Below, one piece after another: positions 1-64,000 of a stretch of 64,000 bases of DNA (the stretch's first letter is position 1; the number at the start of each line of letters is the position of its first letter). The notes under the pieces are model-generated. The model ran no database searches. It was not told the origin of the DNA and saw only the letters and a program-made list of their open reading frames with translations. A program made the translations under genes and the position numbers. The DNA is taken from positions 248,001 to 312,000 of the forward strand of contig JAVTLE010000018.1 in assembly GCA_033439295.1 (NCBI GenBank). Direction: 5' to 3'. This DNA comes from Deuterostichococcus epilithicus (Eukaryota > Chlorophyta > Trebouxiophyceae > Prasiolales > Stichococcaceae).

Positions 1-1651
1 GGCCTCAAGGCCGCCACACTTTGCAGGTGCTACTCGTGCCCCCATTCCCCTACGGAGGACGTTGTGCAACGCGGATATGTTCAGTGAGGCGCACGTCTGC
101 AATCCTGATTGCGCCAAAGGCTGCATGCCCTGCAAGCGGGCCTGAATCTGCTGAGACCTATGCCCTTGCCAATGGACACCCAGCAAGCGTTTGTAGGGAC
201 CTGGCGGGTGCTGCAAAACAGTCGCTGGGTGCTGAGAGTCCGGTCATTGCTTGCTCCGCAGGGCAGCAGGCTGTCTGCTGCGGATGGAGCCACAGCGACT
301 ACCTATGGTGGTTTCGAGTAAGGGATCTACTCCGCTTTGCATGTCTTGCATGTGCCATCCCAGGTCGAGGGCAGACACCCTTGCTTTGAGCGAGATGCAA
401 AGACGAACGAGTTATTGCTCTAGGTGAACGGTTCGCGGCTCGAGTCATTCTTGTATCTTACTTGCTCCACCTGCAAAAATTGTAGCTTTTTGCTGAAGTG
501 AAGAAAAAAGGGGGAGTAAAGCCAGTCGGGGGAGTGGTGTCCGAGTTCTGGATGTTCTGGTCCCCGAAAGTTTTTGGGAGGCGCGCTGTGCGTTGGCAGT
601 TTTGCAGTGAACGCCGCTTGCAGCCATGCCGACTGGTGCGTCGCGCTACGTGATTGGTGACCAGAACCTTCCTCCGACGGAATGGAGCCTGACTGTGGGC
701 GTCAGGTCGGGCAACGTTCAGACGGGATGGCTCGGCCGCGTGAAAGCCTAAGCGGAGTGGTGGCGCTGGAGATATATGCTGCAAAGCGGTGCGTACATGC
801 CCTCTGCCGTCTGGTGCCTGGCGCCGCAGGGTCGGGGCATGGATTATGAGCGATGTGTGGGAGCTGATCAGTCAGGGGGTCGAGAATTGCACGGTGCAGC
901 AGGTCAGGAAGCTGTTCCTGCAGCTCACCCCTGCGCAGGAGGACCGCCGGGCCCCCAAAAAACCTGCAGTGGTCGGGCGGCCTGCGGGACGCGCTGTTCG
1001 CGGCCCGGAACCTCCGGGCCGCTGAGCAGCCGCAGGCCGAGTTAGGGGCTCAGCAGCAGCGGCCGCTGCAGCCAGTGGCAGCCGCAGCAGCGAACATCTG
1101 GTCGGACGATGAGCTGGTTGACGCTGTGATGAGGACGGGGTTGAGGTTGACAGCTTGGACATGTTCCTTGACAGCCAGTGACTGTAAACATTCGACAGAC
1201 CACCTTCCCCCGACCCACTTCTGCCCCCTCATCGAATTTGAGTAGAGAATTTGAGTAGAGAATTTATTGTATACATTTGTATACTACATATGATTCATAT
1301 TTTCATATGGTTCATATGATTTCAAACGACAGTAGCGCCAATTGCTTCTGAGCGTAGAGAAATGTAGTTGCCCAGGCGCAGATTCTGCAGTTTGCCAGTC
1401 CAACTCATCATTGAGAAAAGGCACTGCAGGCTGGGTGAACGAATGATCCGTTCTGCTCACTGCAGACGATCCCCACAGGCCCGACCAACCAATGCCGCCA
1501 TGCACAACTGTAACGAACCCCTCCCCCTCGGCCCCTGCTGCGCTGGTCTCGCTGCAAGCTGCTTGGACGCCCTAGGGAGGCAATGGCCCTAAAGCTCTCA
1601 ACTCCAAACACTTCGGTCCAGCCCGCGCCCAGAGGGCAGCCGCGGACGCCG
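1..1651. other. Unresolved region, no supported gene
   Basis: I recognise no gene here. On the plus strand a short open stretch starts with ATG at 846 and runs to about 1025; its first residues are MSDVWELISQGVENC and it matches no family I know. A TGTAA poly(A)-like motif lies near 1182, so a 3' exon of an unknown plus-strand gene could end there. The stretch 1240-1330 is AT-rich with repeated tatac/catatg steps, in contrast to the GC-rich surroundings. The rest of 1-840 and 1330-1651 shows only short frames without recognisable domains. Confidence 0.4.
1212..1280 (+). repeat. Short repeat shared with 16308-16365
   Basis: The block reading cttc(t/c)gccccctcat, then gaatttg and AT-rich gtatacattt steps, occurs here and again at 16308-16365. 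In this copy a 14-bp unit (gaatttgagtagag) is repeated in tandem. A shared GC-rich stretch running into a variable AT-rich tail could be the 3' end of a dispersed element, but no coding part was identified. Confidence 0.5.
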
Positions 1652-4600
1652 TCAGCAGGCCGAGTGCAGCGGCATCATCTGCAGCCCGCCGTGCTGCTGC
1701 GCCACGGCCTTCGCGTCAAGGCTGCTGTACTCGCCGCCGCCGCCGCCGCCGCTGACGTCCTGCTCCGCGGCGCCGCCGCCCTTGCCATCTCCTACTTTCA
1801 AATCTGGCGCGGGGGCATCATCAAACGCCGCCGCGGGCCGCATCGTGGAGTCCGGCGAGATGACAGGCAGCATGATGAAGGCGAACACAGCGCCGCCGGC
1901 CATCACAGCGGCCAGCACCAGCACCGCGGCGGTGTAGTCGCCGGTGGAGTGCTTCAGGGCTCCCACTAGAAACGGCCCGGCCAGGCCTGCGCGTGCAAGG
2001 ACCATACCAGATGCAATGATCAAAGGATCGGGATTGCAACTGTGAGGGCAGCTGCCTACCAAGGCGAGTCCCGTGAGGCCTGCTGGTGCAAGGTTCTGAC
2101 ATCGTGCAGTCGTCTGACACAGGCAAGGATCGAGTCTGCGAGTCCAGGCGTGCATCCAGGCTGAAGCTTGACAGTGCCTCCCCGGGGGTCAAATCAAAGG
2201 GCTCGGCAGCCAGATCTGCCGCTGCGGCATCGGGGTCCTGGATGAAAGCCCGCGACAGCAGTGACCTCAGCTAGAAGCGCGCACCTCCGAGGAGCGCGCC
2301 AAAGGCGTTGATGACCGCCCAGCCAGACGCCGCCGCGGGCCCCGACAGGTAGCTGCTGGGGTAGGCGCTCAGGATCCCACCTGGCGCCCACGCCAGCACC
2401 GTGACCAGCAGCGCGGCAAAGGCCAGCCCCGCGTGGGACCCCATGAAGGCGGCCAGCGCCACCATCGCGGCAGCGGAAAGCACGAGTGGCACCACCACGT
2501 GCAACCGACGCTCGGCTGCGGGTCAAAGGAGGACCGCACTCAGATGTGAATCCAGTGCGAGGCGCGGGCATCTTTGCTTCTGCTTCCCAACAACAAGCGC
2601 AACTCGCGCCTGCATTCTCATGGAAGCGGCAGGCCTGAGGCTGCAGACGGCAGCCTGCGCAGGCGTCCATGCACCGCCGCGTTCATGACGGCACAAGCAC
2701 ACCAAACCTCCAGACGCACGAGACGGCGGCGGGGCTGCACGCCCTGTGCGGATGGAGCTCTTCCTTCCTCACCGCAGCGCTTGGAGTGCCAGGCATTGGC
2801 GACCGTGGAAAAGGCAGCGACCGCGAAAGGCGCCGCCGTCAGCAGCGCCACCAGGACCTCGCTGGGGCCCTCGCCGGCGCCGCCAAACTCGTCGAAGTCG
2901 TCGCTGCCGTGGGGCGGCGCCGGGGGCGCGCCGCCGTGGGGGTTGGCAGCCGCGTCGGCGCGCTGCTTTTGCAGCCCCAGGATGTGGTAGATGATGAGGG
3001 GCGTGAAGTACAGCAGCGCGTACCTGCGCCAGGTACACGGACAGGAACCCGCTCGGTGCGCATGCAGCATGCAGCAGCTTTCCGTAAACCTCCTCGGCGA
3101 CGTCATCAATGCACCGCTTGCTGCGGTCTGCGCAGATCAGGCCAGGGAAACTGGCAGCCGAACATCCTGAAGTTGGATGAAGTGAGCCACCGTCTCTGGT
3201 CACCAACCTGACCAGGCATGCTGTTTGCGCGGGAGCACACTCACTTGGTGGTGGAGATGCACACGTCCAGCGAGGCCAGCGCCCACGTCTTCCAGTGCAA
3301 AATGCCTTCCCACTCCACCTCTGCCAGGCTGCCGCCCATGGCCTGCCGGGGCAGGAAACACAGGCTGTCTCGTGCCTTGGGACCACCATCAAGATCATGA
3401 GCGGCAGCTCACGAAAGCAACTTGTGGAGGCCTGCATGTGCCCTCCACCACACCTCCCATTCCATCTCCGCCAGGCTGCCGCCCACGGCCTGCACAGGGC
3501 TGGCTTCGGGGCGGTCATTGGTACTGGGGCCGGCAGTTCGCCGCTGCCCTGGTGGCCGGCAGAAGTCCTTCCACAGAATAGTGACTCAAAAAAGCGTGTT
3601 GACAAACGCTTTCTGTAATATAGAATGATATCGTATCTGCTTCACCTTGTGCGCCTCATTGCGGCGGGCCAGCCAGGCGCGCTCCGGCGGCGCCAGGAAG
3701 TTGGCGGTCGCCGGCGCGTCCGCCAGGCTGCAGCGCAGCCACAGGCCGAAGGCTATGGTGGGCAGCCCCTCCGCCAGGAACAGCCACTGCCAGCCGTCCA
3801 GGCCCAGGAAGCCGTCCATCGCCAGCAGCGCTGCCGCCAGGGGCGCGCCCACCACCTGCGGGAAAGGGGTTGTGGAGTTACTTTCAGCCTCTAGGGCCCG
3901 GCTGCAGAGTCCAGTGCTCATGAAGCTGCCCATGGCGAGCAGCGCTGCCGCCACTGAGGCGCCCACCACCTGCTGGAGTTAAAAATCTCAGTTGGACTAC
4001 GGTCCCCTTGCGCCTCCAATCTGCCTTGCGACATGTAACTGGGGCACGCTGCCAGTGGCCGGGCAGTCACGGCAGAGAAGTAGGTTTGTGCATGCAAGTG
4101 GCGCACGACGCTGATTCGCAACAACACAGGATGTGCAGGCCAAGAGCAGCTGTCAGGAGGCCGCAGCAAGCGAAACACAGCACGCTGTGCACGCTATAGC
4201 TGCTCGCACCTGGGACACTACGCTGCCTGCCTGGCAGATCGCGTAGGCGACCGCTACCTGCACCACCAGGAATGTATACATGGAGACCAGCAGCGCAGTC
4301 AGATAGTGCGAGGCCTTTACGTGGTCAAAGGGAGATCACACAGTGCAGGCTTTCCTGCAGTATCTCCTCCGACCTGCAACAGGATGTGCGACGCATGCCC
4401 TGTCTCATCGCGCCTGCCACCCACCATGCAGACATAACCCTTCATGCACTGTCATGCTGATGCTGCACACCCTGTACAACCAGGTCTTGGGGCGTCCTGC
4501 AACCTGCAATCCTGCCACTACAGAACGCACCTCCGGCGTCGTGTAAAACTGCGTCAGCATGTACCACAGCCCGGGGAAGGTGCCGGCCTCTGCGAGGCCC

Positions 4601-7049
4601 AGCAGCAGGCGCAGCGCGTAGAAGCCGCCCGCGGAGGACAGCCCCGCAAAGCAGGTGGCCACGATGCCCCAGAAGGTGACGATGACGCCCAGCCATAGGG
4701 GGCCGCCCACGCGGACCAGCACCATGTTGCTCGGCACCTGGTGCGGTGGGACATAGCACACGTCGAGTTCCGCACCTTGTACCGGGAAAATGCACCGCCG
4801 CTGACTTTGAGGCAGAGGTCACTGCATGTGAACAACGGCCGCGGCCGGCTGCTGAGCGGCACTGCACACTAGGTGTAACCGAAACGGGTGCCCGGCCTGG
4901 TCACAAAACCGGCTGCGAAGCACAAAGCAGGGCTGCAGCACACATCCACTGCTGCCAGCACGGCGCCGCTGAGTGGGTGGGCGGAACGGAGGGTTGCACT
5001 GACTCGGGGGAGTCCCAGCAGTACGGTCATCGCCCAGGTGTAAAGAATTACCTGCGCCACGGCGTATGTGATGAAGAAGATGGAGGAGCCCTGTGCAAGG
5101 ACCACATCGAGGCTCACACGTGAAGCAGCATTGCAGATGCGCAGCCTCGAATGCTCAATCAAAGCCGCAGGAGCACATTGCGGCGCCGGGGCAGGCAGGC
5201 CGCAAGGCAGTCTGGCTGCTTCATGACGAGGTATGACCAGACCCAGGCAGGATTTGCTGCTGGCGCACCAGGCCATACACATACTCCGAGAAGCCGAGGT
5301 CCCGGTTGAGCTGCAGAGCCGCAAAGGCCAGGTTCGTCCGGTCCTGCAGCAGCCAGGGCAGAGGCACTCGCGTCACTCTACCAGCTGCCACGATGGCTTT
5401 TGGACATTGCTGCATGCCAGCAGATGCTTCACCCGATGCCGGCGTTGCGTGTGGATTGCATGCCCCAATATGCTGCTGCACAGCAGGCACATAGCCGGCG
5501 CCTGGTGCTTGGCCTAGCCATATGCGCACACAGGTTGGGGTACGTGTACGTGCAACAGGGAAGGAGGATGGGTGAAAGCCAGCAACAGGGGCGGATGCGG
5601 AACCCACCAGGTAGCACAGCATGGTGAGCATGAGGAAGCGCGTCAGCAAATGCCGATTGACCTTGCGCAGCACTTCGGCCTCATCCACCTTGTGCACATC
5701 TGCACCAGATTCACAGGAGATGCCATGTCTGCACGCATACCTAAGCGACTGCACCACAGTCAGAGTCGTTCTCCAGCACACAATAGCCCCAGGCATTTGC
5801 CCTGCCGGCCTGCAAGCGCATGTGCTCGCAGGACGCAGGCAGCTGCACGCGTCGCAGCCTGTGGCGGACGTCGAGATTATGCACCAGCGGCGGCGCGCAC
5901 CTGGGAAGGAGGACTCGTCGAAGGTGCGGGACAGGCTGACGTCCTGCCGCTCACGACACTGCAGCAGCGCCAGAATGGTCTCCGGCAGCATGCGCCGGGC
6001 ATTTAGCGGCAGCGCCGCCAGGCCCGCCAACATAAGCTGCGAGGGCCAGGAACACATATCATGTGCGGGCCTACTCTGGCGCTGCTGGCCAAGGGGCGCC
6101 TTTGCCCTCGAGGCCACAGCGTCCTGGCAGAATTGGGACTGGTGCACGATGCCTCGCGCAGCAACAGCAGCCTTTGCGTGTGGCCAATGGCCCGGCTCGA
6201 GCGGCATCCGAAGCATGGCAGCACTCTTTGACACATGCAGATGGGCAGCGCGGGGAAGCACCGGCTCCTCCAGTGACCGGTGGCCCGCTACAGGCCGGTG
6301 AACTGGGTTGACATACAAAGAGCCAAACCAGCGGCACCAACCTGGTGACGGCGGGAGCTGGGCGTCTCCATCGGCGGCTGGCCCGCCAGGGGGTGGCGGG
6401 TTGCGCCCTCGATCTGCCAGTAGGGGTTCGCAGTGATGTGCGCGCCGCCGGGCGCCCGGCCCGCCATTGGGCTGTCCAGGGACACCGAGTTGATGTCGCT
6501 GTCTGACGCCGAGCCGGCGCCGCCGCCGTCGCGGCGGAAGCCGCCGACCGGCGTTTTGCCGGCCTTTGGCTCGTCAGTTTCGCTGCCAGCGGCTGCCGAG
6601 TCCGCGTGGCGTGGCAGCAGCGCTTGTGCTTCGTTGTCATCCGGATCGGCACAGGAGGCGTCTGGGTCCGCCGGCTCGGCTGCCGCAGCGGCGCCGGGCG
6701 CTGCTGCTGCAGCTGCCTGCCGTGGCTCTGCGACTGACGCAGCGCCTGCTGCTGCTGAGCCGCTTGCTGCTGCCTGCTGAGGCGATGCGGCGCCCTCTGC
6801 GCGTGCTGGCCTCGCAGCCGAGGCTCCCCCGGCGTGTGCACTGCCGGCAGCATGGTCCGCCTCTGCAGCTGCGGCGCCTGCGCTGTCAGCAGCCGCAGGC
6901 CCCTGCTGATGGCCCGTCCGTGAGCCGTCGTCATCTTCGGCGTCACTGTGCAGCTGGGCGTCCGACAGCGGCTCCGAGTGGGGCAGCAGAGAGGCTGCCG
7001 CACTGTCCCTCCTGCCGCGATCCGCGTCATGCGCCGCCACAGGCTCCAT
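1652..7049 (-). CDS. Major facilitator superfamily transporter, anion:cation symporter (ACS) type
   Basis: Integral membrane transporter predicted to move a small organic anion; the substrate cannot be told. Twelve exons join in phase: 7049-6342, 6036-5901, 5699-5608, 5343-5269, 5090-5052, 4737-4531, 4257-4210, 3855-3646, 3342-3245, 3023-2773, 2515-2285, 1986-1652 (809 codons plus stop). ACS hallmarks are DRTNLAFAALQLN after the first membrane segment, GSSIFFITYAVAQV, GLAEAGTFPGLWYMLTQFY, VVGAPLAAALLAMDG and, near the end, ALLGGLAGPFLVG. The final exon ends in a soluble tail with a Gly run. The first exon adds about 235 residues of Ala/Ser/Asp-rich low-complexity sequence before the membrane domain, which is unusual for the family. 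The start is the first ATG in the frame (MEPVAAHDADRG); the frame is open upstream but without ATG. Introns before exons 8 and 9 contain partial copies of those exons' starts. Confidence 0.9.
3450..3489 (-). repeat. Copy of the start of MFS exon 9 inside the preceding intron
   Basis: This minus-strand stretch repeats the acceptor and the first ~36 nt of exon 9 (which begins at 3342), shifted by 147 bp. The copy reads AVGGSLAEMEWE where the exon reads AMGGSLAEVEWE, and is followed by a possible GT donor. Read through without splicing, it meets a stop before the true exon. Confidence 0.85.
3915..3969 (-). repeat. Copy of the start of MFS exon 8 inside the preceding intron
   Basis: The sequence repeats the acceptor and the first 45-55 nt of exon 8 (which begins at 3855), shifted by 114 bp, exactly 38 codons. 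The copy encodes VVGASVAAALLAMGSF against VVGAPLAAALLAMDGF in the exon. The reading frame stays open from the copy into the true exon, so use of the acceptor before 3969 would insert 38 residues in frame. Confidence 0.88.
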
Positions 7050-7968
7050 CAGAGTGTAGCTGACGCAGCAGCTGGGCTTCGCCGTCGATCCGGGGGTTCT
7101 GGGCGAGACGGCTCCCACCAGCCTACATGGCGCGGTCGCAGCCGATCACCTGTTGCACGGCCAAGCGCAACTGTCGCTCCCAAGGCACCAAACATGCAGC
7201 GACGCAGGGCTCCAGAGCCTCTTGACCGCCAGCGATCAGCGTGTGAGTCAGTCACTTCCTCAGGGGTGCTGGATTGGCGCAGCTCCAGGGCTGTGGTTGT
7301 GCAAGGCACGTTGAAGGTTTGCGTGCAGCGTTGCAGCCCACGCTGTGATGCGTGTTAGATCATCCAGGCTGTTGCTTACCTCGCAGTCAGTGTAAAGGAA
7401 CCATGTCTCGCTGCAGCTGCACACCACAGTGTGTTTCGCCCGAGCGAGCTGTACCCGGTCCAGATGCACCCGCCTCGCGAGCCAACTGATGTGTCGATTT
7501 GCGGGAATTCGGCCTGTTAGATTTCTGTGGACGGGGACGAGAACCGCTTCTGCAGGCTTAGATGCACATGGCAGGGCTGCAGCGCATGTGATGATGTGAT
7601 CTTTTTGCACCCGCTCGTGTCTGACACAGCTGTCTCCGAGGACTCGAGGACACTAGAATGGTGAGAACAGTGTCGTTGTTCAGGCTGTACGAGGACATGT
7701 TCGCCTATATCTCAGCAACTCCTGAAGCCAGCAACTAGAGGCATGAGCGCAATCGTGACCAGATGCAAACAGCCATGCAAGCCGCTGTGCTCGCGACTGC
7801 TTATGCGGCCAGCTGCGGCCACACGTCACATCAACACATGTCCAGCTGATGCCCAGCCTGCGCTTGCCAGCCCATTCTCGATGCAGGCAGACCGCCGCAG
7901 CGCCCCACACCCCGTTCAGGTGATGGCTCGCACACCAGCTTTCCCGTCTGCGGCGCGCTGCAGCTTCA
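7050..7968. other. Intergenic region between cpSRP43 and the MFS gene
   Basis: Both flanking genes are on the minus strand, so this stretch holds the cpSRP43 3' untranslated region and the MFS promoter and 5' untranslated region. I see no further gene, repeat or clear core-promoter motif. Confidence 0.5.
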
Positions 7969-10900
7969 TTAGGCCGCGTGCTCGACCTCTGCCTCCGCCG
8001 CCGACGCCTCTGCCCGCTGCTTCGGCTTCTGCTGCCTTGGCCGCTGCTTCTGGCCCTGCTGCCGCCGCTTGCGGCTGGCGGCTTTCCCGGACCGCGCCAG
8101 CACCTCTGGCGGCTGGTCCTTCTCCCATGCGGCCACCACACCCGCCGCAATGTTCTCCTCGTCCTCCCAGCTGTCCGGGTACCGCTCCGAGTCGGCCCAC
8201 CTGCGGTGCAGGAACATTCCTGGTCCGTAATCCAGCACGCACCATTGCCGTGTGACTCTGGATTGAACAAAGCGGTTGTTCAGGAAGTCGGTGGGGGAGC
8301 CGTCTTGCGTCAGTGCTTTCCAATGACAGCTCGGTCTCGAGCTCTGCCTGGCGAGGTGCTGTTATCGGTTGCGCTGCACCAGGCGCAGGAATGGCGCAGG
8401 CTGCTTCTCAGGGCTCTGAACCGTCCTCAGGGGCGCCGCACCCGGTCACTCCTTCACTCACTGACACACAGCAACCCCCAAGCGGCACCGCACCCGACGA
8501 GGTGCTGGCGCTGGTTGCCGCACCGCGCCATGCACAGGATGGTGCCGCCTCAGCTCGCCCCCAACCCAAGCTCTTGAACCACTCCCACTCGGGGTCCGGC
8601 ATCAGGCCGCCGCACCTGACGAGGTACTGGCGCTGGTCGCCGCGCTGCACCATGCGCAGGATGGAGGCCGCCTGCGCATACTCCAGGCCCGCCTCAAAGT
8701 CGGCGCGCACGTCCTCCGCCACATACACCTCGTTCACCTGTGCATGCCATCGGAGGGTGTGCGTGTTATGTGGGTCGTGCCGTTGCCAACGTCTTGGCAT
8801 CACTGTTTCCGACGTCAGTCGCCACGGCTTCGGCCGCGTCCCAGCCTCTGGCTTCGGAAGGAGCTTTCGGGCGCCGGCTGACTCGCAGCAGCTTTGAGGG
8901 CGCCCGGCAGCGGGGCCTGCGGCGGAGGAGCCTGCTGGGTCAGGGGTGGTGAGCGACGGTGCGAGCAGCCGCCGCGCAGCCCCTCCAGCACCTGCCGTTC
9001 AGCAGGGCAACGAGATGATAGCAAGGGTGCCGCTTGAGCAGCAAGAGCAGCGTTCCACACCCAGGAGAGTCGGTCAAGCCGCCGCGGCCGGTAGCATTCG
9101 CCAGGCTGAGATCTGCAGCAGCACAGATCTAGCAACGACCCACACCCTGGAGTCGGGCGACTCGTCAGGCGTCCGCACCGGCACTCGGGCACACGCCTCT
9201 GCGGAACGCGACAACGACGAGAGGCGCACCCAGGAGTCGGGGGAGTCGTCCGGCCACTGCACCAGGTAGTCCTTCGTGCCGTCCTCGTTCTTGCGCGAGT
9301 CCAGCAGCTGCAGCGGCTCCAACTCGTCGTACAGGGTGCCTGCGCCCGGCAGCAGGGTCGTGACCGTGTGCAGATGACGACTGTTTGGCGCCGCTTCCGT
9401 GTCGACTGTGTGGCCTGCGTGAGTCTAGCGGCTGCAGCGGCTCCGGCTCGTTGTACAGGGTTCCTTCCGACGGGTCGGGGTTACAAGGTTGCGCGGTTAA
9501 CGCAGTATGTGGACGTAGTGGTTGCTCTGAGTCATGAATGGTAGTCTATGAACGAGACATGCCAGCGCCGGCTGGGTGCCTTGAGGGCAGCACGGACTGT
9601 CCCTTCCATTACACAAAGTGCTCCTGGCACAGGCTCGGGACGTGCAGGGAGGCTGCCGCCTTTGCCCCGGGACTGCGGCTGGCCATTACCGACCAGAGGC
9701 GGCCAATAACGGCCAGCCAACCGCAAGGGCAGCGACCAAGCTGTGCTGCCTGTGTTCCTTGTCCAGCCAGAACACGCTCGGACTGCCCTCAGGGGGGGTG
9801 CAGCTCCCACCTGTCAGGATTTCGGAGCAGCTGTCCAGCGCGAAGCGGCGCTGCGCCGCGGCAGGGTCGGCAGGGATCTGGCCCTTGAGCCCGTCCACCA
9901 GCTCCAGCACCGAGCGCGACTGCAAGTCCCGCACCTGGGGGGTGTCAGGCAGTGACGTGGGTTAATGGCATGGTTCAACTCCTGGTTTGAGGGTGGACCC
10001 CTCGAATTTGCTGCCCCCGCAGTTCAGGTCAGGGCTGCCATATGCGTCCACGCCAGCTGCACAGCCTTCCATCTATCGACGGACTTCTAGATGACAGCAG
10101 CCTGGAGGATGCAAGGAGCGAGGTCGTTTTGGTTGCACCCGGGTCGACGCTGTAGTCTCACAGGCAGAAACATGCGAGGTGCCGTACCTCTGGGTCCGCG
10201 CCGTGGTGCAGCAGCAGCTCCACCACCGGCACATGCAGGTAGCCCGCCGCCATGTGCAGCGGCGTGTAGCCTGCAGGAAAGGCATTTGCAAGATTTGACA
10301 GTCAGCAGAACGTGTTCGCCAGTTGCACAATGGCGTTTGGCTTGCAACAGGTCGAGACTGCAAGACTTTGGTGGTGCAATAAGACCGTGCGGCAGGGTTG
10401 TCGCAAACGGCAGGCGGCTTTGCGGCTGCTGCAGAGGGCTTGGCTCAGCTGCAGCAGTCATCTGGTGCATGCACCACGCTCGAGCTGCATGGCGGCAGAG
10501 CGCTGCGCTCTCGGCATTCTCACCGTCCTTGTCTCGGAGGTCGACCTCCGCGCCAGCCTCGCACAGGATGCGGGTGATCCGCACGTTGCCAGTCGCCGCA
10601 GCAAAGTGCAGCGCGCTGAGCGGCAACACCAGGCGCATTACTGACCAGTAGAGAAGGTCAAGACAAAACACCAGTCGAGCACGATGTTGCTGTCACGAGA
10701 GATATCAGAGGGTGTGCTGCGCCAAACAGCCATTGGACATCTGCCGGCGCTGTTGCAGGGGCTCACCTGCGGCGGTTTTCATCGACACTCTGCGACAGAA
10801 CACGCTTGCCGCCGCCAAGCATCAATCGGATGGCCTCCTCGTCGCCCTGCAGCAAGGTTTGCGCTGCTGACCACCGGCCACGTGTCATGGACCCAGCAGA

Positions 10901-11784
10901 TCTGCTGCACTGGTTTCGTGAGATCACAGGCGTGTTGCTGGCATCAACCCACTCGTTTACAATGCAGCACTCGCATGTCATCTGCATCCAGCCGCACCTC
11001 CCGACTGGCCGTCCACCACCTGTCCTCGTAGTCTCTCAACAAGTTTTCCGCAATGTTCTCCACCGGCTCCCTGCCACGCAGCCGATGCGAAGACTCAGCG
11101 CCGCAGTGCGGGATGCACGCTGTACAGCAGGTCAAGCTTGCAAGCAAGCTTCCAAGCGATATGAAGAGCTCCTTTCCGGGGGTGTCGCTCACCACGTGTC
11201 ATGCGCACCGCCCTGCGCAGGTCACACCACCCACCGTCAGTCTTAGGTAGGCTAATCCTGCTGCTTTCGTGTGTCAAGTGGTAGACTGCCAGGACAAGGG
11301 TCGCTGGCAGGCTATCTGGGGCTACATGTGGCAGACTTGATCACCCGTTCACCTTCCAGTGCACCAGATACTCCACGAGTGGCTGTCCCACGTCATCAAC
11401 GTTAACGCGCACACCCTGCAGTTCCTCGACATCCGCAACGGCACCCAACGTCAGCGCTTCCGCGACATCGTCTGCTGGCGACTCCGCGGCGGCTGTCGCC
11501 CCGGCCTCGGAGCTGCCGTCGGCCGCAGCCGGCTGCGCAGCTGCTTCAGCGCCGGACTGCGCGGCCGCACTGACCTGTCGCGGCGCCGCCGATGCAACGG
11601 CATCATGCCGGCAGGGCCACCGCACCAAATGCGGTGGGGCTGCGCGGTGCCTCGCTACCTGCGGATGCCTCTGGTGCTGCGGCGGGGGCCGATATCTGCA
11701 CAGGTGCTCTGCTGCTGCAGCAGCCTGCGGCTGCGGCTGCGGCTGCTGCATGAGGCTGGTGGCCCTCCCAAAGCTGTGCATCAT
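7969..11784 (-). CDS. CAO: Chloroplast signal recognition particle 43 kDa subunit (cpSRP43)
   Basis: Stromal chaperone and targeting factor that binds the L18 motif of light-harvesting chlorophyll proteins and, with cpSRP54, delivers them to Alb3 in the thylakoid. Ten exons join in phase: 11784-11353, 11241-11228, 11070-10998, 10846-10767, 10615-10524, 10270-10188, 9934-9811, 9339-9230, 8737-8616, 8200-7969 (453 residues). Order of parts: a transit peptide (MMHSFGRATSLMQQ onward, Gln/Pro and Arg-rich), chromodomain 1 (VEYLVHWK, then TDGGWEPVENIA), ankyrin repeats (SALHFAAATGNVRITRIL; GYTPLHMAAGYLHVPVVELL), chromodomain 2 (DYLVQWPDDSPDSW) and chromodomain 3 (QYLVRWADSERYPDSWEDEE), followed by a Lys/Arg/Gln-rich tail. 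The domain order matches plant cpSRP43. Exon 2 is a 14-nt microexon completing chromodomain 1. The gene is divergent from SPF45. Introns 7-9 carry partial exon-edge copies. Confidence 0.95.
8490..8556 (-). repeat. Copy of the 3' end of cpSRP43 exon 9 in the following intron
   Basis: The end of exon 9 and its donor (exon end 8616) are repeated 122 bp downstream on the minus strand: the exon reads cagtacctcgtcag then gtgcgg, and the copy cagcacctcgtcgg then gtgcgg. Similarity extends about 60 nt into the exon. Confidence 0.85.
9059..9170 (-). repeat. Two further copies of the 3' end of cpSRP43 exon 8
   Basis: The exon 8 end that encodes DSPDSW, with its donor (exon end 9230), recurs twice in the next intron at spacings of about 84 and 85 bp: gactcccccgactcctgg in the exon, and related gagtcgcccgactccagg and gactctcctgg in the copies, each followed by gtg. 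Similarity decays with distance from the exon edge. Confidence 0.7.
9424..9463 (-). repeat. Copy of the 5' start of cpSRP43 exon 8
   Basis: The exon start encoding TLYDELEPLQLLD (exon 8 begins at 9339) is repeated 124 bp upstream on the minus strand as a version that would read TLYNEPEPLQPL. It lies in the preceding intron. Confidence 0.75.
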
Positions 11785-12344
11785 GTGCGCATACAAGCCG
11801 TAGAAGGATGAAACAAAATCAGGCTGAGAATACCAAGTACCGTGAATGCGAGAAGCGTGGGATCGTCTTCAAACCGCTGTGCACGAGGCAAGGATGTAAG
11901 CTTGGAGGCTGCTCAAGGTCTCAGCCGCCACTCAGTTCATAATAGACGGAGGTAAATCTCTGCTTAGAGTCTGGCAAAGCTCACGACACTGTTGCGGCGC
12001 ATATTGCAGTGCATGCGCCTGTGTGCAAAAGATTTTAGGATCACCTCGTGCATAAGGGTGGCGAACGAAACGTGCAAGCACTCGCGGTCTCCCGCACTTT
12101 CGCAAACGCCCGCCCTGCAGCGCGTGTTTAGTCGAAATATATCTGCCGTCGGCCTCCACTGATCCACTTGCAAGTGGCACAACAGACGGTCAATAGGGCA
12201 TACCAAGCAACAAGGTGACTGCGCACACGTTGGTTTCGCAGCTGGCCAAGCCTTCGGTACCTTTCTCGGAAGACTGAAAATCGCAGCGACAGAAAGAACA
12301 GCACCCCACTCTTCTGATGCACTGAGGTGCTCTGCGATTGCGAC
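11785..12344. promoter_or_regulatory. Divergent promoter region between cpSRP43 and SPF45
   Basis: A 560-bp stretch separates the two start codons, which point away from each other, so it must hold both promoters or one shared bidirectional promoter. I see no convincing TATA box. Several short frames here have no recognisable product. Confidence 0.5.
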
Positions 12345-15183
12345 ATGCTCGGCGGACTGTACGGCGACCTCCCGGATGCGAGGGACAGCGGCGATGGCGC
12401 CGCCAAGCCCGGCGCGCAGGCCAACAGCAGCGGCTGGGGCGCGCCGCAGCTGCGCATGCCCGCCAAGCGGCCCGCGCCGGCTATGCCACCGTCCGTGCTC
12501 CGGTCAGGTGGGTGAAAGCAGTTCTCCGATGCCATGGGGACACGAATGGACATAGCCCCCATGCCTGCGGCGTGTCCGGTCCATGTTTCTCGCACAAGCG
12601 CATCGCAACGTGGTTGCCCACCACGGTGAGCGGCCGTGTGACATGCAGGCCGGGGGCGCGGCGGCCAGGCGGCGCGGCCTGACACCATTGGCGGCGGCCG
12701 CGGCGGNGCNGGCGCTGCCGTGGCGGGACGGGAGCCAGCCGCAGCGTCCTTCCTGTCTCCCAGCGGCGCGCCGCTGCAGAACGAGTACGACCCTGCGCGC
12801 CCCAACGACTACGCTGCGATCCGGCGGCGTCGGGAGGAGGCGCGGAAGGAGGCCGAGGCTGAGGCTGATCGGCAGGAGGCGATGCGGCGGGCAGAGGCGG
12901 CGCTGCAGGCCGCGCGGCCCAATGAGGCGAGAGACGGGGGGCTGGACGCGCTGGGCGGTCTGGGCGGCGGCGGGGACCTCGGCGCCGCTGGCGGCCTGCC
13001 GACTGCAGCTGCGTCCGGCGAGGAGGCCTACCTCCGGCGCGGCAGGTGCCATGCTCTCTTGCTCCAGCCGCCATGCGACAGCCCCTGCAACGTTGCACCC
13101 TTGTGGCGCTGGCACCTGGCCCGGGAGGATGTGCACAGATGTGTGCCGCAGTGCACCCCGCTCGACTGCGGGGCTTGTGCTGGAATGTATTTGCGGTTGG
13201 CAAGGCGCTGCCATGGCCACGCGGGGTGTCTTCTGCGCACCACAACCGCACTCTTTGGAATACTCCTCTCGAGGAGGCATGACTGGTTGCCGAAACCTCG
13301 CAGCAAGCACCTAGGTAGCCTCAAGTAGGCATGTGCTTCCGCTGCTCCTGCGTTGCACAGCGGATGACGCTCCCGTGCCGCAGGTTGGGCACGGCCGGCG
13401 GCGGCGCGGCGCAGCAGGATGAGGGCAGCGGCGGCGATGCACGCGGCATGGGCCTGGCGGCAAAGATGATGGAAAAGATGGGCTGGCGCGGTGGCGGCCT
13501 CGGCAGGGAGCAGCAGGTGTGCTGCGCGGTGGAGCCGCGCATGGCCGAGTGGGACAAGGGACTTGCTGGTCTGGCTTCGCCTGCAGGTGCACAGCTGCGG
13601 AGGCAGCTCATGGCGGCTGTGCTGTCTGCCGACAAGCGGAGCTGGAGCGGCTGCGCCACCGGCCTTTTCACTTCTGCTGCGGGCCACTGCGCGGCCATCT
13701 GAAGGGGCTGAACATGGCTGTGGACCGCAGCTTTCGTATCAATGGTGCCTGGCGCTGGCGCCCCCCACCAGGCGCTGCCTGCACCACTGTTAGGTGACGG
13801 CGCCCTGCTCTGCCTGACTGGTCCTGTGCTCGCTGCAGGGCATGGCGACGCCGCTGGTCGCGCAGAAGCGGGACGGGCGCAGTGGCATCATCGCGCACGC
13901 CGAGGAGCAGCGGCCAAAGGTGGGTGCCCGCCCTGTTGATGCAGTACCTGTGGCGGCCGCCGCCAGGCTGCAGCCGCGAGGCGGCCTGGTATCAATCTCA
14001 CACCATCATGTCGACACAATTCTTTCCAGCAATGCTGCGGTCACAGGTCAGCGGCAAGCCCAGGTGCAGGCCAGACGGCACTGGGACCTGAGCCTGCACC
14101 CTCGCTGCCGCAGGGCACCGTGATACAGGGGAAGCCGTCCAAAGTTGTCCTGCTGCGCAACATGGTGCGCTGCTCGCCTTCTAATCGATGTACAAACCCT
14201 TTTGCCCTCGAACTCGCCCAGTAAATAGACTGTCCCCCTGGATTCCATCCGGATGCATCGAGGTTGGGTTGCTTTTCAGCATTCAGTGGATTGTGGCAGC
14301 ATATCATGGTTTGTGGGCCCAGCAGCTTGTCGGCCCATGGCACAAAGCACATGGGCCTGTGGGAGGTGGACGTCGCCTGGACACCCTGCAAAAGTTGACT
14401 GCCCGTGGGGTCGTTGCACTGTGTCTGGACCCTTGCACAGGTGGGACTGGGGAGGTGGACGCGATGCCGGAAGAATAGATGGGCACACAGAAGTGCAGCG
14501 AAAAACACTGCAGAGAGCGTGATCCAGCACAACAGGGCATTATCGAATTCTTTGTGGCACCGGTTTCATCGCGCAGGTGGGCCCTGGGCAGGTGGACTCG
14601 ACGCTGGAGGACGAGGTCGGGACGGAGTGCACCGCCAAGTACGGCGCCGTGACTGGCGTCGTTATTTTCGAGGTCACGCAGCCCGGCTTCCCCGTCGACC
14701 AGGCCGTCCGCATCTTTGTGGCTTTCGAGCGGCAGGAGGCCGCCATCAAGGTGGATCTAGGGTTTAGGGTTTGGTCGCCAGGGGCCCTCGGCCGCTGGCC
14801 CTGTACCCCGCTCCTGCCCGCTGCGGCCTTTTCCTGTGCGTCACAGAGATGGCCCACCAGGCACATGCACCACACGGCGCACGCGAGGGGGCGCTGGCGG
14901 CGCCGCTTCTGCCGCCGGCGCCGGCTGCGGCCATCCTCCTGATCGCCGCGACCCTGGCCGTGCTGGGGCTCCAGCGGGCGGACGGCAGCCTGCAGCATCG
15001 GAGGGGCAAGCCGCCATCCTGTGGGCGTGAGCCAGTGGGTTGACATGCCTACCGCTTTGCACGCAGGCGGCTGTCGACCTGGGTGGCCGCTTCTTTGGCG
15101 GACGGCAAGTGCGGGCCACATTTTACTCCGAGGAGCGCTTTCAGGCCAGCGACTTTGTGCCGGACCCGGCCAGGGACGACTGA
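12345..15183 (+). CDS. DRT111: Splicing factor SPF45 (DRT111/RBM17)
   Basis: Nuclear alternative-splicing factor; in plants DRT111/SFPS binds the 3' splice-site machinery and affects light and ABA responses. Seven exons join in phase: 12345-12507, 12649-13045, 13384-13516, 13839-13919, 14114-14164, 14577-14750, 15067-15183 (371 residues, near the plant length). The start MLGGLYGDLP is the conserved SPF45 N-terminus. EYDPARPNDY precedes a charged helix (residues about 95-125), a G-patch follows (GMGLAAKMMEKMGWRGGGLG), and the C-terminus is a UHM-type RRM (SKVVLLRNM, VGPGQVD, AVRIFVAFE, GGRFFGGRQV). Two ambiguous bases fall at codon third positions and do not change the protein. Intron 5 holds copies of the start of exon 6. 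Confidence 0.96.
12707..12710. other. Two ambiguous bases (N)
   Basis: Positions 12707 and 12710 are N. In the SPF45 frame they are the third bases of GGN (Gly) and GCN (Ala), so the translation is unaffected. They lie in a GC-rich GGC/GCG run and probably reflect low sequencing quality there. Confidence 0.95.
14351..14480 (+). repeat. Copies of the start of SPF45 exon 6 in intron 5
   Basis: The acceptor and start of exon 6 (gcgcaggtgggccctgggca, exon begins at 14577) recur as gcacaggtgggactggggag with the exon-like part at 14441, 136 bp upstream, and a weaker third copy lies near 14351. The 136-bp shift is not a multiple of three. Confidence 0.75.
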
Positions 15184-15334
15184 TTCCTTTCGGCACCAGC
15201 TGCGCAACTATCAGCAGTTGCTTGGGGTTGCGGTGTGTTGCCAAGCTACCGTAGTGTGAAACCAATCCCCAGAGCGCTGCGCGGATGGGGCAGCTTTTCC
15301 GCCGTAGAATCTTATCCTAACGTGGTCGAATTGC

Positions 15335-15339
15335 TGTAA
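15335..15339 (+). terminator. Poly(A) signal TGTAA of SPF45
   Basis: TGTAA lies 152 bp after the SPF45 stop codon. This pentamer is the usual chlorophyte polyadenylation signal. Confidence 0.6.
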
Positions 15340-15758
15340 AGTACTGCGACTATGCATTTCCCGCTGCGCGAGCCTGCGCGAACTGTCCAAATTAATTCAA
15401 CTTTGGCGGCTGCGCGATTCATGCCCGTGCGTGACTGCTGCAGACCCGCGTCAATGGGCGGCATGCCGCAGCCTGACCGCTCTCGCTTACAAACCTCCAG
15501 AACCCTGTTCGCAATACCGGGTATATGTCCCAATCTGCGCTGACGGCTCCTCACGGGCTGCTGCGCATGGTGGGCGGAAACGTTGGCCAGAAGGTTCTGA
15601 AGGAGTGATCAAGGCGAACTTCCCCATCGCCCGTGGCACAGGCAGCTGCTGCACCCCACAGTTGCACAATGCTGCATGGAACGCGCGCTGCATACAATGT
15701 GAGCACTCTGATGGCGATGCACTGCGTGAGGGGCTGAAAGCAGCGCATCCGGTGCAAG

Positions 15759-16269
15759 TAGGGTTGACAGCCAACCGGTAACCGGGGTTGGTCCTAACCG
15801 GTAACCGGGGTTACCAACCGGTAATCGGGGCCGGAAATCCGGTTACCTCCCGGTTACCAGCCGTTCCCCATTCTAACTTATGTGGATTCTAGCTACCGCC
15901 AGGGGGTATGGCGGCGGCTCGGGGGAGTGGCGCAAGGAGATGGGCTTTCTGTGCCACTACACAGCGGCAACACTTCCCGAAACAATTTTCTTTATCCCCC
16001 AAACCAGCTGCACCTTGTTGTCCATCTGGGGGTCCATTACTGTCAGGTTCACGCCATTCGATGTCGAATTGCAAGAGAAATTTGGAAATCATGCAGTTTT
16101 GTCTCAGAGGCTCGAAAATCAGACAGTAATGATCAGCGAGGTGAGACAAGTCCATTTCCGATGAGTTTGGGGAAAAAGGGCGAGGTAACCGGCAAAAACC
16201 GGTTAGTAACCGTGGTAACCGTAACCGGTAACCGTAACCGGTCCCAACATCCGGTTACTGCCAACCCTA
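15759..16269 (+). mobile_element. hAT-type non-autonomous transposon, family A copy 1
   Basis: A 511-bp element with terminal inverted repeats TAGGGTTG...CAACCCTA, flanked by the exact 8-bp duplication GGTGCAAG (15751-15758 and 16270-16277). Both ends are packed with GGTTACCGG-type subterminal repeats in both orientations, as is usual for transposase-binding regions of hAT elements. The body (about 15880-16165) matches a second copy at 33696-34223 closely. No transposase is encoded; an open frame in the body is not a recognisable protein. Confidence 0.92.
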
Positions 16270-16277
16270 GGTGCAAG

Positions 16278-17566
16278 TCCCGAGAGCCAAAGCCACCATC
16301 CCCCGTGACACTTCCGCCCCCTCATTGAATTTGTGATATTGTATACATTTATTGTATACATTTGTATCTTGTCTACTGCTACTTGTGATAACAGGCGAGG
16401 GGTACAGCGAAGTGCTGGACTCAGCAAGGCAATATACTATGCTCTTAAAGACCCCTGTAAAATGCACTAGCGTTTATTTGACTGTCATGCTCACACGCAT
16501 TCCGTTGTTTGGCATCATGCCTGGTTGTGAACGGGGTTCCTTTGGTTCCATGCCGTCACGGGATTTCAGCCGCGGCAGCCGTCTGCATGAGACTGATAGC
16601 TTTGCGCCAGGGCTTGACGCCTGCCTGCCAAGTAGCTACCGAGAACTCGGGTGACGGAATTCCGGATCACAATTCACAAGAACAACAAATGATTCTCTCC
16701 AATGTACCTACGCATAGTTCACGCGCGGTCTTACCATTCCCTGACCAGTTAAGTATTTGAGTAATGGATATCTTACTACTCCATTTGTGGTGCCTGTCTC
16801 TCAACAACATCTCACAAAGTGCTGATGTGAACCGTCTTCGCAACAAACTTATTGCATGTCCACCCAGCATCGCCCCACCGACGCAAACCTTCCGAAACGG
16901 CCATCGTTTACTGGTTCCCAGGAAAACCACGTCGGTACATCACGATGGACTTGCAAACAGCGATTTGAATTGCTTCCTTGACCTTTTATCGGCATATCCA
17001 ATAGGTATATTGACACGCGCCACCTTTCCGTTCGTCCGTTTCAGTTCTTCCGACCACGCACGCACAGGGACTCTATGCCAGCCGTGACGTCGCGGCCTTG
17101 ACTCCAGCGACGCGGCATGAAACCAACCCAGTTTGCAAGAGCTCGAATGCGAGTCAGCTTGGAGTGCCTTTAAATGTGAGAACCGCGCCACCAGGGAGGC
17201 TGGTAGGTGTTTAACACGCTACCTACGTAAGCTCACTTCACACAGCGGCACGCAATCGCGTATGAGCCTTGCGCCGCTGTAAGTCAGCGATGTATGTCCT
17301 CGAGGAATTTGGCAGCGTTGCACTCGGTGAAGGACGGGCCGGGCGCCTGGTGCTAACAAGGTAGCTTGCGTCATATGCAAACCAAGTTCCGGATCTTGCC
17401 AGGTGACATGCTGTTGCCATACTACACCCTATGCAACACCCAGTTCAGGCACTAGCCAGTTGCGAGACGCAAAGCACGTGGATATTTGCGAATCGTTAGC
17501 ATTCGGAATGTCAATTTACAAACGCAGCGCCGAACGCCAGAACGCAGGTCCTAGAGTTACTAAGAG
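16278..17566. other. Intergenic stretch without a supported gene
   Basis: No gene recognised. 16308-16365 holds the short repeat also seen at 1212-1280. Around 16940-16975 a block containing atggacttgcaaacagc also occurs in the right arm of the foldback element near 31097, so a decayed relative may lie here. A weak ~95-bp similarity links 17178-17275 to 35927-36020. Confidence 0.5.
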
Positions 17567-17984
17567 CAGGTTTGCACCGCACAACGCACGCGTGCGAACG
17601 CGCACGCGTTCTGCACACGTGCGCACGGCCGCACGGCTGTGAGCACTGCCGTGCGCACGTTGTCAGACGCTGTCAGACAGTGATGTAATCCAGCTAGACA
17701 ACAGCTGCCGGCATGCTACTGCGGCTGCACACGAGACGCAACTGCATATTGCGGCCGTTTGACAAGTTGCATACATCGTCTCAACGCATAAGATATATGT
17801 ACAGTGAGGTTGTATGCATTGTTCAGCCTGTTATGGCCCAGCGCAGCCTGTTTCTTCATTCTCCTGGGGGATTAACACAGGCAGCCGTGCGAAAGTGCCG
17901 TTCCCTGCCGTGCGCGGTGCGCACGCGGTGCGCACGCGTGCGCACGGCCGCACGTCAGTGCAAGTGACGTGCGGTGCAACCCTG
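17567..17984 (+). mobile_element. hAT-type non-autonomous transposon, family B copy 1
   Basis: A 418-bp element with ends CAGGTTTGCACCGCAC and GTGCGGTGCAACCCTG (imperfect inverted repeats) and the exact 8-bp target-site duplication ACTAAGAG (17559-17566 and 17985-17992). Subterminal regions are dense in GTGCGCAC/GCACGCGTGC steps. It encodes no transposase. A second copy lies at 35203-35621. Confidence 0.93.
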
Positions 17985-18149
17985 ACTAAGAGAGATGTAC
18001 TAAGGAAAGTACTACAAAAGAATGTACTACAGAGGGATGGCGTACCTCTGTAATACGGAGGTCCGTACTAACTTGGTACTTAGGACAGGATGCTTCGTCT
18101 CAGAAGGAAGGTTTTAGGTGTTCACTATACTTGTCAGGGTTTGCGAGTT

Positions 18150-18420
18150 TAGATGCGATTTTCATGATTTTCATGTTTCCATCTTTCTCTCTCCACGCAT
18201 TCTTCCGTTGCATGTGTTCTGCTTTCTTTCCTGGATGCGGCTGAAGATGGCATGCATACGGAAGAATGGATGAATCTGTCTGTCCTATTTTTTGTCGTAT
18301 GTAGGTACGCGTTTTCTTTTTTCCTCAAAGCGGCTGGAGGGATGACACACACCACAAAAGCCAAATGATGTTCTCTAGCTATTCGAGTCGCTTCCGTGTG
18401 GTGGAGATCAGGATCGCAGG
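18150..18420. repeat. Palindromic TTCCGTTG repeat, overlapping the region before GT49 copy A
   Basis: Contains attcttccgttgcatgtg and, about 65 bp further, the opposing gcatgcatacggaagaat, separated by the ggatgcggctgaag core typical of the family. Pyrimidine-rich sequence flanks it. This is the leftmost cluster of the repeat family that runs to 31.5 kb. Confidence 0.65.
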
Positions 18421-18667
18421 CGTTGCTGAGAATGCTGCCCCTTGGTAGCGATGGGACGTTTTCGGCAAGTGAAGTACCCTCGAATAACACCTAACTACGG
18501 TAGCCTAGCGAAGAGTAACTCTGGTGTCCGGTCTACTGGTCCCGTGATACATGCTCACTGCGAGTACGCACACTGCCGCCCGACGCCCTGCAGCTTCGTG
18601 CACGTTGACTGAGATGTAAGTGAGAAGTGCCTCTGCGCAGGTTGCAACGCATTTGATAGACGGCAGC

Positions 18668-21230
18668 ATGGTACCAGCACGCACAAGCAGGGTGAGGCGA
18701 CGGGCGCTTGGGGTGCTGGCAGCGATCGTGACGACTTGCATATGCGCCACCGCCCTGCGCTACGGATCCCAACTCAAGCTGTTCCAGCATTCGTACGGCC
18801 GGTCGCCGTCGTCTGTGAATGAAACGGCAAGTGGTTCGGACACTGTCTTGTAAGGTCTATCTGCTCTCTACTCGCCTGCACACCACACCAGCGCGGTATA
18901 CGACTGACACACTAGTCCGCCTGCAGAGATTGGATTCGCCTGGGTCAAGATCCGGTAAGCCTGCAGCCTGCTGTACTGTAGTATGTGATTGAGCAGCAGG
19001 TCGCCTGCTGACACGAACGATGTGTTGGTGCTTGGAATGCTGCAGCCCAGGATGCTCCAGGTTTCGAGTTCGCGGAGTGCATGAAAGACCAGCACCGTAA
19101 GGATATCGACATCGCCTATGACGTTGACACGTTCTTCAAGAGGCAGCCTGCGAGGTAAGGAGCTCTGCAGCTGCTGTCCATCCAGTGCACATGCTCGATT
19201 ATGCTCGAAATTGCAGGTAGTGTCGTGCTGGACAACAAGGTGTCGCACCGCGTTCACACACCTGCAGGCTGGCCTTTGAAATGGTGTGGCTGAGCCCGGC
19301 GCGGCGGCGACGCGACACTGCCACTCTCGTGCTTGTGGCATCGCTTGACCGACTGAGTCTCGTGGACGCCGTGTGCGAGTCCTGGCCATACCGGGTGTCG
19401 CTCGCAGTATACGTCGGACTGATTTCGGACCCCAAGAATGGCACAGAAGATCATGCCGCCACCCGCATGGACGCGATCGCCACCGTTGAAGCAGCACATG
19501 GGCGGTGAGCGCGATCAATGCTACATGATCCGGGCGTGTACTGCGAAGTGCGTCGCAGGTCACGATAATTTAAGCAAGCCTCGAGAGCATCGCCTGCACT
19601 GACCGCTGGAGCTTGCACAGGATGACCGCTGCCAAAAGTTGTCAGCCGGATGTCGCTCTGTACTCCGAGTACATCACGGACGATGCCCACTCCATGTTAT
19701 TTCCTGTCAACGCCCTCAAAAATAAGGTGGTCTGGTTTCTTGTTCAAGATGGAATCCTGTGTGTGTTCTCGGGCATCGCCTTTTTTTGGGAAAAGCTCAC
19801 GACCGACCTGCTCATCAGTCAAGGGTTTGCGCGCAGGCCATATTGTTGGCGGACACGAGCCTGTTGCTCTTTGGCAACAGTGACTTGCTGGTCGCGTCCA
19901 GTCTTGTCGATTCGCTCGCGCGCCCTACAGAGTGAGCGCACACACATCAGCAGCTATTTTAACCAGTACTGCAACTGGCCGATGCTCATGCAAGCGTCGA
20001 TTGCTGCGTCGCAGATTCAAGCACCTGCGGAAGCTCGCGGACGGCAACAACATCGTCCTTGTCCCAACTATCGACGCCCCGTCCCGAAAAGCTGCAAGAC
20101 AAGCTTTCAAATGTAGGCAAAGTACAGGTCGATGAACGTTGAGCTGCTTTTCTGCTGTCACGTGGCAGATGAACCAGCACTCTCAGCTGTTCCTGACAAT
20201 TGTCTTGCAGTCTTGCAGTGGAAAAAGAGTCCGTTGGGCTGACCTTTAAGGTGGACTCAAACAGCGGGATCAACAGCGAACAGCGTAATGAGCACATGAC
20301 GCCCATGCGCCTCCTACAGTGGCTCAGCGCTACAAACTTTTATATGCTTAAAACAAATGAACTCGGGTATTGTCCGTGCATTGCCTCAGAGCATACCTGC
20401 CCCCGCACCGTGTCTCGCTCTTGCGCTCGCACTTCCGCCACGTACCGACACAGCTAAAACACGATGATGTTGCCGTGGAGGTCCTTCGACTTCGCGTACA
20501 TCATGGCTCGGCAGCACGTTGGTGCCTTTGATGTTCGATATCGGGGCTTGGGCTTCAACAAGGTGGGCTCGCAGTCCCTTGTGTAGAAGCAGGCACCATG
20601 AATTTGCCTATGGCGGTTGTCCTGACGGCCAGTATCTGTGCGAGCAGGTGCAACATGTACTTGCCCAGTCGCAATCACATCAGTCGAGGTGAGGATTGAC
20701 AAGCCTGGGAAAAGTGGTCCGATTGCGTCTGTTAAAAGTGCTGGTCGAAGCTAGCGTTGGTCTTTCCAAATGCAGGTTGCTGGTCCACCCTAATGGTTTC
20801 ATGGTGCATCATCCGCACTCAAATGTCACCGGCAAACCCATGTGCGTGTGACGCAGTGCGTGTCTTCAGTCGTTGACAACCTCCCATGTTGTTTAGACAC
20901 ATCCATGTCAGATGCACGTCCAAACAACGCCTCTGACGGCATGCCGTCATCTCTGCAGGTTTCGACTCAGAAACGTCTTGCTGCGCCGACAAAATCTCAT
21001 CTGGCTTTCGAAGCAAGCCAAACAGAAATACCTCTTTCGACCTGCGGTCTCATACGCATACTTCCACTGTCGACACTGGCTCTCCTGGTGGAAGGTCTGT
21101 CGTCGAATTGCAGACACTAAGGTGCTTTGCTTCGCACATCGAGACTGCTGTACACGGCATCTGACCAAGTTCATGTCGCTTGCAGGATGTCCCCGAGGCA
21201 ATACCGTCAACTACAGCTCCTGAATACTAG
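18668..21230 (+). CDS. LARGE-like glycosyltransferase (GT49 family), copy A
   Basis: Predicted Golgi type II membrane glycosyltransferase; GT49 enzymes such as LARGE and B4GAT1 transfer glucuronic acid, but the acceptor here is unknown. Twelve exons join in phase: 18668-18830, 19046-19154, 19268-19504, 19621-19726, 19837-19931, 20015-20127, 20219-20375, 20481-20562, 20648-20688, 20776-20841, 20959-21094, 21186-21230 (449 residues). After a basic start comes a signal anchor (about residues 10-28), then family blocks: ASLDRLSLVDAVCESWPY, ALYSEYITDDAHSMLFPVNA, LFGNSDLLV, AFDVRYRGLGFNK and FMVHHPH. The usual DxD aspartates read N-S-D. Exons match those of copy B at 29333-26410 in length and phase, which supports the model. 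The acceptor of exon 8 and the donor of exon 7 are the least certain. Confidence 0.8.
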
Positions 21231-21501
21231 CCTGCCCATGACATGCTGAGCTCCGTAGTCGAGCATGTGCCTGAGCTGACCGTGATGCGGATTGCTGCAC
21301 CGATACATTGTTGACTGCCACAACACGGACAGCCAAACACCTGCCAGTTTCCTTCAGTCCTTTTAAAGCATCTCAATAGGTACATCCGAGCAGCAGCGAA
21401 AGATTTCGGGCATACGTACATGCGACATGTGATACTATCAGCCAAGAGGCGGGGGACCTGTGTGTCTTCTTCCGTCAAGTTTCCTTGATACATCAGTTGA
21501 G

Positions 21502-22354
21502 CAGGGTTCGGCCAAACGCACGTTTGGTGTTTTTGAGCTGCCGTTGAACGCGTTTGAAACGCGTTTGAACGGCAAACGCGTTCAAACGTCCACCGTGAAC
21601 GGCAGCCCAGCTGGGGATGAGGTAATGCTGACAGTGACTAGGCCAAGATCCGCGCCAGCCGCGTTGCACCACCAGTAAGGCCGTCGGCTGTGCTCGAGGA
21701 CATCAACAACGCATCACAGCTGCACTCTAAGCTGCCTCGATCCGTAGCCACAGCACTCTCAGCTTCCACTGTGCCCATCACGTCGAGCCATCGATGGCAG
21801 AGGAGTGGAAGTTCGTGACCACAGAGGGCAAAACTCTTACTTGTCAATTCTGCTCGAAAGAAGTTCAGGGTGGGCCTGCGCGCATCCGTGCACACATCCT
21901 GCATTTCAAGGGGCGGGGTGTCGGGGGTTGCACGTGCAGCGAGAGCGACAGCGACTTTGTAGCGGCACGGACGCGCTGCCAGGAGCTCGGGGCTGCAGCG
22001 CAAGCAAGCCAACATAAGCTGGCCAACAAACGGCAGCGAAGGAAAGAGTCTGCATCAGAAGTTTCCAGAAGCCAGTCACACAGCGCCCCGACTCAATTGC
22101 TGGTGCTTGGCCCTGTTTTGACAGGTCCACGACCCCATCGTGGTCATCAAAGGCCTTCTATCAGCCTTTGGATAGCCTCTGGGCATCAAAGGCTGGCAGG
22201 AATGTGACAAAAGAGCCAGGGATTGGAAGGAATCCGCAGCAACCACGTTTGCCGTTTGAAGCGCGTTTGGAGAGGGCTTCCCAGCATCAGAAACATTTAA
22301 ACGCGTTCCGAACGCGTTCACGTTCAGACGCGTTTGCCGTTCGGCCGAACCCTG
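21502..22354 (+). mobile_element. hAT transposon remnant with BED zinc-finger coding region, family C copy 1
   Basis: An 853-bp element with ends CAGGGTTCGGCCAAACG and CGTTCGGCCGAACCCTG, flanked by the exact 8-bp duplication CAGTTGAG (21494-21501 and 22355-22362). Subterminal sequence is dense in AACGCGTT/CGTTTGAA steps. Inside lies the N-terminal part of a hAT transposase only; the catalytic RNase H-like and dimerisation parts are missing, so it is an internally deleted copy. The ends match family C copy 2 at 23301-23720. Confidence 0.94.
21794..22207 (+). pseudogene. hAT transposase N-terminal fragment with BED zinc finger
   Basis: The open frame starts MAEEWKFVTTEGKTLTCQFC and carries a BED-type finger: Trp-x-Phe, CxxC (residues 17 and 20), RIRAHILHFKGRGVGGC. 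This arrangement is characteristic of the DNA-binding end of hAT transposases. It continues with a basic stretch (KRQRRKE) and then loses similarity; no catalytic domain follows before the element ends. Confidence 0.85.
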
Positions 22355-22769
22355 CAGTTGAGCGCGATCGCCATGGGACTGGCAACGTCTAGCGCTGATT
22401 AGGGTTTAGTGGATTTTATGTTACAATTTCTTGGCATTTGACAGAATGCATGGGAAGTTGACAACCAATGTATTGGACAACAATTTAACCCAATCACTTG
22501 CGTATATTGACCTGGCTGGTATAGACATGGCCAATAAATATCCGCCAAAGGCAATAGGCAAGCGACAGGGCGAAACCCAAGATGATTTTTTCTCCACAGA
22601 TTTTTCCACAGAATCATGTTGCGCTGCCACAAGTCAGGGCTTCATTAAAACTGCAACAAACGTTCAATAAGTACCGACCCAATACGATAGATTGTCCCCC
22701 ATATTTATTGTGCCATGAATCCGGATTCATTGGGCCATGGATTGAGGTTCTTCGTCTAGAGAAGGAGAC

Positions 22770-22960
22770 GGATGATTTTCGTCTGTTGTGTACATTTTTT
22801 CTCCATCTCCGATATCCACACCTCTCTCCCAACCCACTCTTTCTTCCGTTGTATGCATGTGCATGTGCTTTCCGACATGCTTCCTCTCTCCCTCTCCCCT
22901 CTTTCCTTTCTTCTGTCGTATACGTTTTTCTGCTTTTCCAGTATTACCCACTCTCTCCTG
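22770..22960. repeat. Palindromic TTCCGTTGTATGC repeat cluster
   Basis: Three plus-oriented units in about 150 bp: gtctgttgtgtacattttt, tttcttccgttgtatgcatg and ttcttctgtcgtatacgttt, in a strongly pyrimidine-rich setting. Confidence 0.65.
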
Positions 22961-23300
22961 CTCCAGTGTTTTATTTACCAATATTATGCGTTTCTTTCAG
23001 TTCTTCGCGCCTGAAGACCTGACGCAAGGAAATCGGACGTGGCGTGCAATGCTGGCGACGCTATGAGTATCCGGGCTCTGAAACGGGTACACTTATTAAA
23101 CGGAAGAAAGAAAGGTATTGACTGTTGCGATATCCGTCGGGATCGGTGTACTCAATTTGCAAATGGAAGGCTTACAGAAATGAAGCTCATCGGGCAATTA
23201 TATGCCCACAAAAACACATGCATTACGAACAGCATAACGTAGCCATGGTCTAACATTGGAGCGTAAGCTGCAGTCGACCGTCGTAAGCTGCCAGCAGAAT

Positions 23301-23720
23301 CAGGGTTCGGCCAAACGGATAACGCGTCTGAACGTGAACGCGTTTGGAGCGCGTCTGAACGTTTCCCTCTCAACGCACCCAAACGCCAAACGCTTCGCAG
23401 ACGGCACACGTGAGTGTCGTCAGACAAGTCAGTCAGTCAGTCAGGCGACAACGTGCTGCTAGGACAAGACATCTCTTTGTGCAGATCTAAAGCAAGCATG
23501 CTTGGAAAGCTTTGTTGAGCCTCCCAGGCATCGTAATAGCCTGCCTCAATACTCCAGCAGCGCTTGCAGCACTGCCTATGTCAGAATTACCTCAGCACCT
23601 CTAGGCTGACTAAGGTTTGCGGTTTGCACAGCCGTTTCAGACGCATTTGTCGTGAAAACGCGTTTCAAACGCGGTCAACGGCAGCCAGAAATGCCCAAAC
23701 GCGCGTTAGGCCGAACCCTG
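23301..23720 (+). mobile_element. hAT-type non-autonomous transposon, family C copy 2
   Basis: A 420-bp element with ends CAGGGTTCGGCCAAACG and GCGTTAGGCCGAACCCTG and the exact 8-bp duplication AGCAGAAT (23293-23300 and 23721-23728). Ends and subterminal AACGCGTT repeats match the 853-bp element at 21502-22354, so this looks like its shorter derivative. No coding capacity. Confidence 0.93.
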
Positions 23721-23869
23721 AGCAGAATGACAGCATGCTAACAGTATCAAGCTGCGTACTAACAAGACCGTATCTCCAGACTCTGCGACGTTTCATGCGA
23801 CGTTTGAGCAGCGGTTTATCATTCTCAACAGTGACACTACTTAGCTTCATTGCTTCATTGCCTTATTGC

Positions 23870-24480
23870 TGAAAAAGGGTGCACACACATACATTAGAAG
23901 AAAGGAGGCATAGTTCTCCTCTCTCTCCCTCTCTCTCCACTCGTTCATCCTTTGTACCTATGTGTTTCCTTTCTGGATGCGGCGGAAGAACGAAGTTACA
24001 TACATACAACAGAAGAACAGAAAGCTTCCGTTGTATGCCGGTTTCTTGTTCCAGGACGCGGCCAAATAACAAGGTTGTGGGTGCATCACATGTTCGGAGT
24101 TTCTTTTGGGAGAGAGGAGGGAATAGAAGAAGCAGAGACGGTCGCAAGGATCTCCGGGTTGAAGTCAAAGAGATCAAGACTGGCGGCAATCGGGATTAAA
24201 ATGGAGGCCTGAGCGTTTCCCGCCAAAAGTAGGACCTAGATGTAGTAATGGAAGAACAGGTAATGGAAGAACAGGCATAATACACAACCGAAGAAATTTC
24301 AGCCTTTCATCTGTCGCATGCGTTTCATTACGCTTGGTGCGGCCGCCGGAGAACGAACGAAGGCACACGCATACAATAAAAGCGATGAGGGCATTTTCTT
24401 TCGATCTATGCGCTTTTCTTCTTTCTCTTCTCTCTCTCCCTCTCTCTTATGCATTTAGGTGTTTCCTCTTTGTAGTGCGG
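23870..24480. repeat. Palindromic TTCCGTTGTATGC repeat cluster
   Basis: Repeated pairs of opposing units, for example catacatacaacagaagaac (minus orientation) next to gcttccgttgtatgccgg, each near a ggatgcggcggaagaac or gacgcggccaaa core; further units at about 24275-24385 and 24470. Hairpin potential is high. Confidence 0.65.
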
Positions 24481-24489
24481 CCAAAGAGA

Positions 24490-24770
24490 AGGTACGCATA
24501 TTAAACAATGGGCGTTCGCCAGGAGCGAGATGCGAGTTTGATCGTTGGTCGAAAGGGGCCAGTCGAAAGGGAGCAGCCAGGTGGCCGAGGAATGCATGAC
24601 AGTACAGGGCAGGCACGCTGTAGCGAAAACAGCTGCAGCACAAGGACAGATCTCAACAAGCAGCAGCTGGCATGGAATTCTCATAAGTCTGTGATCGCAG
24701 GACTGATACAGCTTGCAAATCAGCATGCTCCAGGGCACTGACGACTCAGGGTGAAGGAATATTTCATGAA
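24490..24770 (-). repeat. Dispersed repeat D, copy 1
   Basis: On the minus strand this segment matches the two tandem copies at 36980-37265 and 37270-37545: shared blocks include gccctggagcatgctgattt, ccatgccagctgctgc, ttttcgctacag, attcctcggcca and cctggcgaacgcccattg. Function and class are unknown; no clear terminal repeats were found. Confidence 0.75.
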
Positions 24771-25002
24771 ATGTGCATCACAGTCAGCGCGACGTGAATT
24801 CCCACGCTGAACCTGCTCGCACATCACTGCAGAAGCAGTTTTGATGTCTGCTGAACGAGCAGGCGGGATTTGCCGCATGCATGCAGCTCGTCAGGCGACC
24901 ATCTCCAACTTGGACACGAACAGCCCCCCTGGTACTTGGTAAATTTACCCACGAGCAACTTGGCCAGCCCGCGTGTTACTGATTACAGACCTGTGACCAT
25001 TT

Positions 25003-25427
25003 TTTCCCTCGTCGTTGATCCCTCCGAAACACCCCTTTTGCGAGATGCTGCAGCGCGCAGCGGCTGCCAGCTGCAGCAGCTGTGCAACTGCTCTGCAGCC
25101 CGAAGACTTCCGAATCACAGTCTGCGTCTGGCAATCGCCAGTATCACCCTCGTTTTCACACCTAGCAATAAGTACCCAGAATCATCCCCCGTTCTGTGGA
25201 AAATCGTACTAAGGGCGCGGAAACGATTCTTACATCAAATCTAACAACGCCAGCTGCTGGGGTGCCATAGGCACGGCAAGCCGCAGCACGAGGCGCCTGC
25301 CTCACGCAAGCTCTGCAGAGTGACCCAAGGAACAGCTGACGGAGCATGGAAGACCAGAAGACGCAGGAGGGCAGCTGGCAGAAGGCGCAAGAGGTTACCC
25401 GTCGACGACTCTTAGGGTATTCTACTT
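25003..25427 (+). repeat. Dispersed repeat E, copy 1 (inverted relative to 36366-36818)
   Basis: About 420 bp matching the minus strand of 36366-36818. Shared blocks include gtcgttgatccctccgaaac, gcgcagcggctgccagctgc, ttccgaatcacagtctgcgt, ggcgcggaaacgattcttac and gacgactcttaggg at the right end. The two copies differ by several small insertions. Element class unknown. Confidence 0.8.
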
Positions 25428-25990
25428 TTCTTTCTTTTGTAAGTGGGTATTTTCTTCAACGGCATGTAGGGAAGAAGGAAGCGTATGCAACGAACGAAAG
25501 AGAAGGCGGAGAGGGAGAGAGAGAGAGCGAGCGTGAAGCTGGAAACAAGGAAACACGTACAACGGAAAGAAAGAGGTTCCTTTTTGTTGTAAATGTTTGT
25601 CTTCTCAGCCGCTTTCAGGAAAGAAGGGAGACGTGTGTGACAAAAGAAAGACTGGAGAGAGGGGAGAGTCAGGAGAGCATTGATCTTCCTTTCTTCTGTT
25701 GGACATTCAACTTTTTCATGAACCGAGGACCCCGAAGTTTTGCCAGTACTGACCAACACGTCCTATCTTCCATTGTAGCAGGCCTTGAGGCGGATAGGTA
25801 ACCAGGGGAAACCTGCAGAGAAAGAATGCGAGGGAGCTGTGGAGTTGGGAACATACAAAAAGGGAAATCGGAGAAAAGAGTGGAGAGAGAGGGAGAGATG
25901 GGGAGATGTGGATCTGCCAACAACAGAAGCGCATGCAACGGACGAATAGCGAGTGCAACGAAGAAGTGAGGGAAGAAGAAAGAGAAAGAG
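25428..25990. repeat. Palindromic repeat units in purine-rich sequence
   Basis: Mostly minus-oriented units such as cacgtacaacggaaagaaag and gcgcatgcaacggacgaata, alternating with cctttcttctgttgg, set in gagaga-rich sequence. Part of the same family as the clusters at 22.8, 24.0 and 29.7 kb. Confidence 0.6.
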
Positions 25991-26409
25991 GAAGAGAACA
26001 AGTCTTTTATCTTTCAACCCTGTAATACAATACGTGTACCTCTCTCAAAAACTAAAGACCCAAGGTGTCGCACTTGGAGTATTGTCGGGTGGACAGAAAG
26101 GGCAAATGAAAGAAGCAGTATGGGGTGTGACCCGGGTCAGGAGTGCTTCGAAGTTCCCAAGATAAGTTCAGCATGGCACGTGACAACGGACATCAATATT
26201 CAATACTCAAGGACGTATAGAAGAAAACAGACAAGGAAAAGGAAGGAAGAGTTACCTACAGGCTATTCAAGTGACAATTAGGGGTATTTGATGCGTATCT
26301 GAACACATTCAATACCCCTAGGACAATCCGCAGACAACGCCCTGAACACCCGCCGATAGCTGAGCAAGGCAACCTAACTTTTAAAACAAGCCAACCGTAC
26401 GTCGCAATG

Positions 26410-29333
26410 TCAAGCGTCCTCTACTCTTGAGAGTGTCTTCATCGGCTCAGGCACTCCCTGAACGAGTAAAGATTCATAGTATGCACGGCAGGTTTGTGCA
26501 CGGGACTGAGTATGTGTCAAGACACGTCACAGGCACATGTTGTTGTGCTGCCGTCATTGCATGCGAGCCTGAGTGCACATGCGCAGCACGACAGACGCCT
26601 TTGTTGCACGCAAACTCCCGACAGTTACCTGCCACCACGTCAGCACTCGACGGCAGCGCTGGTACTCAGACGTGACCAGCGGCTGATGCTTGTGAATTGC
26701 ATCAATCTGCCGCTGAAAAAACACCCGCACTTGCCGCTTTTGGAGGCTGTGTTTGGCCTTGAAGCTGCCAAGGGCAAGCATAGAATGTGATCGACATGTC
26801 TGAAACTGGTATAGGCAAGGCAGCAAAACCCAACCGGGTGTGACATGTGCTGGTGCTGCATTGCCTTGCAAGAACAGTTGTTCAAGTTGTGGCTTTCCGC
26901 ACCCTGCTTTTGCAGAGGAATCAGGGTGCGGCCGGTGAACGATGTAGCCCCTCGGATGCACCATGAAACTGGACACGGGAAGCAACTCATTGGCACAGTG
27001 GGCTAGCAGATTCCGATGGTTTCCATGCGCAGGAGTCCAGAAGAGTATGATCGTGGGCTGAACGGCAGCTGCAAGTGCTGCCTATCTGAAGGGACCCTCA
27101 CCTGGCGCAAATGCCCATAGACTGCGCCAAGACCTGTTGCACCTGCGATGAGAGCACTCTGTCGGATGTGAGCCAGTGAGCCGTTCAGCAAGTTGCTATC
27201 AAAGGGCACAGAAGATGACAGACCATTGCAGCGTGACGCGGCCCAGCAAGATGCACGCGACTTGCAGGAGCACCGCACCTTGTTCAAACCGAAGCCACGA
27301 AATCTGCCATCGAAAGCGACAAAGTGCCGCCGCGACACTATGTACCAAGGTTCGAAATTCCTGCGTACCGCCCGGAGATAAACGCTTCGGTATCTCAACG
27401 CACCAGACAGGCACAGGACACAGACAGGTGGCACATTCGGCCTCGGAGTGGTTGGCGATCTAAACTGCTGACGAAGCATCACGGACTTGCCTTGGAAATG
27501 ACGAGTGTATCCTGTAGTAGTCCGAGCTCACTATCCACCGCAGGAAGTCGGTGTTGTTGTGTCCGATCGGGAAGTCTGACTGATGGAAAAACTCCAGCTG
27601 CCCTGTGCCATCTTCCCTCCACATTGCCGCCACACTTTCCTTGCCACCTACGTTCGTAATGCCAGCCGCATTTTTGACGCAATGCAACGAGGTTCAACCG
27701 CCCGTCCACGTGAAGAAAGCAAAGCATTGCTGCATGTCACTGGACGCATGCTGTCGGCATTTCAGGACGCTTTGCACCAACCTGCTGCTGCTTTTTTTGC
27801 GGCTTCAGGGCTCTCTGCCTGAAAAGCCGGAATGATCACAACCTTTTTCGAGTCCACGATCCGCCAGAGCCGCTTCAATCTGCAGACACAGGGCTGGTCA
27901 AAGGATCTGACCAACAGAGAGTGGTTGTTCATAAAAAAACATCGAGCAACACCCGAAGAGGGCTCTAATCGTTGTCCTACAGGATCCGACCCCCGTCAAA
28001 CACTGTTGGCAGGATGCTCCTCACTCTTTGGGGCTGCGGATGGAATCGATCAGCGCTGAGCCGACCAGCATGTCGCTGTTGCACAAGAAGATCATCTTGG
28101 TGTTTACCAGCAGCAGCGCCTGGCCGAACACAAACAGACAGCAGTGATTAAAATGGAAATTAAATGGCCGGCAGTTGGGGGCTTGTGCATTGCACATCTT
28201 GCGACCAACGGCTTCTGTGCAAGACACCTGGTTTCGCAGAGCATTGACGGGAAACAGCAGCCGAAGGGCATCCTCCGTAACGACCTCGGAGTACAGGGCC
28301 ATGTCCATTTTGCACGACTGCATCGCTTCCATCCTGCACATTTCCGCCGCCAAAAAGACACACCTCAGCAGGTGGTTCCCGCTTGACGACTTCGAGGATG
28401 TACACAAGCCGACAGATTGACACTGCAGTCTCGGAGGCGCAAGCCAGGATTACCTTGCGAAGGAACGCCGGGCTTTGTTCCGGGCCGTCGATGCTGCAAC
28501 CGTAAAGTTTGCCTGTGCGTTCAGTGTCAGGCCAACATACAGGGCTGCAGAGATAGGAAACGGCCAGGAGCCGCACAAGCCCTCCAGTAAATCGAGACGA
28601 TCCAGCGAGGCTGTCAGCATCATGGTAACATCATCCGAATCGCGCGGCATGGTGCTGATGGCCACGCTCTCGAGCACCAGCCTGCACAGGAACAGCGGTG
28701 CATCCAATGGAGGTGGGCGTGCAGCTGCAGCAAGTGGGCAGCACGTCAGCAAGACTGATGCATCCCAGGCCTACCTCGTGGCGTCCTCCCGGAAGAACGA
28801 GTCCACATCATATGGGCGAATGCGCTCCCCCGGAATCGACGCCTCCATGCTCATGCAAGCCTGCAGCTCCCTGGCAGTGTCTGCACACAAGGAGCACGCA
28901 TCCGCGCGACTCGAGGCACCATTGGAATTGTGTATATGGATGATGGAGGGACGCTCCCATGTGCCGATCCTGACGCTGGGCGATGGAAGTACAAGACCGA
29001 CTGCTCATGCAAGCCTGACCTGGTTGCGAAGGTGCCCGGCTGGCGCTTCGTGTCGCGGCCTGGGAGCCAGCACATTGGAAAGTCAGCTGCACACTGCTGT
29101 CACAAACGTTGCAGCACGTGCGGATCATCGAGCAAGCACCGAGCCCTCCAGGCGGGCCATATACATACCGGCCAACGTGCTGAGGGGGTGGCTGCATCGT
29201 CTCCGTTGCGTTTGTCGTGCGCCGCGGGCAACCAAAGCAGCAAAATCAGCACGAGTACGCAGGTGACGGCGGCCGTGCTGCTGCGACGACGCCATGATGG
29301 TGAACGGTCCACACGGACAGCGTGGTACTGCAT
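26410..29333 (-). CDS. LARGE-like glycosyltransferase (GT49 family), copy B
   Basis: Predicted Golgi type II membrane glycosyltransferase, paralogue of copy A. Twelve exons join in phase: 29333-29165, 28880-28775, 28681-28454, 28333-28228, 28119-28025, 27879-27782, 27647-27503, 27360-27279, 27142-27102, 26968-26903, 26764-26629, 26457-26410 (439 residues). A signal anchor (AAVTCVLVLILLLWL, residues 21-35) is followed by family blocks ASLDRLDLLEGLCGSWPF, ALYSEVVTEDALRLLFPVNA, FLCNSDMLV, FPIGHNNTDFLRWIVSSDYY, AFDGRFRGFGLNK and GYIVHRPHP. As in copy A the expected DxD reads N-S-D. Six internal exons (4, 5, 8, 9, 10, 11) have exactly the same length as in copy A. The start is the ATG preceding the anchor; a longer frame upstream lacks a good start. 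Confidence 0.84.
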
Positions 29334-29639
29334 GGAGGTTGACCAAAATACATGCATGCCAAAGGTGCACAGCAATTTGAGATTGCTGAATGCCTCTGGT
29401 TGCATGCGGACAGCACGGTTTGGATGAGGGTGTGGCGCTGTTCGCATCTCGGAGAAAGAATTGCACTTGGGCGCATGATTGGATTCCCGGACCCGGGGGT
29501 TTCACCACCCCTCGCGAGGGCCAGCCCGGTTCATGGGCAAGGCAATTTGTGCATCATGGGCAAGGCAATCTGTGCATCGCTCAGCCGTTGCATGTGTTTC
29601 CTATGTTTCGCCTTAATAAGGTATCAAAGATGCAATAGA

Positions 29640-30680
29640 AGCCGGCCGATTTATTGAAAAAAAATGAAACTACAACAGAAGAACGAACAAGCACGTTCCC
29701 TGTTGTACCTACCTCTAAGGTCTTTGTCTCTCCCTTGTCCATCCTTTCTTCCGTTGTATGCCGTTTTCTTGCTTCCAAATTCACACATCCCTTTCGTCTC
29801 TCTCCTTTGCTCCATCCGTCCCTCTACACCCTTCTTTCGTTGTGCATGTTTGTTGTTTTCGCTGAATGCGACTGAATACGGCACACACATACACGCACCA
29901 GAAGAAATAAAATTGTTTCTGTAATCTTCTGTTGTACATATGCGTTTTTCTTGCTCTGGTGCTACAGCGTTTGCGAGTTCTTTTAGGCAACAGAGAAGAC
30001 ACACACCTGCAGCAGAAAAAGGAACGTAGAAAAGTCTTCCATTCCGTTGTATGCGTTCTCCTTCTTTCCACCTTCCCATCCAACAGTAGTAGAGTCAAGC
30101 ATGCTTCAACCCGATGAGGGACCAAGCTGTGTCGATGTGCGCGCAAGGGCCGGCATGCTGACCATGAGCGACAGCTTCTTCGGCATCGGGGCCCGCGGTG
30201 CTCGCAAATCGAGCGCCACCGCCAGTTGATTATAGCAGCGACGCTAACAACTATAAGTGTTACAATTCTGGCGAAGCGAGGAGGGAGGGAGGGGCGAGCC
30301 ATGCCAAACTTCGGATTACAGGTATTTTCGATTGAAAAACAGCGACATGTGATAGAAGATACAAACTTCCTTCCTTCATTCTGTTATATGTTTTCGTTTT
30401 CCCCGGATGCGGTTGGAGAAAGACGACCGAGTGACTTCCCCAGGAGGACAGCATTTCGACCGGCCCCGCCTCTTCAAATGGGTGAAGGAAAGCATACGCT
30501 GGCTGGAAACAAGAAGAACTTATACCTACGGACAGAGACAACAGGACGTATACCTGACGGAAGGAAGACTGGATGAGGAGAAGCAGGAAGCGTGCGTGAA
30601 ATTGTTCTTCTGTTGTGCGCAGTGTGCCTTCCCTTATGGAACTATTGGCCATATCTAAAGAGAAAGGGAAGTCAACGAAA
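29640..30680. repeat. Palindromic TTCCGTTGTATGC repeat cluster
   Basis: At least eight units in both orientations, for example aaactacaacagaagaacg, tttcttccgttgtatgccgt, ttctttcgttgtgcatgttt, atcttctgttgtacatatgc, ttccgttgtatgcgttctcc and ttctgttatatgttttcg, the last followed by the ggatgcggttggagaa core. This is the densest cluster in the window. Confidence 0.7.
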
Positions 30681-30779
30681 GGAAACATGAACGGAAGAAA
30701 GAGTGGAGAGGGAGCGATGGCATGAGCGAGCATGTGGATCTGGGAGCGAAGGAAACGCACAATACCATCTTTCAACAAG

Positions 30780-31510
30780 AGCGGGAACATTATGCAACGA
30801 AATCGAACAATACATCCTCTTCTTTGTTGTACATTTGCCTTTTCTTCGGCCGCAGTCAAGGAAAAGGAAGCCACATACAACGGAAGAACAAATACGGTTT
30901 TATTCCGTTGTAGGTATAATTTGTGCCTTATTGCTCTTTGCAAATTCATCTGTGCACACCGCTTCCGGCCCGGGACGCAAAACGTTCGAACGTTCCGTTT
31001 TCTCACTACAATTGCAGTACTTTACGACGCGGAACGTCGCAAAGTTATGGACTTCCGGGACGTTTTGCGTCCCAGGCCGAAAGCAGTGTGCACAAATGGA
31101 CTTGCAAACAGCAATAATAATTGTTCCCTTCGACCGCAGTCGGAAAAAAGGCAACCACACACAACTGAAGAGAGTGGAGGAACAGAGAGAAAGGGGAGAG
31201 TTGATGGTTATTCCTTGAAACTGTGCACGTTTGTCATTGATTGAAGCCAGGAACTGTCGCCAGCTGTTGTCCTGTCATATACATACACATGTTCCGAGGA
31301 TTGAGGACCCAAGGTGTCGCCGGCACCGTTCACCACATCCGGGATTCCGTTGCACCAGGTCTTGAGGAGGAAATCAAACGCATACAACATAAGTAAGAAC
31401 TGATGGAGAGAGGTGGAGAGAGATAGAGGGAAAAGAGGGAGAAGAGGGGGAGAGCGAACACGCAGCGCTGGAAACAAGAAATATGTACATAGCACAACGG
31501 AAGAAAGAGT
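30780..31510. repeat. Palindromic repeat units around the foldback element
   Basis: Includes the close opposing pair acatacaacggaagaacaaa and tattccgttgtaggtata near 30876-30920, ttgttgtacatttgcctttt near 30826, and catagcacaacggaagaaag near 31495. Purine-rich sequence follows. Confidence 0.6.
30928..31117 (+). mobile_element. Foldback (long inverted repeat) element
   Basis: Two arms of about 60 bp face each other: left arm ttattgctctttgcaaattc...gggacgcaaaacg, right arm cgttttgcgtccc...tggacttgcaaacagcaataa. They are imperfect inverted repeats around a ~70-bp centre that itself contains the perfect palindrome acgttcgaacgt. No coding capacity. Target-site duplications are not clear. A fragment of the arm sequence recurs near 16945. 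Confidence 0.75.
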
Positions 31511-31853
31511 GGAGAGCGAGAGGGGGATGGACTCGACTTTGAAACCGGCCATTGTACCGTTGGCTTGTGGGCAGTGGCGCGAGAGGAGAAGACGAGAAAC
31601 ACAAGCTTTGCGAACCAGCAGAAGAAGTCGCTCCGATCCAGCGCTGCTCGACATCCAGGAGCACGGACGCAGCATCGTCGCCTCAATTCATCTGGTGCAA
31701 TTCTGAAGCACGCATTCAGGCTGAGACAAACAACAAAGAGGCCGATACGGTAGCGCCTTATGTGCCAGTCGACCGGTATATTTAATCAGTCACCATCTGA
31801 AAGTGTCCACGTGGTTGTGCTTTCCTTTTTAGAGTGCTGAAGCAGCAGTTTGA

Positions 31854-33359
31854 TCAACTGGTAGAGACGCTGACGTTGGTATCGGCAGCACGAGCATACG
31901 TACGCCACTGCCGCTGCAGGCGACCAAAATACTTGCCATCGTCCAAATCGATGGCCTTCTGCCACAGCTGGTTGTAGCCCCCGCATTTGCAAGACTTCCT
32001 ATAATCTGTGTGATTTGCTCGCGTCTCGAGGAAGCACGGCAGGCACCGTGTGGGCTTTGGGCCTTGTCCAAAGTGGACGCAGGTGGCGGCGGGATGGTCG
32101 CCCCAATACCCCTTCCAGTTGAGTGCATCCGGCAACATCGTCATCCGCTTGCGAAAGTAGCCAAGAACCATGGACTCAATCAGTGCTGACTGCCAGTGCG
32201 TCTCCGCGGCCCACCAGTCGATCATCTTCGGGAACTGCTGTTGGCCTCCCGTCACATTTATATACAACACGCCGGCATTTGGAGAGGACCTGCGCTTGTC
32301 TTGGGAACCAACTGCCACTATCGGCGTGTAGGGAATGGTGCTGGCGTCGACATCCTTCACGAACATCACGTCCAGGTCGCTGTACAGGACATGGCTCGTA
32401 TTGAGATTACGCGTATTCACATCGCGGCCGACCAGGTGAGCCAACAGTTTGTCCACGATGAATGGAATGTCAAATCGCGCGTATAGACTCTCGCCCAGAA
32501 AATTCTTCGACTTCGTCTCATTCGCATCGACGGCTGCCTGCATGCAGCTGAGCAACTCAGATGCGCTTGAGTTGGCACCCAAGGTCGGCCTGAATATGGG
32601 CGCTGAGGCTTCGACACCAGTGCACACACATGCGCAAGCGGGCACCTGCCACAGTGGCCAGCGCAGCGATGGATGGTGGAATGTATGGCCGCCGTTGTTG
32701 TCAAACCAACGTACGAAATCGGTTTTCTTGTCAGGATATAACAGGACCGGAACCAGGCTGGGAGCGTGCTTGACCGCGCTTCGTAGCGCAACCTTTCCTG
32801 TGGGCCGTGAACTGAGATGTCAGGAGGACTTTTCGATGGCAATGCAGATCTTATGTTGAAGCGCTGCGACAGAGGTGCGACGCTTGCAAAAACTCACCAT
32901 ACGCCACAAACTCGTTGTATGTCTCCCGAGATAGCTTGGCGACGTGCGAGCAGTTCCGCTTCTCCTTGCATCGTGGCGCCTCATCGACGATGTTCATCAC
33001 CCAAAGCGTTTTCTGTTTCGGTTTCTTCTGAGCCACTGAATTTCGCCGTTTCTCCACTGCTGATGCTCCGGCAGCTGGCACGGCCTGCAGAAAACGAGCG
33101 GAATGCAGCATGAAACAACCACCGGGAGCCATCGTCAAGCTGTCTTAGGAGATGCGTTCTGCCGCTTGACGGGCTACGAGCACGCTAGAACCCTAAGTCC
33201 AGCAAGCGCTACCTCTTGCGCAGGCTGGCTTAGCAGATAGCGAACGGCCAAAGCGCTGGCCAGGCAGGCAGCGAGAAGCCAAAGGAGCTTCCATGCTCGG
33301 GGCCCTCGAAGAAAGGTGCGGGCCCTCCTGACGATCGACAACTTCTGTTTACTGATCAT
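31854..33359 (-). CDS. Type II membrane glycosyltransferase with DxD motif
   Basis: Predicted Golgi nucleotide-sugar transferase; donor and acceptor unknown. Three exons join in phase: 33359-33213, 33084-32898, 32797-31854 (425 residues). The N-terminus is cytosolic-basic, then a signal anchor (LLWLLAACLASALAV, residues 25-39) and a Lys-rich stem. The catalytic part carries SAVKHAPSLVPVLLYPD, VLYSDLDVMFVKDVD with the metal-binding DLD, NAGVLYINVTG, and CVHFGQGPKP near the end, typical of GT-A fold enzymes of the GT8/GT32 type. Several N-x-S/T sites fit a secretory location. It is not closely related to the two GT49 genes nearby. The start is the only ATG before the anchor. Confidence 0.82.
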
Positions 33360-33695
33360 GACACTGCGATGCCTGCGGCTCGAGCCCTTCCTCGAGCCGA
33401 TCCAACTACAAATGTGCTCTATGCAGTCTTTTGATCGAGGGCCGGTTCTAAAGGCTGGTGAACTGGGAGGAATGCTGGTACTTGATGTTTACATAGTACA
33501 TACGGACATACCCCCACTCCATGGGGATTGTGTCATGGTTTGTCATGATATTCCCATGCTGCAAAGAAACGCTATCTATTCAAGTCCAGTAGGTACCTCC
33601 TGAAGGGAGCGTGCTAATCCTGTGACCCCCGGATAGGACATGCACCACATTCCCGATTTGCCGATCGTGGCCAATGGCTCCGGCACTAGCCAGTC

Positions 33696-34223
33696 TAGGG
33701 TTGGTAGCCAACCGGTAACCGGGGTTGGTCCTAACCGGGTAACCGATGGGGTTACCAACCAGTAACCGGGGCCGGAAATCCGGTTACCTCCCGGTTACCA
33801 GCCGTTCCCCATTCTAACTTATGTGGATTTTAGCTACCGCCAGGGGGTATGGCGGCGGCTCGGGGGAGTGGCGCAGGGAGATGGGCTTTCTGTGCCACTA
33901 CACAGCGGGAACACTTCCCGAAACAATTTTCTTCACCCCCCAAACGGTTACACTCCACCAGCTGCACCTTGTTGTCCATCTGGGGGTCCATTACTGTCAG
34001 GTCCACGCCATTCGATGTCGAATTGCAAGAGAAATTTGGCATCATGCAGTTTTGTCTCAGAGGCTCGAAAACCAGACAGTAATGATCAGCGAGGTGAAAC
34101 AAGTCCATTTCCGATGAGTTTGGGCAAAAAGGGCGAGGTAACCGGCAGAAACCGGTTAGTAACCGTGGTAACCGTAACCGGTAACCGTAACCGGTCCCAA
34201 CATCCGGTTACTGCCCAACCCTA
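33696..34223 (+). mobile_element. hAT-type non-autonomous transposon, family A copy 2
   Basis: A 528-bp element with the same TAGGGTTG...CAACCCTA ends as 15759-16269 and the exact 8-bp duplication AGCCAGTC (33688-33695 and 34224-34231). The body is nearly identical to copy 1 apart from small insertions and deletions; the near identity suggests fairly recent activity. Subterminal GGTTACCGG repeats are present at both ends. Confidence 0.95.
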
Positions 34224-34231
34224 AGCCAGTC

Positions 34232-35194
34232 GGGACACGCCACGTGTGCCTCGCGAGTGTACGAACGCTGTACGCGCAGTCTTGACGGGGCTCAGGGACT
34301 GCAACGCAACGTCACGGCGACAGGCTCCCATCCGAGCGTGGTGCATCGGGCCGACTTTGGGTGCGTCTGCCTCGTCGACCGGTTTCAAAGTTAAGCGATG
34401 CGTTGCGCGCGGGCACTCGGGCGCCCTGTTTGCTGCGAAGGCAAGCCTGACTTAGGATCCGCACGCGACGGACGCGCCGCCCTCCGCAGCAGCGCCGCGC
34501 AAGGCCTGTCGGACAGCGGAGGATGCCCCCTCCGACGTACCTTTCATTTCGTACTATTTTTTGAGAAACTCAGTCCTCACCGTCCGACAAACCCTTACAA
34601 AAGTACAATTGCATCTATCCGGGGGCTACTACCTTTTAAAGGCTTTAAGCTGCTCGTTTAGGGACACCTATGGAATCGCCCACCAGCAGGTTGGGGAACT
34701 GTCGCTTCGCAGCAAACTGGCCTGACCACGGGAACTCTGGTGTCCTGACCAGCAGATGGCTGGCCTGCCTTTCGACGCCACCTATTGAGTAGCCAAGAGC
34801 GGGCCAGTTCTTCTTCCATTCCATTTCTTGATTGGGGTTCGTTGACTCCGTGATAATATATGCTGTCAAGCACTCCAAACTCAGGTCCCACCTTACAGAT
34901 TTTCCAAGTGCTTCGCCTCAGCTGTGGAGGCCCCGCCGCAGCTGCTTGTTGTCCTGCCTTTTCTTCGCTTCTAACTACCTAGGGAATATTTCAAGTGGCT
35001 TAAAGGTAGCTGCCGCGATGCTTTGAAACTTACGGATGATGCAGCTATCACTAATTTTGCCCTTGAGCGCCCAAAGTCCAGCGACAGCGGCAATGGACGG
35101 ACCCTCATCGTCGAAATACATCGAAAGTTTCTACTCACGTAAATACTGAAGATTCTCTTATACTTAGTTCTGTCAGAACCTGTATTGGCTCTAT
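34232..35194. other. Intergenic stretch without a supported gene
   Basis: No gene recognised. Short frames exist on both strands (for example a 69-residue plus-strand frame at 34246-34455), but none shows a family motif or plausible splice partners. Confidence 0.45.
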
Positions 35195-35202
35195 CTATGA
35201 GG

Positions 35203-35621
35203 CAGGTTTGCACCGCACAACGCACGCGTGCGAACGCGCACGCGTTCCGCACGCGTGCGCACGGCCGCACGTCTGTGAGCACTGCCGTGCGCACGTTGTC
35301 AGACGCTGTCAGACAGTGATGTAATCTAGCTAGACAACAGCTGCCGGCATGCTACTGCGGCTGCAAATGAGACGCAATTGCACATCGCCGCCGTGTAACA
35401 TGTTGCATACATCATCTCAACGCATAACATGTATGTACAGTGAGGTTGTATGCATTGTTCAGCCTGTCATGGCCCAGCGCAGCCTGTTCCTTCATTCCCC
35501 TGGGGGATTAACATCAGCAGCCGTGCGAAAGTGCCGTTCCCTGCCGTGCGCGGTGCGCACGCGGTGCGCACGCGTGCGCACGGCCACACGTCAGTGCAAA
35601 GTGACGTGCGGTGCAACCCTG
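35203..35621 (+). mobile_element. hAT-type non-autonomous transposon, family B copy 2
   Basis: A 419-bp element closely matching 17567-17984, with ends CAGGTTTGCACCGCAC and GTGCGGTGCAACCCTG and the exact 8-bp duplication CTATGAGG (35195-35202 and 35622-35629). The two copies differ at few positions and keep the same length to one base. Confidence 0.95.
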
Positions 35622-36039
35622 CTATGAGGTGATTCAGCCCGGAAATTGGCATCTCAGATGATGTTTTGCGCCAGAGTTTGCACTGCCAAGTTGCCAAATC
35701 AGTGGCGAGCAATCGCGCGGGTTACCAAACCCAGTCTCCAACGGTCAGCAGCCTCAGCCGATTGACCTCTCAACAGGGTGCTTGAAGCCCTTTCAGCAAA
35801 CTTTGTGCCTGCGAGGCCCTTTTAATAACCAGCTTGAAGTAAGAGAAGCTTTTAAAGCCCTGACAACCCTGCTATCAGCCAGCTAAGATGCGCTAAGAAG
35901 ATGAAAGTGTGAATCCCTAGAAATCGGGAACTGTGCCACCAGGAGCGCTGATTGGTAGTCAACTTGCAAGCCAATTTCACTTAGCGCAGCGGCATTCGAG
36001 TGTGTGCCTTCGTTGCGCCGAGCACCCCGTGGCTGCAGA

Positions 36040-36220
36040 ATTAAAAACGCCGACGAGAGACTCGAAAACCAGACAGGAACGTTCAGCGAGGCGAGAAACG
36101 TCCATATCCGAAGGCTTTTGGGAAAAAAGGGTTACCGGCAGAATCCGGTTGGCAACCCCGGTTGGGTCAACCGGCGGTTCACAACCGCCAACCTCAACCG
36201 GACCTAACGTCCAGTTACTG
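36040..36220 (+). mobile_element. Decayed relative of hAT family A
   Basis: The right-hand part of family A is recognisable: gagactcgaaaaccagacag, cagcgaggcgagaaacgtcc, gggaaaaaagggttaccggc and a degraded array of aaccgg steps ending tccagttactg. The terminal CAACCCTA and a matching target-site duplication are not seen, so this is an old, truncated copy. Confidence 0.65.
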
Positions 36221-36365
36221 AACATGTGCCAGAGTTTAGGGTGTACCAACAGTGATGTGCGAGTGTTTTCGGCTTGGAAAGTCATGTCGCCCTGATTCTG
36301 ATTTCCCATTTTAGTTTGATCACCTTCGGTGATTCAAACTTGTGCACTCAAGTTTTCCGCCTGGC

Positions 36366-36818
36366 CGTAGTAAACCCTAAGAGTCGTCAACGGGAAACCT
36401 CCTCCGCCTTCTGCCGGTGTCACCCTGTGTCTTCAGGTCTTCCGTGGTCCGTCAGCTGTTCCTTGGGCCATTTTGCAGACCTTGCGTGAGGCAGGCGCCT
36501 CGCGCTGCGACTGGCCGTGCGAACGGCGCCCCGGCAGCCGGCGTTGTAAGATTTGGCGAGTTGATGTAAGAATCGTTTCCGCGCCTTTAGTACGGTTTTC
36601 CATAGAACGGGGAAGCACACCCGTCCTAACCCCTCTGGTTCATTAACGAGGGTAGTATTCGCCATGCCAGACGCAGACTGTGATTCGGAAGCCTCCGCGC
36701 TACAGAGCAGTCCGCAGGCAGGTTGCACGGCTGGCAGGTTGCAGCAGCTGGCAGCCGCTGCGCGCTGAGGCAGGTTGCATAAGGGGCGTTTCGGAGGCAT
36801 CAACGACGGGGGAATATT
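36366..36818 (-). repeat. Dispersed repeat E, copy 2
   Basis: Inverted copy of 25003-25427. The best conserved blocks lie at both ends (gtcgttgatgcctccgaaac and gacgactcttaggg on the minus strand) and around ggcgcggaaacgattcttac. About 11 kb separates the copies. Confidence 0.8.
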
Positions 36819-36979
36819 AAGGATCTTTCAATCCCCAGCCATCCTCCCGGCTGTGCCTGGCCGGGGATGCTTGGCAGCCGACCTGGAAATCGCGCCTGCT
36901 TGTTTCAGCACATGTCACAAATGCTCCTGCAGAGATGTGCCAGTGCTTTCGGCGTGGAAACTTCACGTCGCGCCGACTG

Positions 36980-37265
36980 TCATGCACATTTTCATGATTT
37001 TCGCCTCACCCCGAGCCGTGAGTGTCCTGGAGCGTGCTGATTTGCTATCTGTATGAGTCCTGCGATCGTAATAGCACGAGCATGCCATGCCAGCTGCTGC
37101 ATGCTGCGATGTGTCATTTGCTGTAGCCGTTTTCGCTACAGGGTGCTGCCCGGTGCTGGCATTCCTCGGCCGGCCTGATTAGCGACCTGGCTACTCCCTT
37201 TCGACTGGTGCCTTTCGAGCGACCCGATCAAACTCGCGTCTCGCCCCTGGCGAACGCCCATTGTT
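36980..37265 (+). repeat. Dispersed repeat D, copy 2
   Basis: First of two tandem copies with a period of about 265-280 bp. Conserved blocks: gtcctggagcgtgctgattt, catgccatgccagctgctgc, ttttcgctacagg, attcctcggcc, cctggcgaacgcccattgtt. The third copy is at 24490-24770 on the other strand. Confidence 0.75.
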
Positions 37266-37269
37266 ATTT

Positions 37270-37545
37270 TATCTCCTAAACCTCGAGTCGTCAGGGTCCT
37301 GGAGGCGTGCTGATGTGCTCTCTTGTCAGTGCTGCAAAAATGTCAGCATGAGCATGCCATGCCAGCTGCTGCACTTTGACAATCGACATGTTGCTGTATG
37401 TAGTTGTTTCGCTACAGGTGCCGCCCAGTGCTGTCACTCCTCGGCCAGCCTGGTTAGCGACCTTGATGCTTCCTTTCAGACTGGTCTCCTTTCAAGCAAG
37501 CAACGACCAAACTAGCGTCTCGCCCCTGGCGAACGCCCAATTGTT
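37270..37545 (+). repeat. Dispersed repeat D, copy 3
   Basis: Second tandem copy, directly following the one at 36980-37265: gtcctggaggcgtgctgatg, catgccatgccagctgctgc, gtttcgctacagg, cactcctcggcca, cctggcgaacgcccaattgt. Confidence 0.75.
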
Positions 37546-37945
37546 CTCAATCTCACAATCGTTTCCTAAAAGTTTGTACTTACAGAGTGCAGTAGAGCTC
37601 AGTAGAGTTCAAACGATTATCAGCATGCCACAAGGTCTCAGGATCGCGGACACAAGCAAAAAGCAAGAAGCAAAAGGGTGCCCTGGGCGGTGTGAGCGAG
37701 GCTTAGCACTAATATTCATTGTGGAGTTGCGGAAAGAAGGCGATTTGACGGCGGTCGGTTTTCAGGAGTTGCCCCTCGAACGGAATGTAATTCCTGATAA
37801 GGTCTTGCTGCAAGGTAGGAATGAAGCGGCCGCCTGCTTCAAGCCAGAGACGGACTGCGGCGGACTGCCAGGTATCACTGCAGCAGCTGCCACTTTCACA
37901 GCTACCAACAGATGGGGGATCCTCGAACTGGCGGCAATGCGTGCT

Positions 37946-40900
37946 TCAGGCCAATCCCAGTTCTTGCAGCATCTTCATCATGTTCCTGCCGACGTCGGGC
38001 GTCTTCACCTTCTTCATGCGCCTGCGCCAGCAGCCGGGCAGCGAATTCGTCTCAAAACCCGCATGCAGGCTTTCCAGCGACTTGCAGCCCCAACAGGGTT
38101 GGTAGGTACGTCCAAGCAGGGTCAGCGATGGCCTCTACGCCCTTCCTCAGGCAGGCTGAGCTCAGCTGCAGAGCCGCCAGGGCACATTGGGCTCTGCAGC
38201 CAGCTGCGGCCGCAGACCGGCAGCATCGTCCTGAGCTGGCGAGCTGGGGCCCCCCAGCGCACGGGCATCAGGACTTTTCAGCATTTGTCGTCGAACAACA
38301 CGACAACACAACATGCCACGAGTGGTAAGCGCGCCTGTCCGCATCCTGCATGATGCCGGCAACCGCAGTGTGCAGCTCTGCCAGCTTGCGCTTGGCGGCG
38401 GCGCCGAATTTGCCCTCCGCCTCCGCTGCCGCCTACGCGGAGGCGCGGATGGCAACCCTGTTCATTGGTCATGATAGCTGCAAATCAAACGAACTTGAGC
38501 TCCCACCTTGCCCTCCGCCTCCGCCTCCGCCTCCGCCTCCGCCGCCTGCTTGCGCGCATCAGTCCTTAGCCAGTAACGCTGGAACAAACAGCCACATCTC
38601 GTGGGGCCAGATTGGTTCTTTTCAGCATGCTGTGCTACCAGCGGACAGTCTTGAATCTTCTGCCTGCTGCTGAACGCCGCCTCTATATGCTCAGCAGGTG
38701 GGTGCGGGGTGCGGCATCGGATGCGTTGGGCACCTCCGGCACCAAGATGGTGGCCGACCCGCCCGCAAGCCGAGGCTGTCGGCTGGGCGGCTGGGCGGGA
38801 GGGGAGGGGGGCTGCGGCAGCCGCACCTTTGCGATGCGGGCAGTGTCCTCGGCATGGCGCGCCTCATAGCGCTGGCTCAGCGCCTCCAGCGCCGTGCGGT
38901 ACTGCGCCGTCAGCGCCGCCGCCTGTTCCACCGTTGCCGCTTGCTCCTGCGCAGAGTGACAGCATCGAAGTGATGAACGGCAGATGCCCTTGCGCGGCGC
39001 TGCATGTGGCCAGCGGACTGGTTGCGTGGTGGTTGACGCAACCAAGGGCCGCGCTGCCGAAGCACTGCCCACTGTTCTGCGAGCGGTGTTCATGCGGCCT
39101 GGTGCGCTGTCACGGCGCATTCCTGCTCCCTGCGCAGCAACTCACATGACGTGGAAGGCTGAGGATCAACAGCCACAATGTTGCGTCGCTGTCCAGCAAG
39201 AGTCCTGCAGAACTGCGTTCCTGCTGTCCATCTGCTCCCTCCACTTCTTCCTGCAGCACCTCTGTTGCGTCCCAGCCACACCTGCTCCAGGGCACAATCG
39301 CGGTGCTATCAGTCTCCACCGCACGCTCTTTGCAGCGTTCCGGCTGCACCTGCTCAGGCTCGATGTGCAGCGCATTTAGCGGGGCGCGGCACTGCAAGCA
39401 CACCACCGGCGTTCCAATCACTTCAGTTTGCAAATTCCACAGCCTTGAGCGACAAATTCGCCGCACCTGCTCCAGCTCGTCGTGCAGCGCGCTGAGGTGT
39501 GCAGCAGCGGCGGCCTGCAGCTTCTGGATGTCGCCCTCGGCCCTGCCCACCGCCGCGCCTGCTGTCGCCGCCGCCTCCTGCTCCAGGGGGGCCATCAGCC
39601 TGATGCCATCAGGGGCTGTAAAACAGCTCCTGCTCCAGCTGGGTCTGACAGATGCAGGTGGCGATGCAGCCCGGTCGGCCGCAGGGAGCGGCACACCCAG
39701 CTGTGTGCGCTCGCGATGCAGCGCGCCGGCCGCACCGTGCAGAGACATCATGCCTGCCCTGGCGCCGTCTCAGAGCTGCATCGAATGCTGTGGCTGGGGC
39801 TCCCATGGGTGAGCACATCAGGCGGCGCCTGCTGTTTCGTTCGAGTCGCCGGCCACAGTGGGCACCCCACCTTGATGATTGCGGCGCGCCGGGCGTGGGC
39901 CTTGCGCTCGTTGGAGGCCTTCATGCACGTGAGCGCCTCCTGCATTGCCGCCATCGCCTCGCTGTTGTTGCCCTCGCCGTCGCTGCGCCAGTCAGAGGAG
40001 TCTTCGTGCTCATCGGTGGTGCTTCTCATGATGTTGACATGGATGCATGTTGACCCATGTTCGATCGTCATTGCACACTCGATTGGGACATCAGACGCCC
40101 ACAGCCCCAGCTACGCTGCAGCCACCGCCTGGCTACAGCAGCCCTGCCCCACCTCTGCGCCCGTGCCTGGCAAACATGACTGAATAGCGCAGGGCATCAG
40201 TCAGCACCTGCCATCTCGCCGCCGTAGTCTCTGGGCTGGCTGCTGACCCAGGGAGCCGAGTTGGCGCACCCAGCCACAGAGACTTTTGAGAGATTCGCGT
40301 CCACAGTGCGCACGTCCCCACCTGTCCTGGGAGGTGCCGTGAGAGGCGGGCGAGCCGCGCATCTGCATTGCCAGGCTCTGCATCAGCGCCGCCGCGCCTG
40401 CGTCCCCGCCTGCAGCCGACATCCATGCTCAGAAAACATGATCCGAATCACAGGCGTGATCTTCAGCTTCAGGCAGCTGGGTTTGCAGGAGGTCGCAGCA
40501 CAGGCATCACAGCCGCTGGATCGTGGACAGCGAGCAGGCGCATCGCTCAGCAATGCACGATGAGTGCGGCAGCCGCCCGAGTAACATTCTCTGTCAAGAC
40601 GAGCAGAGCAGCAGCTGCACATCCGAAGCAGCAGAGCAGATCCGCTCAACTCATGACATCAGGTTGCCGGACAGAGCAGCTGGAAACGAACAAGATGATG
40701 AACAAGAATGCCAGTCACCATCATCTTCGTCGCTGGAGTCGTCTGCCGACTGTGGCAGGGCCTTGGCGGCGCGCTTTGCCCGCTGCCGCTCAGCGGCCAG
40801 CCTGGCTGCTGCCGCAGCAGGCTTGCCTGCAGCATCGTCAAATAGGTGAAGTCAAGTTTGTCACGGAATCCAGGCAGGCAGATGCGGATTCCTTGCTGCC

Positions 40901-43900
40901 TGGCTGACACGCAGCCCCAGCAATGATCGCGAGCGCAACCCCCGCCACCGAATGGGCAAGTCTGGGCCAGCACGAGAGACACCCGCGCCTATGTGACTCT
41001 GATGCGGAACCAGTCCCAAGCGTAGTGGGATCAGAATGGCGACCGGCTTGACTAGAGGGTGGATGGGCAGTCACACCTGCGGGTGCAGCAGCCGGCTTCG
41101 AAGCCCCGGCGGCGGCGTCAGCAGCCACGTCAGCAGCTGCGGCTGCGGCAGCGGCGGCGGCAGCATCACGCTTGCGCTTGGTGCCGCCCTGCCGCCCCAC
41201 GATCTCCATCGCCGAGTCCATCGGGTTGCCTGCAGGCGACAGAGGTGAGAGGTGACTCGGACAGCAATTTGAGAGCTCAGATGTATCCGGAGACACATAG
41301 AGCATCGACGTCCATCATGCTCAGCGCTTTTGTGTCTGGTAGAGGCATACACACTTGGTGAGCAGACACAACAACTGGAAGTTCGGTTCCGGATGCGATA
41401 TGGGCTGGCGTCACGTCAGCAAATGCCACGCTAGGCAGCCCGCAGGTGGACGGCGCACCCTCGGGCTGCAGCCACGAGCGGCGCGCCGGCGTGAGCATCG
41501 CCCCCTTGCGGGCGCTTCTGCCGTCGCCGGCCGCCCTGCCCTGCGCATCTTTGCGGCGCGCTGCAGCGCCGGCGGCCGCAGCCGCGGCACCACCAAAGCC
41601 GCTGGGCGAGCCGTGCAGCATGCTGCAGCAGCACGATCTCAGAGCGTCAAGCGCACCAGACTTGTAGCAGAGCCAGGGCATGCCAAAGGCAGGAATCAGA
41701 AGGCGAAGGACGAGGACGTCTGCTCTCTTCAGCTGACATACCAGAGAAGGACCAGACAGCGATGCTGTCGTGGGGCCGGGATGCTTCACATCTGAATGCA
41801 TCGACAGGACCTCTATGGCCAGAAATGCCTACAAACCCCATCGACAAAGTTTCAGGGTGTATGCACCTCAGGCGGCCGGGCGCGAGCGGCGACGCCAGCG
41901 GTGACACCGGCCCCTCGTTATCGTCCAGCGGTGCCAGTCCACCAGCATCGTCGTCCGGCTTGCAGCCGCCAAAGCCGCAGCCGCCATCGCAGTCAGCATA
42001 GTACTCCGCAGCGCCAGCACCCAGGCAGCCAGCATCCGCAACAGCGGCGTCTGCGCTGCCGTCCTGCAGCGCCACCCGGAGCGCCTCGTCCAGGCTGGGC
42101 AGCGGCTTGCGCGGCTGCAGGGCAAAAGGGAAGGCCAAAGGCAGGCTGAACATCGACCCTGAAATGTCATGTTTCATGCTGTGCCAATCGAGACTTCTGT
42201 GCTGTTGCGGCATCGGGACAAGGCAGGCTGCGCAGCTGGAACCCCATTTCCAGCACTGCCAAAAGATGTGTGGAACGGCGCTGTGGCTCTCAACGCCACT
42301 GGCGGAGTGCCCAAGCTCTGTGAAGGATTGCAAAGTGGCGGCGCGCCTTGGGCAGGGGCTTGCCCCGGCGCAGGGCGTCAACTGCGGCGCCCTCCTCGTC
42401 CGCCGGCTCAGCTGCCTCTGCCGCCTGCCGGTACCCCTCCTCCTCCTCCACCAACTCGCCCTGTAGCAGGACATCGTCACAGGTCAGTGAAAGCAGGGCG
42501 GGGGCTCTCCAACCTGAAGGCAGGCACTGCCGCTCTTCCTTCTGCGCCTGTCCGCTGTGCCAGACTTGCGGCCGGCATCGTGGCAATCGCCAGCAGCGAT
42601 ACTGCTGAGTTCAAATGTCCTCTGTTGCCGGTGCCTTCTGCAGCTCGGCACACAGTGCCTTTCAGTCTCTCTCAAAAGGACATGAAACACGCATTTGCGA
42701 TGCCCTTGTACAGCCAGGCTCACCAGCTCAGCGTCAAAGGCCTCGAAGGGCGTCAGATGCGGCTCGCGCCCGCGGCCCTGCTGCGTCTGTTGCTGGTGCG
42801 GCGACGTCGGCGGCGGCGGCTGCTGCTTGTGCGGCTGCTGCTTGCAAGCCGCCCTGGCCTTTGCCTGCCGCTGCGTGCCCTGCAGCATCACCGGTAGGGA
42901 AGTTGGTTGTTGGCGGCCCACACAGCTGGTCAGCCTGTCTCTGACTAGCCTAAGTGAAGCAAATTGGCCATAACTTCGATTGTGCCTGTGCTGAAATGCT
43001 GCCGGGCTGCTCACGAGGGATGTGCTGGCCACCGCGTCTGCCGCTGCCAGGAGGCTTCGGCATCAGCTGGCGACACTCCCAAGGGAAAGGCTTTCAGCCA
43101 GCAACTCAGTCGAGTTCGGGGACACACCATGTGAGGCGTGGGGTGCGCGTCATCGTCGTCCCTGCTGCCGTTGCCGGCGGAAGGGCGGAAGGTCACCCCG
43201 CAACCGCCGCTGCGGCTGGGGCCGGCGCCTGCCTGCTCAGGCTCTGCGGCGTCAGCAGCGCCAGCAGCGGCGGCCGAATCGTCCTCAGATGCAGCCGGCA
43301 TCGCCAGGCCCTTGCGCTTGGTCCCCTTGCCCTGTGGCAGCTCGAAAGCGCATGTCAGTCTTTGGATGCACGCATGCAATCACAGGACGCGACACCCTTT
43401 TGTTAGTTCACACGCAGCCGGTCACGCGTGGAGTCCAGCCTTGAGTCGCATCGTGATCCCCTCTGCGGCAGACATGCATCTAAGCATCATGCACCGTCTG
43501 CAGCAGAGCATGTGGTCCGTGTGTTTCAAGCGTAGGCTTCAGCCGCTGCAGACCTTGGGCATGGCCGCGGCCGGGGGCTGAGCGCGCGCCTTGGCGCTGG
43601 GCGCCGGCGCCGAGTTCTCTTTGTCTTGCACCTCCGACGCCGCAGGTGCCGCCTGCGAGGACCGAGACTGGGGCCGGATCAACCAAACCGGTTTCAGTCA
43701 CATACACCAGTGGGTGAATGCCAGCAGGACTGCAGCCAGTAGATCTAGCATGGCGTAGCGTGCTGCGCCGGGTGTGTTCCCGCTGCTGCGTGCACCTTCT
43801 GGCTTCCATATGACCATCTGAACCACAGCTCTTGTATCTCCCAGCACGAGTGCAACCCGTCATTGGGGACATGTGCACCTAGCTGCAGCCCTGTGTCTCC

Positions 43901-46900
43901 AAGCATGAGTGCAACCCGTCATCGAGGACACGTGCAGCAAGCTAGCGGAAGAAGTGGCATCGCTGGCTGCGTATCCCGGTCATGGACATCTGCATGAATG
44001 AACCACCCCTCACCTGCTGCGCCGTCTGCTTGCGCCCCCGGGCACCAGCCTTGGGCTTGGCCGCTGTTGCCTTTGCCGCCGCTGGCTTGGCGGCCAGGTT
44101 GGTGGCAGCGCCTCGGCCGCGCGCCTTTGCTGCTGCCGCCTTCTTGGTCATGCCACCCGCCGCGACTTGCGTGGCCTGCCGGCCTGCAATCCAATGGCAG
44201 ACAGTCCAGTCAAAGTCAGAGCACATATGAAAGAGTCAGAAAGACTTCGCTGGCCCGCCATCTCTGGAAGCACCTGCACTCAGCAGCGAGGGACGCAGAT
44301 GTCATGCCACAGCATCAAGCCGGCCCCTGAGCGACAGCGGCTTCACAGGAACTCATGTACCTCGCACTCGGCCTCTCAACCATCCTTCGCAGGGACATTC
44401 AGGTGGGGAGCTACAGTCAGAGCCCTGTAATGCGGGGTCCACCTGGAGGTGCAGCCCTCTGCTGCCTGGGCTTGGCGCCTTCATACTCAGAGGCTGACTC
44501 CTCCTCCTCCGAGGACGATGCGGAGCTGCTGCCCATGTCGAAAGGGTCCTCTTCTGCCGCCTGCAGACAGCGGTTAGACTCTGCTCAGGCTGATTCTCAT
44601 TGGATGCATGCCTCAGTTCACACCACACCCTGCTTCTGTAGCTCTTAATTGAGGCGAGCGAGGCAACGGCCGGCAGGCGCGGATGCCTCTGCAGGTGCAC
44701 CAAGCTTCCGCCCCTAACTGTAAATGCTGTGCAGCCCCAGGCGGTCTGCTGCCGACCACTGCGTCAGGGAGCACCAGCAGCAATGTAGGGCAACGCTGCT
44801 GCAACCGAGGAGATGCAGCCCGCTTGTCGCTGAAGGTCCTCTGCATGCTGACGTTGCTCGCACCTCTTCACAGGGAGCGGGTCTGCACCCCACCTCCAGT
44901 GCCTGGCAACATACCCAGCATCGAAGGTGACATCGTTGAAGACAGCACGTCTGCCTTGAGACGGCACCTGCTCTTCGGACGCGGGACGCTGCGCGGCCTT
45001 CCTGGCGGGCCGCTGGAATGTCCTCACGGCGGCCTCGGCATCAGCGGCTGCGGCGGTGCCCTGAACGACAGGATGGCATGCCAGTGTCATGATTAATGTA
45101 GGTTGCTACTGACGTGCGACCCCCGGAGGCTTCTGGCTTACAAAGCGGTATGTGCCAGGCATCGAAGCGGCAGCAGCTGGGACCACTATTGGCAGCTGGA
45201 AAGTATCGCCCGCGCGCTGGCGCCCTGGTGGCAACGCAACTAGCTGCCCTAGGAGGGGCAGCAGAACAGCAGCTTGCAGATGCACCTTGGCGGCGCGCGG
45301 TGCAGCAGCGGCCTTCTTGGCGACAGGCTTGCGCACTGGCGCGGGCTCTGCCGTGTCGTCCTCTGCGCCTGTCGCTTCCTCTGCTTCCTGTCGCTTGTCG
45401 GGCCCCTCCTGCAGGTCCTCCGCTTCCTGCTGATGCTGCGTCTGCCGCTTCCTGCTGCCGCCGGCTGCCTGGTGGCGGCGGTGCGGCGGCGCTGCGGCCG
45501 CAGCGGGCTGCTTGTGCTTGCTGGGCTCCTGCAGGGATGCGCGTGCAAGTCCACTGTCAGCAACAGCGAAAAGCCAGCAGCGGGGACGTCCTGAGTGTGC
45601 AGCCCTTCTGTTCTTGGCAGCTGACTTTACAGACTCTCCTGCGACTCTGGCTGCAAGCACATCGACACCGTGCGAAATTCAGTCTGTCACGGCACGACAC
45701 CATCGCACGCACATCTGCATACTGTAAGGGCCTCACCAATCAGGCATGGGGGCATAAAAGCGCAGCACCTCTTTGGCAGGCTGCCGGGCGCGCTGTGGTG
45801 CAGGCGCCGACGGCTGCGGCGGCGGCGGCGGTTCGGCCTCGGGTACAGAGTCGAACAGCGGCGGCGCCGGCTGCCCGCACATGACGCCTACGGCACATGA
45901 CGAGTGCAAGCTGAGCGATCCTTGCAATCGAGAAGCCATTTACGGCATGCCAGTACAGCAGAGCAAAGCTGCACAGCGACGCGCACCTGAAATCTGAACT
46001 TGCACATGCCGCTGACGCGGCGTGTATCTGCTTCCTGCTGCTGGTAGCAGTCCGTGCCATCAGCGCTTGTCAAACATGATGCAAGCACACAGTTGCAGCA
46101 GTTCGGGAGGGGGGGCACAGGGGCACCATCGTCCAGTGGGGAGGCACTGTCACCGACGCCACGCTGCTGCTGTGGCGGCCGCTGCGACAGCGACGGTTGC
46201 TGCTGCAAAGGCTGCTGCTGCGGCTGCACAGGCGCCGCAGCCTCGGCCGCCTGCCGCCTCCGCTGCGTCGGCTGCTGCGTGGCTGACACTGCCTCCGGCT
46301 GCCCCTGCCGCTGTGCCGGCGGGGGCTGCGACTGCGATGGCAGCGGTGGCGACTGTAAGGGTGTCGGTCCTGGCGGTGTTGCCCCGTGGGCGGCGCTCGT
46401 GTGGGGCGCCGGCCGCGGCGGCCGCTCCGCGCTCGGCTGCAGCAGCTCCAGCGCCTGCAATAAGCAGGTACTCGGGGGTTTAGAGTAGAAGACTCAGCTT
46501 TTTGAGATGTCGTATTGCCGTATGTGTCAGGCGGGCTGTGTTGATCGCTCAATCCATTTCATGGGCTCTGCTAAAGCAGCAGCAGTTGTCAGGCACAGGG
46601 CCAGGAATAGCACGAGCGTGACGCCTTGCTGGGCATGTCAATCGCAACTGAGCCCTCACCTGGACGGTTTCATCGCAGCCTGTTTTGGGTTGTGCTCACG
46701 AAGGCAATGTGCCTCCAGGTGTGACGCAAGTGTCGACCAAGGATGCTTTGCGTTATAAATGGCCGCTCGAAGTGCCCCTGGCGTGGGTGCCGCACATGAA
46801 TGCAGGGGCATGTCGATTGCCTGTGGAAGAAGCCCACCTGCTCAGACAGCGCACATTTGGCAGCGGTCTGCGCGGTGGCAGCCGCCGCCGTCGATGCGTC

Positions 46901-49900
46901 GCCGGCGGCGTCGCAGGCCGGGTCGCTCTTTGCCCCACGCCGCCCCAGCGACGGCGATGCCGGTGACTGCGTCTGGTCCGACGCCTGCATCGTAATGCTC
47001 ACAGCAACGTGTGTGAACATCGTCGTGCGAGATCTGGATGATGGAAATTGTGATCTGCACGATATCCTCGCTGGCAGCGTCGGGATTGCTCTTCTTCTGT
47101 GGCCCTGCAGATGCAAAATTGGTACCTGAAACAGGAGGCCCAATAGCTGCACGTCTGCAGCCGTGGCACGCCTGCTGCAAGCACGATTGAAAGCATGCGC
47201 TTGCCCAGCAACATCGCAGACTCGAGCGCACTTGCCGCTGTTGCCAGCTTGTGGCCAATGCGGCTGGTCTGTCCTTTCTGTCGGGTGCACAACGCGTCTG
47301 GTCAGCCAGCATCATGCACTTCACCAAATGTCCATGAGCACTGCGAGTGCCCTCAGTCATTCATATCAGCGAAAACGTGCTTCCGTTTGCTCGTGCACGA
47401 GGCTCCTTGGCGGCCTAGTCGTTGGGGCGGGGACCAAGTGTTCCGTCATTCACAAGCTCCTGTCCAGGGTTGTTGAAGCACTCACCGATTCCTCTGCGGC
47501 CTCGCGGGTGAGGCGGGCGCCGCGCTCCGCGGCAGCGACCTCCGCCTGGTAGCTTGCAAGGCGCTCCGCCTGCTCGCGGCACCGCTCCGACGTTGCAGCG
47601 TGACCGGCAGCCTCGTTGTTGCCGGCATCGTCGTCGCCGTCTGCCTGCTTGCATAGCGCATATAGTGTGAATGACAGATTCAAAATTCGATCCGCCTGGC
47701 AGCTCACCCGGCGCACTAGCTGCTCTCGGCGCCGCTCTGGCGGCAAGGCGTCGCCACCGCCGGCGGCAGTGGCGACGGCGCCGTCTGCCTACTTGTAGAC
47801 GAGAAGCAGCAGGAGCTGCTTGGAATAGCTGGATCGATTCTGCCTGCTAATGGCTGGTTGGGGACGCCGCCTGCTTGCAGCGCCGCTTTGAGAGTTGCAG
47901 CGCCGCCGGCGTTGGCACCGTCCTTCTGACTACGAACAGCTAGATGACGGGTAGTGGCTATGTCGACACAGGCAAAGCAAGCTTAACGCCGATCGACCTG
48001 GTCGCTGCCACCGCATATTGCGGGGCGTAAATCTGGTCAGCAGCCCAATGCGCATGCTCTTGGCATTCTCTGCTGGCACCACGACACCCACGCTGGACAG
48101 TGACGATTGACAGATCTGTTTGTATGCAGACCGGTAGAGCCTGAGTTTGCTTTTAGAGCAGTGGAGGCCACACCTGCGGAGGCAAGTTCACTTCGCCGTC
48201 ATCCCCACGCTCGTTGCCGCGTGCAGGGCTGCTGACGGCAACTGAGTCGTGGCCACCAACCGCGCTGCGGCCGCCAGGCAGGGCCACTCCGTTGGCTGCG
48301 GGTGCCGCCGCCGTGCGCGGTGCTGGCCTGCTGGCGCCAGCCACTGGCTCTGCCGCCTGGGCACAGACTCACCAAAGATCACGTGAGGGCACTGAGGTAC
48401 ACCATGCACTTTGGTGAGGCACCATTGCCCAGCTGTCCTGCGTTGCCCCTCCTCCACTGCAGCAGTTTCGTTATCCACAGCGCCCGCTGCCGACAGCAAA
48501 TGATGGCCATGCATAGAGGTTCATTATGCAGGTTTGATTGAGCAATGGAAGAGATTGTAAACACGTGTGCACCATCCTGCCGGAGGGGCCGGGGCCGGTG
48601 GAGGGGTTGCCGCCGGTGCTGCGCCGGAAGCTGAGGCGCCCGAGGCGGGGGCCGCCGCTGGAAGGCGGCTTGGCCAGCGGCAGCCGCTGGTGCAGCGGGC
48701 TCACCCTGCGCACCGACCAGTGTACTCCAGTACTCATGCGTGTCCGGTGCAGGCTCACGCTCAGGAGGTCGTTTGGCTGGATGGTGGCGCCTCGCCGCCT
48801 GGCCAGCAGTCGCTGGTGCAATGGGCTCACCCTGCGCAGAAGTGACGTGAGGAGCAGAAGTGTTGTCCGACCTGTTGCCACGCTCCGTGCCTGGCGACCC
48901 GAAGTGCTGGCTGCACGAATCTTTGCAGCAGACGGGGCGGTTGAAAACGAGAAAGGCCCGAGGGCGCTCACGTAGACATCTTGGGGCGGCGGCCACTGGT
49001 CGGATGCGGGGCAGGGGTGATCTCCTGCGGCTGCGGGGACGGCGCCGTGGGCGGCGGAGGGTTCTGAGCGTTCGCCACCAGAATGCCCACCTGTGATTTA
49101 GGAGCAATTGCTGTCAAATCAGGAAAGCTTTGCCGAGCCGCCTGGCAAGGCTGTGTGCTGCAGTGCCTGCACCTGCGAAAGCTGCTCATACCCGAGCAGC
49201 CGTCCTGGCTGTGCTTGTCAAGGGCGACATCGAAAACAAACAGCAGCGTGGGCCCTCGCCTGGCATGCCGCTGAAAGCGGCGGTGCGAGCGCACTGCGAG
49301 ACATGCAGAGACGTCGGGATGGTTGAGGCGCACCTGCCGTACCGAGCTAAGGACCTGTGCAAATGTGTCCTGGTCAAACTTGAATGTCACCTCAAGCGGC
49401 CTGCAGCGTCAGCATAGGGTTGTATGGTGAGTCAGCCATGGATGTTTCTGCAGCTGCCTCAGTCAATGCTGCCGCCGGCAGGTGTCAGCATCTCTTACAG
49501 ATCAACGACATGTAGTGCCAAAGCAGTGAAGTTCTGCTCCCCGGATCGTGGGTTTGTGCCCGTGACAAGGTGTGGACTCGCGGATGTGTCCCCGCAGAAC
49601 AAGAGGATCCACCCAGGCAGGGTCAGCGCACCAGCCGATGCTGGCGCGCAGGGCCTTGGACAGTGCGGTCGCATGCCCCGCCGGCAGCCTGAAGCGCAGC
49701 AACGGCATGGTGCCAGCGGCAAGCGCCTCGGCGGTGTCCTTGGGCAGCAGGCACTCTGCATGCGCAGCAACAGGCAGATGCAGGTCAATAGCCGTTGATC
49801 AGCAAAAACAGCAATCTGCAAAGGCTTGCAGCTTTGAAAGCAGAGAGGCTGCACAATGTGCAGTGAGTGGGTGATGGTTGGTAAGCGTGCCAGCAAGCTC

Positions 49901-52900
49901 GACGCTCGGCCTGCGAGTGTGGCGCTCTCATGGTATGAGACCAGTTGCACCACGTTGAGCGCCTTACAGTGGCCTCTGCAGCAGGGAGTGGGCAATGCCA
50001 TGCGCCGCGCAGGACATGGATCGCCACTCATCGCAATGAGCGGCTATCTGATTGGCAGAGGCGCCGGCTGCAGCTGCAGTAAGAGAATGCTCGCCGTTGG
50101 GAAAGTCCACGACCTCCGGCGCCCCCTCGGGATCGGCCTCCGACAGCACCACGACGCTGGCGTTCTCGCTCCCGAAGTCCACCTGTGTGCACCGGGCGCA
50201 GCGCCACTGACGGCGCCTCCAAATGGCACAGACCGCCATGATGCAGCTGCGTCGTTGGATGCAATCTATGTGTCGAACTGGCGACGCTTGGCGCCAGCGA
50301 GCAGGCCAGTCAGTCGCAGTTCATGCAGGCGCTGCCAATGCGGGCATGCACTCCTGCCTGCTGCACTTGGAAACAGCAGGGTCTGCACCGCCTCCAGAAA
50401 CAACCTACTCAACAGCCGCCTTCCCTCGGTGAGCTGCCAGCCGGAGGGCGCTTGCATGCACAAGCCCAATCAAAGCAAGCGGTCAGACGATGAGCGCTCA
50501 GATACGAAGATCGCTGAGACAGACTCTTGACAACAAATCAAAGGGCCTTGCAGGACGCACCCAGTCGCTGGGCAGCTGCACGCCGGCGCCGTCGGCGAGG
50601 CTGACGCGCGTCGCGCGGAAGGAGTGCACTGTTGCTGCGAGCCCCAGCTCCCGGTTGTGCAACATCACGATGTTGCGCATCTCTGCCGTGAAGTCCTCGA
50701 TCTGTGGCGCTCGCACTTCGGGTCAGAGCCGGCGGTTGCATGCAGCGGCAGCATGCATGCGCCGGCCCGATCAAAATGTGGTGGATTGGACCCGGCATCC
50801 TGCCTTTAATTGCTCTCAGTCCACGTTTCGCACGCTCGTGTGTAGTATGTGGCACTTCAACGGACGCCAGGCTAAGGGCCAGTGTCAGGACCCTGCGCTG
50901 AGGTTTGTACCACACCACGTGAATGCCTGTGCATGCAGCAGTGCACAGGAAGGGCGCTCGCCTTGCTCCCCAGGTCGAGAGCGGCTTTCAAGGCTTCGGC
51001 AGCCTGCAGAGAGTGGAATGGTTGCGATCAGACACTACGAATGCACAATGTCGACTCGATCGGACGAAAGGAAGACGAAAGGAAGCTCGTCTTGCATGCA
51101 TCAAGAATGCGCAGGGCGCGCGTGCGTTGCATGTCGTGGTTGCAGTGGTGCATGCATGCTGGCAACATTTTCTGAGCACCAACCAGCCCCTTCCAATCAA
51201 TTGATGCATGCATCCGAGAGCCCGACACAGGCCTCGGTTGTCTGTGCCATGTGACTGCACCTTGGCGGGTAGCTTTGCAGCGGTTGCCAGGTCCATGTTT
51301 CCCATCATACGGCAGGTCCTGCGGCATCGGGACAATCGACAAAGTCAATGCAGGGTCTCATCTAAGGGCGTGGTGCACGCTTGTCCTCGTGCTTGCTGAC
51401 ATGCGCCGGCAAAGCAGTAGACCCGTGCATGCACGCGAAGGCGCGGTCAGGTCTTGCTGTGCAGCGTCCGTGAGCAAGCAGAGCGGCAGCAGGAAGCAGG
51501 CGGCACCTGTACAGCACTTCCAGGAGGTCCAGCTGCGTGGCAAAGTCGCCGCAGTCGCCCAGGCAGGTGCCGAACAGGCGCGGAGCCGCCGCCGCGCTCG
51601 CCAGCAGGTGGCAGTTGGCCCGACAGTACAGGACAAGCTCAACCAGCGTCTGGCTCGCCGCCCGCTGCACTTCCAGCGGCAGGGTCCTGCAGTGATGACA
51701 ATTGCCGCTGTGGGGCCAATGGATCTGGAGCGAATGAATCTGGACGATGACTGCTGCATGGAGCACTAGGCAGCCCGACAGCAGGCCGCGTCCGTGGCAT
51801 GCATGCTCACTAGCATCCTGCCCTGCGATGCGACCTGTCAACAGCGCCGGCGAGGGACCTGCGCTTCAGCGATGCAAAGGGTGGACCATGCAAGCAGAAG
51901 GCAGCTGGCAAGGCGGAATGCGCCGACGCTCCATCACAGCAGAGTCGGATTCATTTCAGGCAACACAGGAATGGCACCTCCGCCAAAAGGGAAAGTGAGG
52001 GCACACGTGCGGGAGGTGAGGTACTCGACCAGGCGGTGAATCCAGTGCGGCCCGGCCGCCTCCCGCCCCAGGCGCTTCAGGATCTTCTGCTTGCCGCTGC
52101 CTGCTTCAGGGCGCAATGGCGGGCGTCTCAGCTGCTGACAGTCAATACACGAGTGTCCTGTCTTGTCCGGGTGAATACATTAGGCAGGCACAACAGATGG
52201 TCATGGGGCCCAGCTGGCGGCGGGACCACTACTCCACAGAGTCCAGACGCTACAGCTGACAGGGCAGACAACCGCCGCTACTCCAAGACCAGGGTCCGCA
52301 TCACGTGCAGGGCGGCAGCGGTGGCGTAGTTTCCTTGACCGTGGTGAGGTGCCGCATCCCACGACAAGCGACATCACCTCTGGCGACATCGAAGACGGCC
52401 AGGTCCTGCACAGCGTGCAATACCACAACGGCCGCATCGCCCTCCTCAAGGTCGACGTCTGCCGAAACGGTGCGCGCCCAGCTGTCCCAGGCGCCAGCCA
52501 GCAGCGCCGCATACGTCGATGCCGTCAGCGCCTGCATGGCAGAAGCAAGTGCCGTTTTGGCAGGGGCCACAGGCTTCAGTGTGCTGAGTACGGATCCCGC
52601 GCAGGGGCTGCATGCGGCTGGGGGTGACAGATCAACAGCAGCAGCAATGACCTGCGTGCTGTCAGACGGGCGACTGGTTTGCGCGTCTTTTGACTGCACT
52701 GGGTGTGGTCGCTGCTGCAGGCTACAGATGCTTGACAGATGTGCACATTAATCTCGAGCATGCCAGACACGCATTGAGGACCATGTCGAAAGGAGGAGTC
52801 GCAAGACGCGGCGGCGGCCGCACCTGGCCGAGCGAGTCATCAAAGTCGCGTGGCACGAGGCCCAGGAGTGCCTTCACGATGTCGATGTCCCCCATGTTCA

Positions 52901-53582
52901 CCGCCTGGAAGGACGCCCATGCAGACACTTTGCTAGTGCACAATGTGAAGTGCGCAATGACGCTGCCTGGCGGCGGCAGAGTCGATCAGTGCACGCTGGC
53001 TGTTTCAAACTGCTTGCCAGAAGACTACTTACTGGCGGCATGATGCCCTCGATGAGGCAGCAGCACACGATGACGGCAATGCTGCTGGTGAACCCAGACA
53101 GCATGCCGTGCTGGTGCATGCCTGCAGTCCAAGGCATCGCCGCACGCTATGTCGTCTTGGGCACAGCAGAGGAGCAGAGGAACGAGTAGCAGCACGAGAG
53201 GAGGAACAGCAGCAGCATAACCACCATTCCTGTGGTTCAGCAGATTCGGTTATGAAAGCAAGCGGTCAAGGCACACCTGCCCCAGGGTGCGGACGAGGGC
53301 CTTGACATCCTTGTCGTTCCTGATGTTGAGCTCCTTCTCCGCCTTCGCCAGTGCCGTTCGCAGTGCCTCCGCATCCAGCGAGCCGTCCGCCGCAGCTGCG
53401 CCGTCCAGCATGGCCTGCACAAAGGCAGGGGCCTCCGTCGAACGAGGGCTTGTGCCCGTCCCGTGGGCCTTCCCTCCGGTGAGCAACACACCAAGCACCG
53501 TGTCCAGGCCGTAATGTATCCCAGACGTGGCAAACTTGACGCGCTGCACCTGCACGCTGTCGGCAGCCTGCTGCCTAGTCAT
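37946..53582 (-). CDS. SYCP2-like meiotic chromosome-axis protein (large multi-exon gene)
   Basis: Best guess: a relative of SYCP2, which organises the meiotic chromosome axis. Well-phased exons: 53582-53277, 53110-53033, 52904-52824, 52531-52378, 52100-52007, a fragment from 51686, 51318-51261, 51003-50947, 50701-50561, one from 50182, about 49755-49632, 49400-49334, 49090-48972, one from 48705. Further exons continue to a terminal one ending at 37946. The N-terminal helical part carries LGDCGDFATQLDLLEVLYRC (compare SYCP2 DAGDYDLQVGIVEALCRM). IEDFTAEMRNIVMLHN and VDFGSENASVVVLS then align with the SYCP2 Spt16M-like region, as does PLLRFRLPAGHATALSKALR. A very long disordered Ala/Pro/Ser region follows with acidic patches (SSSEEEESASEYEG), basic patches (TKRKR), a KEN box and AT-hook-like KARGRGA. 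The C-terminus is predicted coiled coil (EQAATVEQAAALTAQY) ending MKMLQELGLA. Unity of the gene across 15.6 kb is inferred; it could be two genes. Confidence 0.55.
38507..38550 (-). repeat. Copy of an exon start (Ala/Glu-rich) in the SYCP2-like gene
   Basis: A run of gcggag repeats leading into ggcaagg mirrors the exon start ggcggagggcaaattcggcg at about 38410-38435. It may be a slipped simple repeat instead of a true exon-edge duplicate. Confidence 0.45.
39345..39372 (-). repeat. Copy of an exon 3' end in the SYCP2-like gene
   Basis: The exon end encoding LHDELEQ with its GT donor (about 39464-39491) is repeated 117 bp further along as a version reading LHIEPEQ followed by gtgc. A weaker third trace lies near 39276. 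Confidence 0.7.
43614..43622 (-). other. KEN box codons in the SYCP2-like gene
   Basis: The exon at about 43651-43556 encodes VQDKENSAPAPSAKARAQP. KEN followed by small and proline residues in a disordered region is the usual context for APC/C-dependent degradation, which would suit a cell-cycle-limited axis protein. Presence of the motif is seen; its use is inference. Confidence 0.45.
48790..48836 (-). repeat. Copy of an exon start in the SYCP2-like gene
   Basis: Acceptor and exon start (exon begins at 48705, reading VSPLHQRLPLAK) are repeated 126 bp upstream on the minus strand, where the copy reads VSPLHQRLLAR. The shift is 42 codons and the frame stays open between the copies. Confidence 0.8.
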
Positions 53583-54512
53583 GGCAACCCGTCCAGGCTG
53601 CAGCTAAAGCTGTGAGCCTGCCCAGTATGCTGCTCGCGCCGGGCCCCGCGCGTTGTAGAAGATGAAATGCGCTCCGCAATCGTAGTCGCGGCAGGCCGCT
53701 GGCAAGTCTGTCCGGTCGCTGCGAAGGTCGCTGTGCGAGCAGGGGGATCTCGGCGCCCTTTATTCCGCCATACAATGCTGCAGCGCTGCGACCGGCCGAG
53801 CGTCGCAATGGCGTCACGACACCTGTGTAAGGCTTGCTGCTGACACTCGCACAATTTTTCTGCTGCTCCTCACGAAGGAAAGTCGTACCTACATGCAGTT
53901 TAACGCGCAGCACGGCAGATTACGTCAACAGCAAGTCACAAAGAGGAGGAGTGGCCTACCTCATCAAATAGGACGACTGCATCGGACTGCTTTCAGTGAG
54001 ATGTGTTGCATGCAGAGGACGCAAGGTGCTCTGCTCTAAAACGGCCTACTGTACAAGCTGTGGGCAACTGCAAAACCGCTATGGCGGCAGACGCGCTTCA
54101 CCCGCCCGCCGCTGGTCAACCAAAAAGAGACAGTCTGTCTGTGGTTCAAATTCCAACTGTTCCACTCAAGACGCTCTCTCAAAATTCCCACTCGCATGTG
54201 CGAGTGGCGGCGAACGGGTCTTGAGTCGAGTGCCAGGCCGGAGGCCGTGCAGGGGTGTCAAATTGATTGCGGGCGCACGGCAGTATTTGAGTAGGGGAAC
54301 AGCAGATCCAGCAAACGCAGCTGGCCTGCCGCATGCTCGTGTTTGCCTACATCATTGTCAGTGGCCGCACACAGAAGCTGCGGCCAGCCAGCGACGACGT
54401 CCACGCCCTTGCCAGGCGGCGTGCCGCTCGCAGCCGGTCAGCATGACGCTGTCTCGGTGGCCACTCCAGTGATCGTTGGCAGGCCTCCAGGCCCTGCCTG
54501 ACGCCCAGCGGC
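53583..54512. other. Intergenic region upstream of the SYCP2-like gene
   Basis: Lies between the 3' end of the TMEM184-like gene and the start of the SYCP2-like gene, both on the minus strand. No gene or clear regulatory motif recognised; it should contain the SYCP2-like promoter. Confidence 0.45.
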
Positions 54513-54763
54513 TCACACAGAGTTTGAGCCGGCCTGCGAGGATGTGTACGGCAGCAGCGCCGCATCGTACCCAGCCTCGTCATCAAAGCCGGCCTGCAAG
54601 GGGGGTTCACAGAGCAAATCAGTACTGATGCCGCTTTCCCATGTTGCACAGCAGATGTGGGGCAGAGAGATCCGAGCCCTCGAATTGCGCCGCACTGAAC
54701 CAAGCCGCACAACCGATTGCTGCTGTGCTGCATGTGACGAGACTCGGCGACCGAGACGTGCCC

Positions 54764-57700
54764 TCACGCCCTGCAGTCACCTGCAGCACCGTGAAGGGAT
54801 GGGACCGTGCCGGGCTGCAGAGCCGCCACATTGCAGGTGCGCAGAACTCGCCCAGGCTGGTGGAAGAGGCTATGCTCGTGCACGGTGCCCCCCCAGACGC
54901 AGCGCGCCATACTGCAGACAACCGAAGGGCGACTCGCCTGGGGCCGCCGGCCGCCGCTAGCGGGGCTGAAGTAGCGCAGCAGGCTCATGGGCCCGGCCAC
55001 CACATTGGCGGAGGTGCGCTTGGCCGTCCGCCACGACGAGGTCGTCGCCTGTGCGGCAGCACCGACAAACATGTGGGGTGTGATGACGGAGGCAGGCACG
55101 CTCGTGAGGAAGGCGGAGCACCGGGCAGGTCACCACAGAAGGTGGCACGTGGGCATGCAGATGCCGCCGCGCTGCCAGCGCAGCCGCTTGGCGGCCCAGC
55201 AGCCAGCATGCGCCTGCAAAGCCGGCCCCAAGCCATGCAGGCGTTGCGCGCCGGCGTCTAAGCCACCGCTTTGCCGGCTCCTCTGAGGTACCGGCTCCAC
55301 TAAGATGCATTGAACATCCACTCGAACCTGCCCCTCCGACTGTCCATCTGTGCCGACTTCCGCAGTCTGACGCCAGGGACTGCGCGGCCCAGCTTTGGAC
55401 TTGATGTTCCCTGCTGACAGAGGGGCTGGAGCGCGCACATGGTGCAGGTTGTCGGTGGTGCGCTGCACGGTGTCGTCCACGACGCCTTGCACATCGTCCA
55501 CCACGTCTGTTACGTCGAACAGCTTCTTCAGGTTGCGCACCTGCGCCGCGGCAATGGGAGAGAAGGGGCATGTGAATCACATCTACTGATCACTCTTGCA
55601 CGGGTGGCTAGTAACCGTTCACGTGCTGATGAGGGCTCGGAACAATCAGAGGCCCAGCCAGTCAATTCTTTTGCAGATGTGTGCAAAACTCCGTGGCGGC
55701 ATATTGCAGGCTGCTTGCAGCATCAATGTGCGAATCCCGGCCAGAACAGCTCAGACTCTCGCACCATGCTGTGCAGTGGGCGCAGCTGAGAATGCCATTG
55801 AGAGGGGCACAGCCTCAAGAGCGCAACTCCAACAGTCTCTGGAAGGGTTTCTCCTGCGAGGCCGACTGCGAATGTCAAACTGCGCACCAGGCCGTGCGGT
55901 GGGTGCAGGGGATCGGTGTAATCGCTGGGCGGGAAGGCGTACGCATGTGCCAGTGCCGCCACAAACATCTCGATGCAGATGAGGAATTCCTGCGCACGGC
56001 GGGCCAGCACAGCGGTCAGAAGCCTGTCAGAGGGCGCTACGCGACGGCTGCTCAAACCGCAGCGCGACATTCGCACTTTTGAATGTAGGTATGCGGAGGA
56101 CTCGGATCAACATTGGCAGCCACATCGAGGTGGAGGTACGAATAGAAGGTGCCATGTGCTGGAAACAGGTTGCACGAAGCCGCACCTGCAGACCGGCGAC
56201 CACGTCATCGGCGTCGTATGTCGTCCACGACTCGTTGGCCCTGATGATGCCCACCGCCTGCGCAACAGGGTTTTGATCGACTCGACTCCGATCTACGGTT
56301 TGGACGCGCAGGACAACAGCGCGGCATGTAGGGGTGGCCTGGTTGCACCAGGTGCGTGGTCGCTTGTCACCATTTATGTGCGCGCGCCCGTGTGACAGCA
56401 GCCTCACTTCGTGAGGAAATCAGATGTGCAGTCCAGCAGAAAACTCGACGGCTGTGCGGCGCAGGGCCGCGGTGCTCCGCTGCCAAGGCTTTCCTCCTGC
56501 GCGCGGCTGACCTCCAACTGACAAGGCGGCGTGCGCCTGCCACGGTCGCAGGGTACAAGGGTTTGCAGCCCACCTGCAGGATGGCGATGCCGATGCCCTG
56601 CCAGTAGGTGAAGAAGATGACGCCCTTGATGCACAGGAACTTGGCCAGCGGCCGGATGGGCGCCAGCTCCGTCTTGCACGCCTGCGCGCGGCAGGGGGGT
56701 TTGAGGGGTTTCCTTTTGGGTGAGCGTTCAGCAGCATTGCGAGACGCCTTGTCGCTCGCACGAGGGCCAGCGACGCCCCACGGAACAGGCGCTGCGCGGA
56801 CCGGCGCCTCGTGCGTGGCACACGCCGCTGTTCCGAAAACGCCTGGGAGCCCCAGATGCCTGTCCTGTGCGCCGCATCCAACCACTGGTGCACACGCCTG
56901 CTGCCGCCCTGTCGCGCTCTCATTGAAGCGTTGCCACCTCACAGGAATGCTGCTGTGCGAGCTCCCAGCACCGTCTGACGCACATGGTTCTGAGCAGCAT
57001 CGGTCCGTCGCCCGCAGATTCCAGGCTGCCTCGGCCGTGACCCAAACATCTCCGCAGGCCAGACCCACCTGGTACATGAGGACGAGGCAGTAGAGCGCCC
57101 ACATCTGGCTTGTGGCATTGATGAAGGAGACATAGGTGTACAGGCTCGCAGGCCCCAGGCTGCCGTCGTCATAGGTGCCCAGCAGCATTGCGATGACGGT
57201 CACCACCGTCATCAGGGGCCGCAAGATGACGTAATTGAGCACGCCCTGCGCATTGAGAGTGTTGGCAATCTCCGTTTCGGCGCTTGCCGTCAGCACGGCG
57301 ATGGCGGCCGCCGCAGTCGTCAGCGGCCGCAGGATGACATAGCTCGGCATGCCGCGCGCGCGCAACTGGCAGTGTCAGCCCCAATACGAGCAGCAGGTCT
57401 GACGGCGTGCGAGCAGCACACACCGCACCCCAGCGTGAGCCACATGCCCCTTTCAGTTCAGACAAGGACAGCCTGCTTGCATCAGTGGCGACCCTTCTTG
57501 CACTGCGAGATGCTCCCCAGAGCTCCGGGCAAAAGCCAAAGTGCACAAACGACCTCCAGAGGAGGCGGGCTCATCTGCGAGGGCAAGGCGAGCGAGCGCA
57601 CACCTTCTTGCACTGCCAGAAGAACTCCTCGCCCATGGGCCACACGCGCAGCACGTACTGCACGCCCCACTGGTGCCCCAGGTCCGCCTTGGTGCTGAAG

Positions 57701-58759
57701 TAGGCGCCCACATCGCCGTACTCCTCCTGCGCGCCGCCAATCAAGTCAAACTGCCGCGAGGATGCTGTCCGACGAGACGGCAGACTCGTTGTGGAAACCC
57801 CACATGCCAATAGCGCCTTTGTGCTGCTGCGGAAGACGCCCACACTGCTTGCCTTGACGGTTGTGCTCGGGTCTCAGATACTGAGACTCCACATGGTCGG
57901 TTGGCCAGGCAGTGCCCGGGCCGCGTTTTCGCCCCGCGTCCGCCTTGGGCAATGCAGCACGGTATAACATTGGTGCACCTCCAGGTAGGCGATAAGGAAC
58001 ATGTAGAAGTTGTAGATGACGAAGGCCTCGTAGCATTCTCGGATGGGGTCCAGGAACAGCCGCGCATTGATGAAGCGCAGCGTCAGCAGGCTGCGCAAGG
58101 AGCATGCGCACATCTGCTCAGGGACAGGAAGCGACGGTGCAGATGAAAGGCTTCAGGAGGGCTGAGCACAGATAGCACACCGCACGCAGACTTGTGGAGA
58201 CGCAGATGCGGGTTAGGACCCACTGTCGTTCTGTGACGACAACAGACCATGTCACGGGAGGACGACACAGCCCTGCTGCCTCATGAATGTAGCACCTGTC
58301 CACGGCGTAGATGGGGACCATGAACAGGATGCGGATGATACGCGTCTGCAGCTTGGGCCGGTTAAAGTTCTCCAGGTGCATCGCAATCTCGTACAGGCTG
58401 ACCGGCAGGCTCAGCAGCACGAAAATGGTCGCCACGAAGAAGGCCTGCAAGCGCAACAGCAGGCCACGTCTACATGCGCTCCAGGTCAACATGCACGCGC
58501 CGGTTTTTCGCTCCCCAGGCCCATCGGCTTCGCAACAAAACGGGAAAGGCGCCGGCGGAGACTGACTTCAGTTGCAACAACGTAAAAATGCCGAGAAACT
58601 GAATCTGGTGCAGGACTGCTGACCGAGCCAGCTCACCTTGTAGTGCACAGACCAGTCGTGATTTTTGAAGTCGATGATGAGCACCGGCAAAGCTGCCAGC
58701 GTGGCCACCGCCACGAGACAGTACAGCGATCGGAACACGCGCCGCATGGTGATCTCCAT
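54764..58759 (-). CDS. TMEM184/Ost-alpha family seven-pass membrane protein
   Basis: Homologue of TMEM184 (DUF300, related to the organic solute transporter alpha subunit); in other eukaryotes these sit in plasma membrane, endosome or vacuole membranes and the substrate is often unknown. Exons in phase: 58759-58637, 58444-58296, 58090-57979, 57750-57604, 57245-57069, 56681-56574, 56257-56186, 55989-55888, 55540-55439 and one from 55048. Family motifs: SLPVSLYEIAMHLENFNRP, MVPIYAVD, IRECYEAFVIYNFY, VILRPLMTVVTVIAML, FLCIKGVIFFTYWQGIGI, EFLICIEMFVAALAHAYAF. The C-terminus is uncertain: the last exon may run to the stop at 54764, or splice after about 54912 to an exon ending at 54513 (AGFDDEAGYDAALLPYTSSQ). 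The intron before exon 5 holds an open, in-frame copy of its start. The gene is divergent from EF-P. Confidence 0.9.
57310..57353 (-). repeat. Copy of the start of TMEM184-like exon 5
   Basis: The exon start encoding GVLNYVILRPLMT (from 57245) is repeated 108 bp (36 codons) upstream on the minus strand as GMPSYVILRPLTT. The frame is open from the copy through to the true exon. The copy keeps the RPLTT form that is common in the family, where the exon has RPLMT. Confidence 0.85.
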
Positions 58760-60314
58760 CGTGCCGCCTGGCGGCGGGAGCTGTACACGCCGGGCTGTGG
58801 CTGCCTGCAGCTCTTCAGCTGTTCAGCCACACTGGCAACGGGCTGTGCCGAGAAGCCGAGGCACAGCTTTGTGTGGAGTGACCGCTGCGGGCGAGCGCGG
58901 CTGCTGTCTGGCCGCACCCTCAAGCGTGTAGTGTCGCTCACCCGCCAGCCGCGCAGCTGGCTGCAGTCACACGTCAGTGGCCGAGGCCGCGACGGGCGCG
59001 CATACCGGCTGGAACGGTGTCACGGTGCTGCAGACGGTGGGGCAGCCTGTGGCACGCCTTCAAGGAGTCCAGCTGCTGATGCCGACTTGGCGCCACCGCC
59101 CTGGCACGACCAGCTGGAGCGCGCGCGTCCCTGCGCCGCGCAGGTCACCCGTCAGCATCGGACGCGTCAAGTTGTCTGCATGGCACTCTTGACCTTTGTC
59201 ATGCACTGACGTGCTGGTCCAAAGGCCCTATCGAGCAAGTGTACCAAATGCGCCTCGGTTCTTGCACTACCTACGTCTGACAGCGGCCGAACATCGTGTA
59301 AGGTCAGCACGACTTTTCTTCTCGTCAACAACACTTACGTCGAGTTCAGGCTGGTATCAAGTCCGCCAGTCTGCGCGGCAAGGCTCGCTGGTCGCCCGTG
59401 GAGTTTGACAAGATTCGGCAACACGTGCAGCTCGGGAATGTTGCGTGCCGTGCCCAATCAGCTTTGCTGTTCCTTCATCAGGTGTCGAAAGTGCATTGAG
59501 GAGGCTGCGAAAAGTCGCCAGCTGCACAGCTTCTCAAGCTAGCGAGAGCAAGCAGTGGAGACAGTGTCGTCAGCCCTCGTGACTGATCGATGACCAATCC
59601 CCCAAATCACCCGCGCTGCTATTCATCTGTCGCAACTCGATCCTGCACTTCGGGTTGGGTCGTTGGATTACTTTGGATGAGACGTGAGACTGCGAGTCGA
59701 TCACCGCGCGACCGAGCCGTTTCTTGTGATGATTCTTGTGAGTTGACCCTCCAGTGAGGCAATGCTGAAATCCTCTGACAGACATCTGACGACGACGCTG
59801 TCTTCACTTCCAGCCTGATCGAGTGCATCACCGTTGTTGCTGATTGTCATGTTGGTTGCTTGGTTGCACATCAAGGTTTCTCGCTTTCTCGAGTGATCTG
59901 AACCTGCGCCGCCTGTTGCCGCGACGCGCACCGCCTGCGATCACTGCAAGTCCTTCGGCAGCCATGCAGAGCCATTGCAGGTGTCGTATGCAGTCGTGTG
60001 ACTGTTGTTGAGCAGCTGTTGCGTCTGCGACCTTCTAGTACCTGCAGAACTATGATGCGATGTATCGGAGGCACGTTAAAAGTCATGTGGACACGTGCAT
60101 GTGCTCTCATGGCTGAGGCTGTGCTATGCTGGTGCAGCTTTCTGCAAGGAGGCCAGCACCGCTACATCTTCACACAGCGACCACAATTGAGGCGACCGCT
60201 GCAGGTGGGCACCCGTCAGAGACCTGCGGTCACCCTGCGGCAGGCCAGCATGTATGGCGGCACCCTCGCCGAAAGTCAATTGTCGACCTTGGCACCAGCG
60301 GAGCATTCTGAGTG
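58760..60314. promoter_or_regulatory. Divergent region between TMEM184-like gene and EF-P
   Basis: About 1.55 kb between start codons that point away from each other. It must hold both promoters and 5' untranslated regions. The frames seen within it have no recognisable product; an unannotated short 5' exon of either gene cannot be excluded. Confidence 0.45.
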
Positions 60315-62333
60315 ATGTGCACAGCCGCGCAAGCCCGTTCGATACAGGTTGCGCGGCGGCAGAGCTTGCTGGTGCGGGCAGCGGGCGGCTCGGTCTCGAC
60401 AAATGATTTCAAAAATGGCATGACGGTGGAGATCGACGGCCAGCCCTTCCGCGTGATGGGTGAGACGCCCGTTTCGACCGCAGCAGCACTGCGACACCTC
60501 CTGTGCTGACCAAGCACCGGACTTCGTGCTGTGTGCACCAGGTCCGGGCACACGACATGCTCAGGCACATCCTTGCGGCTGCCGCAGAGTTCATGCACGT
60601 TAAGCCCGGCAAGGGCGCGGCGTTCGTGCGGTCGAAGCTGAAAAACTATGTCACGGGAAACTCGGTGGAGCGCACCTTCCGAGCTGGCGAGCAGGTACGC
60701 AATATCGAGACTTGGCAGCTCCTGTGACAGTCCCTGCACCGCCGCGGTCACAGGCAATGCTGAGTCCATCGCAGAAGTGGTAGCGGTGTGTCCGGCTTTC
60801 GGGCTGCGTTGCCGCCTCCCTCACGCACTGGCAGCACAGGAGGGTATGTCCGTCCAAGCTTAAGGCAGAGCCCTCAGAAGTGACGCCCTGGCCTGCATAG
60901 CGCACCAGCCCGGGAAGCGGCAGCGCCGCGCTGCGACCGTGTGGCTGGCATCGCTGAGCGTGCGCCACCTGCCGCAGGTCGCCATCGCAGACATTGCCAG
61001 GTCAGACGCGCAGTACACGTACTCAGACGGAGAGGAGGTGAGACTCCTTTTGTGCATGGTTCTGCTGACATCCGCCTCACTGCAGTGCGGATGGTTCATG
61101 CAGGCGTTCCGGCACCTGCATGAATGCGGAACCCTGTCGTTGCAATTCCTGTGCCTACCTGCCGCCCGCACTATGTCCCTCCTCGCTGAGCCCCTGGGCA
61201 AGCCCGTGTGACAGCCCTCACGAGGACCCAGGGTGTTTGCCCCGGAATCCAACGGAATCCAATCAAAGCGGTACACCGCAGCAGTCCTTGAACCTGACGA
61301 CATGCGAGGGGGCATGGGCTGGGCCGCCAGCGCCCTGCCCTCTCAGATTGCTTCAAATTTGTCAAGGCCACTGAACGGCTGCCGCGCTCCGCCGCCCCGC
61401 AGTACGTGTTCATGGACTTGAGCACCTACGAGGAGACGCGGCTGGGGCGCGATGAGGCGTGGGCCAAGTGGCTGAAGGAGGGCATGGAGGCGCAGCTGCT
61501 CAAGTGGAACGGCCGCGTCATCTCCGTGGACCTGCCCAAGAACGTGGAGCTGGCGGTCACGGAGACGGACCCGGGCGTCAAGGGCAACACCGCGTCGGGT
61601 GGGTTTCGGGTCCTTCGGGCCCTGGAGCGCCGGGAGCGAGCGAGCCCGGAGTGGGAGCAGTGCGGGGTGCCAGCCTGCGCGCGCTGCACCTGGCACCTCG
61701 GCGGGCGCTGTGCCGGAAGCCTGAGGGCAGGGGCGAAGTCTGGCCTGACGTGCGCGGGACGGCGGAAGGCAGGGGTCTCGGTTGAGGCACTGGACGGCGG
61801 CATGGCTGGACGTGCTAAATTTAAGCCCCGGCCGAACTAGTGGAGGTGGTCGTGCGGGGACCTCCTCTGTACGGCGATGTACCGTGCATTCCAAACGCCT
61901 GCCGCTACGCAGCGGCTCGCCCGCCGCACGCCCAGCGCATCGCACCGCAGCACGCCCACCGGTTGGCATGCCGCGGCGGTCTGAACCTGCTGCTGCTGCC
62001 TCGTGGGCATCAGGCTGACATCGCCACTTTGCCTGCATCCGCGCAGGTGGCAGCAAGCCGGCGACGCTTGAAACGGGCGCAGTGGTCGAAGTGCCGCTAT
62101 TCATTCAGGTCCGATCCGTCCCCGCTTCTGCCCAGCACGACCTTGGACCAGGGCTTGTGTGTCTCATTTGGCCTGCAGACCACGAAATCGCGAAGCCCAG
62201 GCAGCTGCAAGTGGATGCTGATCGGGGTCTCGCAGGGGCCAGTTTTGCAGAGCAAGACCGTGTGCACTGTGCACAGGTGGGCGAGGTCATCAAAGTGGAC
62301 ACCAGCAGCAACAAGTACGTCGGCCGAGCCTGA
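60315..62333 (+). CDS. efp: Translation elongation factor P, plastid type
   Basis: EF-P relieves ribosomes stalled at proline-rich stretches; this nuclear copy with a bacterial-type sequence and an N-terminal extension is expected to act on chloroplast ribosomes. Six exons join in phase: 60315-60459, 60588-60694, 60978-61037, 61403-61598, 62047-62108, 62277-62333 (208 residues). A ~23-residue Arg/Ser-containing transit peptide precedes [20 protein letters not shown]. The tip loop [20 protein letters not shown] keeps the lysine that bacteria modify (PGKG). [46 protein letters not shown] and [18 protein letters not shown] complete the three-domain fold. The start is the ATG directly before the transit peptide; the frame is open upstream only with a GTG. 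Confidence 0.96.
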
Positions 62334-63513
62334 GTGCCGCTACAAGGGCCGTTCGATTGTTGCTGATGGACCCCTGCCGGCATGCGGGCGCCAACCTGCT
62401 GGCGCTGCGGCGCGCCGGTGCAAATAGCATGGACGCCAGGATCCGGGTTTGGACGCCCTGGGCGAGTTGTCAGCTGGCTCTGCTGGGCAACACAGAGACA
62501 GCGCGGAGGCAATAGCTGCACAGTGCCTGCATTGGCGTCATGCATGGCTGAACATCGGAGTTGCAGCCTGTGTGCAGGCAAGGCAGCACAGGCGCACCAG
62601 CAGTTTGCCAATCAAACACCGCCGCAGAGCTCTCGGCGCTGTTGCCATGCCGAGTATCTGCTTTGCCCTGTTGGCACCATGGTTCCAGGAGGTCCTGAAA
62701 TCTTAGACTTCTGATCAGGTATAGACTGTAGAGTGCATTAGACAACCAACGGGCATGAGGCACTGCAGTCCGGTCGGAGCTCTGGGTCTGCGTAGACCCT
62801 TCGTGGACAGCATCCGTGGACACAAGGGCAGAGAGGTGCAGCATTGCCAACCTGGGAGACTGGAAACACTCGTGTTTCGGGCAGAAAGGCCAGTATGCGA
62901 GGCCGAACACCGACTGATGCAGCCCGAAGCAACACCGGCTGGGTGGGCGCCGCGCCGACAGCGTCACCTACCTGCTGCCTCTCTGGCCTGACAGACTCTG
63001 CCTCCCACAGCATTCGAAGCAATACCGAAGCATGATTCCTTAGTAGAGGGCTGGCTATACAGCTAGAATAGTGAGGGTGCGGCCGCAAGCGGCGGAAACG
63101 CTGTAATAACGCCAAGCCGCTACTGCGCTTTGCACAGCATTACATCCCAGACTCAGCGAAGCATAAGCAACTGTCAGTATTAGGGGTTTAGCAACTAAGC
63201 TGAAACGGCGAGGGTGTGGCGGCAAGCATGAGAACGCTGTGGTGACAACAAGCCGCTACCCGCTATGGCGGCAGGCTCACAGGCTGAGTCGCTGTGTTGG
63301 TGATGAGGGCTTGTATGCGGACCACTGACCATGAGCAATAGCCAAACTTGGCGTCAGGGCAGCAGAACTCGGCCACAAACGTGCTTTGCAGAACATTACA
63401 CCCCTGGCTCATCCCTGGCGAAGCATGAGCACCTACGGCGACAGAATGAAATTGGCGCACTTTTTGGCGGCGTTTGGCCGTTGTATGAGCTGAATCGATA
63501 GGTTTTGACACTT
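62334..63513. other. Intergenic region with a local duplication
   Basis: No gene recognised. Between 63066 and 63440 two related blocks occur: gtgagggtgcggccgcaagc...gccaagccgctactgcgctt (63067-63127) and gcgagggtgtggcggcaagc...caagccgctacccgctat (63208-63265). The downstream part of the first (ctttgcacagcattacatcc) recurs at about 63382 as ctttgcagaacattacaccc, so the second copy appears interrupted by about 110 bp. Confidence 0.55.
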
Positions 63514-63638
63514 GCCCGTATAGCTCAGTGGTAGAGTCCTGCACTTGTACTACTTCCGCCTCCCGGTGCCGGTATTCCAGTGCACCCAGGCACACTCTGG
63601 GAATGCAGTTGTCCTGTGTTCAATCCACAGTGCGGGCA
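63514..63638 (+). tRNA. trnT-UGU: tRNA-Thr (UGU) with intron
   Basis: The 7-bp acceptor stem GCCCGTA/TGCGGGC closes with one G-T pair, followed by a D arm (GCTC/GAGT) and a perfect anticodon stem CTGCA/TGCAG. The loop has anticodon TGT at 63546-63548 and the T arm is CTGTG-TTCAATC-CACAG, with discriminator A. A 53-nt intron (63550-63602) sits one base 3' of the anticodon, the canonical nuclear tRNA intron position. The mature tRNA is 72 nt before CCA. Internal A and B box sequences (tagctcagtggtagag; gttcaatcc) fit RNA polymerase III transcription. Confidence 0.94.
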
Positions 63639-63640
63639 GA

Positions 63641-63645
63641 TTTTT
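63641..63645 (+). terminator. RNA polymerase III terminator of tRNA-Thr
   Basis: A run of five T residues starts three bases after the tRNA 3' end, as expected for polymerase III termination. Confidence 0.75.
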
Positions 63646-64000
63646 GCTCCATTCACTTACCCTGCGGTGCCTCGATTGCCTTGCTCTGGTCGTCTGCGTC
63701 ATTGCAGGATGGCAACTTGTTGCTTGCGGATTGCGGTTGTCTACTTACCTACTTATGATCAACCGGAGAGCACACCAGGGTGGATGCCAGTTGCTACAAG
63801 GTGCCCTTACGAGGAGGGGCCGATTGATCGATGCAAGCTTGCTTGCAACAGAATGCACGCCTGTAGGGCTTCGAATCGCCTGACACAAGTAGGTATATAC
63901 CTTCTTGCTAAGCAAGTGCATGCAGAGGCACGGCGCTATGATGGAAGGTAGCTGCAACATCACGTATTGTTCAAAGCAGTGCAGTGCGTGCGCAAGGAGA
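63646..64000. other. Intergenic end of the window
   Basis: No gene recognised in the last 355 bases; a 112-residue plus-strand frame overlapping the tRNA is a chance frame. Confidence 0.45.

Follow-up and report, generated by a model that had tools for sequence, protein, structure and literature searches.

To our knowledge, the lengthening of introns without transposons is poorly understood. Introners, i. e. copies of one element that have been inserted into many genes, are a genome-wide source of intron sequence. In the AGGT tandem duplication model of intron creation, which is reportedly also found in Gao and Lynch 2009, a local direct duplication supplies the splice sites, both intron ends come from the duplicated exonic segment, and the length of the new intron equals the shift. 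As told in the available text of Ma et al. 2016 (PMC4974935), the model goes back to Rogers 1989 and Hellsten 2011. The same text describes an intron gain in the potato RdRp gene by a tandem duplication that crosses a boundary: The duplicated segment spans the intron-exon boundary and includes the 3' splice site, the case is a single recent one in which the whole unit including the intron half can be aligned, and the outcome is a new intron. A duplication of 83 bp that lies inside an intron is noted there as well. Repair-mediated duplications in primates (2009, PMC2671141) are likewise short copies of nearby DNA, some of them with splice sites and partial exons; in the accessible part of this source their median is 147 bp, 278 lie in introns, exon donors are few (4/824 partial exon/intron), at least one copy is inverted, and no limit to exon edges is stated. 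Finally, the duplications of Schimmel et al. 2021 (PMC8355091) are also small, local and made at DNA breaks; as far as the available text goes, they are plain tandem duplications without a stated link to splice sites.

The pattern observed here in Deuterostichococcus epilithicus differs from each of these systems. In contrast to the potato gene, there are dozens of cases, the intron half is mostly unrecognisable, and an existing intron is lengthened. Unlike in the AGGT model, the intron pre-exists and receives an internal copy of one exon edge, and unlike introners, the spacers have no common family and each copy derives from its own gene. An earlier report of such a pattern in algae was not found among the open-licence papers listed in the literature searches.

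The window, i. e. the whole stretch of 64,000 nucleotides that was analysed, contains 19 ungapped self-matches at shifts of 25-400, as compared to 0, 0 and 1 after dinucleotide shuffling (three replicates). A sequence-only reading had proposed that exon-edge copies recur in five genes and that they occur on both the acceptor and the donor side. Both proposals hold: ten clear cases lie in five gene regions, with shifts of 84-147 bp and a second copy at 271, and each side is represented. They are listed here, followed by weaker candidates.

3455..3503, minus strand: MFS gene, acceptor side, copied from exon start 3308-3355 (shift 147, gapped score 31.8)
3909..3977, minus strand: MFS gene, acceptor side, copied from exon start 3796-3863 (shift 114, gapped score 40.8)
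8488..8551, minus strand: cpSRP43-like gene, donor side, first copy from exon end 8615-8675 (shift 122, identity 0.86)
8347..8404, minus strand: cpSRP43-like gene, donor side, second copy from exon end 8615-8675 (shift 271, gapped score 20.6)
9143..9179, minus strand: cpSRP43-like gene, donor side, copied from exon end 9227-9263 (shift 84)
9416..9465, minus strand: cpSRP43-like gene, acceptor side, copied from exon start 9292-9341 (shift 124)
14435..14498, plus strand: G-patch (SPF45-like) gene, acceptor side, copied from exon start 14577 (shift 136, identity 0.77)
39343..39373, minus strand: large gene region (SYCP2-like in the sequence-only reading), donor side, copied from exon end 39460-39490 (shift 117)
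48791..48838, minus strand: same large gene region, acceptor side, copied from exon start 48705 (shift 126)
57291..57359, minus strand: TMEM184-like gene, acceptor side, copied from exon start 57183-57251 (shift 108)
9058-9089, minus strand: cpSRP43-like gene, possible further copy, weak (score 11.3)
55751..55784, minus strand: donor side, weak (shift 124, 21 nt of exon, score 17.8)
47691..47742 with 47541-47592, minus strand: doubtful pair (shift 150), both arms mostly inside predicted exons

Pfam matches are MFS_1 for the product of the MFS gene, Ank and Chromo for the cpSRP43-like gene, G-patch for the SPF45-like gene, and Solute_trans_a for the TMEM184-like gene. The gene finder called the copies at 3455 and 39343 partly as exon and fused the copy at 57291 with its source exon into one exon, and the copy at 3909 was removed by the complexity filter; the support for these four therefore comes from the alignment. 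In the central island, whose lack of copies had led the sequence-only reading to suggest that the process may act unevenly, only 4 introns were predicted, as compared to about one copy-bearing intron in ten overall, and the gene finder performs poorly there.

The check proposed along with the sequence-only reading, an alignment of introns against their own exons, revealed an excess as well. Among the introns predicted on three contigs (314 kb in total), the edge of the neighbouring exon was found again inside the intron, as a direct copy, at 63/1162 intron ends (31:32 for donor vs. acceptor ends), whereas 1/1162 ends matched when each end was compared to one random mismatched intron, and 0/1162 matched in reverse-complemented introns, i. 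e. the copies are in direct orientation only. Scores of at least 20 were reached at 52/1162 splice ends; gene starts and ends, which served as a control for splice-site specificity, gave 3/69 weak matches with scores of 18.0-19.2 and none of at least 20, so copies may also arise elsewhere than at splice sites. Copies are present in 59/581 predicted introns, about one in ten (6/95 in the window, 47/395 in C1, and 6/91 in C9). Another 70 predicted introns, from 20 kb of C13 and twenty 0.8-kb stretches, yielded 6 matches, all in the short 0.8-kb stretches and 0 in C13. The scan covered 314 kb of the 46.8 Mb genome with introns from a self-trained gene finder, and every exon boundary given here is a prediction of this program. 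Removal of low-complexity and overlapping matches reduced 225 raw matches to 109; the known cases at 3909-3977 in the MFS gene and in an array at C1:598691 lie outside the 63. Exon-edge copies inside introns are thus a real pattern, confirmed in 3/3 large stretches sampled, and the data support the idea that the duplication occurs mostly at exon edges, splice site included, at donor and acceptor ends.

The sequence-only reading had also considered longer introns and new introns as possible outcomes. The former is borne out: copy-bearing introns have a median length of 415 as compared to 249 without a copy, and the gain corresponds to the full shift. When the shift is subtracted, the lengths resemble the distribution of copy-free introns (KS P 0.27; predicted introns), whereas subtraction of the copy alone fails to restore ordinary lengths (P 3e-7). 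Since subtraction of the shift does so, units of ~80-150 bp seem to have been added to introns, and such an addition can be roughly dated from the sequence. A recognisable copy is present in 39/105 predicted introns of 350-600 nt and in 6/331 of less than 280 nt; therefore, one local process may account for much of the length variation. For the creation of new introns there is no support; the copies sit inside existing introns (median 415 nt).

A typical copy consists of ~48 nt of exon and ~6 nt of intron at a median shift of ~124. The copies have drifted to a mean divergence of 0.184 within a narrow range (corrected SD 0.04), and their mismatches are unclustered. Mismatch is 0.145, 0.125 and 0.175 at codon positions 1, 2 and 3, the ratio of replacement to silent changes is 147:77, and no coding constraint is visible. 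GT is kept in 16/26 and AG in 17/27 copies, with ~67% expected, by our own arithmetic, from neutral drift at 18% divergence. The shifts ignore the reading frame (24, 21 and 18 by remainder modulo 3), and the median donor score is 2.4 in copies vs. 5.7 in real sites, the acceptor score -0.1 vs. 5.6.

The intronic half of the presumed unit behaves differently from the exonic half. It is recognisable in 5/48 pairs, as compared to 36.4-42.4 expected from ages with shrinkage (31.9 if each pair's own divergence is used), and in 1/13 pairs with an identity of at least 0.85, where 12.6 are expected. The intron half is in tandem register at C1:519412 and 629099 and ~30 nt out of register at 579390, and at C1:697206, an array of three copies, the older units match one another, spacer included. 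The spacer matches its surroundings with P <=0.02 in 6/41 cases in direct and 1/41 in inverted orientation; two of the six direct spacers are in tandem register, one is ~30 nt off, and three lie in introns with further repeats. Intron-intron pairs at 80-160 bp are rare, although random tandem duplication should also yield such pairs. The sequence before acceptor-side copies has the composition of intron 3' ends (AUC 0.68 vs. mid-intron, P 0.0013, n 28) and does not differ from real intron ends (P 0.45), and the acceptor-side spacer likewise has this composition. At the donor side, a weak test of the sequence after the copy against mid-intron gave P 0.11.

We tentatively favour, with less than even confidence, the explanation that the duplications spanned the boundary and that the intronic exon half was later re-copied from the exon. 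An old duplication would comprise ~50 nt of exon and ~70 nt of intron end, both intron halves would then diverge past recognition, and the intronic copy would be re-copied in short patches, with direct repeats ~120 bp apart as partners in gene conversion or template switching. The exon half may stay similar because the conserved exon would provide a fixed reference for re-copying; the outer, real splice site would still be in use while the inner one drifts. The similarity ends at ~+6 of the donor and at -6 to -12 of the acceptor, i. e. where constraint on the source exon edge should end, and the narrow divergence and the unclustered mismatches are as a balance of short patches would give. Conversion by whole-copy resets should produce mostly near-identical pairs, but only 2/63 pairs are less than 5% divergent, and no conversion tracts were seen in the copies. 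Moreover, homogenisation should initially also keep intron halves and intron-intron duplicates alike; therefore, a threshold effect must be assumed. The narrow age range of the copies fits a past burst of insertions equally well. It is a bolder and doubtful proposition that a splice-site-bounded process lengthens introns genome-wide by ~80-150 bp units, making many introns in the range of 350-600 nt, and that the exon rewrites the pseudo-copies. If this were true, introns would keep an ongoing record of the exons they flank.

The unrelated spacers might instead be filler from break repair: a staggered break, from the splice site to ~50 nt into the exon, would be filled in and the edge thereby duplicated around a new spacer. 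Factors bound to the splicing machinery or, as we infer, to R-loops would place the break at the splice site. This scenario, which we regard as unlikely but worth weighing, accounts for the gain of the full shift, for spacers mostly unrelated to the intron, and for copies in direct orientation only and mostly of exon edges, and tandem duplications that arise by fill-in at breaks have been described (PMC8355091). However, genome-wide searches with six queries (three spacers plus three regions of introns, with one spacer and one region belonging to a single case), in which the best candidates were scored, returned self-matches and one local match and no source of the filler. The spacers form no common family (score of at least 12 in 1 vs. 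4 for control introns of 1176 pairs), no inner-junction motif common to them was found, and a short-repeat repair signature was in no clear excess (spacers 2/57, far flanks 4/57, 778 control windows 2.8%). In addition, an acceptor-side spacer would have to provide 3' intron signals at once, both flanks are intron-end-like, and the limit at the splice site is ad hoc.

It is quite improbable that ~55 nt of a nearby exon edge were copied into an intronic break without tandem duplication. Spacer and remaining intron would then just be the old intron, and repair-mediated duplication that includes splice sites is known in primates from the accessible part of PMC2671141. Yet the gain of the copy alone, as predicted, is the misfit described above if events ignore intron length; intron pieces should be copied equally often, and the mid-intron composition predicted beside the copy is not seen at acceptors. 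A variant with long filler would escape the length test.

We give even less credit to plain tandem duplication across the boundary followed by neutral decay, the mechanism proposed in the sequence-only reading, in which exon conservation only eases the recognition of exon-edge pairs. A direct exon-edge copy with its splice site is indeed found, and the direct orientation, the involvement of both ends, the added length and the intron-end-like flanks would all be accounted for; some pairs, a minority, do belong to this type. The intronic half, however, ought to be duplicated too, and with 5/48 even against expectations that include age shrinkage, the mechanism is refuted as a general explanation, provided that the exon ends are predicted correctly. 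Fast intron turnover is ruled out by one tandem paralog pair, in which the exons are at 0.90 and the introns still align at 0.73. None of six gaps of at least 18 in this pair is a clear copy of flanking sequence, and a search for empty sites in close paralogs of two copy-bearing genes gave none that was usable. Finally, functional alternative exons or splice sites, the latter also suggested initially, are hardly credible: the copies have splice-site-like edges and some gene models used them as exons, but their codon-position mismatch is near-even, replacements prevail over silent changes, GT and AG are lost at about the neutral rate, like the rest of the copy, the shifts are frame-blind, and the splice-site scores are far below those of real sites. 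For gene finders this calls for caution, as copies of exon edges can be taken for extra exons.

Several other sources were rejected. Intron creation by the AGGT model predicts equal intron length and shift, and the medians are 415 nt and 124; moreover, no match to the next exon is seen after the copies on the donor side. Against an introner origin, the spacers are no more alike than control introns. A spliced mRNA as template (retrocopy) does not fit, since past 6 nt the identity to the next or previous exon is at the background of 0.25-0.30. Telomeric filler as a general source was dismissed with 3/20 interstitial telomeric sites having a flanking repeat score of at least 13, as compared to 25/400 random intronic positions. 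One of these three sites (L046) is, by our own reading, an exon-edge copy, and telomere-like runs are present in two young spacers.

Decayed copies of exon edges, splice site included, lie in adjacent introns of Deuterostichococcus epilithicus, both donor-side (of an exon's end) and acceptor-side (of its start). Compared with itself, the window shows 19 direct matches (three shuffles: 0, 0 and 1), and ten pairs are clear exon-edge copies, bearing out the sequence-only reading, which had reported them in five genes. Its gene names stood where Pfam backed them, for the MFS, cpSRP43-like (ankyrin and chromo domains), G-patch and TMEM184-like genes (the last through Solute_trans_a, which we take to be a link to TMEM184), but not for the SYCP2-like gene, as the submitted part of its protein matched no Pfam family.

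The assembly comprises 46.8 Mb in 21 contigs, with the window at 248001-312000 of contig 16; contig ends carry telomeric CCCTAAA runs, and GC is 59.5-61.9% in the stretches examined; both features, like the cpSRP43-like protein, are in keeping with a green alga. Outside the window the sample covered C1:500001-700000, C9:500001-550000 and C13:500001-520000 (other contigs; C1 and C9 coordinates are contig positions) and twenty 0.8-kb stretches. A purpose-written two-strand HMM, self-trained on the sequence itself, yielded 581 introns in the window and the C1 and C9 stretches (median length 259 nt; predicted consensus CAG/GTGCGC at donors, YTGCAG/G at acceptors), all being predictions from sequence alone. 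GC replaces GT at 68 of the 581 predicted donors, a share that may be inflated and, if real, would be unusual. The gene finder fused the cpSRP43-like with the MFS gene and the TMEM184-like with the SYCP2-like gene.

Self-comparison yielded 125 direct matches in C1 (shuffles: 0, 0, 1) and 81 in C9 (0, 0, 0). These raw counts, like the 19 of the window, include low-complexity and overlapping pairs; filtering for both left 109 repeat pairs: 53 exon/intron, 22 intron/intron, 24 exon/exon, 9 non-genic and 1 exon/non-genic. Shifts, the distances between the two members of a pair, were 80-139 in 35/53 exon/intron against 4/22 intron/intron pairs. The comparison of introns with their flanking exons that the earlier reading had proposed, run on this sample by aligning every intron end, gaps allowed, to the intron that it bounds, was positive at 63 of 1162 ends, against 1 with mismatched and 0 with reverse-complemented introns (score at least 20: 52 against 0 and 0; ungapped: 56 against 2 and 2). 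Donor and acceptor ends were balanced (31 and 32), and 55 ends in 52/442 introns remained when both exons had to be at least 50 nt. Six matches came from 70 additional predicted introns; those in 20 kb of C13, part of this set, contributed none of the six.

The copies consist mainly of exon sequence (quartiles 35, 48 and 58 nt) with a short intron part (1, 6 and 8.5 nt), at shifts with quartiles 101, 124 and 146. Beyond about 6-12 nt from the splice site intron identity is at background, strong cases included, for example:

C1:535503-535968, S19e ribosomal protein gene: ungapped exon-edge copy, 93% identity, adjoining sequence unrelated
C1:630757-631348, CDC45-like gene (label from an exon match under the Pfam cut-off): ungapped exon-edge copy, 98% identity, adjoining sequence unrelated

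Arrays of at least three successive copies exist, and one intron (C1:682352-682870) has a copy from each of its two ends, the donor-side one at shift 120 and the acceptor-side one at shift 133. By ascending length class, copies occur in 2/93, 2/111, 2/127, 11/110, 19/58, 20/47 and 3/35 introns. Length minus shift is distributed as in copy-free introns of at least 150 nt (P 0.27), whereas length minus the copy alone is not (P 3e-7); this comparison uses predicted introns and presumes events independent of intron length.

Plain tandem duplication predicts homology of the spacer, between copy and source, to the far flank on the copy's other side. Such homology was seen in 5/48 pairs, against 42.4 expected at an intron-rate factor of 1.46, calibrated on a single paralog pair (C1:653-665 kb; exons 0.90, introns 0.73 identity, the introns still alignable), or 36.4 at a factor of 1.7; no simulated set fell below 26. 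In its plain form, the local tandem duplication across the boundary proposed earlier is thus disfavoured as a general explanation. Intron-intron duplicates occur in 16/581 introns, eight with shifts of 80-160: five lie in introns also bearing an exon-edge copy, a sixth (C1:598691) looks on visual inspection like several exon-edge copies in an array, a seventh belongs to a minisatellite, and C1:549879 is the sole independent one. A minisatellite of period 153 bp occupies C1 ~652960-653720 within a 2.3-kb predicted intron.

The flanks resemble intron ends. With a composition model separating real 3' ends from mid-intron sequence (held-out AUC 0.715), sequence preceding acceptor-side copies scored end-like (AUC 0.68, P 0.0013, n=28), as did the acceptor-side spacer (AUC 0.84, n=24). 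With the weaker donor-end model (AUC 0.61), P was 0.00014 for the donor-side spacer (n=24) and 0.11 for sequence following the copy (n=28). Judged by composition, this argues for duplication of the splice-site region and against an insertion in mid-intron. Since the intron half is missing and the flanks are end-like, we tentatively prefer old boundary duplications over three rivals: a duplication spanning the boundary would have arisen long ago, and the exon half of the intronic copy would have been renewed from the exon. Filler DNA from break repair is a less probable source, capture of nearby sequence at an intronic break is improbable, and plain tandem duplication with neutral decay, facing the deficit of homologous pairs, is the most doubtful of the four. 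The kind of event is known, a single case of boundary-spanning duplication having been published for potato RdRp (PMC4974935); the scale, the limit to exon edges and the absent intron half are, relative to the literature surveyed, new to us.

Exon-part divergence averages 0.184 with a narrow spread (corrected SD 0.04), which fits a short-patch balance or a single past burst equally well. The copies are drifting: in 56 of them, mismatch at codon positions 1, 2 and 3 is 0.145, 0.125 and 0.175, stops number 3 in 575 codons, and replacement and silent changes stand at 147:77, against about 71:25 for random single changes; the slight silent surplus fits the exon's own evolution.

Other repeats were seen as well. 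CCCTAAACCCTAAA has 619 genome-wide matches (reversed control: 0), many at contig ends among the matches listed; lone interstitial sites are scattered along chromosome arms (e.g. stretches L027-L046), and 18 of 20 examined lie inside predicted introns. C9:537800-549800 (stretches L025-L026) holds a cluster of repeats in both orientations, many 93-98% identical, possibly a mobile-element nest. In the window, a low-GC island spans 16 to 38 kb (0.49-0.56 against 0.58-0.68 elsewhere, in 2-kb steps) and, with its flanking or internal direct repeats, may represent a sizeable element that was inserted or duplicated. Two direct-repeat pairs (15759-16269 / 33696-34223 and 17566-17992 / 35202-35628; ~430-530 bp, ~94% identity) have members ~17.6-17.9 kb apart, inside or at the edges of this island.
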